Positions 1 through 64,000 of a DNA stretch of 64,000 bases are shown one piece after another (position 1 is the stretch's first letter; each line of letters starts with the position of its first letter). The DNA comes from Ulota crispa. Lineage: Eukaryota > Streptophyta > Bryopsida > Orthotrichales > Orthotrichaceae. The notes beneath the pieces were generated by a model. The model saw nothing but the letters and a program-made list of their open reading frames with translations. It had not been told where the DNA came from and ran no database searches. Made by a program: the position numbers and the translations under genes. The stretch is taken from contig OY987250.1 of the NCBI GenBank assembly GCA_963920765.1, forward strand, positions 5,580,001-5,644,000, written 5' to 3'.

Positions 1-271
1 CCTCTGAAGTCTTGGAAAATCTGTGGAAGTGCATAAATGTGATGACAAGGATGTACAACATGTGAATATGAAATCTTGAAAGTGGTTATGGGTGCAATGG
101 CACTTTACTCTTTAAAAATTCACAACTTATTCTCACAGTATCCAAATAATACATTTGAAAGTGCAAACTTATTATATTTCTGTTCCTAATAGGATCCTAT
201 AATTTGCTAGCTGCTTATTGATACTCATCATGTTCAAAACCCTTAGTTTGACGCTTTTGGGTGTACATACT
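1..271. repeat. TA-flanked MITE, family B, left end outside window
   Basis: Matches the full copies at 3168-3480, 18340-18654, 44954-45257 and 52348-52655. The 5' end, including the terminal AGGTAGGA, lies outside the window. No coding capacity. Confidence 0.85.
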
Positions 272-1763
272 TTAGTGCAAGCAAAAATGCCATTACGAGA
301 ACAGATGTGTCGGACTTCAGTGTTAGCGATTACAGCTCTTAGCAGGAGGGTCTACTAGATTTTGTAACCTCAATATATAAAGCCCTATAAACTATACAGA
401 AAACCGGAAGAACACTAAGATGTATCGATTATCTGGTTTCTATTTGCAAGGAACTGAATTACATGCATTGATGGTTCTAAATTTGAATGCTTGAGTACGT
501 AGGAAATTTTGAGTTTCGGGGGTCATATAATGCATCAATTGAGAAATCCCATGTAAAAATAGGTGAGAAATATTAACTGACATCATTTATGTTCTTATTT
601 GTATTAGTTCATGATAAGTTCAAATATGAATACACTAAGTACTGCATTTAGGATTCCTTCAGTTAAAATTTGTTTTTTAGTTTGCCTTATCCTTGAAATC
701 TACCTCATGAGTCATTACTTGGCCACTTGACTAGTCAACTCTCTAGATATTAGGATTTCACATGGTTTAGCTTGGATACCACTAGTTTGTTTGTTTTACA
801 GAGTCATTATTGTTGCCAAGTTCCTATTGTTGTAAAAATTTGTGAATTTCAAATGTTTTTGATTCTCCTAAGCATTTGTTATTCTGATATATTGTGTTCT
901 TAAACATTAAACATGAAACATTTGAATTGGTTCAAGTGAGAAGAGTAATAGATGAGGCAATTTGCATGCAAGTGAGTAGGAATAACGTGTACTCGAATAG
1001 CTGGCATTTATGATTGGGTTTCGGATCTTTTTACACATATATCACATTCGGCTGGAGACTGTAGAAGTAATGTCCACTCGTCTTTCAAATTACAGCGTTA
1101 GATACAGTACTTCAAGGCTCTATAATTTATTTTGTTGTTGTCCTCTTCCTTTCATTAGGCAAGGGAGCCCATGCTTGCACATTTGTGCAACTTGCACATT
1201 TGTGCAACTTGTTAGACACACAAAACGTTTTGGTTTTCCTATGAAAATTTGTAATTTAGTATGAGGATGTAAGGTAGCAGCACCCATAAACATGAGGTCT
1301 GCATGGGCGTGACCTTCTTTTGCAATCATGATTGTGTTTCTTTGTCCCATGTCTGACAAATACACAACTAGTTATGGGTGATAGACTAATGTTTATGGAT
1401 GTCAAGTGCCTCCCATTTGAGTGCCAATAGGTTTGGAAATAAGTATAGTGAATGCTGTTAAAAAGTTTTGCAACATCATGAGTAAATAAACAAAGGAGGT
1501 GAAGACATCATTAAAGTACCTTAAGCTTGGTTTAGAGTGACCTATCATGATGATTTTGGGTGCCCTATCAAACTATTTAAATGATTATTCAAGGTAGTAT
1601 TATGAGTGTAAGAGCATAGTGAAAACTTCATTAAATGACTTTTTTATTATCTCCTAGATGCAAGTATACATTTTTGGTGATTACAGACTTTTATAATACT
1701 TGTGAACAAATGCTTGCAATTGGAACTTTTAAATTGATGCCAATATTGTTGGTTTCCTCTTGC
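272..1763. other. AT-rich intergenic stretch, no gene seen
   Basis: Only short chance ORFs. Bases around 700-800 resemble 45905-46025 (shared words around CACTTGGCCACTTGA and CACTAGTTTGT), so part of it is an old dispersed repeat. Confidence 0.5.
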
Positions 1764-2700
1764 TTAACCTTTTAGTGCCCGGTTAACCACTTTTGGGTTG
1801 ATTTTGGTACTCCGTGGTTCTTGTCATCTTTGTTCTATTTAGTTTGCAAAAATACAAAACGTAACGGAGTTGGGGGTATAGTTTGTGCTCCTACTGGAAC
1901 AAATTTCAAAGCAAAGCATAAAGAAACATGGTAGCTATGTGTATTTTACATATGAAGTTGGGAATCTCATACGGATGTAACAAATGAAATACTAATTTAG
2001 TGAAATTGTGACATGGTCCCAAAGCCCACATATTGCATCCAAAGTATCCAGTGCTAACTCTCTAGTAGTTGTGCAAAAGATGCATGGTTTATTTAGAAAT
2101 TCTACGTATGGCATATTTCAGCTACAACTTTGCATATTCCATGAAATCTTAGGCTCCAAAGGTTTGCAATGCTAAATGTGGGACCTTGTACTTGAAATGA
2201 CATCTAATGTAGATGATATTGACCAATTGGATTTTGTGGAAACATGTTCCATGCATGTTGTATTCAACCGTATATGTGTGGCCACATTCATATTCTTCCA
2301 ATGTTCAATTTCACAAATCATGCTGTGAAATGCACAGATTGACTCAAATTTTGTATTTTTTTATAGAAGTGGAGTAATCCTAGAATGGGACAATAACCTC
2401 TATGAATTTCACCACTATCAAAAGTTTCAATTGCATGATTGACACTAATTAGTTAGAGTATCTCACGTTTTTGCACAAGAAGTTTTATTGGATCATCAAG
2501 CTACTGACAATCCTCACATGGAATTGTTCCAATAGATCAAAGTTTTTTTTTATATTCATGTTGCCAAAGTTTATATCTTTGATATGTCTGGTCCGATTTG
2601 ATTTTAGAAACACAAATTTTGTCCTTGCATGTGTTTTGCAGACCGTATAGTGAAAATTTGAGGTGCCCCCCCAAATGGTTGACAGGCACTAAAGGGTTAA
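1764..2700. mobile_element. TTAA-bounded TIR element (group T, 929 bp)
   Basis: TTAA occurs at both borders (1764-1767, 2697-2700). The ends are inverted for about 30 bases: the left reads CCTTTTAGTGCCCGGTTAAC and the right, reversed, reads CCCTTTAGTGCCTGTCAACC. No transposase. This is the best-preserved terminal repeat of the group in this window. Confidence 0.8.
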
Positions 2701-3165
2701 TGAACAATAAATTTTTCCAAGGTTTCTCAATTGATTTCCCTACTCCAAAATCTTAAGTTTCATGCTTATTGATGTTGCTACCTTAGTTGATTCTGTATGT
2801 GAAAACATCTCCTGAAAATTATGTTTCTCTTCAGTGTAAGACTCCTCAATACTACGTAGGATAACCAATTGCAGCTTCAAGGATAACCAGAAGCAGTGTT
2901 GCATAAATTGAGAATAGATTCTCTTGAGGGAATGTTAAAAATTAAATAAACTCATGTTGTATAATGTTTATACCTAAGGCCTATAGGTTTAGTTCCATGC
3001 TAACTTGGAATTAGAGAATGTAAAATTGGTAAACTAATTTGTAATACAATATTGTTTGTTTTCTTACCTTTTTCAATCGCAATGCCAACATGGAAGTTTA
3101 AGGAGGGTAGAAGTTGGTAGCTGTTAATGAATCTTGATGTGAACCTTTCAGTCTCTCATCTAGAG
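2701..3165. other. Intergenic, nothing recognised
   Basis: AT-rich sequence between two mobile elements. No coding-like ORF or repeat partner seen. Confidence 0.4.
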
Positions 3166-3482
3166 TAAGGTAGGAACACCCACAAACGTCGGTGTCCCCA
3201 TAATTGTCACCTTTGAAATCTTGGAAAATCTATGAAAATGAATAGATGTAATGACAAGGGTGTACAACATGTGAACATGAAATCTTAAAAGTGGTTATGG
3301 AAGCTATGGCAATTTGTTTTTAAAAATTCACAACTTATTCTCACAATATCCAAATAATACATTCAAAAGTGCAGACTCATTATTTTTCTATTGCTAACAT
3401 GATCCTATAATTTGCTACATGTTTATTAATAGTTTTCATGTTCAAAACCCTTAGTTTGACGTTTATGGGTGCTCCTACCTTA
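3166..3482. mobile_element. TA-flanked MITE, family B (313 bp)
   Basis: Element 3168-3480 is flanked by TA on both sides (3166-3167, 3481-3482). Terminal inverted repeats: AGGTAGGAACACCCA at the left and TGGGTGCTCCTACCT at the right. Non-autonomous. The TA target and short inverted ends fit a mariner/Stowaway-type MITE, but the family assignment is inference. Confidence 0.85.
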
Positions 3483-3950
3483 TACTGCTTTTTGTAAAAA
3501 CTGCTCTTTTGGTTCAACGTGGGTACAAAGAGCCGAAAGAGGTAATATTTGGATTTCATAAAAAGAATAATAAGCATGTTTCATTTTGCTATAGTCATTT
3601 GTTTCATTTGAGTCATCATGCATTCAGATTCTTCAAGGCATGTCTTCTGAACTCTTAGTTTATCCTTTGATCTCTGTGAATGGTATGGCGATGTTAAGGT
3701 TACGAAACATCTGGAGTTCCCGTCAACGTTATTGCACGGTCGGTGTCGTTCAGAGCATCTACTGAGAGTCTAGCCTTACGATGTACTTGTGTAATCTTCC
3801 ATTTCACAAACAGTTGTGTGAAGGAAATTGGTACGGTGTCATGACACTTGCATTTTCTATGTTTGTTTCGTCCACTCTTAACTCTTAAATGGGCATAGGG
3901 CACAGTGTATATGCCGCCGTATAGTTGGCATTTCCTACCAATAAGAAGTT
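3483..3950. other. Intergenic, nothing recognised
   Basis: A 99-codon minus-strand ORF here (3999-3700) has no recognisable domain and runs into the neighbouring MITE arm, so it is not called as a gene. Confidence 0.4.
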
Positions 3951-4363
3951 TTAATTTGGAGAATTGATATATGCACACCGGGGATTGATATTTGCACACC
4001 CCCTAGGTAAATTTTAGATTTCTACCATCATAAAATTGAATTTGAGAATTTTGAACTCCAATTTGGACTTAGAGACCATGCTTTAGTTTAGACCATACAA
4101 GAAGTTGCATTTCAACAACACCCAATGAAAAAGCTTATCTTTTTTTACGAACAAAAGTAAGAGTAACACTTTTTCCCCTATCTAAAATTTTTCATTGGGT
4201 GTTGTTGAATTGTAACTTCTTTTATGGTTCTAGACTTAATCATGGTCTCTGAGTCCAAATCTGAATTCAAAATTCTCAAATTCAACTTTATGATGGTAGA
4301 AATCTAAAATTTACCCCAAGGGGGGTGTGCAAATATCAAGCCCCCTCAATTCCCTTAATTTAG
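3951..4363. mobile_element. Foldback MITE, family A (Mutator-like, 395 bp)
   Basis: Element 3960-4354 is nearly palindromic, with arms of about 190 bases. Terminal words are GAATTGATAT and ATCAATTCCC. It is flanked by TTAATTTGG (3951-3959) and TTAATTTAG (4355-4363), a 9-base duplication with one mismatch. No ORF of its own. Confidence 0.85.
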
Positions 4364-4986
4364 GATCTCAAGTACCTCACTAGAGTTGCTTTGATCTATT
4401 ATCCAAATCTGTATTGATCTCAAATGTAGTGAAGGTGGTAATCTATTCCAAATACAAGAAAAACCTCTAGTGCAAACGTTTAGTTGTTAAATAGTTATGA
4501 GAACATGTCATAGATGTTAGCAGATGACAAGTGCTAAAGCACTTGTGGAGCTCTTGTCCGATGCTGCAACATGGATGTTGATTACGTTGAGTTCGATGTC
4601 CATCAACCAATTTTTTTCTCTAACTATGTGTTCATTAGTAACGTACACTTTTTCTCAGATATGGCAGTACACGTTTTTTTTTTGAAGTTTAAGCAAAACT
4701 ATAAACGAAGTAGTGCACTCCTTATGATATTTCTGAAGTTACTAGGAGGTTGATCAACTGTGATGAGGACCTTCATTGTCGTGACAATGAAGCAGTCTAA
4801 TTACTGCAGTGACCGATGATTGTTAAGTTTGAGGCTGTACTGTGAGGTTTTATTTGCAGCAATGCTGTGTTCAGTAGTTTAACTGTAAATTATGTGATAT
4901 GCTAGCGTTTTCATGACATTTGTTGTTGTATGAGCTGCCTCTTCTTACTGGTAGCGTAGAAGTTCTGATTCCACCTATATTAATAG
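4364..4986. other. Intergenic, nothing recognised
   Basis: AT-rich, with only a short chance ORF at 4571-4753. It lies just upstream of the exon-like sequence at about 4987 and could hold an intron or leader of that gene. Confidence 0.35.
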
Positions 4987-5989
4987 GAACCTCGGCTGTC
5001 GGTGGTTTAGGTCCAAGTCGCGCCGAACCTCACCATGAACATTCTGAACTTCCAGCAGCTCAAGATCAGGATGTACTGCCACTCATCTCCGACCTCATCA
5101 CCGAGGGCCTACAAACTCGCGAACTTACAATAGGTCATGGTCGACCAGGAGTCCACGTCAACCTTGGACAGGGAGAAGAGGTCCGGGCAAGAGCCAATTC
5201 TCTGCAGTCAAAGGCTGCATACGGCACAAGCTTGCATGGTGAGTTCCTCGGACCGAAGAGTGGTCTTGCTTCTACCTGCCGGGATTCAAATTTCAGTACT
5301 ACAATCCCAATTGTCCATCAGAGCAGCATTGCAGGGTTCGGTGGTTTAGTTGCAGGTTCGACCGTGCAGTGGAGCGCACGACCCAATGTGGACAGGGTGT
5401 GTACATCCCTTGCTTCACTTGTTGTAATCATTTGAGGATTTGCCTTATTGATGTCATGCCTTCCCTTGGATGCTAAATTTGTATAGACTGAATGCAGATT
5501 ACGGTTCAGTGCTTGAGGACGGGAGAATAGTAAATTGCATCGGCATTGTAATTTAGGTTAAAACATTGTTAAGTAGAGTTGGGTACTGTACAGTGTGGGA
5601 GCCACATATACTGTCAGATCAATCATAAACTTTCTCATACTTGTTTGGTAATTGTTGTGCAGGACCCGGGTGAAGATTTCCAATTTCAATCTATGTCTTT
5701 ATTTGGTGGTATGAACAGGTCTCTTGGACGAGGTCCCCAACCATTCTCAAAGCCAAGCCCAAGGCCTCTTGTAGTTCAGAACAGGTCCACTTTTTCTAGC
5801 TATGACGACATGGAGGATCCTGCAGGTGTAGAGTGGGATTCAATAGAGCATGTAGCACCTCATATGAGTACACAGTGGCAAGTCATTGGCCAACATCAAC
5901 GTACTAGTCATGTTGGGAATGCCCATACTCACTTGGATAGTGCTGAAGTTGTAGAGAATGCTAAAATACAAGGACATGTAGACATTGTT
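4987..5989 (+). CDS. Two coding-like exons of an unidentified gene (partial)
   Basis: The open frame over about 4987-5396 contains no ATG, so it is probably an internal exon; one possible acceptor is ATTAATAG ending at 4986. A donor AGG/GTGTGT at 5397 and an acceptor TTGTTGTGCAG ending at 5662 join it in phase 0 to a second open exon, 5663-5989. That exon ends at a strong donor, GTT/GTAAGT. Base composition is clearly richer in GC than the surroundings. The peptide is rich in Ser, Gly, Pro and Gln with no domain I recognise. Later exons are not found; the next sequence is AT-rich and then the PIF/Harbinger relic in opposite orientation. It could be a host gene fragment or an accessory gene of the transposon. 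Confidence 0.4.
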
Positions 5990-6085
5990 GTAAGTTTGAG
6001 CAGCCAAAGTTACAATCCATGAAACTTGTGTGCCACAGTCATATTTATCTAAGCCAAGTTGGCCCCTTTCAGTGACCACAAGTGG

Positions 6086-6714
6086 GAGGATGCAAGCTAA
6101 GGGTGACTACTATGTAAGTCACAAGGGTAAAAATGAAGGGTTTTTTTAGCAAATGGATCTAGTTTCATTGAAAATGAAATCTTTAAGAGAGAAAGGACTC
6201 ATATTTAGAACGTAGATTTGTTGATGATCCAATTTCCACCAAAATAAAGAATATATCTCTAATGTGATAAGAGAAAAGGACTTTTGAACATAGCTCCTAA
6301 ATCTATCACAGGGTTTTTTTCTTGCTAAAAAGAACTCTTGAATTGATATATAGACTCATAATATGGGCACAATTTTTTGGCATCATTATTGGAAGATTGA
6401 AATGATTACATTTTGAAATAATTTTTTATGAATGTAATTTATATTTTGGAGAAAAGGACTTTTATGTGCTCTTGAATGACTACAATTTTTGGCCCTTTTT
6501 GGGGATTGATTTCTCTAAGTTAAATCATTTTTTTAACTTTTTTTCTTTATTTAAGTATCTTAGAATGGCATAAACTAAGGTGGTCAACCTTTGGAATTTG
6601 AAACTCTCATTGAGAAGAGGGAGAATTCTCATTGGGAACACAAAAACACTCCATTTTATACTCAAAAAAAGACTTTTTGTTGCCACAAATAGTCACCCTT
6701 AGCTTGCATCTCCC
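6086..6714. repeat. Inverted pair flanking an AT-rich 0.6-kb segment
   Basis: GATGCAAGCTAAGGGTGACTA-like sequence at about 6088-6108 recurs inverted at about 6690-6712. The right copy overlaps the 3' end of the transposase reading frame, so the left copy may be a displaced piece of the same element. The segment between is AT-rich and has no gene. Confidence 0.5.
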
Positions 6715-7833
6715 CAAGTGTTCAACAAGGTCATCCTTTAGACCAAAATGAGTGTTTCTGTTCTCTACCTCTAAAGTACTAGTAATGAACTTATCAAAGG
6801 TAAGTCCCCTATGCATAGAAACTGGCTGTTCCTGTAAATTTCCTAGAATATTTTTTAGGCCATCTACATTCTCTTCATCTGCAAGAATCATGTTGTGCAA
6901 AATGCAGCATGTAAACATGATATGTGAAATAAAATCTAAATTCCAATGGCGGCTAGGGTTTTTGATAATTGCAAGTCGAGCCTGCAAGATGCCAAAACAC
7001 CTCTCCACGTCTTTTCGCACAGCTTCCTGTTGTGTTGTGAAATGACGTTTCTTCTCATCTGATGGAAGATGAATGTTTTGAACAAAGCATGCCCATTTTG
7101 AGCATATTCCATCAGTGAAAAGATAGTACCTGCTATAGTCATGTTCATTGACACAAAAGTGCATATCTTGGGTCTCTCCTCGAAGCATGTTCTGAACCAA
7201 AGGAGATCGATCCAGCACATTTAGGTCATTCTGTGATCTGGGTAATCCGAAGAACACATGCCAGATGTGCAGTCCACCATCTGCTATGGCTTCGAGGATA
7301 ATCGACTTCCTCCCCTCTTGATCACCAAAACTGCCCTGCCATGCCACATGCCAATTGTTCCAGTAGTAATACATACAGTTAAGGGAAGCAAACATGCCGG
7401 GGAAACCATGGTTGGCATTCAAATCCAACTGCTTTGACAAGTCCGTCCGTGTAGGCTATCACAAGTGAAAGCCTTCAAACTCAGCTCGAATTGCAAGGCA
7501 AAATCTCTTGAGGCTCTCCATCGTCGTACTCTCACTCGTCCTGCAGTATTCATCAGTGCCATCTGCATTGATGCTAGAACACAGCATTCGTAGAGAAGAG
7601 GTGATCTTCTGGTGTGGAGATAATTCCAAAACACCACCTGCATCCGTCTTCTAAACGAAGTAGGTGTCACGAGCACAAACCCTGTCAAGAATCGTCAAAA
7701 AAAGAGAACGCCTCATACGATAACGGTGACGGAATAAAACATCCCCAAATACAGATGTGTCCTCAAAGTAGTCCTCCATCATACGGTAATGCATCTGAAC
7801 CCTTTTTCTCTCGTTGTTCGGGACTTTCCTCAA
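6607..7833 (-). pseudogene. PIF/Harbinger transposase (DDE_Tnp_4 type), broken
   Basis: One minus-strand reading frame of about 409 codons resembles plant Harbinger nucleases throughout. The N-terminal part has MEDYFED and RHRYRMRRSLFLTI. The middle has HQKITSSLRML and STTMESLKRF. The core has GFPGMFASLNCMYYYW, IWHVFFGLP, a YYLFTDGI block and VRKDVERCFGILQARLAII, then CCILHNMI. The frame is interrupted by TAG at about 7651-7653 and by adjacent TGA and TAG at about 7458, all in phase, with no frameshift needed. The Asp normally found in the SIDCMHW block is Asn here (SLNCMYY), so the first catalytic acidic residue is missing; the second Asp (TDGI) and the Glu (VERCFG) remain. The gene would have cut and joined element ends. 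No matching terminal repeats were identified. It is an old, inactive copy. Confidence 0.9.
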
Positions 7834-7895
7834 AGTAGTCCTCCATCATACGATAATGCATCTAAACCCTTTTTCTCTGTTTGTTCGGGACTTTC
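7760..7895. repeat. Tandem duplication of about 67 bp
   Basis: TCCTCAAAGTAGTCCTCCAT and the following bases up to GTTCGGGACTTTCC occur twice in a row. The duplicated unit covers the transposase N-terminal coding region (MEDYFE block), so it arose within the element. Confidence 0.8.
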
Positions 7896-8289
7896 CCTAC
7901 CTGTGACCCACCCCAAGGACGTTGTCTAGGCACCCCACCATCCCCTAACCCTAATGATAATACATATTAAAAGTCCAATGTATCTTGCTCATTGTCTTCT
8001 AGCATGATCTGCCTCTAAGCTCAAAACCTAGTCCACCAAGCATCCATAGCTACGCTAATAAGAAAACAGTAGTAAAAAAAGCCCAGCAATGCCTATGCTC
8101 ACCAGAGTTTCGAATACCGTGAATTATGAAGAAAATGCCTCAATAAAAACTACACAGTCGAAGTTCAGGAGCTCTGTCTCTGTTCCAGACTCTGCCTCGC
8201 TGAAATGCCCTCAGCAGCACTGAAATGCCTCCAGCAAACCCTGACGACCTGACCCCTTGCCATATCAAGCCCTCGAATACCAAGTTTCA
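7896..8289. other. Intergenic, nothing recognised
   Basis: Possibly the 5' part of the Harbinger element. No terminal repeat could be fixed. A minus-strand ORF starting at 8449 runs into the repeat described next and is not thought to be a gene. Confidence 0.35.
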
Positions 8290-8863
8290 GGCAGGGGAGG
8301 AGCAGGGCCCTAGGATCTGTTAAGTGAATGTGCTTTGTAGAATCTGATTGGGAAAGTCCAGATGGGAACGTCCATAGCCCGCCCATTTCGTGGAGATTCT
8401 GGAGTTCAGGCTGGGGCTTGGTTTGGACTTGGCTCTCTTTATTGCACAAGCTTCAACCACTTGGGGCTAGGGTGGAAAAGTTTTGAAAATGTACCTATCT
8501 TAGAAAATTACTTTTGAATTAGGCAGTTCTGAAGTCACATTTGGATTTAGAAATTGTGATATGGTCTAGAACCATGCAGAAGAATACAACTTACCAACTT
8601 TAACATAGGAGGTAGATTATTATCTTTATCCTTGTTTGTAAAAAAAGCCAAAATTTTTCACCTTGGTCCTGCAAATGCATATGTGCGATAGTCCAATCCC
8701 TTGAACTAAAGTTCATCCTTCCAAATTGGGAGGTATTATGAAGGGTATATCTAACCTTTGTATGAAATGTTCTTATTGCTCTTTGAGATTGCAAGACTCT
8801 CAACATAATTGAATTTCAAATAAAAAACTTTGGGCATACTATGAGCAAGGAAATATTAATCCA
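8290..8863 (+). repeat. Dispersed repeat, inverted partner of 18162-19045
   Basis: From GGAGCAGGGCCCTAGGATCT to CTTTGGGCATACTATGAGCA this matches the reverse complement of 18162-19045 at roughly 75-85% by eye. The 18-kb copy carries a family B MITE that is absent here, so this copy preserves the empty target at about 8675-8690. Confidence 0.8.
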
Positions 8864-8930
8864 AATGATTTTGTCTTATTTCTATAATAGAATACAATCT
8901 ATTAGTTGGGTAGTTGCAAAGCTCACAGGC

Positions 8931-9092
8931 TCCAAGAAGATTTAATGGCAGTTATGTCTGTGGGGATGGGGTATACTAGATAGGGGGTGGCCGCGGGAGA
9001 AGGAGGAGCACCGCTCCAAGAAGATTAAATGGTGGCTATGTCTGCGGTGGTCGTCCTCAAGGATGGGTATACACAGGGATAGGGGTGGTTAG
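8931..9092. repeat. Diverged local duplication of about 83 bp
   Basis: CTCCAAGAAGATTTAATGGC at about 8932 and CTCCAAGAAGATTAAATGGT at about 9015 begin two similar blocks. Each ends in a GATAGGGGGTGG-like run. No coding. Confidence 0.7.
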
Positions 9093-9359
9093 ATTGTAAG
9101 CATATACTCTTCTCCGGAACACTTGGTGTACAGATCCACTAGTACAACATAAAAAGCAAAAGACTATTAGTTCACACATCATTTCAAAAGAAATTGTGTT
9201 AATGTAATTTGTTAATGAGTGGTTTTGATAATGACTTTTTATTAAAGCAAGTTAATTGGATGTTCTTTTAATTACTTGAGTGTATTTATTCCAAAAAAAT
9301 TATTCTTTTGAATTCTAAAAATCCACAATACAGGATTTGGTGAAAATAACTCAAAGCTT
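9093..9359. other. Intergenic, nothing recognised
   Basis: AT-rich sequence with no repeat partner seen. Confidence 0.35.
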
Positions 9360-9772
9360 TTAACCCCTAAATCCCCAAGGCACCACAATATGTTGTTGAC
9401 AATACTTTGAACTTCTATAAAACATAAGTAAGATGCTATTTGTACTAAATATTATTTATTAACTATCCTTTTGAAGTCTAGTTTTAGTATCAAAAAATTG
9501 ATTTTGTAAATGATTGGCTATGATTTCTCTATTTAATATTTTGTGCAAGGGTGTCCATTACAATCTTGACTTTTTTAGTGTTGAGAGCTTTCAATCCATA
9601 CATGATATTGCTATGTGTTTCTTTTCCTATGTGATCTAAAACATATGTAGTTTGATTATGTACGATTACAATTTTAAAAATACTAATACAACTTATCAAA
9701 ATTTTGACTTTTTGTTCAACTTAGGACAAATTCCTAGAAGCTCAGAAAGTGCCTTTAGCACTTAGGGGTTAA
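9360..9772. mobile_element. TTAA-bounded element, group T, subfamily D (405 bp)
   Basis: TTAA at 9360-9363 and 9769-9772. Ends are CCCCTAAATCCCC and, reversed, CCCCTAAGTGC. The interior matches the longer copies at 17399-18029, 22876-23522 and 54169-54822, with a deletion. Confidence 0.8.
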
Positions 9773-9981
9773 ATAAAGTCATCTTATAGTTTTTGAAGAC
9801 CATAAAGAACTTGCTAATATTTGATTTATTTGAAAGACTCTATAATAGAATGCTCAATATTTTTTCCAGCTTACATTCAAATCAATTTATATGATGTAGT
9901 TAAGTAAGTAAATAATAATGTTAAAGAACTCCGTGCAAATTAGATGATTGATATACAAATCAAAACATTTAAAACTCATGA

Positions 9982-10402
9982 TATTTGAAAGGGAATTGAT
10001 ATGTGCACACAAGGGGTTGATATTTGCACACTCCCAGGAGGTAAATAATTCCTACCATGAAAGAGCTAAATTTGAGAGTTTTGAATTCATCTTTGGATTA
10101 AGAGACCATGTTTTACTCTAGAACCTTAAAAAAGGTTGCAATTGAACAACACCTAGTGAAAAAGCTTAATTAGGAGAAAAAGTGTTACTTTTACTTTTGT
10201 TTCTTAAAAAGATAAGCTTTTTCATTGGGTGTTGTTAAATTGCAACTATTTTTTGGTTCTAGAGTAAACTATGGTTTCTAAGTCCAAGTTTGAATTCAAA
10301 ATTCTCAAATTCAGATATTTGATGGGAAAAATCTATAATTTACCTCCGAAGGGGTGTGCAAATATCAACCCCGGTGTGCACATATCAATTCCCTATTTGA
10401 AA
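9982..10402. mobile_element. Foldback MITE, family A (403 bp)
   Basis: Element 9991-10393 is flanked by a perfect 9-base duplication, TATTTGAAA (9982-9990 and 10394-10402). Two arms of about 190 bases meet near 10200. This copy best fixes the element borders. Confidence 0.9.
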
Positions 10403-11391
10403 TCAATTAACTTAATGTACTTAAATGAAAATTCAATTCTTTTTGTTGTCTAATTCTTTTCAAATGAATTATAGATAAACCTAAGTATACTATTAATTCC
10501 TTAAAGTATTTTGGAAATCGGTAGTAAATCCATAAGTCAAAATATGATGTGTGAAAACTAGTAATAATTAGTTTTTGTTTTCCAAAATATATTTCTGTCA
10601 TTATTTTATGCAAATCAAGTCTTCTTTCTCTAAACTAATAGATACCACAATGTTGTTGTAAACGTCCTCATCAAAAACTTTCTTAATCAATATAGTGAAA
10701 ACTTAAATTCGTTTCAATTTTTTTTGTCGAATTCAGGTAATCTTTTTTGTATATGAGTTTAAATTGAATTTCAAAAGTGGGTTTCAAAGTTTTTATTTTG
10801 GCTCATGAGACAAGTGCCCATGATGAATATGAGATTTAGTTCACCTATTGATGACCCTAGAAAGACGATTCAAAACATTATTTTATTTTGAAATGTGTAA
10901 TGTCCCTAATATTGCAAGAACCTGTTACAATAGGAAGAAAAATCAGTGCTCTTTAGATGGGAAATCATAGATAGACCTTATGATTGCAAAATAATGCAAC
11001 TTTGCACTTTAAAAGTTAGCTTAAAATTTGAAGGTTTAATGAAAGGCTTGCTAATGTGTCTATTTTTAAATTTTAGTCTAGAAAAACTAAGGCCAAAGGA
11101 ATAAACAATAACACCTTTGTATGATACATGAAAATTTCTAAAAGGGAGCAAGGGTTCTAGGGCTAGTGCTACACAAGTGCACAACTAAGTGCCTAGAAAT
11201 TAGACTGCCAAAGGCCAATAGCAATGTGTGTTTATGATTACATTTCTACTTTTAACTTAGAAGATTGGATGTACTTACGAGGGTATCAATATTATGTGAA
11301 GAGAAAATTTGAAGATATGAATTTGTGTAGCATCTTTTATGTTTATAGTGGTTTGAAGCAAAAAAGTTGAATTGGATTCTAATTGATCATG
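10403..11391. other. Intergenic, nothing recognised
   Basis: Very AT-rich. No coding-like ORF, RNA gene or repeat structure that I can support. Confidence 0.4.
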
Positions 11392-11817
11392 ACAAATTAA
11401 GGAAATTGATATGTGCACACTAGGGGGTTGATATTTGCACACCCCCCTATTGGGTAAATTACTTATTTCTACCATCAAGAAGCCGCATTTGAGAATTTTG
11501 AATTTGGATTTGGACTTAGAGACCATGATTTAGTGTAGAACCATAAAATAAGGTTGCAATTGAACAACACCCAGTGAAAAAGCTTAGTTAGAGGGAAAAG
11601 TGTTACTTTTACTTTTGTTTGAAAAAAAAGCTTTTTCATTGGATGTTGTTCAATTACAACTTTTTTATGGTTACAAACCAAATCATGGTCTCTAAGTTCA
11701 AATCCAAATTCAAAATTCTCAAATGCAATTTTTTGATAGTAGAAATAAGTAATTTATCTAGCAAGGGGGTGTGCAAATATCAACCCCCGGTGTGCACATA
11801 TCAATTCCATAGATTAA
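11392..11817. mobile_element. Foldback MITE, family A (408 bp)
   Basis: Element 11401-11808 has long inverted arms. The flanks ACAAATTAA and ATAGATTAA match at 7 of 9 positions, consistent with an old 9-base duplication. Confidence 0.85.
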
Positions 11818-12854
11818 ACCTTAAGTGGGATTGTATACATGCATATAATTTGTATACAAAAGCGGGGCCATGAAGGAAATGAATGGTTGGCAGAGTAAAA
11901 TATGTCCAAAAAATCTGAATTTTTTGTGGAGCACAAAAGTATGGCAAATAGAGTGTGCTACAAATTTTGGCATTTACGGATCAGTGTTTGGCCTTGTAGA
12001 AATGTTTGTACATCATAATTAGGTTAGAATACCTTGATTTTGCACAAGCCTTTGCTGTACATGGGCATTACAAGAGCGGTAGAAGTCCGATTTCAGTTTT
12101 TATTTCTTCTTGTGCATGAGTCTTTCATTCTTGATGTTGTGGACTTAATGGTTTGGCGCATCAAAGGAGAAACATGAGCAATAAATTTGCCTAATGATAC
12201 ATGCCAAGAAATTGAGCTACAAATTACAAAATACAGTGAACCATGCCATTTGAGTGCCACCATGCAACCGTGGTAGACGGAGGGTGACATGCAAGATATG
12301 AAAACAACTACATTTCGGGTTTCCCGGTCACAGATGTGGACAGGAGCCGGTTCAAATTGGCAGTACTATAAATCGCTGAAAATGCTGTAGCCACTACTTG
12401 CGTGACAACATGACAACAAGTGGCAGTAAAATGAACCATTTTCCACGACAGCAATTTAGCTAAACACCTCTATTCCTAGGCAACTAGTAGGAATACATGC
12501 ATTTGGTTCCTACAAATGTATTGCTCCACGGAGCCCTCACAATCTAGAAGGTAGGGGGCACTTCCAATTTTTTTGAGGGAAAATATCAAAAATGGGCCTA
12601 ACAATAGGTTGTATTCCCAAATTGGTTTATCAACTAAGGAAATTTTTTTGTTATTTTTTCTATTTCATATTATAAATATTGAAAAATCAGAATTTCAACC
12701 AATTTTTTAGCCAATATTTACAAATTGCAAATGGTTTTTCTCATTTCAACCAACTAGGTTTGAACTAGCCACCGGTTCTTCCCGGACGCCTCATCATATA
12801 TAAAAAGTAGGCCTTGCAACTAAGGTGACTAAAATTTTGTGCATGTTTATTTAT
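11818..12854. other. Intergenic, nothing recognised
   Basis: Less AT-rich than the neighbours between about 12050 and 12550, but no ORF over 65 codons looks coding. No repeat partner seen in the window. Confidence 0.4.
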
Positions 12855-12990
12855 GGGAATTGATATGAGCACACCCAGGGTTTGATATATGCACACTAGG
12901 GGAGGAGTGAATTTTAAATATTTATCATCAAAAAGCTAAATTTGAAAATTTTGAATTTAAATTTGGATTTTGAAACCCTGATTTAGTGTA
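12855..12990 (+). mobile_element. Solo arm of a family A MITE
   Basis: Starts GGGAATTGATATGAGCACAC and follows the family A left arm for about 135 bases up to the GATTTAGTGTAG word. The loop and right arm are missing, replaced by a T-rich tandem block. Confidence 0.8.
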
Positions 12991-13215
12991 GTTGATCTTT
13001 CTATTTCTTTTTTCTTACTTTTATCTTACTTTTTTCTATTTCTTTTGCTTTACTCTATTTTTTCCTATTTTATTTTTATACTTACTAAAAGTAAAGCACT
13101 TTTACTGGCAAGGCCACACACAGATCTTTCTGTTTCTTTTTCTACTTCTTTTACTTTACTCTATTTTTTTCCAATCTTATTTTTAAACTTACTAAAATTG
13201 AAGCACTTTTACTTA
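12991..13215. repeat. T-rich tandem duplication (about 120-bp period)
   Basis: Two diverged units, each running from GATCTTTCT through TTTACTCTATTTTTT to AAGCACTTTTACT. The open frames here are pyrimidine-run artefacts. Confidence 0.7.
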
Positions 13216-13384
13216 TACTTTGTATATAAAAACACTAGGCATGTACATTTCATATTCATTTGTAAATCATTTATTTCCTTTATATATTTCTCATACAAAG
13301 AAGATAAATTATAGCAAAGAATACTTTGTTTAGGTGGATGCTATAGTTAAGAACTTAAGATTGCTTGCAAGTTTGGGGTTCATG

Positions 13385-13620
13385 CATGTCGTTATCCCAT
13401 GTAAAAAACCTTTAATACTAAAATATATTACAATCATGTATTAGGATTTCCTTTGTTAATAGCACATAAAACAATTTTGATATTAAAATTTTTTTACAAA
13501 GGATATGAAACTCGGTTAGGTGATCAACCTTAACATTTTCTTATCTTGTGTAAAAAACCTTTAATGTTGAAAATTATTTCAATCATATATTAGGATCATC
13601 CACCTATACTCTTTAGTATT
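13385..13620. repeat. Diverged tandem duplication (about 150-bp period)
   Basis: GTAAAAAACCTTTAATACTA at about 13400 and GTAAAAAACCTTTAATGTTG at about 13550 begin two similar blocks. Each continues to an ATATTAGGAT-like word. Confidence 0.6.
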
Positions 13621-13723
13621 CTTGGCTATCATTTTTTTTTCTTTCTATGAAAAAATATATTTCCTCTATTCCTCTAAAAACGTTCAAAAGGTTTCCTTGC
13701 AAAGGATTAACTATGTTTTGAGT

Positions 13724-14035
13724 GTCTGTGCTAGTCACACATGCATTCTAGCATCAATATACCATCTACCAAATGTATGCAAAATCTCTAGCTTTGATGT
13801 TGTCATTTAGGCACCCAAATTCTATGCAAAAAGTACCATATTTGTGCATAGTTTGTGAATGTTGCCAGCTCCTTATTAGTTTAGTCTCTGTGCTAGTGAC
13901 ACATGCATTCTAGAATCTATATATACCATCTACCCAATGTACGCAAAATCTCTAACTTTGATGTTGCCTTTTGGGCAACCAAATTCCATGCAAAAAGTGC
14001 CATATTTGTGCATGTTGCCAGCTCCTCATTATTAA
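13724..14035. repeat. Tandem duplication (about 160-bp period)
   Basis: TGTGCTAGTCACACATGCAT (about 13728) and TGTGCTAGTGACACATGCAT (about 13889) start two units. Both end with TTGCCAGCTCCT. Identity is about 85% by eye. Confidence 0.8.
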
Positions 14036-14439
14036 TGATTTAAAGATCATTTGGTAGCAACAATGATACCTCATATGGGCAATGCCAGGCTTGCTAGGAG
14101 AAGAATGCTCTCTAATTTCTTAACTTGCTCCCATGAGATCATTGAACATGGCAAACATTTTCTCAACGGTTGAAATCAACAAAAGGGAGTTTTTTAGTGG
14201 TACAAAAAATGTGTTTGATTTGGAGCTTTTTAGAGGGATAGTGGAAGTACGTCATTTACTGCCCTACAAGAGCTCATAATCCATACATTTACATGGTACC
14301 CATACATTCACACGCAACCCATCCCAGGTCAATCATTCAAAATACAAAAAAATCATTGTTTAAGTCATTGCAAGTGAATTTTTGAAAAATTTGCAATGAA
14401 AAAGTTCCAACAATGTCTGCAATTTCTATCAAAAGTTGC

Positions 14440-14615
14440 AAGAACCAATTATGACCAAATTTAGAAAAATACACATTTTTTCATGGAAATTAGTTTTTGT
14501 TATTTAACTCATACATTGTGATTAAGTTTGTACCTTTAAACATTATGATATATATTTTTGCCAAAACCAATTTCCAGGAAGAAATGTGTATTTCACTAAA
14601 TTTGGTCATAATCAC
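14440..14615. repeat. Hairpin-forming inverted repeat
   Basis: ATTATGACCAAATTTAG at about 14450 recurs inverted as CTAAATTTGGTCATAAT at about 14596. The arms are about 55 bases around a centre near 14530. It may be the core of a larger foldback element whose ends I could not define. Confidence 0.6.
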
Positions 14616-15229
14616 TCTGACATTAAAATCTCTTAAGAAGGAATATAGAATTTTTTTGAAAATGTTTGTTTGAAAGGAAGATGTGCGTATGGATGTCTCC
14701 TACATACCCATGCAATCAAATCTAAAAAATTCATCACCAATGTTTATTTATCAACTTTCTTGTAAAACCATGATTTTGACTAAAAGCATTTACCAAAAAT
14801 AGGATTTTGGGTTTTGGTAACTGAAATCTGATATGCTTGATCAAGATTGCATGAGGACTGCATACTAAAAATGTGAGAATGAAATGTCAATTATATTCTA
14901 TGTTATACATACTTCTTTGGATGCCATAAAAAGGTGTTATGTACGCTTTCTTTTGGGTATTAAATATTACTAGTAGTTTCAGCACATAGGTGCCTAACAA
15001 TTAATTAAAGTACAACATTTAGGTTAGGCACACAAAAAAATAGTACAAAAAATTTAGTCATACAAAAGAAAATGAAATATGAAGGCATTAATCCAAGTCA
15101 AACACTATAATATGGTAATTAGCAATTGTTTTTTGTTAATATGATCAATAACTTCACATGACCGTCACTTTTATATTTATTAATAAGATGTCAATCATAA
15201 CAGAAATTGCTTTATTTATCATGTTGCCT
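14616..15229. other. Intergenic up to assembly gap, nothing recognised
   Basis: AT-rich. No gene or clear repeat structure. Confidence 0.35.
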
Positions 15230-15429
15230 NNNNNNNNNNNNNNNNNNNNNNNNNNNNNNNNNNNNNNNNNNNNNNNNNNNNNNNNNNNNNNNNNNNNNNN
15301 NNNNNNNNNNNNNNNNNNNNNNNNNNNNNNNNNNNNNNNNNNNNNNNNNNNNNNNNNNNNNNNNNNNNNNNNNNNNNNNNNNNNNNNNNNNNNNNNNNNN
15401 NNNNNNNNNNNNNNNNNNNNNNNNNNNNN
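15230..15429. other. Assembly gap of 200 N
   Basis: Exactly 200 undetermined bases. The length is probably a placeholder. The ORFs that span it carry no information. Confidence 0.98.
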
Positions 15430-15770
15430 ACACTCCCTCTGAGCATGAAAATGTGATTTTTAATGCTGATTTTGCTGATTTTTTTAATGGGATCAAAAGA
15501 TTTGTTTCAACTTTATCATTCGAAGGTTATATTGAAAAAAATAGGTGTGTTTAAATTCAAACTAAAAATATAAGACTTTTGAGCTACACAATGCAAAAAT
15601 ATATCAAAAAATAATATTGGTGTACTAATATTTCATTTTTTTTTTGTATTTGCCATGATTTCTTTTAAAGAGGTGATAATATCATGATTGAATGAATGGT
15701 GGACCACTTAACAAATAAAACATAGCACTAAATTCTCAAATTTCAAGCTTGGAGGGGGTGTCCCGTAAGC
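15430..15770 (+). repeat. Dispersed repeat, family J, cut by gap
   Basis: From GAGCATGAAAATGTGATTTT onward it resembles 36255-36600 (GAGCATGAAAT, ATCATTCTAACATTC, TGATGAACCACTTGG blocks) at moderate identity. The left part is lost in the gap. Confidence 0.6.
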
Positions 15771-15797
15771 AATTTAGGATGTTGCTATAGTAATTCC

Positions 15798-16280
15798 CTA
15801 TATATATATATACATACATACATACACACATATACATACATATATAGGTAGGGAATTGATATGTGTACCACGCCCTTTAAACTACTATACCACACCCTCT
15901 GGGTAAATTTTAGATTTCTACCATCAAAAAGCTTAATTTGGAGTTCAAATTTGGACTTAAAGACCATGATTTAGTTTATAACCATAAAAAAGTTGGACTT
16001 CAAGAACACTCAATGAAAAAGCTTATCTTTTTTTACAAACAAAAGTAAAAGTAACGCTTTTCTCCCTAGCTAAACTTTTTTACTGGATGTTGTTGAATTG
16101 CAAACTTTTTTCATGGTTCAAGACTAAATCATGGTCTCTAAGTCCAAGTCTAAATTCTAGAATCTCAAATTCAGCTTTTTTATGGTAGAAATCTAAAATT
16201 TACCCAAGGGTGTGGTACAGTAGTTCAAAGGGTGTGGTACACATATCAATTCCCTACCTATATATGTATGTATATGTGTG

Positions 16281-16330
<50 letters not shown>
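15798..16330. mobile_element. Family A foldback MITE inside a microsatellite palindrome
   Basis: The element core, 15851-16254, has GTGTGGTAC-type ends like the copy at 21454-21865. Instead of a direct duplication, its flanks are inverted: ATATAGGTA before and TACCTATAT after. The symmetry continues into CATA/TATG repeat arms on both sides, ending in a (TA)n tract at 16286-16327. Confidence 0.8.
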
Positions 16331-16479
16331 CAGCACTTTTCAAAAATTGTTTGACATACTTCGAGCATTGAGTGCCTGTAATTATGAAAAAAATTATTGC
16401 TCGTAATTAAAATTGAAATTTGTACAAAAGGTGCTAATAAGTATAGTAGTGAATTGGCATATAATATAGGTTCTATGCA

Positions 16480-18047
16480 TAACACCATATTTGTTAATCT
16501 AGGAAAAACAGAGGTACCATTTTGTATTCTACCTTAATCCTTAAATTTTTCATCGACCCAAATTAGGTCAATTGGTTTTTAGCAATGCCATTTATGACCT
16601 TAGGAATGCAAAGAGTCACTTGAACTTTGACTCATTTGAAAGATAAACAAGTTAGCTATGTAGGGGTGTTTTCAAATTTAGAAGAAGAGTCACCATTGAA
16701 TTTATAGAAATTTTCAAACCATGGGTGGTCTTAGAGTTGTAGTGTTAAAGTTTGGCCCTAGATTTGTGAAAATCCTGAATTTTACTCACAGTTTTTGAAA
16801 TTTAAGGATAAAGTGGTCACTACTGCAAGACCATTTTCTCACTCCTTTTTTACCCTAAAAATACAAGACTTGTTTCTATGCGTGTGGAACTTGATTACCT
16901 TAAGAACGAGCATAAGATGCCAACTTTTTAAAATGTTATATGTTCAAAAGAGCCAATCAAAGCATAATTTCAACTACTCCAAAACATTGGTTTCCTTGTA
17001 GTACCATTTATATTTTTGTTATAATCTTCCAATCAAACCCTTAGATTGAAACCAAACTTTGCGGAGATGATAAGGAGGTGTCTTTCTATAAGATCTTATG
17101 GTTACTTTGGCCTAAAAAAGACTCATCATTCTTTAAGCTTCACCCTTTTATAACTTACAAAATTGAGGTCCAAAACACCTTCAAAATGGCTGAAAAATTT
17201 AAGGGTTAAATTAACCCAAAACATTACCTTAAACCAGATTCCAAGGTATCAGATTCAATCTGAGCCACTAAGATTTTGTCTCTTGTAAATTCCTCCTCTT
17301 GGGTGAGAGCACTTGTAAAAAAAAAACCGCTAAGCTTGGTTTTAGGAGATCTTTGAAAACCTTGAAAGTCCCAAAATGTACCGTTTTTCCCAAATTAACC
17401 TCTAAATGCCTGCGGCACCAAATTTTGGTGTCGCCAATACTTTGAACTTCAATAAACCTAACTAAATTGCTATTTTTAATAGTTTATTTGTTTGAGCTAT
17501 TCTTTTTGAAGTCTAGTTTTAGCATCAAAAATTTGATTTTTAAAGTGATTGATTAGAAGTTTTCTATTTAAGATTTTGTGCAAGGGTCTTGGCTTTTTGT
17601 AGTGTTGAGAGCTCTTGGAAATGAGCCTCAAATATACTAGATCTTAAAGAAAAGTTTACACTAGATATTCATTTTAAAACTTTGTAAAAAATATTTGAAA
17701 GAGCCGTAAAATGATTAGAATTATGTATGCTTTTCCTTTAACCTTTTATTTTTTTGGTGACCAACTTTTTAGATTTAGCATGTGAAAAGAAGATTGAAAG
17801 TCTTCAAGTCATTTTTGCAGTTTTAACACCCTCATGATCAAACATTATAATATTTTAATCCATAGGTTATATTGTTGTGTTTTCTTTCTTGTGTGATTTC
17901 TAACAAATATAGTTAGAATTCTTACAGTTACAATTCTAAAAAATTGATGCAACTTATAAAAATGTTGACTTTTTGTACAATTCAGAGAAAGTTCCTAAAA
18001 GCTCAAAAAAGGCCTCAGGCATTTAGGGGTTAACAAACATGGTGTTG
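16480..18047. mobile_element. TA-type MITE, family I, interrupted by a TTAA element
   Basis: Left end ACACCATATTTGTTAAT at 16482 and right end ATTAACAAACATGGTGT at 18045 form the terminal inverted repeat of family I. The conserved interior word CAGATTCAATCTGAGCCACT (about 17250-17270) is present. The right terminal repeat is split by the TTAA element at 17395-18033. Confidence 0.75.
17395..18033. mobile_element. TTAA-bounded element, group T, subfamily D (631 bp)
   Basis: TTAA at 17395-17398 and 18030-18033; ends CCTCTAAATGCC and GGCATTTAGGGG. Removing the element and one TTAA restores CCCAAATTAACAAACATGG, the expected right end of a family I MITE. This shows directly that TTAA is the duplicated target. 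Confidence 0.85.
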
Positions 18048-18161
18048 CATGTTTTGTTAGTTTTTGTGATTTTAATTAAGCATTATTCTAGGTGCTATTA
18101 TGAAACTTTATTCTAGGTGTAATTTCTAAAATGGTTTCCATTTTAATTATTAAAAACTTCC

Positions 18162-19045
18162 AATATTTCCGTGCTCATTGTATGCCCAAAGTTTTTTATT
18201 TGAAATTCAATTATGTTGAGAGTCTTGCAATTTGAAAAAGCAATAAAAACATTTCATACAAAGGTTGGATTCACCCTTCAAAAGACCTCCAAATTTGGAA
18301 GGAGGAACTTGAGCTCAAGGGACTGGAATATTGCACATAAGGTAGAAAACACCCATAAGTGTTAGTGTCCCCATAACCGTCACCTCCAAAATGTTGGAAA
18401 ATTTGTAGAAGTAAATAGATGTAATTACAAGGATGTACAACATGTGAACATGAAACCTTAGTGTTGGTTATGGGTACAATGGCAATTTGCTCTTTGAAAA
18501 TTCCCAACTTATTCTCACAATACCATATACTACATTCAAAAGCGCAAACTCATTATTTTTTTTGTTCCTAACAAAATCCTATAATTTGCTAAATGGTTAT
18601 TAATAGTCATCATGTTCAGAACCCTTATAGCAACGCTTATGGGTGTTTGTACCTTATGCACTAGTAGGACCAAAGTGAAAAATATCAATTTATTTTACAA
18701 ACAAGGGTAAAGATAATAATCTACCTCCTCTGTTAAAGTTGGTAAGTTGTATTCTCCTGGTTATAGACCATATCACAATTTCTAAATCCAAATGCGACTT
18801 CAAAATTTCCTAACTCAAAGATAAATATCTAAGTTAATTGCATTTTCAAAACTTTTCCGCCCTAGCCCCAAGTTGTTGAAGCTTGTGCAATAAAGAGCCA
18901 AGTCCGAGCCAAGCCCCAGCAAAGCCCCAACCTGAACTTCAGAATCTCCTTGAAATGGCCTATGCATGTTCCCTTCTGGACTTTCCCAATCAATATCTAC
19001 AAAGCACATTCACTTAACAGATCCTAGGGCCCTGCTCTCTCCCTG
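18162..19045 (-). repeat. Dispersed repeat, inverted partner of 8290-8863
   Basis: Matches 8290-8863 in reverse orientation, interrupted by the family B MITE at 18340-18654. A more distant relative of its central part lies at 38820-39065 (AACAAGGATAAAAGTAATAA block). Confidence 0.8.
18338..18656. mobile_element. TA-flanked MITE, family B (315 bp)
   Basis: Element 18340-18654 is bounded by TA. Its empty site survives in the inverted partner near 8680: TTGCACA-TA-TGCA here corresponds to CGCACATATGCA there (reverse complement). This fixes the target as a duplicated TA. Confidence 0.9.
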
Positions 19046-19376
19046 GAAAGTGACATCCAAGAATGGAATTCTCTAGCTCGTCGCAAGAAAGCGATGGGTG
19101 GAGATCCCAGAGCTGAGCCATGCTCAAGCACAACTGAGGGCCCGCTCAAGGTCATCTGGTGAGCTGCTGCCAGTGCCAACCAGTGGAGATGCCCTAAACT
19201 TCACATTTTCTAACAGTAAACAAGGTGACTGGTGAAAATATAGTGCCTTTCCACCCTGGCTTCATGTTGACTTATGTGAAGTAAACTCTTGTTGAGTTGA
19301 GTCTCTAGCAAGAGTATTAGGAGCATCTATAATGCATACCTTGTAAACAAGTATTGTACCATTTAACAACATGCTA
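19046..19376. other. Moderately GC-rich tract, unassigned
   Basis: Bases 19070-19260 are richer in GC than the surroundings, but no ORF over 60 codons looks coding. Possibly the end of the dispersed repeat to its left. Confidence 0.35.
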
Positions 19377-19678
19377 AAGTAGAAATACCATAAATGGTTA
19401 AAATAAGTCACTTTAACTTGAAGATATGGGGAATTTCTTAAGAAATTAAGCTCAATCTATGGAGAAACAAGGATAAGGAAGAGTGCAAAAAAAATTACTC
19501 AAGAATGAATGTTTTATGCAATATAAATGTGGATTTAAAGTTTGAACCAATCAAACACAAGGATATTGCATCTTTTTAGGATATTTCAAAATCTGTTTCA
19601 GATCCAATTATTGTTGATTTCAAATCTATCTACTGTTCCAAGTAGAGTTCAATAACCGTTTATGGTATTCCTACCTTA
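19375..19678. mobile_element. TA-flanked MITE, family C (300 bp)
   Basis: Element 19377-19676 between TA dinucleotides. The terminal repeat, AAGTAGAAATACCATAAATG and inverted CGTTTATGGTATTCCTACCT, resembles family B only in the outermost AGGTAG. A second copy is at 49005-49395. Confidence 0.85.
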
Positions 19679-19719
19679 TTCCACAAGGTTGTTAGAGTGT
19701 TGATTTTTGTTCATCACAA

Positions 19720-20058
19720 GTGCCTCAATGCACAGCTGGTTTAGTGCTCTCTACATCAAATTTTGACAAATGGTTATTTGATGCATGGAGCCATGGAGTT
19801 GGTTGCGAAAGGATCAGAAGCTTGGTACATATTTGTTCAAATATGGTCAACAAAGAGTTGCGGCAAAAGTGCCAAGACACATTGAGGGGCAGGCAAAAAG
19901 ATCAAAATTGCCAATCCGATTGCTTTGCGTACCAAGGGAGTGGAAAATGCAGCTTGCTGTGGCAGTTGCATTGGAGTAATTTATTAATCATAACACTTTT
20001 TTCTATTGATAGAATGTTGATGTTTTCATGGATGCCGGAAGCAATGCAAATGCTCTAA
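19720..20058 (+). other. Coding-like ORF fragment, unidentified
   Basis: Two overlapping open frames cover 19720-20058. The one from ATG 19785 (64 codons, KLGTYLFKYGQQRVAAKVPR, then IRLLCVPREWKMQLAVAVAL) has the more protein-like composition. No family recognised, no splice-site support, and it is surrounded by MITEs. It could be a remnant of a transposon or host exon. Confidence 0.25.
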
Positions 20059-20280
20059 GATAGGTATATCCATTTTGGATCATTGAATCTAATGTAGCGC
20101 ATGTGTACACAAAGTGTACATTTTAGATCTCAAATCTAGGCAACTCACAGATAGTTATCTTCTTTGTCAGAAAAGATAAGCTATCTATGGCTTGCCTAGA
20201 TTTAAGATCTAAAATGTGCACTTTGTGTACATATGTGCTACATTAGGTTCAATGATCCAGAATGGGTATATGTATCTTAG
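20055..20280. mobile_element. Hairpin MITE, 226 bp
   Basis: Near-perfect palindrome. It starts CTAAGATAGGTATATCCATT and ends inverted with TGGGTATATGTATCTTAG. Arms are about 100 bases around a loop near 20165. Superfamily not fixed, as no clear target duplication was seen. Confidence 0.85.
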
Positions 20281-21156
20281 CCCCTAAAATTCCTTTGTGT
20301 TTACATGCTCAACTGGCTTAAAACCTACCTCTCTCAATAAAATGATTAGTGGATCAAATTTTGAAATGCCTTCAATAACTCAACTATAAGATCTATTTTG
20401 TTGCTTACTTATGTACATTCTCTCAAAATTTCAAACTTTGTAAGGGCATATTTCATTAGATAATAACACTCCTAGTAGAATCAAAACTTTATTTTGAAGC
20501 TTCTATAAAATGTCAATTTTTATTTTGGTCAACCAAAATGATATCTTCCACTTGATGAATCTCTTGTGCAATTTGAGTTTCTTGTAGAACATGAAGTTGG
20601 CTATATGCCTCACAAATTTCATAATCATCCAATTATGTTGAAAACATAGTGGAAAAAAATTGGAAGCGGGAACTACTTTGTTGAAATTGTCATTACACTA
20701 AGAAAACTTCACTAAAGAGATTCTTATAGTAATAAATCTCAATTAAAAAAATTATATAGTGTAAACCTATAACATCATGTAGAGTACTTGCCCAAGGAAT
20801 TTTTCTAAAAATAAAAATAAAATAAAAGTTATTACACAGTCAAGAAGACTTGACAGCAATTTTGCCCATTGACCAAGCCATTGTAAAGTGTTTTTTAGCA
20901 CTATTTGGGCAACACCCTTCCCAATCTCTTTTGTTCTGATTTTTGTATAGGAATGCCCATGTTGACACCTAAATCACATATGATATTCCATTTTAGATTT
21001 TACTCAAAAATTATTCAATTCCAAATTTTTTTCGGAAGAATGCAAGCTTTTCAATATGAGCACATACACCCTTATTTTCATAATCTTATCTCAAGTATTT
21101 ACACGGAAAATGCTTGCCTGAATATCCAAAAAGCCCAAGGTGGGATGCTTGGTCCT
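20281..21156. other. Intergenic, nothing recognised
   Basis: AT-rich, no coding-like ORF. Confidence 0.4.
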
Positions 21157-21395
21157 TTAACCCTTAAGTGCCCCAACGACGGGATCTTGTCATTGGGGCG
21201 CACAAACTTGATCTCACTTTTTCTCTTAATTTGTACAATGAAAACAATCGTGGCTAGTCCCCATCAGCAAAGAAGGTAGTCCTTTTTCAAATCCTACGAT
21301 CACTTTTTCTGGATGTAATATTCCAAGCTTTGGTGGCCATTAAACCCCCCATTTTCTTCTAAACCCTAAAACAACTCTGGGCGCTTGAGGGTTAA
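21157..21395. mobile_element. TTAA-bounded short element, group T (231 bp)
   Basis: TTAA at 21157-21160 and 21392-21395. Ends are CCCTTAAGTGCCCC and, inverted, CCCTCAAGCGCCCAGAG. No ORF of its own. Confidence 0.75.
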
Positions 21396-21444
21396 GGGAA
21401 CTATTTTTTGGGAGGATATTTGTCACAATTTTTCAATACCTCAT

Positions 21445-21874
21445 GTTTTATAAGGGAATTGATATGCGTACCACACCCTTTCAATTACTGTACCACACCC
21501 CAGAGTAAATTTTAGATTTCTACCATCATAAAGCTGAATTTGAGAATTTGGAATTCAAATTTGGACTCAAAAACCATGATTTTGTCTAGAACCACAAAAA
21601 AAGTTGCAATTGAATAACATCCAATGAAAAAGTTAATCTTTTTTACATACAAAAATAAAAATAACACTTTTCTCCCTAGGTAAACTTTTTCATTGGGTGT
21701 TGTTGAATTACAACTTTTTTTTATGGCTCTAGATTAAAACATGGTCTCTAAGTCCAAATCTAAATTCCAAATTCTCAAATTCAGCTTTATTATGTTAGAA
21801 ATCTAAAATTTACTCTGAGGGTGTGGTATAGTAATTGAAAGGGTGTGGTACACATATCAATTCCCTTTTTATAA
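21445..21874. mobile_element. Foldback MITE, family A, GTGTGGTAC variant (412 bp)
   Basis: Element 21454-21865, flanked by GTTTTATAA and TTTTTATAA (8 of 9 identical). The outer 40 bases differ from the GTGCACA variant, but the interior arms are the same family. Confidence 0.9.
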
Positions 21875-22183
21875 TTGCTACTTTTGCACCATGAATGAAA
21901 TGGCCAAATTGTTCTCAAGGAAACATATGGTAAGCTAAGATTTGTGCAAGTTGCAGGTCCCTTAAATTCCATAGAACGATGAACAGTTCCATCTTTTCCT
22001 CATCTGCTTGCATTCTAGAGGCTGGCATTCAAGGGTGCGTGTCGTGCCCTGCTGTGTCGTCAACATCGTGCGACCATTGGAAAAACAATTAAAACAATTC
22101 CGGATCTGCATGTTACCATATATTTTACAAAACCGCGTTTTCTATTACAAGAATGTCTGTACGCTGTAAGTGCAAGCTAGTCG

Positions 22184-22545
22184 ATGCAAGTGGCTCGGTT
22201 TACTGCACATACGTCGATCTGGGCCCTGCATGCGTCAGGTCCAAAAATGAAAAATATCTCCGGCTGCCCCTCACTACTAGCTGCCCAGGCCCCACACAGT
22301 CTTGGAAAATTTTCATCGACCTCCAAGGGCTTGGTGTACTCTCATTCACGCGATTGGGACATCAGTTGGGACCTCATCTGAAATCTGCAGGTTCAAATTT
22401 CAGGACCTTAGAGTTGCAGGCATCAGGATAGATTGGAGCTGTCAGGCAAGGGTGTTCCTTTTTTTTCAATAAGAAGCTGTCTTCATTCTTCTCATGCAAC
22501 TAATCTCTCATATTTCAAAACTTTTATACCTTTTTGCAATCCCTA
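22184..22545 (+). repeat. Left copy of a 360-bp inverted repeat
   Basis: Starts at about TCGATGCAAGTGGCTCGGTT and matches the reverse complement of 25437-25800 at about 88-90% by eye. It is GC-richer than its surroundings. An open frame (92 codons, 22153-22431) is shared with the other copy (SVYCTYVDLGPACVRSK block). A second frame reads ICRFKFQDL up to a CAGGCAAGGG word where the other copy has a CAG/GTAAGG donor. Whether either frame is used is unknown. Confidence 0.75.
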
Positions 22546-22871
22546 CACTTTTTTCAAAATTAGTATACAAGGTGTTTTTTGTGGAGATGCTTGTTGCATT
22601 TGAATGTTGGTGCAACAAAATATTTTAATTGCATTTTTTAATAGCTATAATTAGTACAAGTTTGCACTACAATATAAAATAAAAAATACTATCAAGCAAA
22701 TTGAAAAGTTTTGCATTCTTGCTAAATTAGTGGAACAAAAATCAATTGATTATTGCAATTGCTAAGCTTGGATTTTTGTTGCTACATAGTTGAATGTTTA
22801 ATAACAACCAAAATTGCGGAGTCTTTATTTTTAGCTCACAATGCGCTCAAAATAATTCAAGATGTTCCATA

Positions 22872-23526
22872 TTAACCCCTCAACGCCCAAGGGAACCAAA
22901 ATTGTCCCTCTTTCTTTGTACTTTGGGATGCATAAATTTTCTTCATGATTAATTAGAATGATTATTAATTTTTTAAAGTTATTGTTGAAATCTTGTTTTG
23001 GTATGAGAAGTTTGATTTTGAAAATGATTAATTACAATTTTTATATTTACAATTTTGTGCAAGGATGTTTATTGAAAATCTTCACTTTTTAGTGTTGAGA
23101 GCTCTTGGAAATGAGCCTAAAACACACTAGAATTCGGAGAAACAATGACATTAGAAACTAAATTAAAAAAGCTGTAGAGTAGATTAATTATAAGAAGCAG
23201 TAAACTGATTAGGGTTACGGATGTTCTAATTTCCATACTCACATTTTTTTGGTATCCTCAATTTTAAATTTGAGATGTGAAAAGAGGATTGAAAGACTTT
23301 AAATCATTTTCACAATTTTAACACCCTCTTGATAAAATATTATAATCTTTCAATCCAAAAGTGATGTTGTTGTGTTTTCTTTTCCTATGTGATTTAACAT
23401 ATTTAGTGTGAATTTGTACAATTAAAATTTTAAAAAATTGATGCAACTTATCAAAATGTTGACATTTTGTTCATCCAAGAATAGATTTGAGATACTCATG
23501 AAAGTGCATGGGCCTTGAGGGGTTAA
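22872..23526. mobile_element. TTAA-bounded element, group T, subfamily D (647 bp)
   Basis: TTAA at 22872-22875 and 23523-23526; ends CCCCTCAACGCCC and, inverted, CCCCTCAAGGCCC. Interior words TGTTGAGAGCTCTTGGAAAT and GATGCAACTTATCAAAATGT are shared with 17399-18029 and 54169-54822. Confidence 0.85.
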
Positions 23527-23775
23527 AGGTTTGGTACTACTGCAAATTACCCAAATACTCTTGAGTCACAACAAATCATGTCCGTGTATATGGGTTCATT
23601 ATAGCATTTGGTATATTCATAAATAATATAAAATCAAAAATTCAAATTCTTTTTAACCCTTATACATTGTGCTAGTCATTGCAACTAGCCCCTCTACAAT
23701 GCTCTACAGTGGTGTGGCAAGTGCCCATTCATTTTAATATTAATTCAAAAAGCTGCAAGAATCAACAATGCATGT

Positions 23776-24081
23776 TAATGCCATATTCGTTAATTTGGGA
23801 AGAATTCCCAATTTCAAGAATAAACTAGGTTTAAGGTGATCACCTTAAACCAAGCTCTAGGTTTAAGCAGGATTTTTTTGGTACACATGCCCTCACCTAA
23901 GAGGAAGAATCTGTGAGGGACAAACTCTCATTGGCTCATACCAAATCTGATACCTTCAAATCTACAATTCAAATAATCTCAACCTTCAAATCTGTAGTTC
24001 AAATGCCAAAAAAAAACTTTGGGTTTAAGATGAAGTGCAACTTCGGAATAAGGTTTTCCCAATTTAATGAATATGGGGTTT
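23776..24081. mobile_element. TA-type MITE, family I (about 302 bp)
   Basis: Left end ATGCCATATTCGTTAATTTG; right end CAATTTAATGAATATGGGGT. The conserved interior (CCTCACCTAAGAGGAAGAAT) is in reverse orientation compared with 39086-39369. TA precedes the left end; the right flank has decayed. Confidence 0.75.
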
Positions 24082-24083
24082 GT

Positions 24084-25436
24084 TGCTTTTATGAAAATTC
24101 CAAGAAGGATTGCTTGAAACCAAACACCCTATCTCTATATCTTTTTAGAAATTGAATAACCTAATTATACAAGTGCTTATGATGAGATAACTTTTTGCCT
24201 TCCCATGATGCACCATGCATTTATGATCACTTACTAAATAAATCAAATGAAGAACCACTTTTTCTAGAGTATTTTTTTGGTATGCATTGGTCATTTTCCA
24301 TTTGCCTCAACGTTTAGGGATTAGATTCACTATTTGGTGACTGTTGATAATTTTGGCAACCTACACAAATTCCCATGGGCTCAAATATAAAAATCTATTT
24401 TGCGTTCTTGATGTTCTTTTAAATTTGTTAATTATTAGTTCATGAATGGAAACTCCTGTTTTGATGTTACTTTTTGATAATAAACATACATATACTCTTT
24501 GACTTTACAAGGAGGAATTTTGAAAATCTGAATCAAACAAACATGAAGGAAAACATATAATCAAATGGATGAAGGAAAGGTAGATGTAAACATGAGACAT
24601 GTTCAAATTCATTCATTGCCTAAAGGTTTTCAAATTTTATATATGTGATTATATCACAGAGAGGTAGAGATGTGATATTACAAAAGGCCTTCCAATTGTA
24701 GTAGTACAATGATCTCCGTTTTTGTTATTTAAATTTCTAGAAAAAATCAAATTCTTCTATGGTTGGTGGGGTCAGACGTGGAGATCAATATACACTGTTT
24801 ACAATACCTGAAGCATGAGAAGAGTATATGTCATTTGCTTTAGCATACAATTGCATAATCTATTTGTCAATTTGGTCAAATCTTAATACTCAAACCCTCA
24901 CATTATTGTTAGTCTTATTTTCTTACTATTTCAAAACTCATAGTTACTTGCATACCATGATAAAAGTGCATTTTCTACATGTACTATGGCATGCAATCTA
25001 GAACTTGTTTATTAGTTCTAAATATTTGATGTACAACTTATGGACACTTCTTGATTCCAATAAATGAATAACATGCCATCTTTTACTATTTCAAAAGAAC
25101 CAAAAACTCAAAAAGCAATAACCATGCATGATAGTAACTTTAAATGCATGAGTTTTTTCATATTTGTAGCCCTCTTAAAGTGCATCAAGAGATTTGTGGA
25201 TGGGTTTGTGTGCCAAATTCAAAAAATGGGGACCAATTGATGCAAATGGGGGGCAAGAGATACTTCAATATAATTTTTGTTTCCATGAGGAGGTTTGTAG
25301 ATGAAATGAAAGGGCCTAGATCATTCAATGGATATAATGTTAGATGCACTGTAGTAGAGTAATAAAATTGCATGATGAAGTGCACTTAGGATGTTGAATC
25401 TTCCTTGATCCAATGTCCTAAATCACATTGCTAATG
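24084..25436. other. Intergenic, nothing recognised
   Basis: AT-rich 1.35 kb inside the interval bounded by the inverted repeat. The short ORF at 25144-25362 shows no domain. Confidence 0.4.
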
Positions 25437-25800
25437 TGCAAAAGGTATAAAAGTTTTGAAATATGAGAGATTAGCTGCATGAGAAGAATGAAGACAACTT
25501 CTGACTGAAAAAAAGGGAACACCCTTACCTGATAGTTCCAATCTATCCCGATGCCTACAGCTGTGAGGTCCTGAAATTTGAACTTGCAGATTTCAGATGA
25601 GGTCCCAACTGCTGTCCCAATCGCGTGGATGAGACTACACCAAACTCTTGGAGGTCGATGAAAGTTTTTCGAGACTGTGTGAGGCCTGGGCAGGTAGTAG
25701 TGAGGGGCAGCCGGAGACATTTTTCATATTTGGACCTGACACATGCGGGGCCCAGGTCGACGTATGTGCAGTAAACCGAGCCGATGCAAGTCTGTGCCAA
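25437..25800 (-). repeat. Right copy of a 360-bp inverted repeat
   Basis: Reverse-oriented partner of 22184-22545. Read on the minus strand it keeps the SVYCTYVDLGPACVRSK frame open, and also an ICKFKFQDLTAVGIGIDW frame followed by CAG/GTAAGG, a good splice donor. It lies directly upstream of the membrane-protein cluster and points away from it, so it could be the first exon of a divergent transcript or simply a repeat. Confidence 0.7.
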
Positions 25801-25953
25801 CTCGAAATCCCTCTTGTTGGAAGGTTGTTGTCTGCCTTTTTTTCTGGTCGCCACCTGACAGATTTCGGCCCTTCCCTCGAAATATATCCCTCGAAATACA
25901 GCCCAATGTCACGAGGACAACACTGTAGTAAGTGTCGCTGAAAAAAAAACCCT

Positions 25954-26185
25954 GGTTGTTGTTGCTGTGGAGTGGAGGAAGTAGGAAGAGCCATTAATGG
26001 AGTATGTCGGAGATGCAGTGACGGACTTCCAATGTGCGACATGACTAGACCGTGCCCTGGGAGTTGGGAAGGTTGTTGTTGCTGTGGAGTGGAGGAGTTA
26101 GGAAGAGCCATGAATGGAGTATGTCGGAGATGCAGTGACGGACTTCCAATGTGCGACATGACTAGACCGTGCCCTGGGAGTTGAG
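25954..26185. repeat. 117-bp tandem duplication upstream of the membrane-protein gene
   Basis: Copies 25954-26070 and 26071-26185 are nearly identical (GGTTGTTGTTGCTGTGGAGT to CGTGCCCTGGGAGTTG). The period is 39 codons, so open frames on both strands simply repeat. The second copy ends two bases before the ATG at 26188, placing the repeat in the probable leader or core promoter. Confidence 0.9.
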
Positions 26186-26187
26186 AG

Positions 26188-27113
26188 ATGGACCACCGTG
26201 CTTCGCAAAAAGTTGCAACTGTACGTATTAGAGATCCAGTCGAAACGCGTATTAGTAATCCAGACTTTGTAGAAGAAGTTAACCAGCCTGGTGAGAGTGA
26301 GACTGAGACCTTCTCGTACCGCGACGTCGAGAACCTGCTCTGGATCCACGAGCACCCGATCCACAAGACGGCTCTGGAGGAGTGGGATAGGAAAGATAGG
26401 TTGCTGACTGCTCGGATTGAAAGGAAGCAGAGCTTAGTTCGTGCGGTATACAACGACGTATACCAACTGGTTGCATTCTTTTGTCTTTTTCAGAGTGTAT
26501 TACTTATTGCCGCTACGCAATCCTTTTCAACCTCTACCTGTGCCAAGGATCATTGGCGGTTACGGAGGAGGTTAGGTGTACTTCTGCTCTCGTGCGCAGC
26601 CTCCCTGTTTACTGTCCTAAGTGGAACAGCAAAGACATTCGACATCCGTGACTTGGCAACAACAATTAGTGTTGAAACAGAAGCTTTGCGGGTACGAATA
26701 TGCTCCTACCTAGTACTTAAGGGGCTTTATATTTAGCTGTTTGATATACATTATACTGCAGTATGGTGTCTAGCATTATCTAGTAGATAAAATTCTAAGC
26801 TCTAGAAATGGAGTTGATGTTAATTTCTTATCTGCATGCAGGATGGGATGGATCTTTCACCCTCTTAAAGTTTCATAACTTGTGGCCGGTTGATATGCTG
26901 AGAATCTTGCAATGCCTTCTCTGTCAGGAAATTATCAGACGTGCTCAAGAACTCCGAAGAGTTGGCCGTTATTTTAAATTTCGCGACAATACTATTTCCA
27001 GAAGTTACCCTAGACGGTTCTTTAAGACTCACTGGGTTAATCTCGTCCAGTTATCTTTTGTTTACTTTACTTCTTGCCTGTTTCCTATCACAATCTGGAT
27101 GGTTTCAGAATGA
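26188..27113 (+). CDS. Three-helix membrane protein of unknown family, paralogue 1
   Basis: Two exons, 26188-26691 and 26928-27113. They are joined by CGG/GTACGA and CTCTGTCAG/GAA in phase 0 across a 236-bp intron, giving 229 residues. The first ~85 residues are polar and acidic with a basic patch near 70-80. Hydrophobic segments lie at about 91-109, 128-146 and 204-227, the last almost at the C-terminus. No cleavable signal peptide is obvious. The downstream gene aligns along its whole length: HKTALEE with HRRALED, LFQSVLL with LIQSVLI, and RAQELRR with ARQELRR just after the intron. The matching intron position and phase support the splice model. The start is the first ATG of the frame. I do not recognise the family and assign no function beyond an integral membrane location. 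Confidence 0.75.
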
Positions 27114-27120
27114 TTAGTTG

Positions 27121-27498
27121 ATGTCGAACTCCCTATATGGCCCCAAGCGAGCGTTTTTTGAGAATTTAAGCAATAGGGACATCACAATTTATGATAACAC
27201 GAATGGGTATACTACTATTCACAGGAATGCTACTTACAAGGTTGACATACACCCACGTGCATATGCCCGATACTATTATATTGAAAACTTAAAGGATGAA
27301 GAAAATACACAAATTGATAAGGCGTGGTATACTGGCGACCTAGTTGTCATTAAGAAAATTAGTGTACACACGGATGTAGACAATAGTACGCTCAAGTATG
27401 TTGAGCATCCCAGAAGAACATTGTTGGAGAAGTCCAAGCAGAAGTTTGAGAATTGTCGACAGAACTGGTCAAGGAAACTGGGCTTGAGCAGACCGTGA
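27121..27498 (+). CDS. Small hypothetical protein, 125 aa
   Basis: ATG at 27121 lies 7 bases after the stop of the upstream gene. The product is soluble-looking: a Tyr/Asp/Thr-rich N-terminal half (RDITIYDNTNGYTTIHRN, then IHPRAYARYYYIENL) that could be beta-rich, and a basic C-terminal tail (KSKQKFENCRQNWSRKLGL). There is no signal peptide or membrane segment. Base composition matches the flanking coding exons. Its TGA (27496-27498) is in phase with the next gene, with no other stop before that gene's ATG at 27556. Independent gene, second cistron, exon of a larger product, or remnant are all possible. No family recognised. Confidence 0.55.
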   Translation: MSNSLYGPKRAFFENLSNRDITIYDNTNGYTTIHRNATYKVDIHPRAYARYYYIENLKDEENTQIDKAWYTGDLVVIKKISVHTDVDNSTLKYVEHPRRTLLEKSKQKFENCRQNWSRKLGLSRP

Positions 27499-27555
27499 AG
27501 ATCTTGGGTGGCCAATCACTCAGTCACAGAGTCAGAGACAAGCCTGGACGAGAGG

Positions 27556-30499
27556 ATGGGCACGGTGCAGGGCCCAGTACGTGTAGAGTCGGAACTGTAT
27601 CGGGTTGCGAAACGCTTGATAGAGATCAACGAAAGCGAACTTCACAGGAGGGCATTGGAGGATGCTACCAACGAGGCGAACATCAGCGGAACTCGAATGG
27701 AACAGCTGAAACTCAGGTCTGATAGCATGAAGGCAAACATCTTTCAAGTTGTGGGGTTCTTACTCCTCATTCAGAGTGTTCTGATCACACTGGTCGCTCA
27801 GACGAGCATTTTGCATATGGACAACCTGTGGTGCCCGCTGTCGCTGTCTTCTTTGGCCGGTGTGAGTTGCTTAATTCCAGTGTGGCACAACGGATGGGCT
27901 ATCGCGCTCTTGAAAGGCGACGAGCATATGGAGGAAATCCACCACAAGGTTTGCATGTGCTCCCTCTTGCCCGCCCTCTTGTTATGTTTTCCCATTCTGT
28001 CCCTACTCCTTGGTAAGGTAGAGGATACCCCATTTGTGTCAATTATCCCTTCATCTGTAATTGATTTGTGGACACTCAAACACACTCAAACACCATATTA
28101 AGTAAATTGGGAAAAATGTAATTTTGGGACTTCCGGATTTTGTGTTTTTTGAAGTGCTTTTCGAATGTGTTATTTATTAGTTTGGGAAAACAATGGGTAT
28201 CATTTTGTACCTCACCTTAATCCAAAATAGCCACCTTTAATTTATGTCAACTAACCACATGGAACCATATTCATTAAATTAAGGAGGTCACCTTAAACCT
28301 AGTTAATTAGCTACTATCCAAAATTTTAGAAGTTAATGAATTTTTTGTTCAAAATTTTATAAGTTAATTTGGGAAAAAGCATACAAAGTGGGACTTCTGA
28401 CTTTTTTTTTTCTAGAGAACACCATATTTCATTGAAATGGGAATCTGTTGATTATTTTCCAATGAAATAAGACTACATGTTTTCCAAAAATATGCTCTTT
28501 TTGGAAAGAAAGTTCATTAACAATAACATGTTTTAGTGAATCTTCTTCAAAAAATCTCAAAATTCAAAAGTCCCAAAATTGCATTCCTTTCCCAATTTAC
28601 TTAATATGATGTTCTCAGCTTTATCCCTTAAGGGTGGTTCACAAACACCAATCTCCAATAATGAAACTCCTATGAAGAATGAGAAGATGTGGAGTGGAAA
28701 TAGGAGTCAATGGGAGTACTTCTGTAGGAAGAAGGTGTGAACTCCTTTTGTGGGTAGTAGAGAATGGAGAACAAGTTTATTTTTAAAATGGTGATGCTGT
28801 AAGAAAGCAAACTCCATTCATATTGAAACAAAAGCAAGGAGGGTGAAATTGTGAAAGCAAGAAAAAGCAAGATGAAAAAGAGATAAGTATTGATAAAAAC
28901 TTCACATACAAAAACATCTTCACACCCTTTCTTCTCCTCCAAAGTCCAAAGGTGAAAAAAAATACTCAATCCTCACATAATGGAGCCTTTGCAAATCAAG
29001 GAGATAGTGCCATGTCCCCATTCTTTGAAGATTGACAATGGAGTGAAGATATGATTATCCTTAGTGTACATTGTGTCCCAAGTCCCATTGAAATCTAAGA
29101 AAGTAATTGTTGTACAACCAAAAGTTGGGACTTAATGCTTCACATTATGTCCCCCCACATCCTCACTCACTTCACTTTGCATATATGGCATCACTTTTTG
29201 AAAGTTTTGGTGTCAAAAATATGGGACTTTATTCAAGGTTTGAGTTTACCATTTTGTCAAACCCAACTTTTAACCCAAACCTCATTAATATTTTTGCACA
29301 AAATATTTATGACTTTCTTTAATACTCCCTTTACCCTGAACACCCCAATGAAGATATGATTTGTGTTAAGGTGGGACTTGCAAAGATGGGACATAGTGTG
29401 CACTTCCCCTAATTGTGTAACTGACTTGTGGACCAACGCTATATTCTTTCAGAGTAATTGAACCCTTTGGTTAGGGAGCTTTTGCACTAAAGTCTACAAA
29501 TAAATCTTTTGATTGAAATACAGAGAGGACCTTCTTATGCCTGAAGCCTAGATACCCATTTTCAGACATTCTTTTTACTAGATTTTATTTCATAAACATG
29601 AATATTTACATATATATTAAGTGAAAAAATAAAATTTTAACACTTGTAGATGTATGAATCATGGATGGTTTATAGAGAGCTATCCATGATTCACTTTGGA
29701 GCCAGGTATGTAGAGATCACTACGATCGATGTTACATACAGGCATAGCATGTGGTGATGTGGTACGCTATGGTTTGGCTGGAGGTGGATGTGATTAATTT
29801 GCATCACAACTTGGTAATGACATGTGCTCATTACAAATTGTAGCACAAAGAATACAATACTCGCTTTAGGATAGCTAATGACAAACTTAACCAAAAAATG
29901 CAATAAAATGCCCTCTAATTGAGATAAGATAAATGACGACTTGCCATAAAATAATACTTTGAAGTTGCTAAGTATGAAGTTTCATATGCCTTTTTGAAGT
30001 GGGAGTTTGTAGATTATCAGAATTGTGAGTAGACATCCTTGTTTAGATTCAAAGATCTTTGAACATGAGGATGTAGCCTAGTCAGCTAAGTACACGCAAC
30101 TTGATAGTAAAAAGGTAAACCAAATAACATCAGTTTTACATAATCGACACGACTTAGAGTGTGCCAAAATCAAGGCATGCAGTGGCACAAAGTTGTAAAT
30201 CTAGGAAGGCTACACAGTAGGCTGCACGTCTTGCAAAAGTGCTAATGTTGTGTATGTTCCCTAAGTTAACAAAATAGGTGCTGACAAGGCCTTTGGGGAT
30301 GTGTACGCAGGTGGCAGTGACAGCTAGACAAGAGCTTCGGAGATCGGGCACAAACTGTGATTTCTTTGTCACTCCAGAGCCAGATTCGAGTAAATCCACA
30401 TGTTTTTACTTCATACCTTATGCTTTGGTTATTCTCTTCATAATATCCTTCACACTGCTTATATTAATCAGTCAGTGGAAAATATTGTCGTCTGCTTAG
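27556..30499 (+). CDS. Three-helix membrane protein of unknown family, paralogue 2
   Basis: Exon 27556-27948 (AAG/GTTTGC) joins exon 30311-30499 (GTGTACGCAG/GTG) in phase 0 across a 2362-bp intron, giving 193 residues. Hydrophobic segments lie at about 62-82, 95-119 and 162-187. ESELYRVAKRLIEINESELH and ARQELRR align with the paralogue at 26188, and the intron falls at the same place. The start at 27556 is the first ATG in frame; the frame stays open upstream to 27499. Without splicing, the frame would read on to a TAA at 28099-28101 and give a different C-terminus lacking the third helix. The intron has been enlarged by a family I MITE (28090-28612) and a dispersed repeat (about 28650-29045), which may affect splicing. 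Function unknown. Confidence 0.65.
28090..28612. mobile_element. Family I-type MITE within an intron (523 bp)
   Basis: Left end ACACCATATTAAGTAAATTG and inverted right end CAATTTACTTAATATGATGT. A second internal segment (GTGTTATTTATTAGTTTGGG onward) looks like part of another family I element, so it may be composite. It lies inside the intron of the second membrane-protein gene. Confidence 0.75.
28650..29045 (+). repeat. Dispersed repeat, family G, copy 1
   Basis: Shares GGAGTGAAAATAGGAGTCAA-like words and the ordered blocks AGAGATAAGTATTG, CTTCTCCTCCAAAG and GCAAATCAAGGAGA with 39592-39975. Purine-rich, no coding support. Confidence 0.75.
29046..30310. other. Remainder of the long intron, nothing recognised
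   Basis: AT-rich with no repeat partner identified. The only constrained-looking site is the acceptor at 30310. Confidence 0.35.
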
Positions 30500-31449
30500 T
30501 TCAGTTTGCTGCGACACAAAGTTAACCTTGGCTCACCTCTCTTGACAGCTCTTCCCACGTTTGAATTTCAATGTACTACGTAATAGGGCAATGCAGATCT
30601 TCCATAGTATTGAGATTTGTTTAAGCTGTATAGATGTGTATTGAGATAGCAGTAGATTATCACATTATCTCAAATTACTCTAGTTTCTATATATATTTTT
30701 CAATGTAGTGCAAAGCCTTGAATAGTGCAAGACCCATTTGCACTAATTTGGGTGAAATTTGTTTAATTATAATGAAAATGTGGCAAGCCTCTTTTTCTTT
30801 GTTTGAAGTAAAGTGTAGGTTACAAAATTTGTTACCTCTCACCAATCAAGTCCCTTGTAAATACAACTTGGTGATGCAACTTTTGTAATATAGCATTCTT
30901 CACATAATCTTAGTAGAGATGCAAGTTCCCAAAATCTCTTCAAAATTTCAGCAATTTGAGTTGCACTATTTGAAATAGTATTTAAACACTGTAACCCACA
31001 ATATATTCAATTAATCTAAGTTACTTTGAACTACTTTGTTAGTATGCCTCACACATTCACTCGTTTCTGGAAAAGGTGCAAGTTAGAGGTATCAATGTAG
31101 GTAGCAAATAATCTCTGTACTTGAGAGCCTTTTTCTGAAATATTTGAGCTTCGAAATCCAGGATGGGCAAGGACATGAGATTTGGATTGGTTACATTCCA
31201 TTTGGGCATGTAAAAGGTGCTGCGGTTCCTAATTGAGAGCGCTCTTCTGAATGCACCAATTTTATGAAACTATTCTCCTGTTACCAGTATAACCACCAAG
31301 GCTTGGTTTACTGGTCAACTAGGACTGATACGGATATTAAAGACAAGACCAATTTAAACCAGTCATTTGTAACTTTATATCAGTGTTTCCTCCTACTGTA
31401 TTTGCTCTAGAAAATGAGTTTGTGAACAAAAATAGGTCTTAACCCCACG
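30500..31449. other. 3' flank of the membrane-protein gene, nothing further seen
   Basis: AT-rich. It would contain the 3' UTR of the gene ending at 30499. No ORF or repeat is supported. Confidence 0.4.
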
Positions 31450-33262
31450 CTTAACCCATAATGCCTAAGGATACTTCTCTCATTTTAACCCCTAAAGGCC
31501 CAAGCCCTTTTTTCTTTGAAAGTCAGTAAAAAACTGTCATTTTTGGGGGAATGAGTAGAAAGGTAGGAAAAAAAGTTTGTTTGGCAGATCCAACATAAAA
31601 TCTTGTCTTAGACTATGGGAAGTACTTGCGGGAAAAAAGTCAAATGTAGAGTAGTGAGATATTGACATCTGAAGTGAAAAAAAAAGTTTTTTTCCTTGTT
31701 GCCCAAAAATTTCAAAAGCCTTTGACTGCTCCTATATAAAATAAAATAAACTACTCTATGCAAAGTTGAGGTTTATTTTTTCCATGTAGAAGACCAAGTT
31801 AGGTAAGTGTGGGAGAAACTTCAAACGAATTGGAGATGTGGATCATGCTTTGTAAAATCTTGCAATGCCGTAAAGCCATGAAATTTGCATTAACATTAGG
31901 CAAAATTGGAGAATTTATGTAAAATTCAGAAATCTGAATTATTTTGATCCAAATGGTGAGAACCAAGGATCTTAGTCTTTGACAACTTGGAAAACAAAGA
32001 GTAAAAAGATAAATATACAAAGAGCTAAAAAAGTAAACACCAAATTTTACAAGGGTAAAAAGGAATGGAGGTTTGGGAGTCCCATACCTATTAGCAAACC
32101 AAAACTTCTCATTCATTAATCAAAATTGAATGACTCAAAACTTCCCACATATATATAAATCTAAAGGATCAATATCAGATCTTTATTTTAAAAAACAAAA
32201 TTAAAAATAAACAAATTGGGTTGCCAACCCTCCTCTGCTTTTCAGAAATTCATGCATAACTTCTTCAATAAATGTATGAATGAAGAAAAAATTAAATGCC
32301 CATGTAAGTCTTTGAATTCTCCATCTTCCATAAAGGGTTCAAAAAATCACACAAAGTAGTTTAGTTGTAAGTACATTTCCAAAACCCCACTTGGCCCCCG
32401 TGGGGCCACTTGGGCCTTTAGGGGTTAAGAAAGGCATTTTGGAAGTTTTTGAATTGTAGTTGCAAAATTATTACTAAACATTGAAACATAATTGTGTAAT
32501 CTTGAGATCTTGAACTTCAAGGCTTTTAGATGATGTTGTCAAAAAAAATCCACAAAAAGTTATGCAGATGTTAAGATGTTTATGACTAAGTGTGAATAAG
32601 TACTAATTTCATTGTTTCTTTTGGAGCCACTTAAACTTGTAATGCAAAAATGGTGAATTTTGGGTACAAAATTGGGAAACAACTACTTAAAATGATCTAG
32701 TATTTATTTATTTTATTTCAAAATTAATGACTCCCTTTTTAATTCCATGATCACAACTTCACAAATGAGCTTGCAATGCAGCTATTAAAAAGCCCAAAGT
32801 TTATTTCCAATTACTAACCAAAAATCATTATGAACAAAGAGAATTCAATGGTAAATGCATTCTAATTTGTAATACAAAGGCATTCCAAGTGAAATCAACC
32901 CAAAAACACATATGGATTTCATTAGATGATGATTTTTCAGTATAAGGGCCATCATTGCCTAGAGGGAGTTATTGACTTATTTCTCAACTTGTTGCCCATT
33001 TCTCCAATGTGACATCTTGTCACAGGCTCTTTAGTGACACTATTCATCACGCTTTTTTGATATGCAACAAACATGCTTTCACCAAAAATAATTGAAGTGT
33101 AATACTATGAAGGACAATCAAATCAAACATCAAAACTTGAAGCTATTTTTAGATTGCAACTTCTCCAAAAAAAAAAATCTAAACATTCAAATCTTTGCTG
33201 TCAACAAGGTCTCAAAATTTCCTAAAGACCAAAATTTGATGCTTCAAGAATTTAGGGGTTAA
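31450..33262. mobile_element. Possible outer TTAA-bounded element hosting an inner one
   Basis: TTAACCCATAATGCCTAAGG at 31450 and AATTTAGGGGTTAA ending at 33262 could be the two ends of one old group T element. The well-defined inner element 31485-32428 lies within it. The outer pairing is weaker than the inner. Confidence 0.4.
31485..32428. mobile_element. TTAA-bounded element, group T, subfamily E (936 bp)
   Basis: TTAA at 31485-31488 and 32425-32428; both ends read CCCCTAAAGGCCCAAG inward. The right half matches the arms of the foldback at 56207-56925 (ACTTCTTCAATAAATGTATG, CAAAGTAGTTTAG). The left half differs, so the copy is a mosaic. Confidence 0.85.
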
Positions 33263-33476
33263 TATTAGTGTCTTTAGAAGTTGATGAAAATGTTTGGAGG
33301 AACTAATTTGTATGAAATACCAAGTTTGATCTCAACTTAAGAGTTTTGGACTTACATTATAAAACATGAGAATGGGTTTTCACATGTGTATGCTGATGTG
33401 ACCTTTAACATGAATATAATATTCTTGAAAACAACATGTTGCATGTGAAATGTCATATAAATGACTTTTTGTACAC

Positions 33477-33915
33477 AATATAATAGGGATTTGATATATG
33501 TACCACCCTTTTTTGACTATTCTACTACACCTACTATATAGTATATATGGTTATTATTTATGATATTAAATAGGTGTGGATCACGGGAAAAATATCACTA
33601 ATTTGAAAATACAACTTGACATAGAAGTTGCACATTTAATTTGTTTTTCAGCTCTTGATCCCACTCATAATATCAATTAAAAAATAAACTAATTAAACTA
33701 AGCCTAATTTAGATGTTTTAATTGAAACTATGATTGGGATCTAGAGCTAAAAAATAAAATAAAAGCTGCAACTTTTACGTCAAGTTGTATTTTCATACTA
33801 GTGATCTTTTTCCTGTGATTTACACCTATTTTTATATTGTAAATATTGACCATATATAGTAGGTGCGGTAGAATAGTAAAAAAAGGATGGACATGTATCA
33901 ATTCCCAATATAATA
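33477..33915. mobile_element. Foldback MITE, 9-bp target duplication (421 bp)
   Basis: Element 33486-33906 with perfect flanks AATATAATA (33477-33485 and 33907-33915). Ends GGGATTTGATATATGTACCA and inverted TGGACATGTATCAATTCCC resemble family A, but the interior arms (GGATCACGGGAAAAATATCA and partner) are unrelated. A second Mutator-like subfamily. Confidence 0.9.
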
Positions 33916-34055
33916 TTATCACAATTGTACATTGCACTCAATGTCCTCCATAGCATATAGTTAAGAATGTAGAAATGCCAAATTGCAGTTTATGTTGATG
34001 AATTAATTTGCTCAATATAATGTAAAAATTTGCTAACATAGTTCTCAAATATATG

Positions 34056-34483
34056 AAACTTAAGGGAATTGATATGTTCACACCAGGGGTTGATATATGC
34101 ACACCCCTTGGGGAGTAAATTACAGATTTCTACCATCAAAAATTTGAATTTGAGGATTTTGAATTCAGTTTTGGACTTAAAGACCATGATTTTGTGTAGA
34201 ACTATAAAAAAGGTTGCAATTGAACAACACCCAATGAAAAAGCTTACCCTTTTTGTACAAACAAAAGTAAAAGTAACACTTTTCCCCCTAGGTAAGCTTT
34301 TTCATTGGGTGTTATTCAATTGCAACCCATTTTATGGTTCTAGACTAAATCATGGTCTCTGAGTCCGAATCTGAATACAAAACTCTCAAATTCAAATTTT
34401 TGATGGTAGAAATCTATAATTTACCCCCATGGGGCTGTGCATATATCAACCCCGGTGTGCACATATCAATTCCCAAACCTAAA
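34056..34483. mobile_element. Foldback MITE, family A (411 bp)
   Basis: Element 34064-34474 with arms of about 190 bases. Flanks AAACTTAA and AAACCTAA show an 8-9-base duplication with one mismatch. Confidence 0.85.
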
Positions 34484-34907
34484 TCTTATGAAGCAAATTT
34501 TGCGCTGTTTACGAGAAAAAATATGATAGTGCCGTTGAAGAGGTCCATGGAATTGCTTCCAAAAAGTCATTGTTTAAATCATTTTCCACTTCCAATGGCT
34601 TACAACTAATGGAAAACTACAACCTATATGTAAATGCAACATGAAGTTTGGTCAACCTCAACCCTTTAAAGACCACACACATTTTCACAAAACCCACTAA
34701 AAATTGGGGTTGTAAACTTAGATGTGTAGTTGAATCAAATATGGATCCAATTTGAATAATTCAATAATATAAATGGAAAGAGCACCTTATTTATTGTAAA
34801 GTTTCAAGATTTCAACCAAATCTATAGTTGGATGTGAAATACTATAATGATTGAGTGAGTCATAGGTCAAAAATCTCTAGTTTTTCATGCTTGTGTTGTT
34901 TTGAGTG
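34484..34907. other. Intergenic, nothing recognised
   Basis: AT-rich gap between mobile elements. Confidence 0.35.
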
Positions 34908-35156
34908 TTAACCCCTGAGCGCCCAGAGTTATTTCACTGAAATCCATACCCTTGTGTACTTAGTCCAATAAAAGTATTACCTAAGTAGAGTCAAATAGTT
35001 TGAATTTTTTTTGAGTAGTAGTAGACACGTGCCTGGAGGTACATGAAAAAGTACAAGTCCTTTGACTTTACTATTAAGAAGAGGATAAGAGTCAAACATG
35101 CACATTTTTAAAAACTGAGTGACCACATTTGGGCTCCTAAGGTGCTCAAGGGTTAA
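34908..35156. mobile_element. TTAA-bounded short element, group T (241 bp)
   Basis: TTAA at 34908-34911 and 35153-35156; ends CCCCTGAGCGCCCAGAG and, inverted, CCCTTGAGCACCTTAGGAGC. No ORF of its own. Confidence 0.75.
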
Positions 35157-35184
35157 TGCTTCATGCAAGTTGTGCTTGAGAAGA

Positions 35185-35443
35185 GAACGTGCTATTTGTT
35201 AAATTGGGAAAAATGTAGGTACCATTTTGTATTTCACCTGAAACCCAAAAAGTTACTTTAAACCAGATTCAAAGGTATCAAATTCAATCTGAGCCACTAA
35301 AATTTTTTCCCTTGCAAATTCCTCCTCTCAAGTGAGGGCATGTGTACAAAAAAAGAACGCTATGAGCTGGAATTCAGGTGATCACCTAGATTCTTGAAAG
35401 TCCCACTTTGTATTGTTTTTCCCAATTTAATGAATAATGCATT
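35185..35443. mobile_element. Family I MITE (about 259 bp)
   Basis: Left GTGCTATTTGTTAAATTGGG and right CCCAATTTAATGAATAATGC. The interior carries the family word CAGATTCAAAGGTATCA. The outer bases have decayed, so no target duplication is readable. Confidence 0.7.
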
Positions 35444-36214
35444 AGAGCCTTATATTTCTAAAAAGGAGGGTCTCCCACGTTCCCAATAAGACTAGCCGTT
35501 TCACCCAAAATGGATAAAAATAGCAATGACAAGGTGTAACTAAGTGGACAAAAAGGGTCAAAAATCCTACTTCAATTGCTTTTCCTAACGGTTCTACAAG
35601 AAATTTGATAAATGCCATGAAAAATCCAATTGGTGAAAACTATAAAAAAATGAGCCCTAAATGTAGGATGACAAATTTTAAAATGAAATGATAACACTGT
35701 TATTTTCAATAGATTTTCACATACTATAACTTTACTACTACCATAGAGAGAAACAATATGAGTGTATTCCTTAAGCAATTTGAAATTTTTAGGATTGCAC
35801 AATTAAAATTTGACATTCTTCTTTGATGTTTGATGTATTGTGTTGTTGCTTTTATCCATCTTTGACCAAATTTGGATACATATGTTAAGGTCAAGCTGTA
35901 TAAACACCATTATTTATCAACTCAAAAACTCAATTCCATTGTTATTTTTTTAAATGGATGCAAAATTCTTATGATCACAAGCATTCTTCAAGACTAATTT
36001 TCAAATTATTGAGCAATTTTACTCTATAGTCCAAAAACCACTCTACTGAACCAAAATATGGTTAGGTGGTCTTTGAAGTTTAAGAGTTGCTTGTATTTGA
36101 GTCCAGCGAGGATCTAAACGATAGAAGAACCCAAAAAGAATTCCCTAACTGATAATAAGCTAATTATCTACTATAAATTGCTCAATACTCAAACATTGAA
36201 AAAATAGGGATTAC
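35444..36214. other. Intergenic, nothing recognised
   Basis: AT-rich, no coding-like ORF. Confidence 0.4.
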
Positions 36215-36615
36215 AAAAGCTACACCCAAAATTGCTAAAGATACACCCCTAAGGTGTGCTTTGAGCATGAAATCCGAGAATTCAATGCTAATTTTTTTTG
36301 ACTGGGTTAACTAAAAAAATCGTTTCACTTTTATCATTCTAACATTCTAGGCTATATTCACAAAATTTGAAGGTGCTTGAATTTTGAAATTGAAAATGTA
36401 AACTTTGGAATTATGTAATGCAAAAATACATAAAAAGAAAAGCAATGCGGGTTCCAAAAAGGCTCAATAGATTTTTTTATTTGTTCTTTGTTCTTTCAAG
36501 GAGGTGGGCAGCTGTTCATGCCATGATTAAAGAAATGATGAACCACTTGGATCAACAATTTTTGCATTAAATCTTCAAATTGAGTGCTCATAGGAGAGTA
36601 GTTTTAACATTTTTG
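36215..36615 (+). repeat. Dispersed repeat, family J, copy 2
   Basis: Diverged partner of 15430-15770. It provides what is missing from that copy on the gap side (ACACCCCTAAGGTGTGCTTT). Confidence 0.6.
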
Positions 36616-37907
36616 GGTGTCAGTTTAGTGATTCCCTAAAAATATGGCAATGTACACAACCTTGTTTTTATCTCTTATAAATTATGACTCTTTGCTTATG
36701 ATGTTCAAACATAATATTTGGACTTCTTGTTGGATTTTGAGTTTGGAAGGAATCTTAGCTCCCACAAATAATAATAACCATCAATCAAACATAACCCCTA
36801 AAGGACAATTGTTTGTTCAAACAACAATTAAAAACTTGGGTAGGTTCTTATGAAATCAATTTTAGGCAAATGTTTGTGAAACTTGGAAACAAGGTGCATA
36901 TAATGAATACCTTTGTGTAAAAAATAAACTTCAATCAAATGCCTGAGTAAAAAGTTGCGATGCTTGAAATGATGTAGATTGCTTAGGCGGCTGGGTGCAA
37001 ATAGAGAATAGTGAAGAAAAAAATTGCCTGAAATTAGCTTCAATAGTAATATTGGTGGGGGTTTGGGTGAAGGCCTTGGCATGGAGTCTTGGCTAAGGTT
37101 TTGGCAAGAGACTAGGCAAGGGACTTGGAGGAATGTTTTCTTTTCTACTAGACATGAAAATGGTGAACATATTTATCATGTATGTTCATGAGTATAAGAA
37201 TGGTGAAGAGTAGCCAGGGCCAATGATGCATTTCCAATTCCGTCTAGAAATAAGCAAATTTCTTTTACATGATGGAGAGGAAAAATTTGCAACAAACCAA
37301 GAAGTCGGCGCAATAGATATATTTACCTCAATCTCTAATTTGAATGAAAATTGTGTGGTTTGCAATGGTGGCAAGACATGACCTTATACATTTGGCCAAA
37401 ATTGCAATGGCAAATATATGTACAGCCATGGGGGATGTTTTGAAAGATGTCATGACAATTTTCACCCATAAAGGGATGAAAGTGTGAATGATTTCTTTTT
37501 ATTTTTGGTTTTTCTATTTAGCATATTTTAGAAGTCAATATGAGTCATTTGTAATGAATTTTTTAGCAACTAACAATTTGTTCAGCTTACTAAATCAAAG
37601 AAGTTTAGTAGCTTATTGTTGAAGCATGGGGTTAATAAAAGGTTTTTTTTCTTTGCTAAACAAGATGAAATTTAGGAAGTCAATCTTCCTTTCTATCTTG
37701 CTTTATTGATGAAGGAGACTTGAAGATTATGGATAGTGGCAAAGCTTGAATTAGCATAATTTTGCATGCTTTAGTAATTTTCTTTAAAACAAATCCTACA
37801 TGTAGAAGATACAGGGTTGTATCATTTTATAGTTTGGATTTGCAAAATTTTGTTTTTTGAATATACAAGAAATTTCTAAAGATTGCTTAAAGTATAGTTG
37901 TTTTCTT
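36616..37907. other. Intergenic, nothing recognised
   Basis: AT-rich. ORFs of 60-84 codons on both strands look like chance. ACCCCTAAAGGACAATTG at about 36795 resembles one end of a group T element but lacks TTAA and a partner. Confidence 0.4.
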
Positions 37908-38160
37908 TAAAACGCGTTATTCGTTAAGTTGGTAAAAAGCTTACATTTTGGGATGTTCAAGAGGCCTCTTGAAATCAAGCTTAGCTTTTTTTTTCGTACA
38001 CATGTCCTCACTTGAGAGGAGGAATTTGCGAGGGAAAAAATCTTAGTGGCTCAAATTGAATCTAATACATTTGAATCTGGTTTAAGGTGACTTTTTGGGT
38101 TTAAGGTGGAGTACAAAATGGTACCTCTATTTTTACCAATTTAACAAATAATGCGTTTTA
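37908..38160. mobile_element. TA-flanked MITE, family I (249 bp)
   Basis: Element 37910-38158 between TA dinucleotides (37908-37909, 38159-38160). Ends AAACGCGTTATTCGTTAA and inverted TTAACAAATAATGCGTTT. Confidence 0.85.
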
Positions 38161-38473
38161 ACCACCTTGTACTGCAAGCTCATTAAGAGTGAGTTGGACA
38201 TCTCAATTGCATCTTAAATTTTGCATGCTTGAACCTCACATCATATGTTTATGAAAACTCCAAATCCTTGAGTTTGTGTAGAGTAAAAAAATTTAGCTTA
38301 GGGGGCTCAAAGTCTATTGTCCCTTTCAGGCAAGGCCAATTTTTTTTTGTGGAACTATGATGTTATAATATTTTAATCCACAAGGTCATTACCTTACTTG
38401 TATATTACAATTTGATACAGTTAAAAAGTTTTTATTTTGAATTTTGAATAAAGCTTCAAAAAGTGGCAGTTTT

Positions 38474-38478
<5 letters not shown>

Positions 38479-38506
<28 letters not shown>
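38479..38506. repeat. Poly(T) run
   Basis: About 28 consecutive T residues. No adjacent retroelement structure or target duplication was seen to make it a poly(A) tail. Confidence 0.8.
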
Positions 38507-38819
38507 CAACACCCTTCGGACTTTAGGGGTGTAGGAAATTTGTTTTTTTAAAACATCAGATTTACCAAACTAAGAATGTTAAATTATTCCAGCACAATTT
38601 AGACCACACAACTTGGGCCTAAAACGTTTACCTATCCCGCAAAAAGCATATCTACAGACTACAGTAGTGTGTGAATTAAAAGTGCACCATTGTGAAGATA
38701 TCAGAGGTTCAGACCGTTGTGAAGATATATGGCACAAATTTTGGTGCATGAAATATTGTCATTTCAAAACAGTTCAACAAAATTGACTCTATGCTGAAGT
38801 TAGCTTATCTTAGGCCATG

Positions 38820-39065
38820 GTGGTAAATCTCAACTGTTTTAATCAAACAAGGATAAAAGTAATAATCTACTCCTCATGTTGAAGTTATTTAGTTTCATCC
38901 TCGTCTGGGGCTCTTGAAATAAAGCAGGACCTCTGATCCAAATGTGAATCCAAAATACCCGAATTCAATGTACTGATGATAAATATCCAAACTCTTACAA
39001 ATTCTGGCAGGTGAAAAATCAAAGAGTGAAATATCAAACCAACATGTAAGTTATGTGCAATAAAC
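38820..39065 (+). repeat. Diverged relative of the 18.7-kb dispersed repeat
   Basis: AACAAGGATAAAAGTAATAA, then AATCTACTCCTC and CAAATGTGAATCCAAAAT, follow the same order as at about 18700-18830. Identity is low but colinear. Confidence 0.5.
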
Positions 39066-39083
39066 CTTTGGAGTTTGAGCACT

Positions 39084-39371
39084 TAACGCCATATTCATTA
39101 AATTGGGAAAACCAGATTCCCAAGTTTTACTTCACTTTAAACTTAGAGTTTTTCCTTAAACCATTTAAGGCCAGATTCAAAGGTATCAGATTTGGTTGAG
39201 CCATTGAGATTTCATCCCTCGCAAATTCCTCCTCTAAGGTGAGGGGATGAGGGCACATGTACCAAAAAAAACGATGCTGAAACCTAGAGCTTGGCGGTTT
39301 AAGGTGATCACCTTAAACCTAGTTTATTCCCAAAATGGGCATTTCTTCCCAAACTAGCAAATATGGCGTTA
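39084..39371. mobile_element. TA-flanked MITE, family I (284 bp)
   Basis: Element 39086-39369, TA on both sides. Ends ACGCCATATTCATTAAATTG and inverted AAACTAGCAAATATGGCGT. Best full-length copy together with 50939-51216. Confidence 0.9.
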
Positions 39372-39389
39372 CCTATGCTCATGTTGATA

Positions 39390-39590
39390 ATAGGGGGTTT
39401 CAAATATGCCATTCATGAGCAATTTTGTTCACGTGAATTAGATCCGTGAAAAACGTGGGCAAGTCACTATGTGAACAAGCCATGACGGCCTCCCGGAGGT
39501 TGTCATAGTGTATTCGCTAGTGAACAAAAACTTGTTCACGACCATTTGTTCATTGTTTTTTTTTGAAATAGATGAAACCCCCTAATAGGG
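39390..39590. mobile_element. Small TIR element, about 200 bp
   Basis: ATAGGGGGTTTCA at the left and TGAAACCCCCTAAT at the right are inverted. The interior holds GTTCACGTGAATTAG and TTGTTCACGACC-type words. Superfamily not assigned. Confidence 0.65.
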
Positions 39591-39591
39591 A

Positions 39592-39975
39592 CAGTTACAC
39601 TTTCTCCACTTTTGTGAAGAATAAGAACTTGTGGAGTGAAAATAGGAGTCAATGGGAAACTGGGAGCACTTCTCCATGAAGGTGTGACTCCTATTTTGTG
39701 AGCAAGCGAGAAGGGAGAATGAGTTTACCTCAAAAATAGTAATGCAGTAAAAAAACAAGTTGCTTTCACATTCGATCAAATACTTGTAGGATAAAAGCAA
39801 GAAGAGCAAGGTAAGAAAGAGACACATATTGGTAATAATTTGCTTGCTAAGTCCATTCTTCTCCTCTGAAGATGAAGAAAAGATCTTCTCAATCTTCAGA
39901 AAATAGAACCTCTGCAAATCAAGGAGAGTGCACCGTGGCTCCAGATTGAGAATGGGATGAACGAAGGTGTGACTA
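39592..39975 (+). repeat. Dispersed repeat, family G, copy 2
   Basis: Colinear with 28650-29045 at about 70-75% by eye. The minus-strand ORF over it (40076-39582) is shared only in part with the other copy and is not taken as a gene. Confidence 0.7.
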
Positions 39976-40625
39976 CCCCTATGAGTACCTAGCAAAAAGG
40001 CCGGCCACTGTTCTGGCTTACCAGTCGCACTGTTCAGATACTTGCAACCACAAGCCGCAGAGTTGCTAGTTTTCAAGTAGGAAGAATTGAATACACCGAA
40101 CCAACTACGAGAATCCTCAGATGCAAAACTTCACGCATGTCCATTTATGTCGTTTCATAATCCATCTGACCATCTCTACAGAACGAAGGACCCATACTCC
40201 TCGAAGGTTGTGTATAGTCCAAAGTCCGTCCCAAGTTATCCACCCTAAAAATTCCCGCAAACTACACACTCATTCTAACTAAAATCTGACATTGTGCAGG
40301 CTAACTAACTTCCTACAATATGGTGAACCACAGATCACTTACTAAGAAACTGAAACTGATGAATACTGAGGCGCAAAACTACACTTTCGTTGTTGAACAG
40401 TACTGTATCATGAGGAATAATTGAACCTTGTCAGTTGTCACGAGCTGGATGTCCTCTCGAATTCCTTGATTCAATGTGATAGCTGAAGCTATTCTCGTCT
40501 CTGAGACTTAACAAAGAGCCTTGAAAATTCTTTGTTCATAGTCGAAATGAGCGACTGAACACAGGAGGCCGAGGGTCCAGACTCCAGACCAGCATGATGT
40601 ATACCCGACGTCTTTCTTATTCAAC
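39976..40625. other. 3' flank of the LBD gene
   Basis: Composition rises to near 45% GC towards the gene. It should hold the LBD 3' UTR. No other gene or repeat recognised. Confidence 0.45.
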
Positions 40626-41908
40626 TTACTGCAGAAGGGGCAGAAGCTTATGAAAGGGTGGTGTCATGCCAGCGGTCTCCAGTGCCCAGCTGGGAATGTT
40701 TGAAGGTTCACGAACCGACGTGTCAAGACTAGTGACAGATCCTTCAGAATTCACAGAGTCACAAGGGCTAAAAGGCCTCTTGGCTCCCTTCACTTCCAAG
40801 GTCAAATCTAGCTCAAGCTGCTCACCTCCATCAGCTGGCTCCTCGTGCAATCTTTCACCAAAGGCCAAAGAAGGCACTGCGTTTGCTTCCATACGGGCCC
40901 TGACTCTCCGAGGAGCTGCACACGCCAGGTCTTCTAATTCCACACCGCTTTGTCCAAGCCCATCCCTCTGGATATCTGCGCTCATGTGTAAATGGGTCAA
41001 GCTATCGCGTTGCTTAATATCTTTCTGCCAAAGAGAAAACGGTTCTATTCTTACGGCTTCCGGAAGCCTAGCGTTACTGTTGTGATGACTACGTAATGCA
41101 CCCTCTTTAAGCTCCAGGCTCTTAGACGCAGGTGATTCAGTACCAAGATTCATAGCATTTCGATCGAGAGAATTGTCTGTTGATACACTCGATGATAAGG
41201 GAATTGCCATTTGAGTAAGATCGTCAACTCTGCCAACTATAGGGATGGGGAGATTCCCACATGTAGCAAGTGCTGGAGTAAATGGTGCAGAAGAACTCAA
41301 GTTTGCAGGCAAGCAACTGGAGGGTGACCGAGGGCGAAGTTGACCGCCTTTCAGAACTGTGTCTACAGCCGCCTGACAGATTTGCCAATTCCCGTTCCAA
41401 AGGAGACCCACTGCGCCAAATACTGGGTTCACTGTTCGTCCACATGCCTCGTAAAGAAGAGACTGAAACAATGCTGAACACCAGAAAAAAACAATTAACC
41501 ACGGTTACTTTCAACTGGTGTTATGAAGTAAGAAAATGATATACGGGTTTCGACTTGGTAGTAAGTTGAAAATCACAAAACACGTAGGTTGAGCTATAGG
41601 ATTAAGGAGAACTTAACCCGAGTCGTTCATTTCAGAAGATGTCACTACGTATTGACTAAAAAATATTAAGTATCCCTTCTCAAACAATGGTTGCAAAATA
41701 GCACGAAAGTGAATCAACACATACCAGGGCGCTGGTTATCTGGTGCGGCGCTGATAAAGCCCATTAGTCCTGCGCGACCGAAGAACTTGGCCACGAATAC
41801 AGTGGCATACCCTTGAGCTTCCGAGCTCTCAATCCACTGAAGACAAGGACGTAGAACACAGGTGTCGCTGCAACCTTTACGCAATACACGACAACCATTG
41901 CAACTCAT
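40626..41908 (-). CDS. Class II LOB-domain transcription factor (LBD37-42 type)
   Basis: Exon 1 runs 41908-41725 and exon 2 runs 41473-40626. They are joined by CCTG/GTATGT and TGTTCAG/CATTG (phase 1, 251-bp intron), giving 343 residues. The LOB domain fills residues 1-105. The zinc-binding CX2CX6CX3C block is [15 protein letters not shown] at 3-17. The GAS block includes [12 protein letters not shown], then [20 protein letters not shown] and [19 protein letters not shown]. The class I leucine-zipper segment is absent, as expected for class II. The intron sits at the usual LBD position, after the RP of the GAS block. The start MSCNGC is the standard N-terminus, although the frame stays open upstream to 42061. 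The C-terminal 230 residues are low in known domains but contain LELDLTL (about 281-287), an EAR-type repression motif, and SEGSVTSLD just after it. Nuclear DNA-binding repressor. Flowering-plant relatives act in nitrogen and hypoxia responses; the role here is inferred only from the family. Confidence 0.93.
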
Positions 41909-42061
41909 TTTGCAAGAGGCCACTAAATAATATTCTGCGTCCTGATTTCGTCCTTTATTCTTCAACTTCCTTTGGTTTTTGAGATGATTGTCGAGTGGAT
42001 ATTCAATGCACTGGAAATCTAAAGCAATTAAACCACACGGTAGCCCGTTTCCTCCCTGCAC

Positions 42062-43717
42062 ACCAGAGCATCAACGCAGGTTAGATACAGTTTATCCCAA
42101 AGTCAGGTAGAGAAAATAACAGACAGCGTTATTTATAACCATTCCTTCCCCGAGGAAGATACTATTGACGATGGTTTCTTTAAACGACATGCAGCTTCTC
42201 TCTAAGAAACACAGATCACAAGAAGCAGAGTCGTCATTTCACACTCATGTTCAATTGGTAACAATCAGAAACTTGATCATCAAAGAAGTTGTTCAAGTGT
42301 AAAAAGATGATGCAATTAGGGAATGACCGAATGAGGACTATCACGAAAATTAGTTCTTTGCATCTCAAAACAGAAATCATCAGTGATGGACAATCAAACG
42401 TCTGGATCTTAATTCGCTGACCTTGTCGCTTTAGCACACGGAATGTTCACTCAAAGTACTAACACAACACTTATAGTACCTACTCAGCCCATGACCGAAC
42501 AGTTTCTGTTTTTCTCACAATTTGTAAAACACCTCACAGGTATCAGACTATTTCTGCCCTCACACAAACGAAATTATCTGATACACCCGAAAAGAAATGA
42601 TCACGTTCTACATCTTTTCTCCTGCACTTCTGGAAGGCTGAAACATACTAAAGCAGAGAGGTGGGAGGCATCGTACACAAGTGGAACACCTTAAGCAGGG
42701 CAATACTCGTGACCCTGAAAACCATCACTGTGCATACCAAACAGCTAAATTACGTGCCGGATCCTCGCAGCGTTATCTCGACGTACAAAAATCCTAACAA
42801 ACAAAACCGTGAATCCGCAGTTCGCATTGAGGCATGTACTGTGCACGAGTTCAGTGCCATATTCGGCAGAAAGGTCTATCTGAAGTTCCAGAAAATCAGT
42901 CTCAGAACTAGGAACCGAGAATCGTAATATCGAATCTACTGGTTCATTACGCTGCTAGATAAAACAAAGAGAGGAAAGTGCATGATTAACGCTGGACGCT
43001 GTCACAGGATTCAACACCTCAAAATATTAGCGGCCTTGCTGCATTAATACGTGTCAGAATGACTATGACTTTACCGTTTCTCGATACCAGCAATTACTGC
43101 GAGGAAAATGACGTGCACAAGACCGCCACTTAATTCCAACTTTCTTGCTCATTCTAAACGGCCACGCACGTGATTAGCAGGATTGCCGGGTATAGAAAGA
43201 TGCAGGCTCTGAACAAGTATAAGTTAACGTACCAGTTCAGCTGTCCGTGAGGCTCAGTTCAGCCAGTAAGCTTATTCTTGAAAGGCCTCATTAAGGTTGG
43301 CATGATATTTTTACGCCTAGAACTCTCCGAAACCCTACAGTGTTCTTAAACCGTGTGCCATTATTCCTACTATGAACAAATTCAACACACGCTGCATATT
43401 CATTGCTGGTTATCTACAACCATGTAGCCATGTAGGCAATGAATTAACACCACCGCTTGTATGTCGATATTTCAAACGAAGATCCCGTACCTTCTAACCC
43501 TGTGGTGCGAACGTCTTGGTTGGCTGGCGAGTCGACACCGCTTCGTATACAGACACATACCAATGATATTGCGAAACTCCACAGGAAAATAACTACGTGT
43601 AAGGACCCTTCGCCACACTCATTCGGCCTGACACCGCCGCTGAGGTACCTACTCTATCCACTTGCAAGAAGATCACAGCCGCGCGCCTTCAGCTGTTTCG
43701 CCTTCCACGCTCTTTTC
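42062..43717. other. Upstream region of the LBD gene
   Basis: Near 45% GC, unlike the AT-rich repeats elsewhere, with no mobile element recognised. Probably 5' UTR, a possible leader intron, and promoter of the minus-strand LBD gene. Open frames here (for example 42443-42694, 43457-43954) have no recognisable domain. Confidence 0.5.
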
Positions 43718-44622
43718 AAGAAAACTGCTCTCCGCTCACGCTCTTCCACATATCAACGTCTGATAAGCGATTCAACTTCCTCTAGCCTGACAGCGACTGG
43801 AACGCCGGCTCAACGCTTCAATCTACTCACACATATCCAAATCTTGATTACACTCTCATTAACCAAACGCGACGTGCAGAAAACACTGGCGAGTGCACTC
43901 TCTGCTTCAATCGAACTGCTCTCCGCTCACGCTCTTCCACATATCAACGTCTGAAAAGCGCTTCAACTTCCTCCAGCCTTGAGTTCTCTCTCGCCTGCAC
44001 AGCGACTGGAAGGCTCAAACACTTCTTGAAATCTACTCTCACAAATCCAAATCTTGATTACACTCTCATTAACCAAACGCGAGATGCAGAGAACACTGGC
44101 AAGTGCACTCTCTGCTTCAATCGAACCGCTTCCAAATGACACCGTTGTCAACACCGGTGCTCGGTACTAAGCTCGCGGTGGATGATCACAGGAAATATTC
44201 GCTTCGTCCTTCTCCAAATGCGAAAGTCTCAAAGGGCAAAAGAATCACCGTCGTTCTGACACAACAGAATCTGCTCTCCGCTCACTGTCTTCCACATATC
44301 AACGTCTGAAAAGCGCTTCGACTTCCCCTAGCCTTGAGTTCTCTCCCGCCTGCACAGCGACTGGAACGCCGGCTCAAACGCTTCTTGAAATCTACTCTCA
44401 CATCTCCAAATCGTGATTAAACTCTCATTAACCAAACACGAGATGCAGAAAACACTGCAAGTGCACTCTCTGCTTCAATCGAACCGCTTCAATGACACCG
44501 GTGCTCGGTATTAAGCTCGCGGTGACTGATCGCAGGAAATATTCGCTTCGTCTTTCTCCAAATGCGAAAGTGTCAAAGAGCAAAGAATTGATTCACCGTC
44601 GTTCTGGCACAACGGAATGGAT
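43718..44622. repeat. Tandem repeat upstream of the LBD gene
   Basis: A roughly 200-base block (CGCTCACGCTCTTCCACATA through CTCTGCTTCAATCGAA) occurs three times, starting near 43724, 43920 and 44275. After the second and third copies a further 130-base block (TGACACCG, GTGCTCGGTA, AAATATTCGCTTCGTC) follows. The architecture is A, A-B, A-B with a 350-base period for the last two. CpG-containing and CT-rich. No coding support. Confidence 0.85.
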
Positions 44623-44639
44623 TAGGGAAATGAATTGAG

Positions 44640-44953
44640 GAGGCAGTCGTGGCGCTGCATTAAGTCAAAATGCGCACGAAACGTATGGAAACAAGACGGG
44701 TGAATGACAAGAAGTTCAAAAGGGGAGGGAGGGGGCAGCTGGTGCTAAAGCTTGACTGTTGAAGTGCTCTGGGACGCCGGCTGCCTACTTCCACGGTCGC
44801 CAGCCACCGGCCCTTCCGGTGGGGCGCCCCCTTGCCCGCCCGATTTCTCCGCCACTCCGAAACTTCATCCAAGACGACGATGACGTCATCGCCTGGATAT
44901 CGTCGTCGTTTGATTGGTCCATTTCTGCTCATCATTTCTATCACTATATAAGA
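44640..44953 (+). promoter_or_regulatory. Promoter-like GC-rich block ending at a TATA-like box
   Basis: A GC-rich stretch carries the palindrome TGACGTCA (44881-44888), a reversed CCAAT word (GATTGG, about 44910) and CACTATATAAGAAG at about 44941-44954. The TATA-like box points right but is followed at once by a family B MITE, so any transcribed unit to the right has been displaced or never existed. Functional status is inference. Confidence 0.4.
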
Positions 44954-45259
44954 AGGTAGGAGCACCCATAAGTGTTAGTGTCCGCATAACTGTCACGTCT
45001 GAAAATCTGTGGAAATGAATAGATGAAATTACAAGGATGTACAACATGTAAACATGAAACTTTAGTGTTGGTTATGGGTGCAATGTCAGTTTGATATCTA
45101 AAAATTCACAACTTATTCTCACAGGATCCAAATAATACATTTGAAGTGCAAACTTATTATTTTTTTGTTCCTAATAGGATCTTGTAATTTGCTAGCTGTT
45201 TATTAATACTCATCGTGTTCAAAACCCTTAAACTAAAGCTTATAAGTGCTCCTATCTTA
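44954..45259. mobile_element. TA-type MITE, family B (304 bp)
   Basis: Element 44954-45257. Right flank TA; left flank GA, one change from TA. It abuts the promoter-like block. Confidence 0.85.
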
Positions 45260-46055
45260 GTGCATTTACGTTGCTCAGCACTAATTTTTTGACATTTCAC
45301 ACTACATAAATATTCATTAATACTACAATAATTTTTATCAATATTCATTGCAATAAACTATTTTTTAAGGGCTTGATAACAACAACTAAGTTGTAAAAAA
45401 ACAACTTAACAATGTTCAAGTCGTAAACCATGTGAAATCCTAATATCTGAAGAGTTGGATGTGCCTCCAAGTGACCAAGTACTGAGTGGAGGTAACTTTT
45501 CCAAATAAGGCAACCTAATTGTTGAGGCAACCTAAAAATACAATCTAATGTACATTAAAAAGTGCATTTAGATTGCCCTATACTAATGTCTTCATCTTTT
45601 ACACTATATAAAAACTTATGATGCTACAAAAAAATCACCAATAATTATTGTAATTAATAATTGAAAAAACCTTACAATTACAATGAAATTGCAGAAAAAC
45701 AAATTAACAACGTCTAAATTGTGAACCATATGAAATCATGATATTTAGAGAGTTGCATACACCCTCCAAAAGACCAAGCAATGAGGCAAGAGGTATTTAA
45801 TTTCTAGGGGAAGGCAACCTAATTGCAATACTTACACTGAATATTGCAATTAGGTTGCCTTGGCAATTAGGTTGCCTTGGCAACTAGATTGCCTTACCCG
45901 AGTAAGTTACCTCATGACTCATCACTTGGCCACTTGAAGGCACATGCAACTCACTAAATATTTAGATTTCACATAGTTTGTGATTTGGAAGTCACTAGTT
46001 TGTCTTTTTGTTGCTTCATTGTTGTTGATAGGCTATCTAAAAATGGTTTGTTGTA

Positions 46056-46200
46056 TAGTGGGACATTCTCACACGCAGGCATCCCGTGATGTGAGGGCCT
46101 TGCTACTTGGGCTCGGGCTCCCGCCCTCGGCCGGGCCCTCACATCGCAGGACGCCCTCATGTGAGGGTGTTCTGCTGCATTAAACACGCGGGCAGCCCAC
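46056..46200. repeat. GC-rich palindromic patch
   Basis: GTGATGTGAGGGCCTTGC and CGGGCCCTCACATCGCAGGA are inverted, followed by CCCTCATGTGAGGGTG. The GC content contrasts sharply with the surroundings. No ORF with a recognisable domain. Confidence 0.55.
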
Positions 46201-46218
46201 AAAAAAAAAATTGTGTCA

Positions 46219-46418
46219 AAACACTACTAGAAAAGGGTCATTTTATGACTAGTGCATATGACTCAAAATTGTCATTCAAAATGAGTCATATTTTGGAGAG
46301 CATACAATTTACACTATATATGACTCTATTATATGACTCTCCAAAATATGACTCATTTTGGATGACAATTTTGAGTCATACGCACTAGTCATAAAATGAC
46401 CCTTTTCTAGTAGTGAAA
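46219..46418. mobile_element. CACTA-type hairpin MITE (194 bp)
   Basis: Element 46222-46415 begins CACTACTAGAAAAGGGTCAT and ends with the exact inverse, TTTTCTAGTAGTG. The arms are nearly perfect over about 80 bases. Flanked by AAA on both sides, the 3-bp duplication of the CACTA (En/Spm) superfamily. It looks recent, given how few differences separate the arms. Confidence 0.92.
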
Positions 46419-46705
46419 ATCGTGCCAAAACTGCTTTCTCACAGTGTCAACGAGCGGGAGCAGTGCCAGGCAAGTGGGAGCGGTGCCGACAAGCAAGAGC
46501 AATGCCGACGAACGGGAGCGGTGCCAAGCGAGTGGGAGCTGCTTGATTATGTTCTGTAACTCCAACTTAGTTTCTACAGTGACAGGCTGCAGAGTGCTTA
46601 ACGCAATAATTTTTGATAAAAGATATTGTAGCATCTGTAAATATTTATATAATGTGAAATGTCGAGAAATTAATGTGGGGCAACCTAAACGCAATATTTT
46701 AGTGT

Positions 46706-47196
46706 ATATATTAATGAAGTGAGTGCAGTATGTCGGTGAGTAGCTTTTCCTTTGAAAATTTTATGATTTAAAACAGGAACCATCGAACTTATCTTCCACA
46801 GACTACAAGTCAGCACTTGCATTCTGGTGGTACCTTATCATGGGTTACGGTATTCCTAGGGAAGTCAAAAATAAAAGGACTACAATCCTTTTGCATGTTA
46901 TTATTGTCATCCTTGAGGCCTAATTCCAGGGAACACTGAGAATAATGCTCTCATCAACATAAAGTTTGACTGTGATGGTTCTCAACTAACAGTTTCTTCA
47001 TAATTTTTGACAATTTAATAATGTACCGTTCCGGTACTGTAGATACACGTGCTGTGTGACCCTGAATGCTAGAAACTGGAGAGGGTATTTTGGCAATGCT
47101 TAGTGTGCATTCACACTACAGGAGGAAACACAAAATTCGTGAGCTTGAGACTTCAAAAAAAAAAAATTCTGATGTTTAGGGTCTGCACCAAGGTTT
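46706..47196. other. Intergenic, nothing recognised
   Basis: Mixed composition. No coding-like ORF or repeat partner seen. Confidence 0.4.
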
Positions 47197-48844
47197 TTAA
47201 TTTAGAGAAAATTTCATGAATACTCCTGAAGTTTGCCATATTCGGTTTTTTGGAAATTACACAAATACCCTTGGTACATAATTTTCAAGCATTTGTTTTA
47301 TTACGCACACTACTCCTTTCATGACCAATGTTAACCCTTAAAGGTCAAGCTTACAACCATGGATTCTTGGGGAGATCACTTAGAGGGTTCATTAAAAACC
47401 AGGTGCTTTAAGATTTTGGGCCCCCTATCTTATGTTCTAAAACTTAAATAAAAGAAAAAGAAGAAAATATTAGTAGATACTCCGTACTTTGGTAGTTTAC
47501 GTTTTGAATTGATGGTAATTTTATTTATAAGTTATAATTAGTTAAAAAATTTGAAGTAAATTAATACACAACAGAGCTCAAAATAACTTTCACACAAATC
47601 ACATCCCTATCTTGTATAAGAAAAAATTGTTTCAAAAATACACAAAAAATTCTCAAAATGAGGCTCTATTGAAAGTTTATATTTCTTGAATATCAATGCA
47701 ATGGTCATATAAATGTGTTCTCTATAAATATTTGAGTTGAAAAACATGTTATTTTAGTTCATTTTTCAACCTTCTCTAGAAATTATTTGATAAATTATTT
47801 GAACTGAAGATTCTGGCAACATAATGCTATATTCATGATTAAACAACACTCAAAATTATAGGTTTAGATCACAATTCATTTAAAAGTAAATAGGGGAACA
47901 AAAATCACTTAACTCATGTGGTTAGCTATGGATACACTAAGTGATCTCCCTGAGCATAGATTTTCCATGGAATTGCAATCATCTTCTAAGAGTTATTTTG
48001 GCAATGTAATCAACATCAAAATTCAATATTTTAATTTTAGTAGAAGGTATGTGCATACTGCATGTCTAAACAATGTTCATAAATTTTGGTGAAATTTTGA
48101 AATTATTGTAATTTTTTGAAGCAAATGCTAAAGAAACTCATATTAATTACAAAATGTATTCAATTATGCCAAATTTTTTATCATGGATGTGAATCATGGA
48201 GAAGATCATCATGATGGAATTTTTCTTCCCATGTTGCTAAAATTAGAAAAAGTAACTATTCCATGGTAATATGTACTCAAATTGTGACAATAATGAAAAT
48301 TTCAAAACTTAAATTTTTTCAAAATATTAAAGTACAAGGAGAAACTAGATTTGGTAAACTTTCAAATGCTAGTTATGCTCAACTAAAAACACATCATCTT
48401 AATAACTCATATTGAGTATTGGTAAAAAGATCCTCAAAATTCAAAATGCACTACACATTGGTGCATCTTTACTACTCAATTGGCAAGTGGGACCCTTTTG
48501 TGAACATTATGCATTTAAAAGCTATCTATCTACATGCTCTAAATTGCACTATTTGTATCCCAATAGAATCTTAGATGAAAAACAGTGTTATTCCCCTTGC
48601 AAAGCACTTTTTAGTCATCCAGAAGCCACAAAATGGATGCAACAACATTCAAGGGTTAAAACAAGGAGTGCAACAAAACAGATAAAAGCAGCGTGCACAC
48701 AAGGGAGAAAAAAGTGACATACACAATAGAACAACGCCTAAAACCTATGCTTCAAAGATATTTGTGCAATTTCTGAAAAATCAAGGATATCTATACAAAT
48801 ATTGCAAACTTCAAGAGTATCCATAAAAATTTCCCTTAATTTAA
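47197..48844. mobile_element. Mutator-like TIR element interrupted by a TTAA element (1.6 kb)
   Basis: Ends near 47206 and 48835 are inverted for about 60 bases (GAATACTCCTGAAGTTTGCC against reversed GATACTCTTGAAGTTTGCAA). Flanks TTAATTTAG and TTAATTTAA match at 8 of 9 positions. The interior is a second element, 47331-48659. The outer element itself is only about 300 bp and has no transposase. Confidence 0.75.
47331..48659. mobile_element. TTAA-bounded element, group T (1321 bp)
   Basis: TTAA at 47331-47334 and 48656-48659; ends CCCTTAAAGGTCAAGC and, inverted, CCCTTGAATGTTG. Nested in the Mutator-like element. The ORF at 48412-48717 has no recognisable domain. Confidence 0.65.
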
Positions 48845-49002
48845 ACCTGGATCAAATGTCCCATATGGTATGTGACAGGGAACTTGAGATGTATCTTAAA
48901 CTCTCGAAGGTTATGTTTTGCTTTAATAGAGACAAAATCTTTACAATACTCCAAGGGAGGGATGGGCTCTTTGTACTTTTTATTGTGGAATCTGTTTGCT
49001 CC

Positions 49003-49397
49003 TAAGGTAGAAATACCATAAACGGTTAAATAAACCACTTTAGACTATGAGATATGGTGAATTTCTTGAGAAACTAAGCTCAAACTGTGCAGAAACAAGG
49101 ATAAGGAAGAGTGCAAAAAATCATAAATAATAAAAAATAATACTCAATAATGAATCATGAATATCTTATGCAATATAAATGTGGAGTCTTGATTTTGACC
49201 TATTCTCATTTCATAGGTGTACTTTAAATGATTACCTTTAGAACTTTGTTCCAAAACATGTGTGAACCAATCAAATGTGAGAAAATAGCATCCTTTTAGA
49301 ATATTTCAAAAAAAAATTCAAAGTCAATTATTGTTGATTTTAGAACAGCCAACTCCTCCAAGTAGAGGAGGTTATTGTTTATGGTATTTTTACCTTA
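49003..49397. mobile_element. TA-flanked MITE, family C (391 bp)
   Basis: Element 49005-49395 with TA on both sides. Ends AGGTAGAAATACCATAAACG and inverted TTGTTTATGGTATTTTTACCT. It is about 90 bases longer than the 19377-19676 copy. Confidence 0.9.
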
Positions 49398-49471
49398 GAT
49401 GATTAAACATTATTGCATCTATTACCAATTTTATGATTTAACTTTGTCTCTTGGTTTGAGCATGACATGAG

Positions 49472-49593
49472 TAACGCCATATTCATTAAATTGGGAAAAT
49501 CAGATTCCCAAATTATACCCTAATGCTTAGTTTAAGGTGGTCACCTTAGTCCCAAATTGTTACAAAATTCCCAATTTAATGAATATGGTGTTG
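49472..49593. mobile_element. Short family I derivative (118 bp)
   Basis: Element 49474-49591 has both family I ends (ACGCCATATTCATTAAATTG, inverted TTTAATGAATATGGTGT) but only a short middle. The 160 central bases of the full copies are gone. Confidence 0.8.
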
Positions 49594-49759
49594 AGTGCTG
49601 CAAAAGCGGCATAATTGTAGCTGACTTGCAAAGCAATATCCATCTTTAGTGTGAACAAGCAAACAAGGTTGTGTTCAGTTCATGTTTATTCTTCGATGGG
49701 TACGTACAGAACTTTCCCTCACCTTAGGAGGTTCACGTTTATACTTACTTATATTTTTA

Positions 49760-49860
49760 CACTTGGTGTGAATAACACAATATTTGTTAATTTGGGAAAA
49801 TTGAATTCTTTCCCAAAGCCGATTTTGGGATACTTAATTTTGCATTTGTGAGAATATTTT
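49760..49860 (+). mobile_element. Partial family I end
   Basis: ACACAATATTTGTTAATTTG at about 49767 matches the family I left end and about 80 bases after it. No right end follows. Confidence 0.6.
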
Positions 49861-50936
49861 GGTAATTTCACGTGTTGAAATTACTTTCTTATACAATAAT
49901 ACATATTTAGATCTTTAAATAAACCAAAAGTGCATTTAAAGCACTTAGGCTCATGTTATTCCAACTTCAAGTAATACAATCAATCCATCACAATTCAAAG
50001 TTATAAATAAAGTTATGTGGTTTCAATTTATATTCTGAATCATGATATATATATATATATAGTCAAGTGGATATACAAGGTAAGATAAGCTAAAGGTAAC
50101 TGTGCTTCCACGACAAATCCAAAGTATACAGTGAATAAAAGTGGGATTGATGCAGTATTCTAGTAGTTCTATTGTTTAATGGTTTGGAGTCTGAAATCTC
50201 TAAGAAAAAACCGAAACTTGCCTCCAAAAAGAAAATATCATATACTCTACCTCACCTTTTATGCTCTTTTTTTTTTCTTAAGATTTTATTTGTTTGATTT
50301 TTGTTTAGAAAATACTCAATCATATGTGGAGTGCGAAAGTACTTTGCCAAAAACATCCACATCGAATCGTAGGTTACAAATTGCACTTGTGATGTTGAAG
50401 TTTATTGTCAAAAATCTAGCCCCTTTGATTAATTAGTTTTCGGAAGAGCCAACAATTTTAGGAAAAACACTTTATCTACTACATTTAGCAATATGCTTCA
50501 AAGAAAAAAAACGATTTTTTTACAATATCTTTATGCACTTTTGCACAGTTGTCCTGGTGGAGGAAACAAATAACTCAACAACTAAATGGCAATGTTTACT
50601 AACTCTTAAGTTCCAAATTCTGTTGAACTTTAGAAAGCTAATTGAATTTGGAACTTATAACTTCATATTGAAGTTTCAAATTTTTAGTAGATTTAGTATA
50701 CCTTGCATGACAACACTTATTGGCAGTTTTGGTCCTCACAAATTGGAACTTTGTTTCGAAAGTTGGATCTACCAAAAACTATACCCTAGCTTGGAAACTA
50801 AGAGCAAATAATTTTACTACATAGTACATGCAACCGATTTTTTTCATAACTATTTTCACCCTTGAGATGTAAGACTTAGAGTTGAACGAGGACTTGGAAA
50901 ATGTTGCAAAATGGGGTACAACATGCCATATACAAC
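49861..50936. other. Intergenic, nothing recognised
   Basis: AT-rich, with a short (TA)n run at 50045-50061. ORFs of 60-92 codons show no domain. Confidence 0.4.
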
Positions 50937-51218
50937 TAAAAGGCCATATTTGTTAAATTGGGGAAACACAATTCCCAAATTGTACTTCACTTTAAAATCA
51001 AAAATTTATCTTAAACCATTTAAACACCAGATTCAAAGGTATCAGATTCTATTTGAGCCATTAAGATTTTGTCTCTCACAAATTCCTCCTCTCAGGTGAG
51101 GGCACGTGTACCCAAAAAAACAATGCTTAAACCTAAAACTTGATTTAAGATGATTACCTTAAACCTAGTTTATTCCCAAAATGGGCGTTTAGTCCCAAAT
51201 TAATGAATATGACGTTTA
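50937..51218. mobile_element. TA-flanked MITE, family I (278 bp)
   Basis: Element 50939-51216 with TA on both sides. Colinear with 39086-39369, including the AGATTCAAAGGTATCAGATT word. Confidence 0.9.
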
Positions 51219-51750
51219 ATCCTAAACAGACCAAAGTCCATGAATCAAGATTTTTAGCATGACACGAACCTAAGTGAAAACGAACCTCTGACAAACCGCA
51301 TGAGGAGATATCTCAGTAAACAGCAAGTTTGTACTTGGAAAAATTAGTTCAAGAATATATATGCATGAAGTTCAAATATCCTCCTATCAGCGTGGACATG
51401 TGTACTCAACATTTGCCTTTTCGAAGTCCATAACCAACTATGACACTAGTATGAACCCCACAAAGTTTAACAAAAAAAATTTCCTTTAGTGGTAGCGAGG
51501 AGTCTTCCGTTACAGCATCTCACCCTCCAATCTTCGAACTGTCCAGGTCCCTTCAATTCTTCTCTATCTGTTTTAGAGGGAATGGCCACTTGTATCCCAA
51601 CAATCCAGCCTGCTAAGTATAATGCCAACCAATCACAAGTCATACAATTTTCAAAAGTAATACAGTAAGCTATGACCACAAGAAAATATAGCTTGTAGAG
51701 GGTTTAGAGACCCTTTCAAATAAGTCATATTTGAAAGGGGAAGGTAAATG
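51219..51750. other. Intergenic, nothing recognised
   Basis: No coding-like ORF. A 70-codon minus-strand ORF at 51679-51467 has no domain. Confidence 0.4.
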
Positions 51751-51897
51751 TAAGGTAACCCTCCCCATACCTGACTCTTTAAAAAGTCTTATCCAATTTT
51801 GATCCTATGTACCCAAGGTGTTCATTTCATTTCTGAACTCCATGGGTACAAAGGGGTCGGAATTGGGGAAGGATCGGGTATGGGTAAGGTTACCTTA
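51751..51897. mobile_element. Small TA-flanked hairpin MITE (143 bp)
   Basis: Element 51753-51895 starts AGGTAACCCTCCCCATACC and ends inverted GGTATGGGTAAGGTTACCT, with a TGTACCCA/TGGGTACA inner stem and TA at both borders. It shares the outer AGGTA with families B and C. Confidence 0.75.
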
Positions 51898-52345
51898 GAG
51901 GTTGACACCGCTAAAATTTATTGCTTTTCATCCGGATTATAGAGGGGCCTATACATTTGGAGGGTTGCAAGAGACGCTCTTATGGCCCTTTCACATTCAG
52001 TGTTATGGAGCAAACTAGAGAGTTAAAAAGGGGTGCTATGAGCCTTAGCATTCACACTTGGAGTACTACGGAGCACTAAAAATGACGTGGAGTCCATGGT
52101 GGCATTTTTTAACACTCACAATTGTTGAGTGTTTTGTAACAATTTACAAAAACATAGATTTTAGGATCATGGATGGAGTGTTATGGAGGTGGGGAGGACA
52201 CACGGTTAAGTTAGTTGTTAACATTGCTTTATGTAAAACTATAGTGTGAACTTGAAACAAAAAATCCCTCAGAATATTTAGTTTCAAAATCAAAACCAAG
52301 TGAACACATACTAGGTTTTTTAAGCCCACCAGTACTAATGTCTAG
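51898..52345. other. Intergenic, nothing recognised
   Basis: Short similar phrases around GTGTTATGGAG recur (52001, 52170) but no element can be delimited. Confidence 0.35.
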
Positions 52346-52657
52346 TAAGGTAGGAACACCCATAAGCGTCAATGTCTCCATATCCGTCACCTCTGAAATC
52401 TTGAAAAATATGTGGAAGTGAATAGATGTAATGACAAGAATGTACAACATGTGAACATGGAATCTTAAAATTGGTTATGGGTGCAATGGCAGTTTGCTTT
52501 TTAAAAATTCACAACTTATTCTCACAGTATCCAAATAATACATTCGAAAGTTCAAACTCATTTTTTTTCTATTAGGATCTCATAATTTATTAGTTGTTTA
52601 TTAATAGTCATGATGTTCAAAACCCTTAGTTTGATGTTTATGGGTGCTCCTACCTTA
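52346..52657. mobile_element. TA-flanked MITE, family B (308 bp)
   Basis: Element 52348-52655 with TA on both sides (52346-52347, 52656-52657) and full terminal repeats. Confidence 0.9.
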
Positions 52658-52689
52658 CTGCATTTTTCATAGTGTTGGGTGCAAAAGGG

Positions 52690-53110
52690 GCTTTAGTGGA
52701 GATGTTCCAAAGTGCAGAGTGCCATAAAAAGGGACTTTCACCTAATCCAAGAGGGCCATCACTGCGGGGGGGGGGCGGATGAATGAAACTGCCCCCAGAG
52801 GGGCCTGGCTCTTCCAAACCGGAAGGGGCGGCCTCGACCAGCCAGAGGGCAGGGGGGCATGAGGCATGGCATGTGTCAACCCAGCTCAGCTCAGCCTGAT
52901 CGTTCCAGGGGAATGGGACTTATGGAATGGGAGGCCCACGCTGAGTACGTGGAAGCGAGGCAAACGAATTGCATGGACGGATCTGTCGCCTCCGTCCACT
53001 CGTCCGCTTAGCGACCTCTGACGGTTGCCCCTCGTTCCCTGCCCCCTCAAGACCCCCCCCCCCCCCCCCCCCCCGGCCGCACCTCCAAACTCTCCCTTCC
53101 ACAAAGCACC
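52690..53110. other. GC-rich tract with poly(G) and poly(C) runs
   Basis: Contains a 10-base G run near 52767 and about 26 consecutive C at 53053-53078. It is strikingly GC-rich in an AT-rich setting. The Gly-rich minus-strand ORFs across the C run are artefacts. Could be a fragment of a GC-rich gene or element. Confidence 0.5.
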
Positions 53111-53129
53111 CCTACTTTTACAGAAGGGG

Positions 53130-53620
53130 TTTTTACTAGGGAAATTTTGAGAAATATCCCTATATTTTGCCGTAATCTGAAAAATATTTCTGTAAGTTTT
53201 GAAATTGCAAAAAGCACCTCTGTGAAACTACAACAATGTTGTTGAGTTTCAAACAAACATATCGTCCTGCAAAAGTTCATATTGCCACAAGATTTGTTAA
53301 TTGTTCAAAAGACCTCAAAAAGCAAGTGTCCAACTATCACATAAAAAATATTCCGTGTGCTTTCATTTTCAATACCACTTACCCCACAATCATTTTAGAT
53401 CACACCTACAAAGAACAAAACCAAAGCGCTCAGTTTATTTCAAGATTACAGATAAAACAAATCCCATAGCCTATAAAACTAAGGTGTGAAATATAGGCAT
53501 GGATTTGAAATAACGGTGTTGTTGTTCACATGGGTATTTTTACAATTTTGAAACTTATGCGGGTATTTTTTAGATTACGGAAAAATATAGGGGTATTTCT
53601 CAAATTTTCCCTTTTTATTA
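53130..53620. mobile_element. Mutator-like TIR element (473 bp)
   Basis: Element 53139-53611 starts GGGAAATTTTGAGAAATATC and ends inverted GGTATTTCTCAAATTTTCCC. Terminal repeats are about 80 bases. Flanks TTTTTACTA (53130-53138) and TTTTTATTA (53612-53620) are a 9-base duplication with one mismatch. The terminal repeat resembles that of the 47206-48835 element. No transposase. Confidence 0.88.
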
Positions 53621-54164
53621 TGAGCTTTCATTGGTCGAGCAACACGAACTCCTGGAGTTGGCCAGGGTGAACTAACCCCCTCAAGGTACCTTGCCATGGG
53701 TAATCGGAACCGGAGACCCATCTAGGTTGACCACAGACAAAACAACAAAAAAAAATCTCAAATCTTCACGGTGCATAGAGTTTAGAAAGTAACCTCCAAT
53801 TTTGGATTTAGGCACTCCAGGGATGTAGTTTGACTTTTGCAAAATCGGAGGCTAGACGTCTAGGCTAGACCCCTCCAACCCCCATGAAAAGGTATTCTCA
53901 TTGCCCCCGCCTGGATGAATAGGGCCAGGGCTTGGTCTACTGCTTCAAAGCAGTCTATCTAGAATAGATGAAGAAGTAATATATATCTCTAGAGTATTGA
54001 GGGACAACCACTTTGCTCAAACTTTCATGCCTTGTATTATTAAAGTTAACCTCTCCACCATTCAAGGACAATACTGTAGTGGGAAACAACAAATTTCTAA
54101 AAACTCAAAACCATCGGTTTCAAACAAAACATGAATAAGAGAGTAAAAATTTAAGGAATTAAGG
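53621..54164. other. Intergenic, nothing recognised
   Basis: TTTCATTGGTCGAGCAACAC at 53631 resembles the inverse of 57064-57086 (GTGTTGCTCAACCAATGG). No gene seen. Confidence 0.4.
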
Positions 54165-54826
54165 TTAACCCCTAGATGCTTGTGGCATCAAACTTTGGTG
54201 TCAGCAATACTCTGAAGTTCAATAAACCTAATTAATTTTCTATTTTTAGTAGTTTCTATTTTGGATTTGTTCTTTGTGAAATTTAGTTTTAGGATCAACA
54301 ATTTGATTTTGAAAATGATTAATTATGAGTTTTCTATTCAAGATTTTGTTCAAGGGTCTTGACTTTCTCTAGTGTTGAGAGCTCTTGGAAATGAGCCTCA
54401 AATACATTAGATCTTGGAGAAAAATTTACTCTAAAAATTCATTTGAAAAAATTGTAAAAGAGATTTTGAAAAAATTGTAAAAGAAATTTTGAAAAGCTAT
54501 AAAGTGAGTGGGGTTATGTATGTTATTTCCTTTAACCTTGAATTTTTTTGGTGACCATTTTTTTAGATCCAACATGTGAAAAGAGGATTCAAAGGCTCCA
54601 AGTTATTTTTGTAGTTTTGACACCCTCATGACCAAACATTATAATCTTTCAATCCAAATGGTATCATTGTGTCTTTTTTCCTATGTAACCTCTAACATAT
54701 CTAGTTTGAATTTGTTCAGTTACATTTAAGAAGAACTTGATACATCTTATTAAAATGTTGCATTTTTGTTCAAGTTGAAACAAATTTGTAGAAGCTCAAA
54801 AAATGCCTTAGGCATTTAGGGGTTAA
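54165..54826. mobile_element. TTAA-bounded element, group T, subfamily D (654 bp)
   Basis: TTAA at 54165-54168 and 54823-54826; ends CCCCTAGATGC and inverted GGCATTTAGGGG. Colinear with 17399-18029 over its whole length. Confidence 0.9.
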
Positions 54827-54903
54827 GGAATCTATGTTTACTCAAAGAAGTTCATACTACCACTTTTTTTTCACAAAACATCATTTTGAAACAGTGTTTT
54901 TAT

Positions 54904-55841
54904 TTAACCCTGAACCCCTAAAGGACCATTGTTCCTACAGGGGGACAAATGGGATTTCAGGTAGGTACCTACAAACTCAAATTTTGTCTTGATTTTTTGA
55001 AACTTTTTTGAAGATAGGAAAACACATTAACTTTTGGGGAATATAAGTTTTATTCCAATAGATGCCAGGGAGCAAAAGTTATGCCCAAATAAGCACAAAT
55101 TTGGGGAGTTCAGGCAGCAAATTCTTTTTTTACAAAAAACTTGAAAGATTTTTTTAGTTTTTCTTCTCATAGATTATATCTTTGTCTACATCTGGAGCTT
55201 TGGTTCATTCCATTTGGACTAGTTGTGAGAAAGTTATGGACAATCTTGTTTTTTGGGCAAATTAAGCATCTTCTTGAAAAAATAACTTATAAACTTCATT
55301 TTTGAATGCAAGTTTAACATTTTTTCAATAAAAATTGTCAAAAAGGGTGAAGTTTGCTTTCTAGAACAATCTTGCCATTGGGATTATTGCATTTCAATTG
55401 CATTGCATGGTTATTAACAATTTAGGTTTTTGCTCAACTTCATACCTTCTTCTATCTAATGTTTTTTTTAAGAATGAAAATCTAGTAGTTTTTGTTTTAA
55501 TTTTTTTCCCAAGATTCCCAACTCAACTTCCCACCACAAAAAAATAAAGCTCCAAACTCTATGGTGCAAAAATTTTAAGTTAAAAAGGTTCATAGTTAAA
55601 TAATTTAGTCATGCAAGGTGCAAAATACCTTGTTTTTTACACTTTGAATGCAAATATCTTCCAATATTTGCGGTCAAAGTTCTTGAGTTTTGTATGACAC
55701 ATTCTCATACTAGTCTAGTACAAGATCCTATGATCAGATATGCAAAAAGACCAATTTTCAAACTTTTTTATTTTTTGCCATAGAAGTGGCAATTTTGAGT
55801 GTCTTTTGACAAAATAAAGGCCATATTCCTTTGGGGGTTAA
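54904..55841. mobile_element. TTAA-bounded element, group T, subfamily E (about 930 bp)
   Basis: TTAA at 54904-54907 and 55838-55841. The left end has a small duplication (CCCTGAACCCCTAAAGGACC); the right end, inverted, is CCCCCAAAGGAATATGG. Shares the GGGACAAATGGGATTT word with 56207-56925 and 62231-62803. Confidence 0.75.
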
Positions 55842-56202
55842 GTGTCTGCTAGGTCACCGTGATCTGCCCAACTGTAGCTTCAAGAGTGTCTTTAATAGTG
55901 TTTTTGCAGATGGGCACCAATAACATTACTTCAAAAAATTGCAAAAGTAAAAAGTGCTAATTGATCACATGAATATTGCAATAAGGGTAGCTTGGAACCT
56001 AACACCGTGATTTTGAATTTTCTCACAACTTGGCGTGTTTAAAAATATGGGCTTATTTGATGAATTTTTTTTCCTTCCATGATACACTACGTGTTTATGA
56101 TCACTTTTGGAAAAAAACTAGATGAAAAACAATTTTGCTCTAGGCTACAAAATCTTTTTTCAGAGTGAAAGGACAAAAAACGTCCTCCTGGATGTTTAGG
56201 GT

Positions 56203-56929
56203 TTAACCCCTAAAGGACCACTTGTCCCTATAAGGGACAAATGGGATTTTGGGCATGTACTTATGGCTAAACTACTTTGTGTAATTTTTTGAAACTTTTA
56301 TAGAAGATGCGGAATTCAAAGATTTGTGAGGGCATCTAATTTTTTCCTCATTCCAACATGTATTGAAGAAGTTAAAAAGGAATTTATGGCAATTCTTGTT
56401 TGGCGAGCAGCCCAAAAACTTCTTTATAAGTTGCGTTATTTTAAAATACAAATTTGAGATTAGTTCTTTAGACTTACATATATGTGGGAAGCTTTGAATC
56501 ATTCAATTCTAATTGATGAGGTGAAAGTTATGAGAAGTTTTAGTTTGCGGATAGGTGTGGAAAATCTCAACATTATGCCTACCCGCAAACTAAAACTTCT
56601 CATAACTTTCATCTCATCAATTGGAGTTGAATGATTCAAAGCTTCCCACATATACGTAATTCTAAAGAACTAACCTCAATTTTTATTTTTAAAAAAATGC
56701 AATTTTTAAAGAAGTTTTTGGGCTACCTGCCAAACAAAAATTCTCAAAAATTAATTTTTAACTTTTTCAATAAATGTTGGAATGAGGAAAAAATTAAATG
56801 CCCACACAAGTCTTTCAATTCTCCATCTTCCATAAAAATTTAAAAAAATTATCCAAAGTAGTTTAGCCATAAGTACATGCCTAAAATCCCATTTGTCCCC
56901 CGTAGGACAAGTGGTCCTCTAGGGGTTAA
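56203..56929. mobile_element. TTAA-bounded foldback element, group T, subfamily E (719 bp)
   Basis: TTAA at 56203-56206 and 56926-56929. Almost the whole element is two inverted arms of about 350 bases meeting near 56560 (GCGGATAGG against CCTACCCGC). Ends CCCCTAAAGGACCACTTGTC and inverted GACAAGTGGTCCTCTAGGGG. The paired ORFs at 56502-56272 and 56631-56843 are mirror copies produced by the arms. Confidence 0.9.
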
Positions 56930-56999
56930 TGTGGCCCAACCTTCAAAGAAACATGAGCTCCTCTATAGTTTGGATGAGAGACTGAGATTTACTAAAATT

Positions 57000-57340
57000 A
57001 GCCAACTTTACAGGTGAACATGCAAACACGGACGGTTCTATTCCTTTTTCCCTTACCTGGTGCGTGTTGCTCAACCAATGGAGAACCAAATAAATAATCC
57101 CCGGAAAGGGGGCAGTAGGGCACCCAAATACCCAATGGCCAATGCACAGAAATAGGGAGTGGATGGAACCAGGTAGATATACTCGAAGGGCATCTTTACC
57201 CGTCCGCTAAAAAGCGGCCGGCAGCGGGGAACTGCCGGTCTCGCAAGCATCGGAGCTATTTCCTGTACCCACCCGCGCGGGGTCTGCTCCGTTATTATCC
57301 CGGGATCGGTTTACCGGATTTCGTGCTCCAGAAATTTTCA
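57000..57340 (+). promoter_or_regulatory. GC-rich promoter-like region
   Basis: Abrupt rise in GC and CpG content, with a CCAAT word at about 57075, just upstream of the candidate exons at 57400-57857. No clear TATA box. Inference from composition only. Confidence 0.35.
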
Positions 57341-57407
57341 GGTTTTGCCGAGTGAACGAACTGCCCGGCATCGGGACCTAGTTTCTCTCCCCACCATATC
57401 CGCTTAC

Positions 57408-57492
57408 CTGGGTTTCATCGTTTTGTGCTCTCTGGCTTTTGTCGCTTCCCTGGGTTTTATCGCTTTGTGCTTCATGGCTTTTGTCGCTTCCT
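57408..57492. repeat. 42-bp tandem duplication
   Basis: CTGGGTTTCATCGTTTTGTG and CTGGGTTTTATCGCTTTGTG start two 42-base copies in a row, each ending GGCTTTTGTCGCTTCC. It repeats a 14-residue hydrophobic segment in one frame, but that frame lacks an upstream ATG. Confidence 0.8.
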
Positions 57493-57706
57493 CATTCACT
57501 CCCTCCTGGTGTGCTCGTGCTTGTGAAGGTTTGAAACCCCAACTGCATTGCTTCACTATTTTGTTGCTTGTACCGATGTTTCAAACATGCATTGTATTGC
57601 TGTTTGTATTGATTTTTGGTGGTTTGTGATCTAGGAGTATTGTTATTAATTGTTTAGATAGTTGGGATTTAGATTACTGTTGTTTATTTCGTGCACGTCG
57701 TTGTCA

Positions 57707-57857
57707 ATGTTGTCTTCGTTGGTTTTGCTGAGCTCGAGCTGTATGAAGTTTAATAACATTCTTGATGTTCTCTGTGAGAAGAAAAGTTTGCATGTGCGAC
57801 GCAACTTTGAAGCATCTGGACTTCCACAGCAATGTCACTTCCTAAGACCTTGCAACA
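57707..57857 (+). CDS. Candidate first coding exon of an unidentified gene (partial)
   Basis: ATG 57707 (or the internal ATG 57743) opens a frame up to CAACA/GTAAGT, a strong donor at 57858, leaving phase 1. From the second ATG the peptide is MKFNNILDVLCEKKSLHVRR and 18 further residues, ending LRPCN. From the first it gains the hydrophobic MLSSLVLLSSSC. Upstream is the GC-rich leader-like sequence 57340-57660. No downstream exon is recognisable before the window ends, so the gene is incomplete, has a very long intron, or is a remnant. The start resembles the MKF opening of SPX proteins, but nothing after it does. Confidence 0.35.
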
Positions 57858-59370
57858 GTAAGTTCTCCAAAACCTAACTTAATAATTTGAAACTAAAACA
57901 TATGTTCATAAATTTTTCATTGGTCCTCACAGTTCCTTGTCTAAACTCTAAACTACTTACGCTCAGCAGAGATGAGTAATTTGTTTGCTTAAGAGAAATG
58001 CTTGCAATGGAGTGCACACTCTTGCGCTAAATACGTACAAAGGGAAAAATATATTATCTTTAGGAAAGAGTTCTTTTTTCTTGCATTTGTTATAAAAGGA
58101 CTTTCGAGGAGTTAAATGATGGCTCCAGAAAATCTAATTAAATAATCTCCAAAGGTTGGTGCATCCAAAATATATATACATAAATTTCCTAGTGAAATTC
58201 CATAGTTGCATGAATGTCTGTTCATTATCTATGATTCAAACTAACAATTGAAACGTATCATGTTTCTTCTCAGCTCTACTTGATAGCTTTAGAATCTTCA
58301 AAAAATTAATGAATCGTTGAAATTTTACGGTGTATGTGAGAAACTCTAAATTATGCAATGTTTTTTCCTTTGGAGGATTTAGTTTGAGCCCATGGCCTTT
58401 GATTCAAGTTAAACATAATAGTTTTACAAATTCACCTTCAATTTTTGCAGAAATCATGTTATCATAGTATACTTTCAGGTGATACAATTTTCTTCTGATC
58501 AATGTTTTACATGTCCTTTTAAATCAATTTATAACCAAAAAAACAAAAGCACTTCTCGACAATTGTTATTTTCATTTAAAGGTATCAATTCTTAAGTAGG
58601 TATCACATTCTAGTCACCAACATTGAAACCAATTTAGAATTCAAAAAATCTAAAACTTCAAAATATGGAAGTATTTGCATTACTCAATGTAAAGCAATTC
58701 AAGTCTCCAAATTCTAGCGTGAGTAATTTTTTTTTTTGTCTTCAACTATGAATACCTTGGTTTTCAAAATTGAAATGATTTTGTTTTAAAGTATAGTGTT
58801 TTTAGCTTTCTACTTTGTCCGTCTCTTTATTTTGAAAAACCTGACGTCAAAACAAATTTTCAATATTTTTTTTGTTGCATAAAAGGATTCCAACTAAAAT
58901 GTAAATAATTTTCAAACCAAAACGTTTGTATAGCTACCAAGCAATTTCATACACTAACCGTTGTAAGAATGTATCAAATAATATAAAAAGATAATAAAAT
59001 TTTGATTTGTCTACAAGTACATAAATTAAGGCTATTAGGTTGCTTTAACAATGAAATTCCTTTGACAATGTGGTTGTCTTAACAATTAGGTCGCCTTACA
59101 TTTAAAATTCGTTTAGTGACTTACTGCTTATCCACTTGGAGACGCATGCAACCCTTGGTGTACAAGCAGAGCATCACTATGTCAAAATTGGATTTCCATG
59201 TACTTGTAAAATAGTCAAAATTGGGTTATTGCTATTGGATTTTGAATTTTTCAAATCCAAGAAATATACCATACCATGTATATGTATTTTTGTTCAAAAT
59301 ACGATTTTCATAATTTGCTAAAGTTTAAAACTTTGAATTTCGGAAGTCATCTTGCATCATAAGAGTTTAA
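57858..59370. other. Possible long intron or intergenic, nothing recognised
   Basis: AT-rich, no coding-like exon or repeat that I can support. Around 59035-59110 there is weak similarity to the GTTGCCTTAAC-type words at 45840-45900. Confidence 0.35.
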
Positions 59371-59780
59371 TTGTTTCTAGGAATTGATATATGGACACTC
59401 CTTTGGGAGGGTAAATTTTAGATTTCTACCATCAAAAAGCTGAACTTGGAAATTTTGAATTTATATTTGTACTTGTAGACCTTGATTTAGTCTGGAATTG
59501 TAAAAAAGTTTGCAATTGAATATCATTCAATGAAAAAAATTATCATTTTTTACAAACAAAAGTAAACGTAATACTTTTCCTCCTACCTAAGCTTGTTCAT
59601 TGGATGTTAAATTGCAAACCTTTTTAAGGTTCTAGACTAAGTCAAGGTCTCTGAGTACAAATTTGAATTCAAAATTTTGAAATTCAGCTTTTTTGATGGT
59701 AGAAATCTAAAATTGACCCTCTCAAGGATGTGTGCATATATCAATCCCGTGGTTTGCATTTATCAATTCCCTTGTTTCAT
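59371..59780. mobile_element. Foldback MITE, family A (392 bp)
   Basis: Element 59380-59771 with flanks TTGTTTCTA and TTGTTTCAT (7 of 9). Arms are more diverged than in other copies, suggesting an older insertion. Confidence 0.85.
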
Positions 59781-59802
59781 AGTAAAAAACTATCATATGT
59801 TA

Positions 59803-61180
59803 TTAACCTATAAAGGACCATTGTCTCTTTAGGGGACAAATGAGATTTTGGGCATGTACCTTTGGAGAGGCTACTATGTGTGATTTTTTGAAACTTTTAT
59901 TGAACATTAGAGGAAAAATGAGCTCAAGAGAAGGCCCCTATGGGAAGTGGTTGGAGAGGTCAAAAGCATTTAAATGTAATATCCATTTTCAAATAAAAAG
60001 AGACTAATACCCTATACCCACTTAAAAGTACTTTATGAGAGTAATTTCTTTTACAATAGCATATGCTTTTTCTTCAATGAGTGTCCTTGTTTGATTGGGA
60101 ATTCTAGTCCCAATTTATTCTTGTGTCCCACTAAAGGTCCTTGCATTTGTCATTGTCATGTTACAATATTATTTTCCATCATCAATCCTTTTGTTATGTA
60201 CCATGGTACATTTGAGTACTTCACACAAGGTAGAGACACTTGTGTAAGTACCTTACCTATGCTTCTCCTACCTCAACAAATAGAGTGGTTTGTCAAGGTA
60301 TAGGGGCCTTCTCTTGAGCTCATATTTCCTCTAATGGATGGGGAATTCAAAGATCTTTGTGGTCATCTAATTTTTTCTTCATTATGACATTCAACAAAGA
60401 AGTTATGCAAGAATTTATAAAAACTAGGAGAAGAGGGACAAGTTGGGCAGCCCAAAAATTTTCTTTAAAAATTACATGTTTAAAAATAAAAATTTGGAAT
60501 TGGTTCTCTAGATTTTTTATACATGGGAGCTTTGAATCATTTGATTTCAAACAATGAGATGAAAGTTATGAGGAGTTTTTGTTTGCGGGTAGTTATGGAT
60601 TTTGTTACTCTAAAATAAACTTTGAAGTCCATTAATTTACTCAATTTTCAATATTTTAGAAAAAAAACAAAACCAAAAGATGTAGATTGTTTATCACAAC
60701 ATTACAAGTTTACAGCCATTGGGATTGGAATTTTTCATTTCCATAATTAAGTTCTTAACAATTGAGTGGTTTAAATCATTCTCTACTTCTTTTTGCTTAC
60801 TATTCTTTTTCCATGTATTTTACAATCCCAAATGATTTGAAAATTTTCAAATGTGTACCCAACTTGTTTTGAAGAACAAATCCAAAAATGACAACCATTT
60901 TGGAGTTTTTTTCATACAAATATGACCTTGTGAAGTGCAGCTGCCCGGATTTTTGCAGAGACAAAAAATAGCTTTTTGTCAGTTCAAACTCAATTATCTA
61001 AAATCTACATGGTAGAAAAACCTGAACTATTGTTTATATCTTTTGACACTAGTGTAGTACAAGATCTTACAATTATGTTTGTCAAAAAGACTTCTTTTTT
61101 CTAAAATTTGGTACTTGCACTAGAGTGTCAGTTTTGGAACAATTTTGGTGAAAAATTGAGCTTAGTGCTTTAGGGGTTAA
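59803..61180. mobile_element. TTAA-bounded element, group T, subfamily E, with nested insertion
   Basis: TTAA at 59803-59806 and 61177-61180; ends CCTATAAAGGACCATTGTC and inverted GTGCTTTAGGGG. Colinear with 54908-55837 and 56207-56925 except for the block 59906-60335. Confidence 0.75.
59906..60335. mobile_element. Nested TIR element (430 bp)
   Basis: Ends ATTAGAGGAAAAATGAGCTC and inverted GAGCTCATATTTCCTCTAAT, followed inward by AAGAGAAGGCCCCTAT on both sides (36-base repeat). It interrupts the group T sequence between ACTTTTATTGAA and GGGGAATTCAAAGATC, which are contiguous in related copies. Superfamily unknown. Confidence 0.8.
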
Positions 61181-61624
61181 TAGACTGATTCTAAATTACA
61201 ATGATTGATTCCAAGCATCAACACGGAGTGATACAAAGCTGCCAAAAGAGAGCAGCACTTCAATAGGCAAAAACAATGTTCAGCTGAAACCCTTGCAAAA
61301 ATTGAAAAGAATACTCAGCAGAGATGGGAAACTGTGCGCCTCTGACTGGAATTGCCTGGTACTTGCTGAACCTTGAAAAAGCTGGACCGGGCGGGTGTAG
61401 TACCCGGATCGAATTCCCGGCTGTCCATTTTTCGGTGACCGGCAAAAACCAATTCTGCCGGAGATGCAGGCTTGCACTAATGGATATGCTCTAATGACAG
61501 CCTCGTGCTTACGGCTTTCTAGCGTATGGGAGTTTGCCAAATGGCATGCCTACGGGACCCCGTAAGAGGCTGGGTCCGATGGCGCTCGAGCAGGGCTTAA
61601 TTTTAGTTTTCGTCAGGGCAGAGC
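61181..61624. other. GC-richer tract, unassigned
   Basis: Bases 61300-61620 approach 50% GC. Minus-strand ORFs of 61 and 86 codons have no recognisable domain. Possibly a fragment of a gene or transposon. Confidence 0.35.
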
Positions 61625-61920
61625 GACCCGCAGTCCCGCACCCTAGAATGCAGGCAAGTAAAGAAAATTTAGCTAAAATTAGAACAAATGAATGATTTGC
61701 AGAGGTTCATTCAAAAAAACTACTAATATGAGTTACTTTCATACAAAATATGGTAAATTAGGTTTTAGCACAAGTAGGGATGTGGCGATTTCATCCAACA
61801 TGTCACTGAAATCTCTTAGTGTATCATTTGCTATCTCATATTTGGGGTAAGATTTAGGCAAATATTTGCCGAAATTAAACAATGTGCTGGAGCTTAGAGT
61901 TTTGTACGTTCCTCTGTTTG
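61625..61920 (+). repeat. Left copy of a diverged direct repeat
   Basis: GCAGGCAAGTAAAGAAAAT, GAGTTACTTTCATACAAAAT and GGTAAGATTTAGGCAAATAT recur in the same order at 63330-63580. Spacing between copies is about 1.67 kb. Confidence 0.55.
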
Positions 61921-61934
61921 GGGTTAAGTTAAGC

Positions 61935-62981
61935 TTAACCCTTAAGCGTTGTGGGGGTCCTTATGGATACAGTAGTGCCTGGATACAATGAAGGTATCCG
62001 GATAGCATATTCCTTTCATGTAAGGAAAACATTCATTGTAACTAAACAAGTTTCTATAGCTCCCCAACCACCAGGGACAGTCATCTACTTCATTTTAGCC
62101 AAGCGTTTTTCCTTATAAAGATTCATCTTAGGGCCAGTTTCCATTAAAGGGCCGGACTAGACTAGATGTCCAGCCTGACCGGGGTAGAGGAACAAAAATT
62201 TCTAAAATTCCCAAACTGTGTACATTTTAACCCCTAAAGGCCCAAGGGCCCTTTTGGGGGACAAATGGAATTTTGGGCATGTACCTATGGCTAAACTACT
62301 TTGCGTGATTTTTTGAAACTTTTATTGAAGGCGAGGAATTCAAAGATCTATGTGGGAATGTAATTTTTTCTTCATTCCTACATTTATTGAAGAAGTTAAA
62401 AATGAATAACTAAAAAAGAAGGGACTCCAGGCAGCCCCAAAACTTCTTTAAAAATTGTGTTTTTTTCAAATAAAAATCTGAAATAGGTTCTTTAGACTTA
62501 TATAGACGTGGGGAGCTTTGAATCATTCAATTCTAATAAACAAGATGAAAGTTATGAGAAGTTTTAGTAGGTGTGGTTTCGTTTAAAGAAGTTTTGGGGC
62601 TGCCCGGAGTCCCTTGTTTTTTAGTTATTCATTTTTAACTTCTTCAATAAATGTAGGAATGAAGAAAAAATTACATTCCCACATAGATCTTTGAATTCCT
62701 CGCCTTCAATAAAAATTACAAAAAATCACGCAAAGTAATTTAGCCATAGGTACATGCCCAAAATTCCATTTGTCCCCCAAAAGGACCCTTGAACCTTTAG
62801 GGGTTAAAAAGCAACTTCTAGTCAAAGATCCAGGTGCTCTAAACATATTGGTCAAGTTTTACAGAGCCGGAGCCTGGACCTCCGGCCCCTCAATAAAAAC
62901 TGACCTTAGGGAGGCACTTCTGTACACTGCCCCATGTATGAGCGGGGACAATTTTCGTCCCCGTGGTCCTGTACGGGTTAA
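61935..62981. mobile_element. Possible TTAA-bounded element hosting another
   Basis: TTAACCCTTAAGCGTTGTGG at 61935 and the inverted GGTCCTGTACGGGTTAA ending at 62981 may be one old element. The clear inner element 62227-62807 lies within it. The terminal match is short, so this pairing is tentative. Confidence 0.45.
62227..62807. mobile_element. TTAA-bounded foldback element, group T, subfamily E (573 bp)
   Basis: TTAA at 62227-62230 and 62804-62807; ends CCCCTAAAGGCCCAAGGGCC and inverted AGGACCCTTGAACCTTTAGGGG (last 20 given by position). Long inverted arms, each with GGGACAAATGGAATTTTGGG or its inverse. Confidence 0.9.
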
Positions 62982-63300
62982 AGCCGTGAGGATTGGTGGG
63001 TGTCCAGCGGGGATGTTTCAGGCCGCGAGGGGTCAACTGGACGAGAGGCCTGCATCCGACTCAGTATCCTTGATTACTGGCGTGACAGGTTGGTAGATAG
63101 TATGTCAATACGGGAGCCAGTTTCTGAAAAGCTGGCAATCTGTCCCCTCTCACCCCAACATTCATGGCCGATGGTCAGTCATTGTTGGCCTGACACATAT
63201 GTCAGAGTAGAAAGGAGGGATTCACTGTTCTTTCTGTCGTCGTTTTCAGCTGGACCGCTGGGGTGGTGGAGCCAACGTTTTTTTTTTAATTTTCGCTAGT
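62982..63300. other. GC-rich tract, unassigned
   Basis: About 50% GC. The open frame at 62770-63096 starts inside the TTAA element and is unlikely to be a gene. No domain recognised. Confidence 0.35.
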
Positions 63301-63585
63301 AGACTGACACGCACCCCACCATGTTAGCAGGTAAGGAAAATTTGGATAGAATTGGATAGAACCATCGACATCTACTTATTTATTCATAAAATCTATTAAT
63401 TTTAATAACTTTCATCCAAAATTTGGCGAACCTATTACAAATTTGGAGAGGGGTTGAGTGAATTCATTCATTTTTTCAGAGATTATTTCCCGTTTTATGA
63501 TTGCCAAGTCAGTTTTTAGGTAAGATTTGGGCGATTATTTGCCAAGAAAATTTATGCAGGGTGGAGCTATTAATTTCTGCCAAAC
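63301..63585 (+). repeat. Right copy of a diverged direct repeat
   Basis: Colinear partner of 61625-61920 (AGCAGGTAAGGAAAATTTGG; ATAACTTTCATCCAAAATTT; GGTAAGATTTGGGCGATTAT). Confidence 0.55.
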
Positions 63586-63906
63586 TTTGCTTACACAAAA
63601 TAGTGCATTTCGGTAGCCCCAGTGTTTTTTTTCTTGGTTTTCTGACCAATGGCTGTGTGGCATTCTTTGAAATTGGTTTGTAGCTTGCGGGCTCCATCCC
63701 TATTTGGGTTGGAGTTGAAGGTAGCCCCTATGCATAGATTTTTTGAGCATCATGGCGATTAATATTGAAATTAAGAAGAAGTTGGCACAATCAACTTTGT
63801 TGAGAATACCTTTGGATCCATCTATTTATATAATTGAATAGACCTTAAAAGTGTCCTTGGTGGTAGTCCTTGACAATTTCGTAATCAAGGACAACAAATC
63901 CGTAAC
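63586..63906. other. Intergenic, nothing recognised
   Basis: AT-rich, with 60-codon ORFs on both strands but no domain. Confidence 0.35.
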
Positions 63907-64000
63907 CAAATTATGAGGATGTGAGTGCATGAGGTTTTGTAATTGAATTGTGGGAATGTGAGTGCATGGGCTCTTGTAGCCAAAATGTGGAGATGTGAAT
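63907..64000. repeat. Minisatellite start, cut by window end
   Basis: Units of about 36-38 bases: ATTATGAGGATGTGAGTGCA, then AATTGTGGGAATGTGAGTGC, then AAAATGTGGAGATGTGAAT at the edge. At least two and a half copies. The array may continue to the right. Confidence 0.65.

Follow-up and report, generated by a model that had tools for sequence, protein, structure and literature searches.

The window analysed here (64,000 nucleotides of moss DNA) carries a series of small elements whose C-rich ends are inverted relative to each other and abut on TTAA. The initial annotation had listed 13 starts of such elements, of which 11 proved to be sound, each with C-rich inverted ends abutting on TTAA, while the one at 54904 was misplaced and the one at 47331 is weak. 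For each listed start, pairing was scored as the best inverted TTAA partner, in matches out of 13 bases; as a background, 462 other TTAA sites of the window (those without CC after them) reached at least 9 matches in 42 cases and at least 11 in 6. The features, none of them assigned to a strand, are:

1764..2700, element A, non-autonomous TTAA element, 937 bp, ends CCTTTTAGTGCCC / CCCTTTAGTGCCT, 11/13 inverted
9360..9772, element B, non-autonomous TTAA element, 413 bp, ends 9/13
17395..18033, element C, non-autonomous TTAA element, 639 bp, ends 12/13
21157..21395, element D, TTAA element, 239 bp, ends CCCTTAAGTGCCC / CCCTCAAGCGCCC, 11/13
22872..23526, element E, TTAA element, 655 bp, same family as B, C and I, ends 12/13 plus family matches
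31451..33262, older host element of F, 868 bp of its own sequence, matching both ends of L031
31485..32428, element F, TTAA element, 944 bp, nested in 31451-33262, perfect 13/13 ends CCCCTAAAGGCCC
34908..35156, element G, TTAA element, 249 bp, ends 10/13
47331..48659, weak candidate only, TTAACCCTTAAAGG end, partner 9/13
54165..54826, element I, TTAA element, 662 bp, same family as C (79% along the whole element), ends 11/13
54911..55841, element J, about 931 bp, TGAA (altered TTAA) at the left border, ends 10/13
56203..56929, element K, TTAA element, 727 bp, ends 12/13, near-complete palindrome with arms 88% complementary
59803..61180, element L, TTAA element, 1378 bp, composite, ends 9/13
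62227..62807, element M, TTAA element, 581 bp, K family, ends 11/13, shortened palindrome with arms 96% complementary

Some of these borders differ from those first proposed. A start at 54904 gives a pairing of only 8/13, and aligned sister copies place the TTAA at 54911-54914, which here reads TGAA; likewise, the element starting at 62227 does not extend to 62981, its palindrome arms closing at about 62807. The smallest size, formerly put at 231 bp, is that of the element at 21157-21395, which measures 239 bp. The host element at 31451-33262, which encloses 31485-32428, was absent from the earlier list. The candidate at 47331 has no good partner, and a query covering 47331-48000 was without match among the genomic loci compared, where elements A and D had no further copy either. 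The window gave nothing at gathering score in an Rfam scan, and no transposase remnant when searched with 20 transposase copies.

The claim that the interiors of the elements are unrelated holds only in part, since two groups share internal sequence: the elements at 9360, 17395, 22872 and 54165 have common sequence over much of their length, and those at 31485, 56203, 59803 and 62227 carry common stretches of a second family. Both halves of B match a TTAA-bounded copy in another part of the genome (L029 8902-9554), which supports its weak 9/13 pair, and this same copy and element I are full-length relatives of C, whose first 38 bp show 84% identity to the end of the transposase-carrying element L031. 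In the same way, the weaker 10/13 pair of G is supported by a copy, L031 9026-9271, at 84% and TTAA-bounded too. Element F has relatives in L001 and L038, and the size of K agrees with that of the copies of its family; for L, support beyond the ends is limited to its first 105 bp, which match K at 84%.

A genome-wide search with ends plus TTAA, of the kind that the initial annotation had proposed, returned 29,788 matches to TTAACCCYTNARNGNCC (i.e., TTAA and the end consensus), against 3 for the reversed control. Flanks other than TTAA, named there as one of two findings that would speak against the family, were the minority: TTAA directly precedes 2,233 of the 2,670 exact CCCCTAAAGGCCC ends in the whole genome (83.6%), and among 20 compared copies of one family it is exact at 34 of 40 borders, the remaining 6 being one base off. 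The 437 exact ends without a preceding TTAA nevertheless count against a piggyBac reading. Within the window, 44 sites share at least 10 bases with the 13-base end and 21 of them follow TTAA, whilst 20 dinucleotide shuffles gave a mean of 16.5 end-like sites, with a mean of 0.15 and a maximum of 1 preceded by TTAA. Short motifs near TTAA are easily over-read, and the weak candidate at 47331, one of the 13 starts, is a reminder of it; but with 21 TTAA-preceded ends against 0.15 in shuffles, and the reversed control as above, chance juxtaposition of TTAA and C-rich sequence is hardly conceivable. The same goes for a single satellite repeat, as the copies of one family listed lie on contigs C1 to C10 in differing flanks.

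The base composition of the end itself is less clear-cut. In 56 ends chosen by a pattern requiring TTAACC and then C or T, 54 have C as third base, whilst the fourth is C in 43 and T in 13, and the terminal repeat is about 13 bp long. The available text of one source gives piggyBac terminal repeats as 12-19 bp starting with CCYT (PMC10175614), so the predominance of C at the fourth base was counted against a piggyBac reading. The motif is not uniform, however, because CCCTT, CCCTC, CCCAT and CACTA are all listed in the part of PMC10813416 available.

The same genome contains many genes for the enzyme expected of piggyBac elements. A profile search with the piggyBac-transposase domain PF13843 (116 of 528 candidates scored) gave at least 120 genome matches, spread over contigs C1 to C11, with a best E of 1.3e-73, and zero matches by the same search in 14 control genomes. 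A general Pfam scan of nine proteins from six transposase-carrying loci, which took in the L031 and L036 families, had eight transposase pieces matching PF13843 alone (at an E threshold of 0.01) and no Pfam match for a further L031 ORF; the L029 family is assigned solely from the genome PF13843 match. One protein, that of L035, matches the solved piggyBac structure 6x67 (3.6e-20) and, through its residues 38-393, piggyBat 9c0f (1.5e-16). The catalytic aspartates D1, D2 and D3 are present in 21, 16 and 20 of 23 transposase copies, respectively, and all three in 15 (the partial pieces L033b and L034b were aligned and excluded from these counts). By regular expression, a C-terminal cysteine-rich (zinc-type) motif is seen in 11 of 22 copies, including L012 and L022 of the L031 family and L018 of the L029 family, and not in the other 11, L036 and L037 among them. 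The transposases are diverse, with a median pairwise identity of 0.34 among the 23 copies.

The best-known piggyBac elements are those of insects and other animals, and it might be asked whether these genes stem from foreign (animal or fungal) sequences in the assembly. This is extremely improbable, given that the PF13843 matches lie on large contigs shared with copies of the small elements (C1 to C10) and with plastid insertions, and that the assembly includes a plant-type plastid contig. Among PDB chains, those of Physcomitrium patens come nearest to its plastid PsaB, in agreement with the plant origin first given for this DNA.

Placing the transposases within elements required comparison of copies. 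Of the 8 transposase loci taken first, 3 had matching ends that were accepted and 5 had none, and 14 of 217 control window centres reach 13/14; since end pairs around a transposase were too weak by themselves, they were replaced by copy-to-copy alignments. An end pair for L034 (695-7315) was dropped because a MITE of about 0.95 kb present in L004 to L006 matches its rightmost 600 bp. The 1.5 kb flanks of 20 transposases contained no convincing end pair in the 20 loci because the elements are larger than that. In three families with two copies each, the element alignments end at most 2 bases from TTAA-CCC ends. Homology between L036 and L037 begins and ends at TTAA-CCCCTTGAGG, over 5,230 and 5,308 bp; L029 and L069 (5,027 and 5,026 bp) form a single alignment of 5,029 columns at 90.5%, from the left border to one base beyond the right TTAA; and L031 and L070, of about 5.7 and 5.5 kb, match at both ends, in pieces. 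Across these six copies, TTAA is intact at 10 of 12 borders and one base off at 2.

There are three PF13843 families inside TTAA-CCC ends, the type of longer element that the initial annotation had proposed to look for, and the transposase found with these ends is not one of another superfamily. Kolobok and Sola3 target TTAA as well, so that the target is not specific to piggyBac, and the mostly C fourth base could be taken in their favour. Yet in the general Pfam scan PF13843 was the only domain matched by transposase pieces from the L031 and L036 families, and the copy alignments locate the PF13843 proteins within the TTAA-CCC ends, which leaves another TTAA-targeting superfamily very unlikely and supports the family name piggyBac together with the TTAA flanks.

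One element of the window can be tied directly to such a relative. With F left out, 31451-33262 aligns to L031 on both sides: its left 569 bp match 585 terminal bp of one L031 end at 72%, and the 134 bp on its right match 145 terminal bp of the opposite end at 69%, both alignments starting at TTAA. In a further comparison, the right-end match has an E of 7.9e-10. Judged by these alignments, 31451-33262 is an internally shortened relative (i.e., a deletion derivative) of the transposase-carrying L031 family. Of 417 candidates for the 5′ end of L031, 40 were scored and 39 of these are other genome matches; all but two of the 39, i.e. 37, cover the terminal 114-150 bp only, at 74-82% and starting at base 1 to 3. 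An L036 end, on the other hand, occurs at two places in the genome only, and small relatives are seen for the L031 family only, because neither L036 end nor the 5′ end of L029 has a match in the window or in the other loci compared.

The ends also carry palindromes. In L036 and L037 the transposase-side end has a perfect one at bp 17-33, L029 has one with 6 of 7 pairs at bp 16-34, and in L031 a perfect palindrome lies at 23-40 instead; of the far ends, that of L036 also has 6 of 7 pairs and the others 4 or 5. Perfect palindromes were counted in 8 of 56 ends, compared with 4 of 224 sequences from interiors and 5 of 560 from shuffles, and K and F have theirs at the same end position as L036. This bears on the possibility that, whilst the small elements of the L031 type are piggyBac, some CCCCTAAAGGCCC-ended (TTAACCCCTAAAGGCCC-bounded) families used an unrelated enzyme and acquired their ends by convergence, in keeping with which no transposase-carrying element with exact CCCCTAAAGGCCC ends was found among the loci examined. 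It appears unlikely, as K, F and the transposase-carrying L036 share TTAA, the 13-bp end pattern and the palindrome position, and with 116 of 528 PF13843 candidates scored few loci were read fully.

Homologous sites without the element add to this picture, with a clean single TTAA in three of five. The nested insertion in L038 has its unfilled counterpart, with a clean TTAA, in L031; element G has a clean unfilled site with a single TTAA in L035; and for element C such a site lies within the window itself, at 23756-23954 (68% identity). The sites homologous to that of A in L035 and L038 read CTAA instead of TTAA, and the empty site of F in L031 is without TTAA. For 7 of the 11 window elements, no unfilled site was present among the genomic loci compared.

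We conclude, with a probability of about 0.96, that these are non-autonomous (MITE-type) elements belonging to several piggyBac families in moss, as read in the sequence from their ends, TTAA borders, unfilled sites, transposase-carrying relatives and a deletion derivative, and that transposase genes of the same genome probably moved them. The transposase-carrying elements, about 5 to 5.7 kb long and with TTAA-CCCC(T)... as their ends, code for a DDD transposase, and copies from two of the three families show a C-terminal zinc-type motif. By analogy to the moth piggyBac, this enzyme would bind the terminal repeat of about 13 bp, its zinc-type domain contacting the palindrome that one end has near bp 17-33; excision would pass through a TTAA hairpin, leaving the donor site seamless, and the excised element would reinsert at another TTAA. 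Short derivatives retaining both ends, some of them whole-length palindromes, would have been mobilised in trans and multiplied. We infer this chemistry, the mobilisation in trans of each MITE family, and activity in the past rather than the present.

Much in this scheme has a counterpart in the piggyBac of Trichoplusia ni (6x67/6x68), for which the available text of PMC7351741 describes a TTAA target and border, CCC ends, a DDD transposase (D268, D346, D447 in the moth), a C-terminal cysteine-rich domain (CRD) and, at one end, a palindrome spanning bp 17-33, the CRD site. Unlike the moth element, which is about 2.5 kb long (2472 bp in the part of PMC10813416 available), those of the moss are of about 5 to 5.7 kb, have mostly C as fourth end base and other palindrome sequences, and show low sequence identity to it. 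The match of the L035 protein to piggyBat, a bat element by name, is a distant one. It is tempting to read all this jointly, with piggyBac as a dominant DNA-transposon superfamily of the moss lineage, comprising many transposase lineages; whole-element palindromes of about 727 bp as its most successful passengers, in which repeated arm-to-arm conversion or snap-back copying maintains the likeness of the two arms; and the transposase gene of L032, which is without piggyBac ends, as recruited by the host. However, we offer this only tentatively, at well below even odds.

Seamless excision at TTAA is the reason for the use of piggyBac in genome engineering. With nearly 30,000 end matches and diverse transposases, plant piggyBac biology becomes testable in moss, including remaining mobility, seamless excision in plants, silencing, and the palindrome position from moth to moss. 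Plant MITE surveys with five or six superfamilies, none of them piggyBac, would overlook or misfile such elements. A survey of 207 plant genomes, concerned like this work with small gene-less elements, has the classes Mutator, hAT, CACTA, Tc1/Mariner, PIF/Harbinger and Micron, with no piggyBac class and the word itself absent from the available text (PMC12550479); therefore such elements could be missed or misfiled there.

The literature matches listed, which exclude subscription papers and Repbase, contain no description of piggyBac in moss; a text match in a Niphotrichum paper proved to be the word piggybacking. That the superfamily is rarely reported from land plants is a fair statement, qualified by a fern annotation table listing PiggyBac with 1,230 copies and 122,417 bp (PMC6890710) and by its place among seven angiosperm MITE superfamilies (PMC10004981). 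What is new is the very large moss set, the superfamily having already been named for fern and flowering plants. In the available text of both sources these are mentions at the level of the label, without anatomy, whereas in moss the ends and their TTAA borders are shown along with transposases and a deletion derivative, and the end counts are far higher.

If the small TTAA-bounded elements of the window belong to piggyBac, as the initial annotation proposed from their borders, longer elements carrying a piggyBac-type transposase between similar ends should accompany them; these were looked for and found in three families, those of loci L029, L031 and L036, all bounded by TTAA-CCC ends. The piggyBac transposase domain PF13843 (DDE_Tnp_1_7) has at least 120 matches in the genome (best 1.3e-73), a lower bound with 116 of 528 first candidates scored, and no match in any of 14 control genomes. 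When the surroundings of eight transposases were inspected (8 to 10 kb each), paired TTAA-CCC ends flanked the gene at those three loci, and none were found at L030, L032, L033, L034 and L035; an end pair first apparent at L034 (11/14) was dropped. Because the ends of small non-autonomous elements (MITEs) are dense, and 14 of 217 random window centres reach 13/14 end pairing, element boundaries were tested by comparing copies with one another. L036 and its second copy L037 are homologous from TTAA to TTAA (5,230 and 5,308 bp; two aligned segments, 89.4 and 92.8% identical), whilst L029 and its second copy L069 form a single alignment of 5,029 columns (90.5%), spanning L029 1863-6890, which starts at the left border and stops one base beyond the right TTAA at 6889. 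Between L031 and its second copy L070 the homology is interrupted by gaps, its segments being 68 to 81% identical, and it extends from the 5′ TTAA to at most 2 bases from the 3′ border. The six copies have 12 borders in all, of which ten read TTAA, one TTCA and one TCAA.

In the window itself, scoring the 13-base motif CCCCTAAA(G/T)GCCC on both strands gave 44 sites matching at 10 or more bases, 21 of them directly preceded by TTAA, as against means of 16.5 sites and 0.15 with TTAA (maximum 1) in 20 dinucleotide shuffles. The initial list of elements stands in part: an inverted TTAA partner of at least 11/13 bases was found for 8 of its 13 starts, compared with 6 of 462 other TTAA sites; the start at 54904 was misplaced by 7 bases, sister copies setting the border at 54911, where it reads TGAA, and 47331 is still a weak candidate. 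The end pairs of 9360 and 34908 are weaker, but TTAA-bounded copies of them exist in L029 and L031; 59803 pairs at 9/13, and its first 105 bp match 56203. The 12 accepted elements, 31485-32428 being counted within its host, occupy 9,223 of 64,000 bases (14.4%), a figure for the window and not a genome estimate. Their interiors, described at first as unrelated, are not all so, and two groups share sequence: 9360, 17395, 22872 and 54165 form one family, and 31485, 56203, 59803 and 62227 a second with shared stretches.

The element 31485-32428 is nested in an older one, 31451-33262. With the nested copy removed, the host aligns with L031 inwards from both of its TTAA borders: 569 bp match the outermost 585 bp of one L031 end (72%), and 134 bp match the outermost 145 bp of the other (69%). 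The window thus contains an element that is related to a transposase-carrying one and shortened in its interior. A further 39 matches were obtained for the L031 5′ end (best 40 of 417 candidates scored), 37 of which cover the terminal 114-150 bp only, at 74-82% and starting at base 1 to 3; it also matches the ends of the window elements 17395 and 54165, over 38 and 53 bp. Only in the L031 family is this link between small and large elements seen. Genome-wide, the L036 5′ end occurs twice, in L036 itself and in L037, and among the fetched loci the sister copy is the only match to the L029 3′ end. A transposase-carrying partner of the CCCCTAAAGGCCC families was not found, and their mobiliser is therefore a putative one.

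Over the 157 contigs (274.8 Mb) of the assembly, the counts are 15,411 for TTAACCCCTAAAGG (1 for its reversed control), 2,670 for CCCCTAAAGGCCC (3 reversed) and 29,788 for the looser pattern TTAACCCYTNARNGNCC (3 reversed). The TTAA borders proposed from the window recur genome-wide, since TTAA precedes 2,233 of the 2,670 CCCCTAAAGGCCC ends (83.6%) and is absent before 437. A 300-base query from the 62227 family gave 3,672 first candidates, the best 40 of which were scored; among the 46 matches listed, window copy included, the match begins at base 1 of the query in 44 and at 2 or 3 in the rest. In 20 fetched copies of this family TTAA stands at 34 of 40 borders, and the other 6 are one base off after a 1-base shift of one copy; flanks are unlike between copies, and pairwise identity is 0.88-0.94 (21 copies). 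Unfilled sites were sought by comparing the joined flanks of 11 window elements with the fetched DNA, and a junction-spanning match was obtained for four: clean sites for 34908-35156 (in L035) and 17395-18033 (at window 23756-23954, 68% identity), sites reading CTAA for 1764-2700, and a site in L031 without TTAA for 31485-32428. In addition, locus L038 has a 944-bp TTAA element within an L031-like element, and the same place in L031 is a single TTAA.

Just inside the terminal repeat, a perfect palindrome with 7-bp arms is present in 8 of 56 distinct ends; among interior stretches it was seen in 4 of 224, and among shuffles in 5 of 560. At six or more of 7 pairs the respective counts are 27, 51 and 53, the 56 ends coming partly from the same families and so not being independent samples. 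Upstream of the transposase the palindrome lies at bp 17-33 in L036 and L037, at 16-34 in L029 (6/7 pairs) and at 23-40 in L031; at the far end L036 has 6/7 pairs and the other three have 4 or 5. According to PMC7351741, the binding site of the dimeric cysteine-rich domain of piggyBac is a palindromic repeat in the left end, at bp 17-33; its position is the same as in L036 and L037 and nearly that in L029. Palindrome sequences vary between our families. From that source and the anatomy of the elements, the most likely cycle would begin with the synapsis of both ends by the transposase. The borders, the unfilled sites and the encoded enzyme are there to be seen; the element would be cut out via TTAA hairpins, a chemistry we infer from piggyBac, leaving a seamless donor site and reinserting at TTAA.

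The catalytic positions 1, 2 and 3 are aspartate in 21, 16 and 20 of 23 aligned transposases, all three in 15, and 11 of the 12 departures are asparagine. A C-terminal cysteine-rich motif is present in 11 of 22 copies, including some of the L031 and L029 families, and was not seen in L036 or L037. The protein of L035 resembles the solved structures of piggyBac (6x67, 3.6e-20) and piggyBat (9c0f, 1.5e-16), its first two aspartates aligning with theirs and its third position being asparagine. Stop codons in 20 transposase domains (L009-L028) are TAG (38), TGA (25) and TAA (11), i.e., TAG or TGA in 63 of 74, which together with the D-to-N changes would fit decay by deamination of methylated cytosines (C to T). 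For L036/L037, dN/dS is 0.35 over 350 codons. One frame, L032 4311-5408 (C2:34594810-34595907), is free of internal stops and has the three aspartates as well as the cysteine-rich motif; no TTAACCC end was found in the surrounding 9.9 kb. Its three relatives (71 to 81%) all contain stops, and a rough dN/dS is 0.07 to 0.13, with dS of 0.8 to 2.6, near saturation. L032 is possibly a gene adopted by the host, or else an element with other ends.

Eighteen of the 20 fetched copies of the 62227 family (L046-L065), selected by likeness to one arm of the window copy, are near-whole-length palindromes of 699 to 728 bp with arms 89 to 99% complementary; the remaining two are shorter (551 and 564 bp), and their palindrome is less complete. 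Its window members are 56203-56929 and 62227-62807. Arms were compared in the 18 palindromic copies and 56203-56929, with 62227-62807 and both short copies set aside. An element's own other arm is the nearest of 37 in 13 of 19 elements and ranks 10th to 32nd in the other six, and mean arm distance is 0.067 within elements versus 0.105 between them, equally low in none of 500 random pairings; the arms thus tend to evolve together, perhaps by conversion or re-creation of the palindrome.

piggyBac is an established superfamily. In the parts of the literature available, it is named for a fern in a table row (PMC6890710) and among angiosperm MITE superfamilies (PMC10004981), and no piggyBac class is named in a MITE survey of 207 plants (PMC12550479); our literature search found no description of it in a moss. 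What is notable here is the scale, the several transposase lineages within one plant and the palindromic family. As to the host, the closest PDB chains to PsaB of the plastid contig are 8htu, 6l35/7xqp and 7ksq/7kux, which we take to be from Physcomitrium patens. Of the PsaA/PsaB matches, 46 of 48 lie outside that contig (C157), on C1 to C10, and are many nuclear plastid fragments.

Transposase matches of equal or near-equal score also occur in opposite orientation 15-110 kb apart (C7:18203169/18223004, C2:36765124/36779670, C10:676128/785346), which suggests inverted segmental duplications or assembly effects, and an array of 8-bp tandem repeats, several hundred bases long, starts at about 5720 in L030, near its transposase copy. 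On the minus strand of the window, 6607-7440 is a 277-aa open frame matching PF04827 (Plant_tran) and PF13359 (DDE_Tnp_4), presumably a PIF/Harbinger-type transposase. The neighbouring open frames 26188-26736 and 27508-28101 (182 and 197 aa) have similar hydrophobic stretches and, judged by eye only, look like paralogues.
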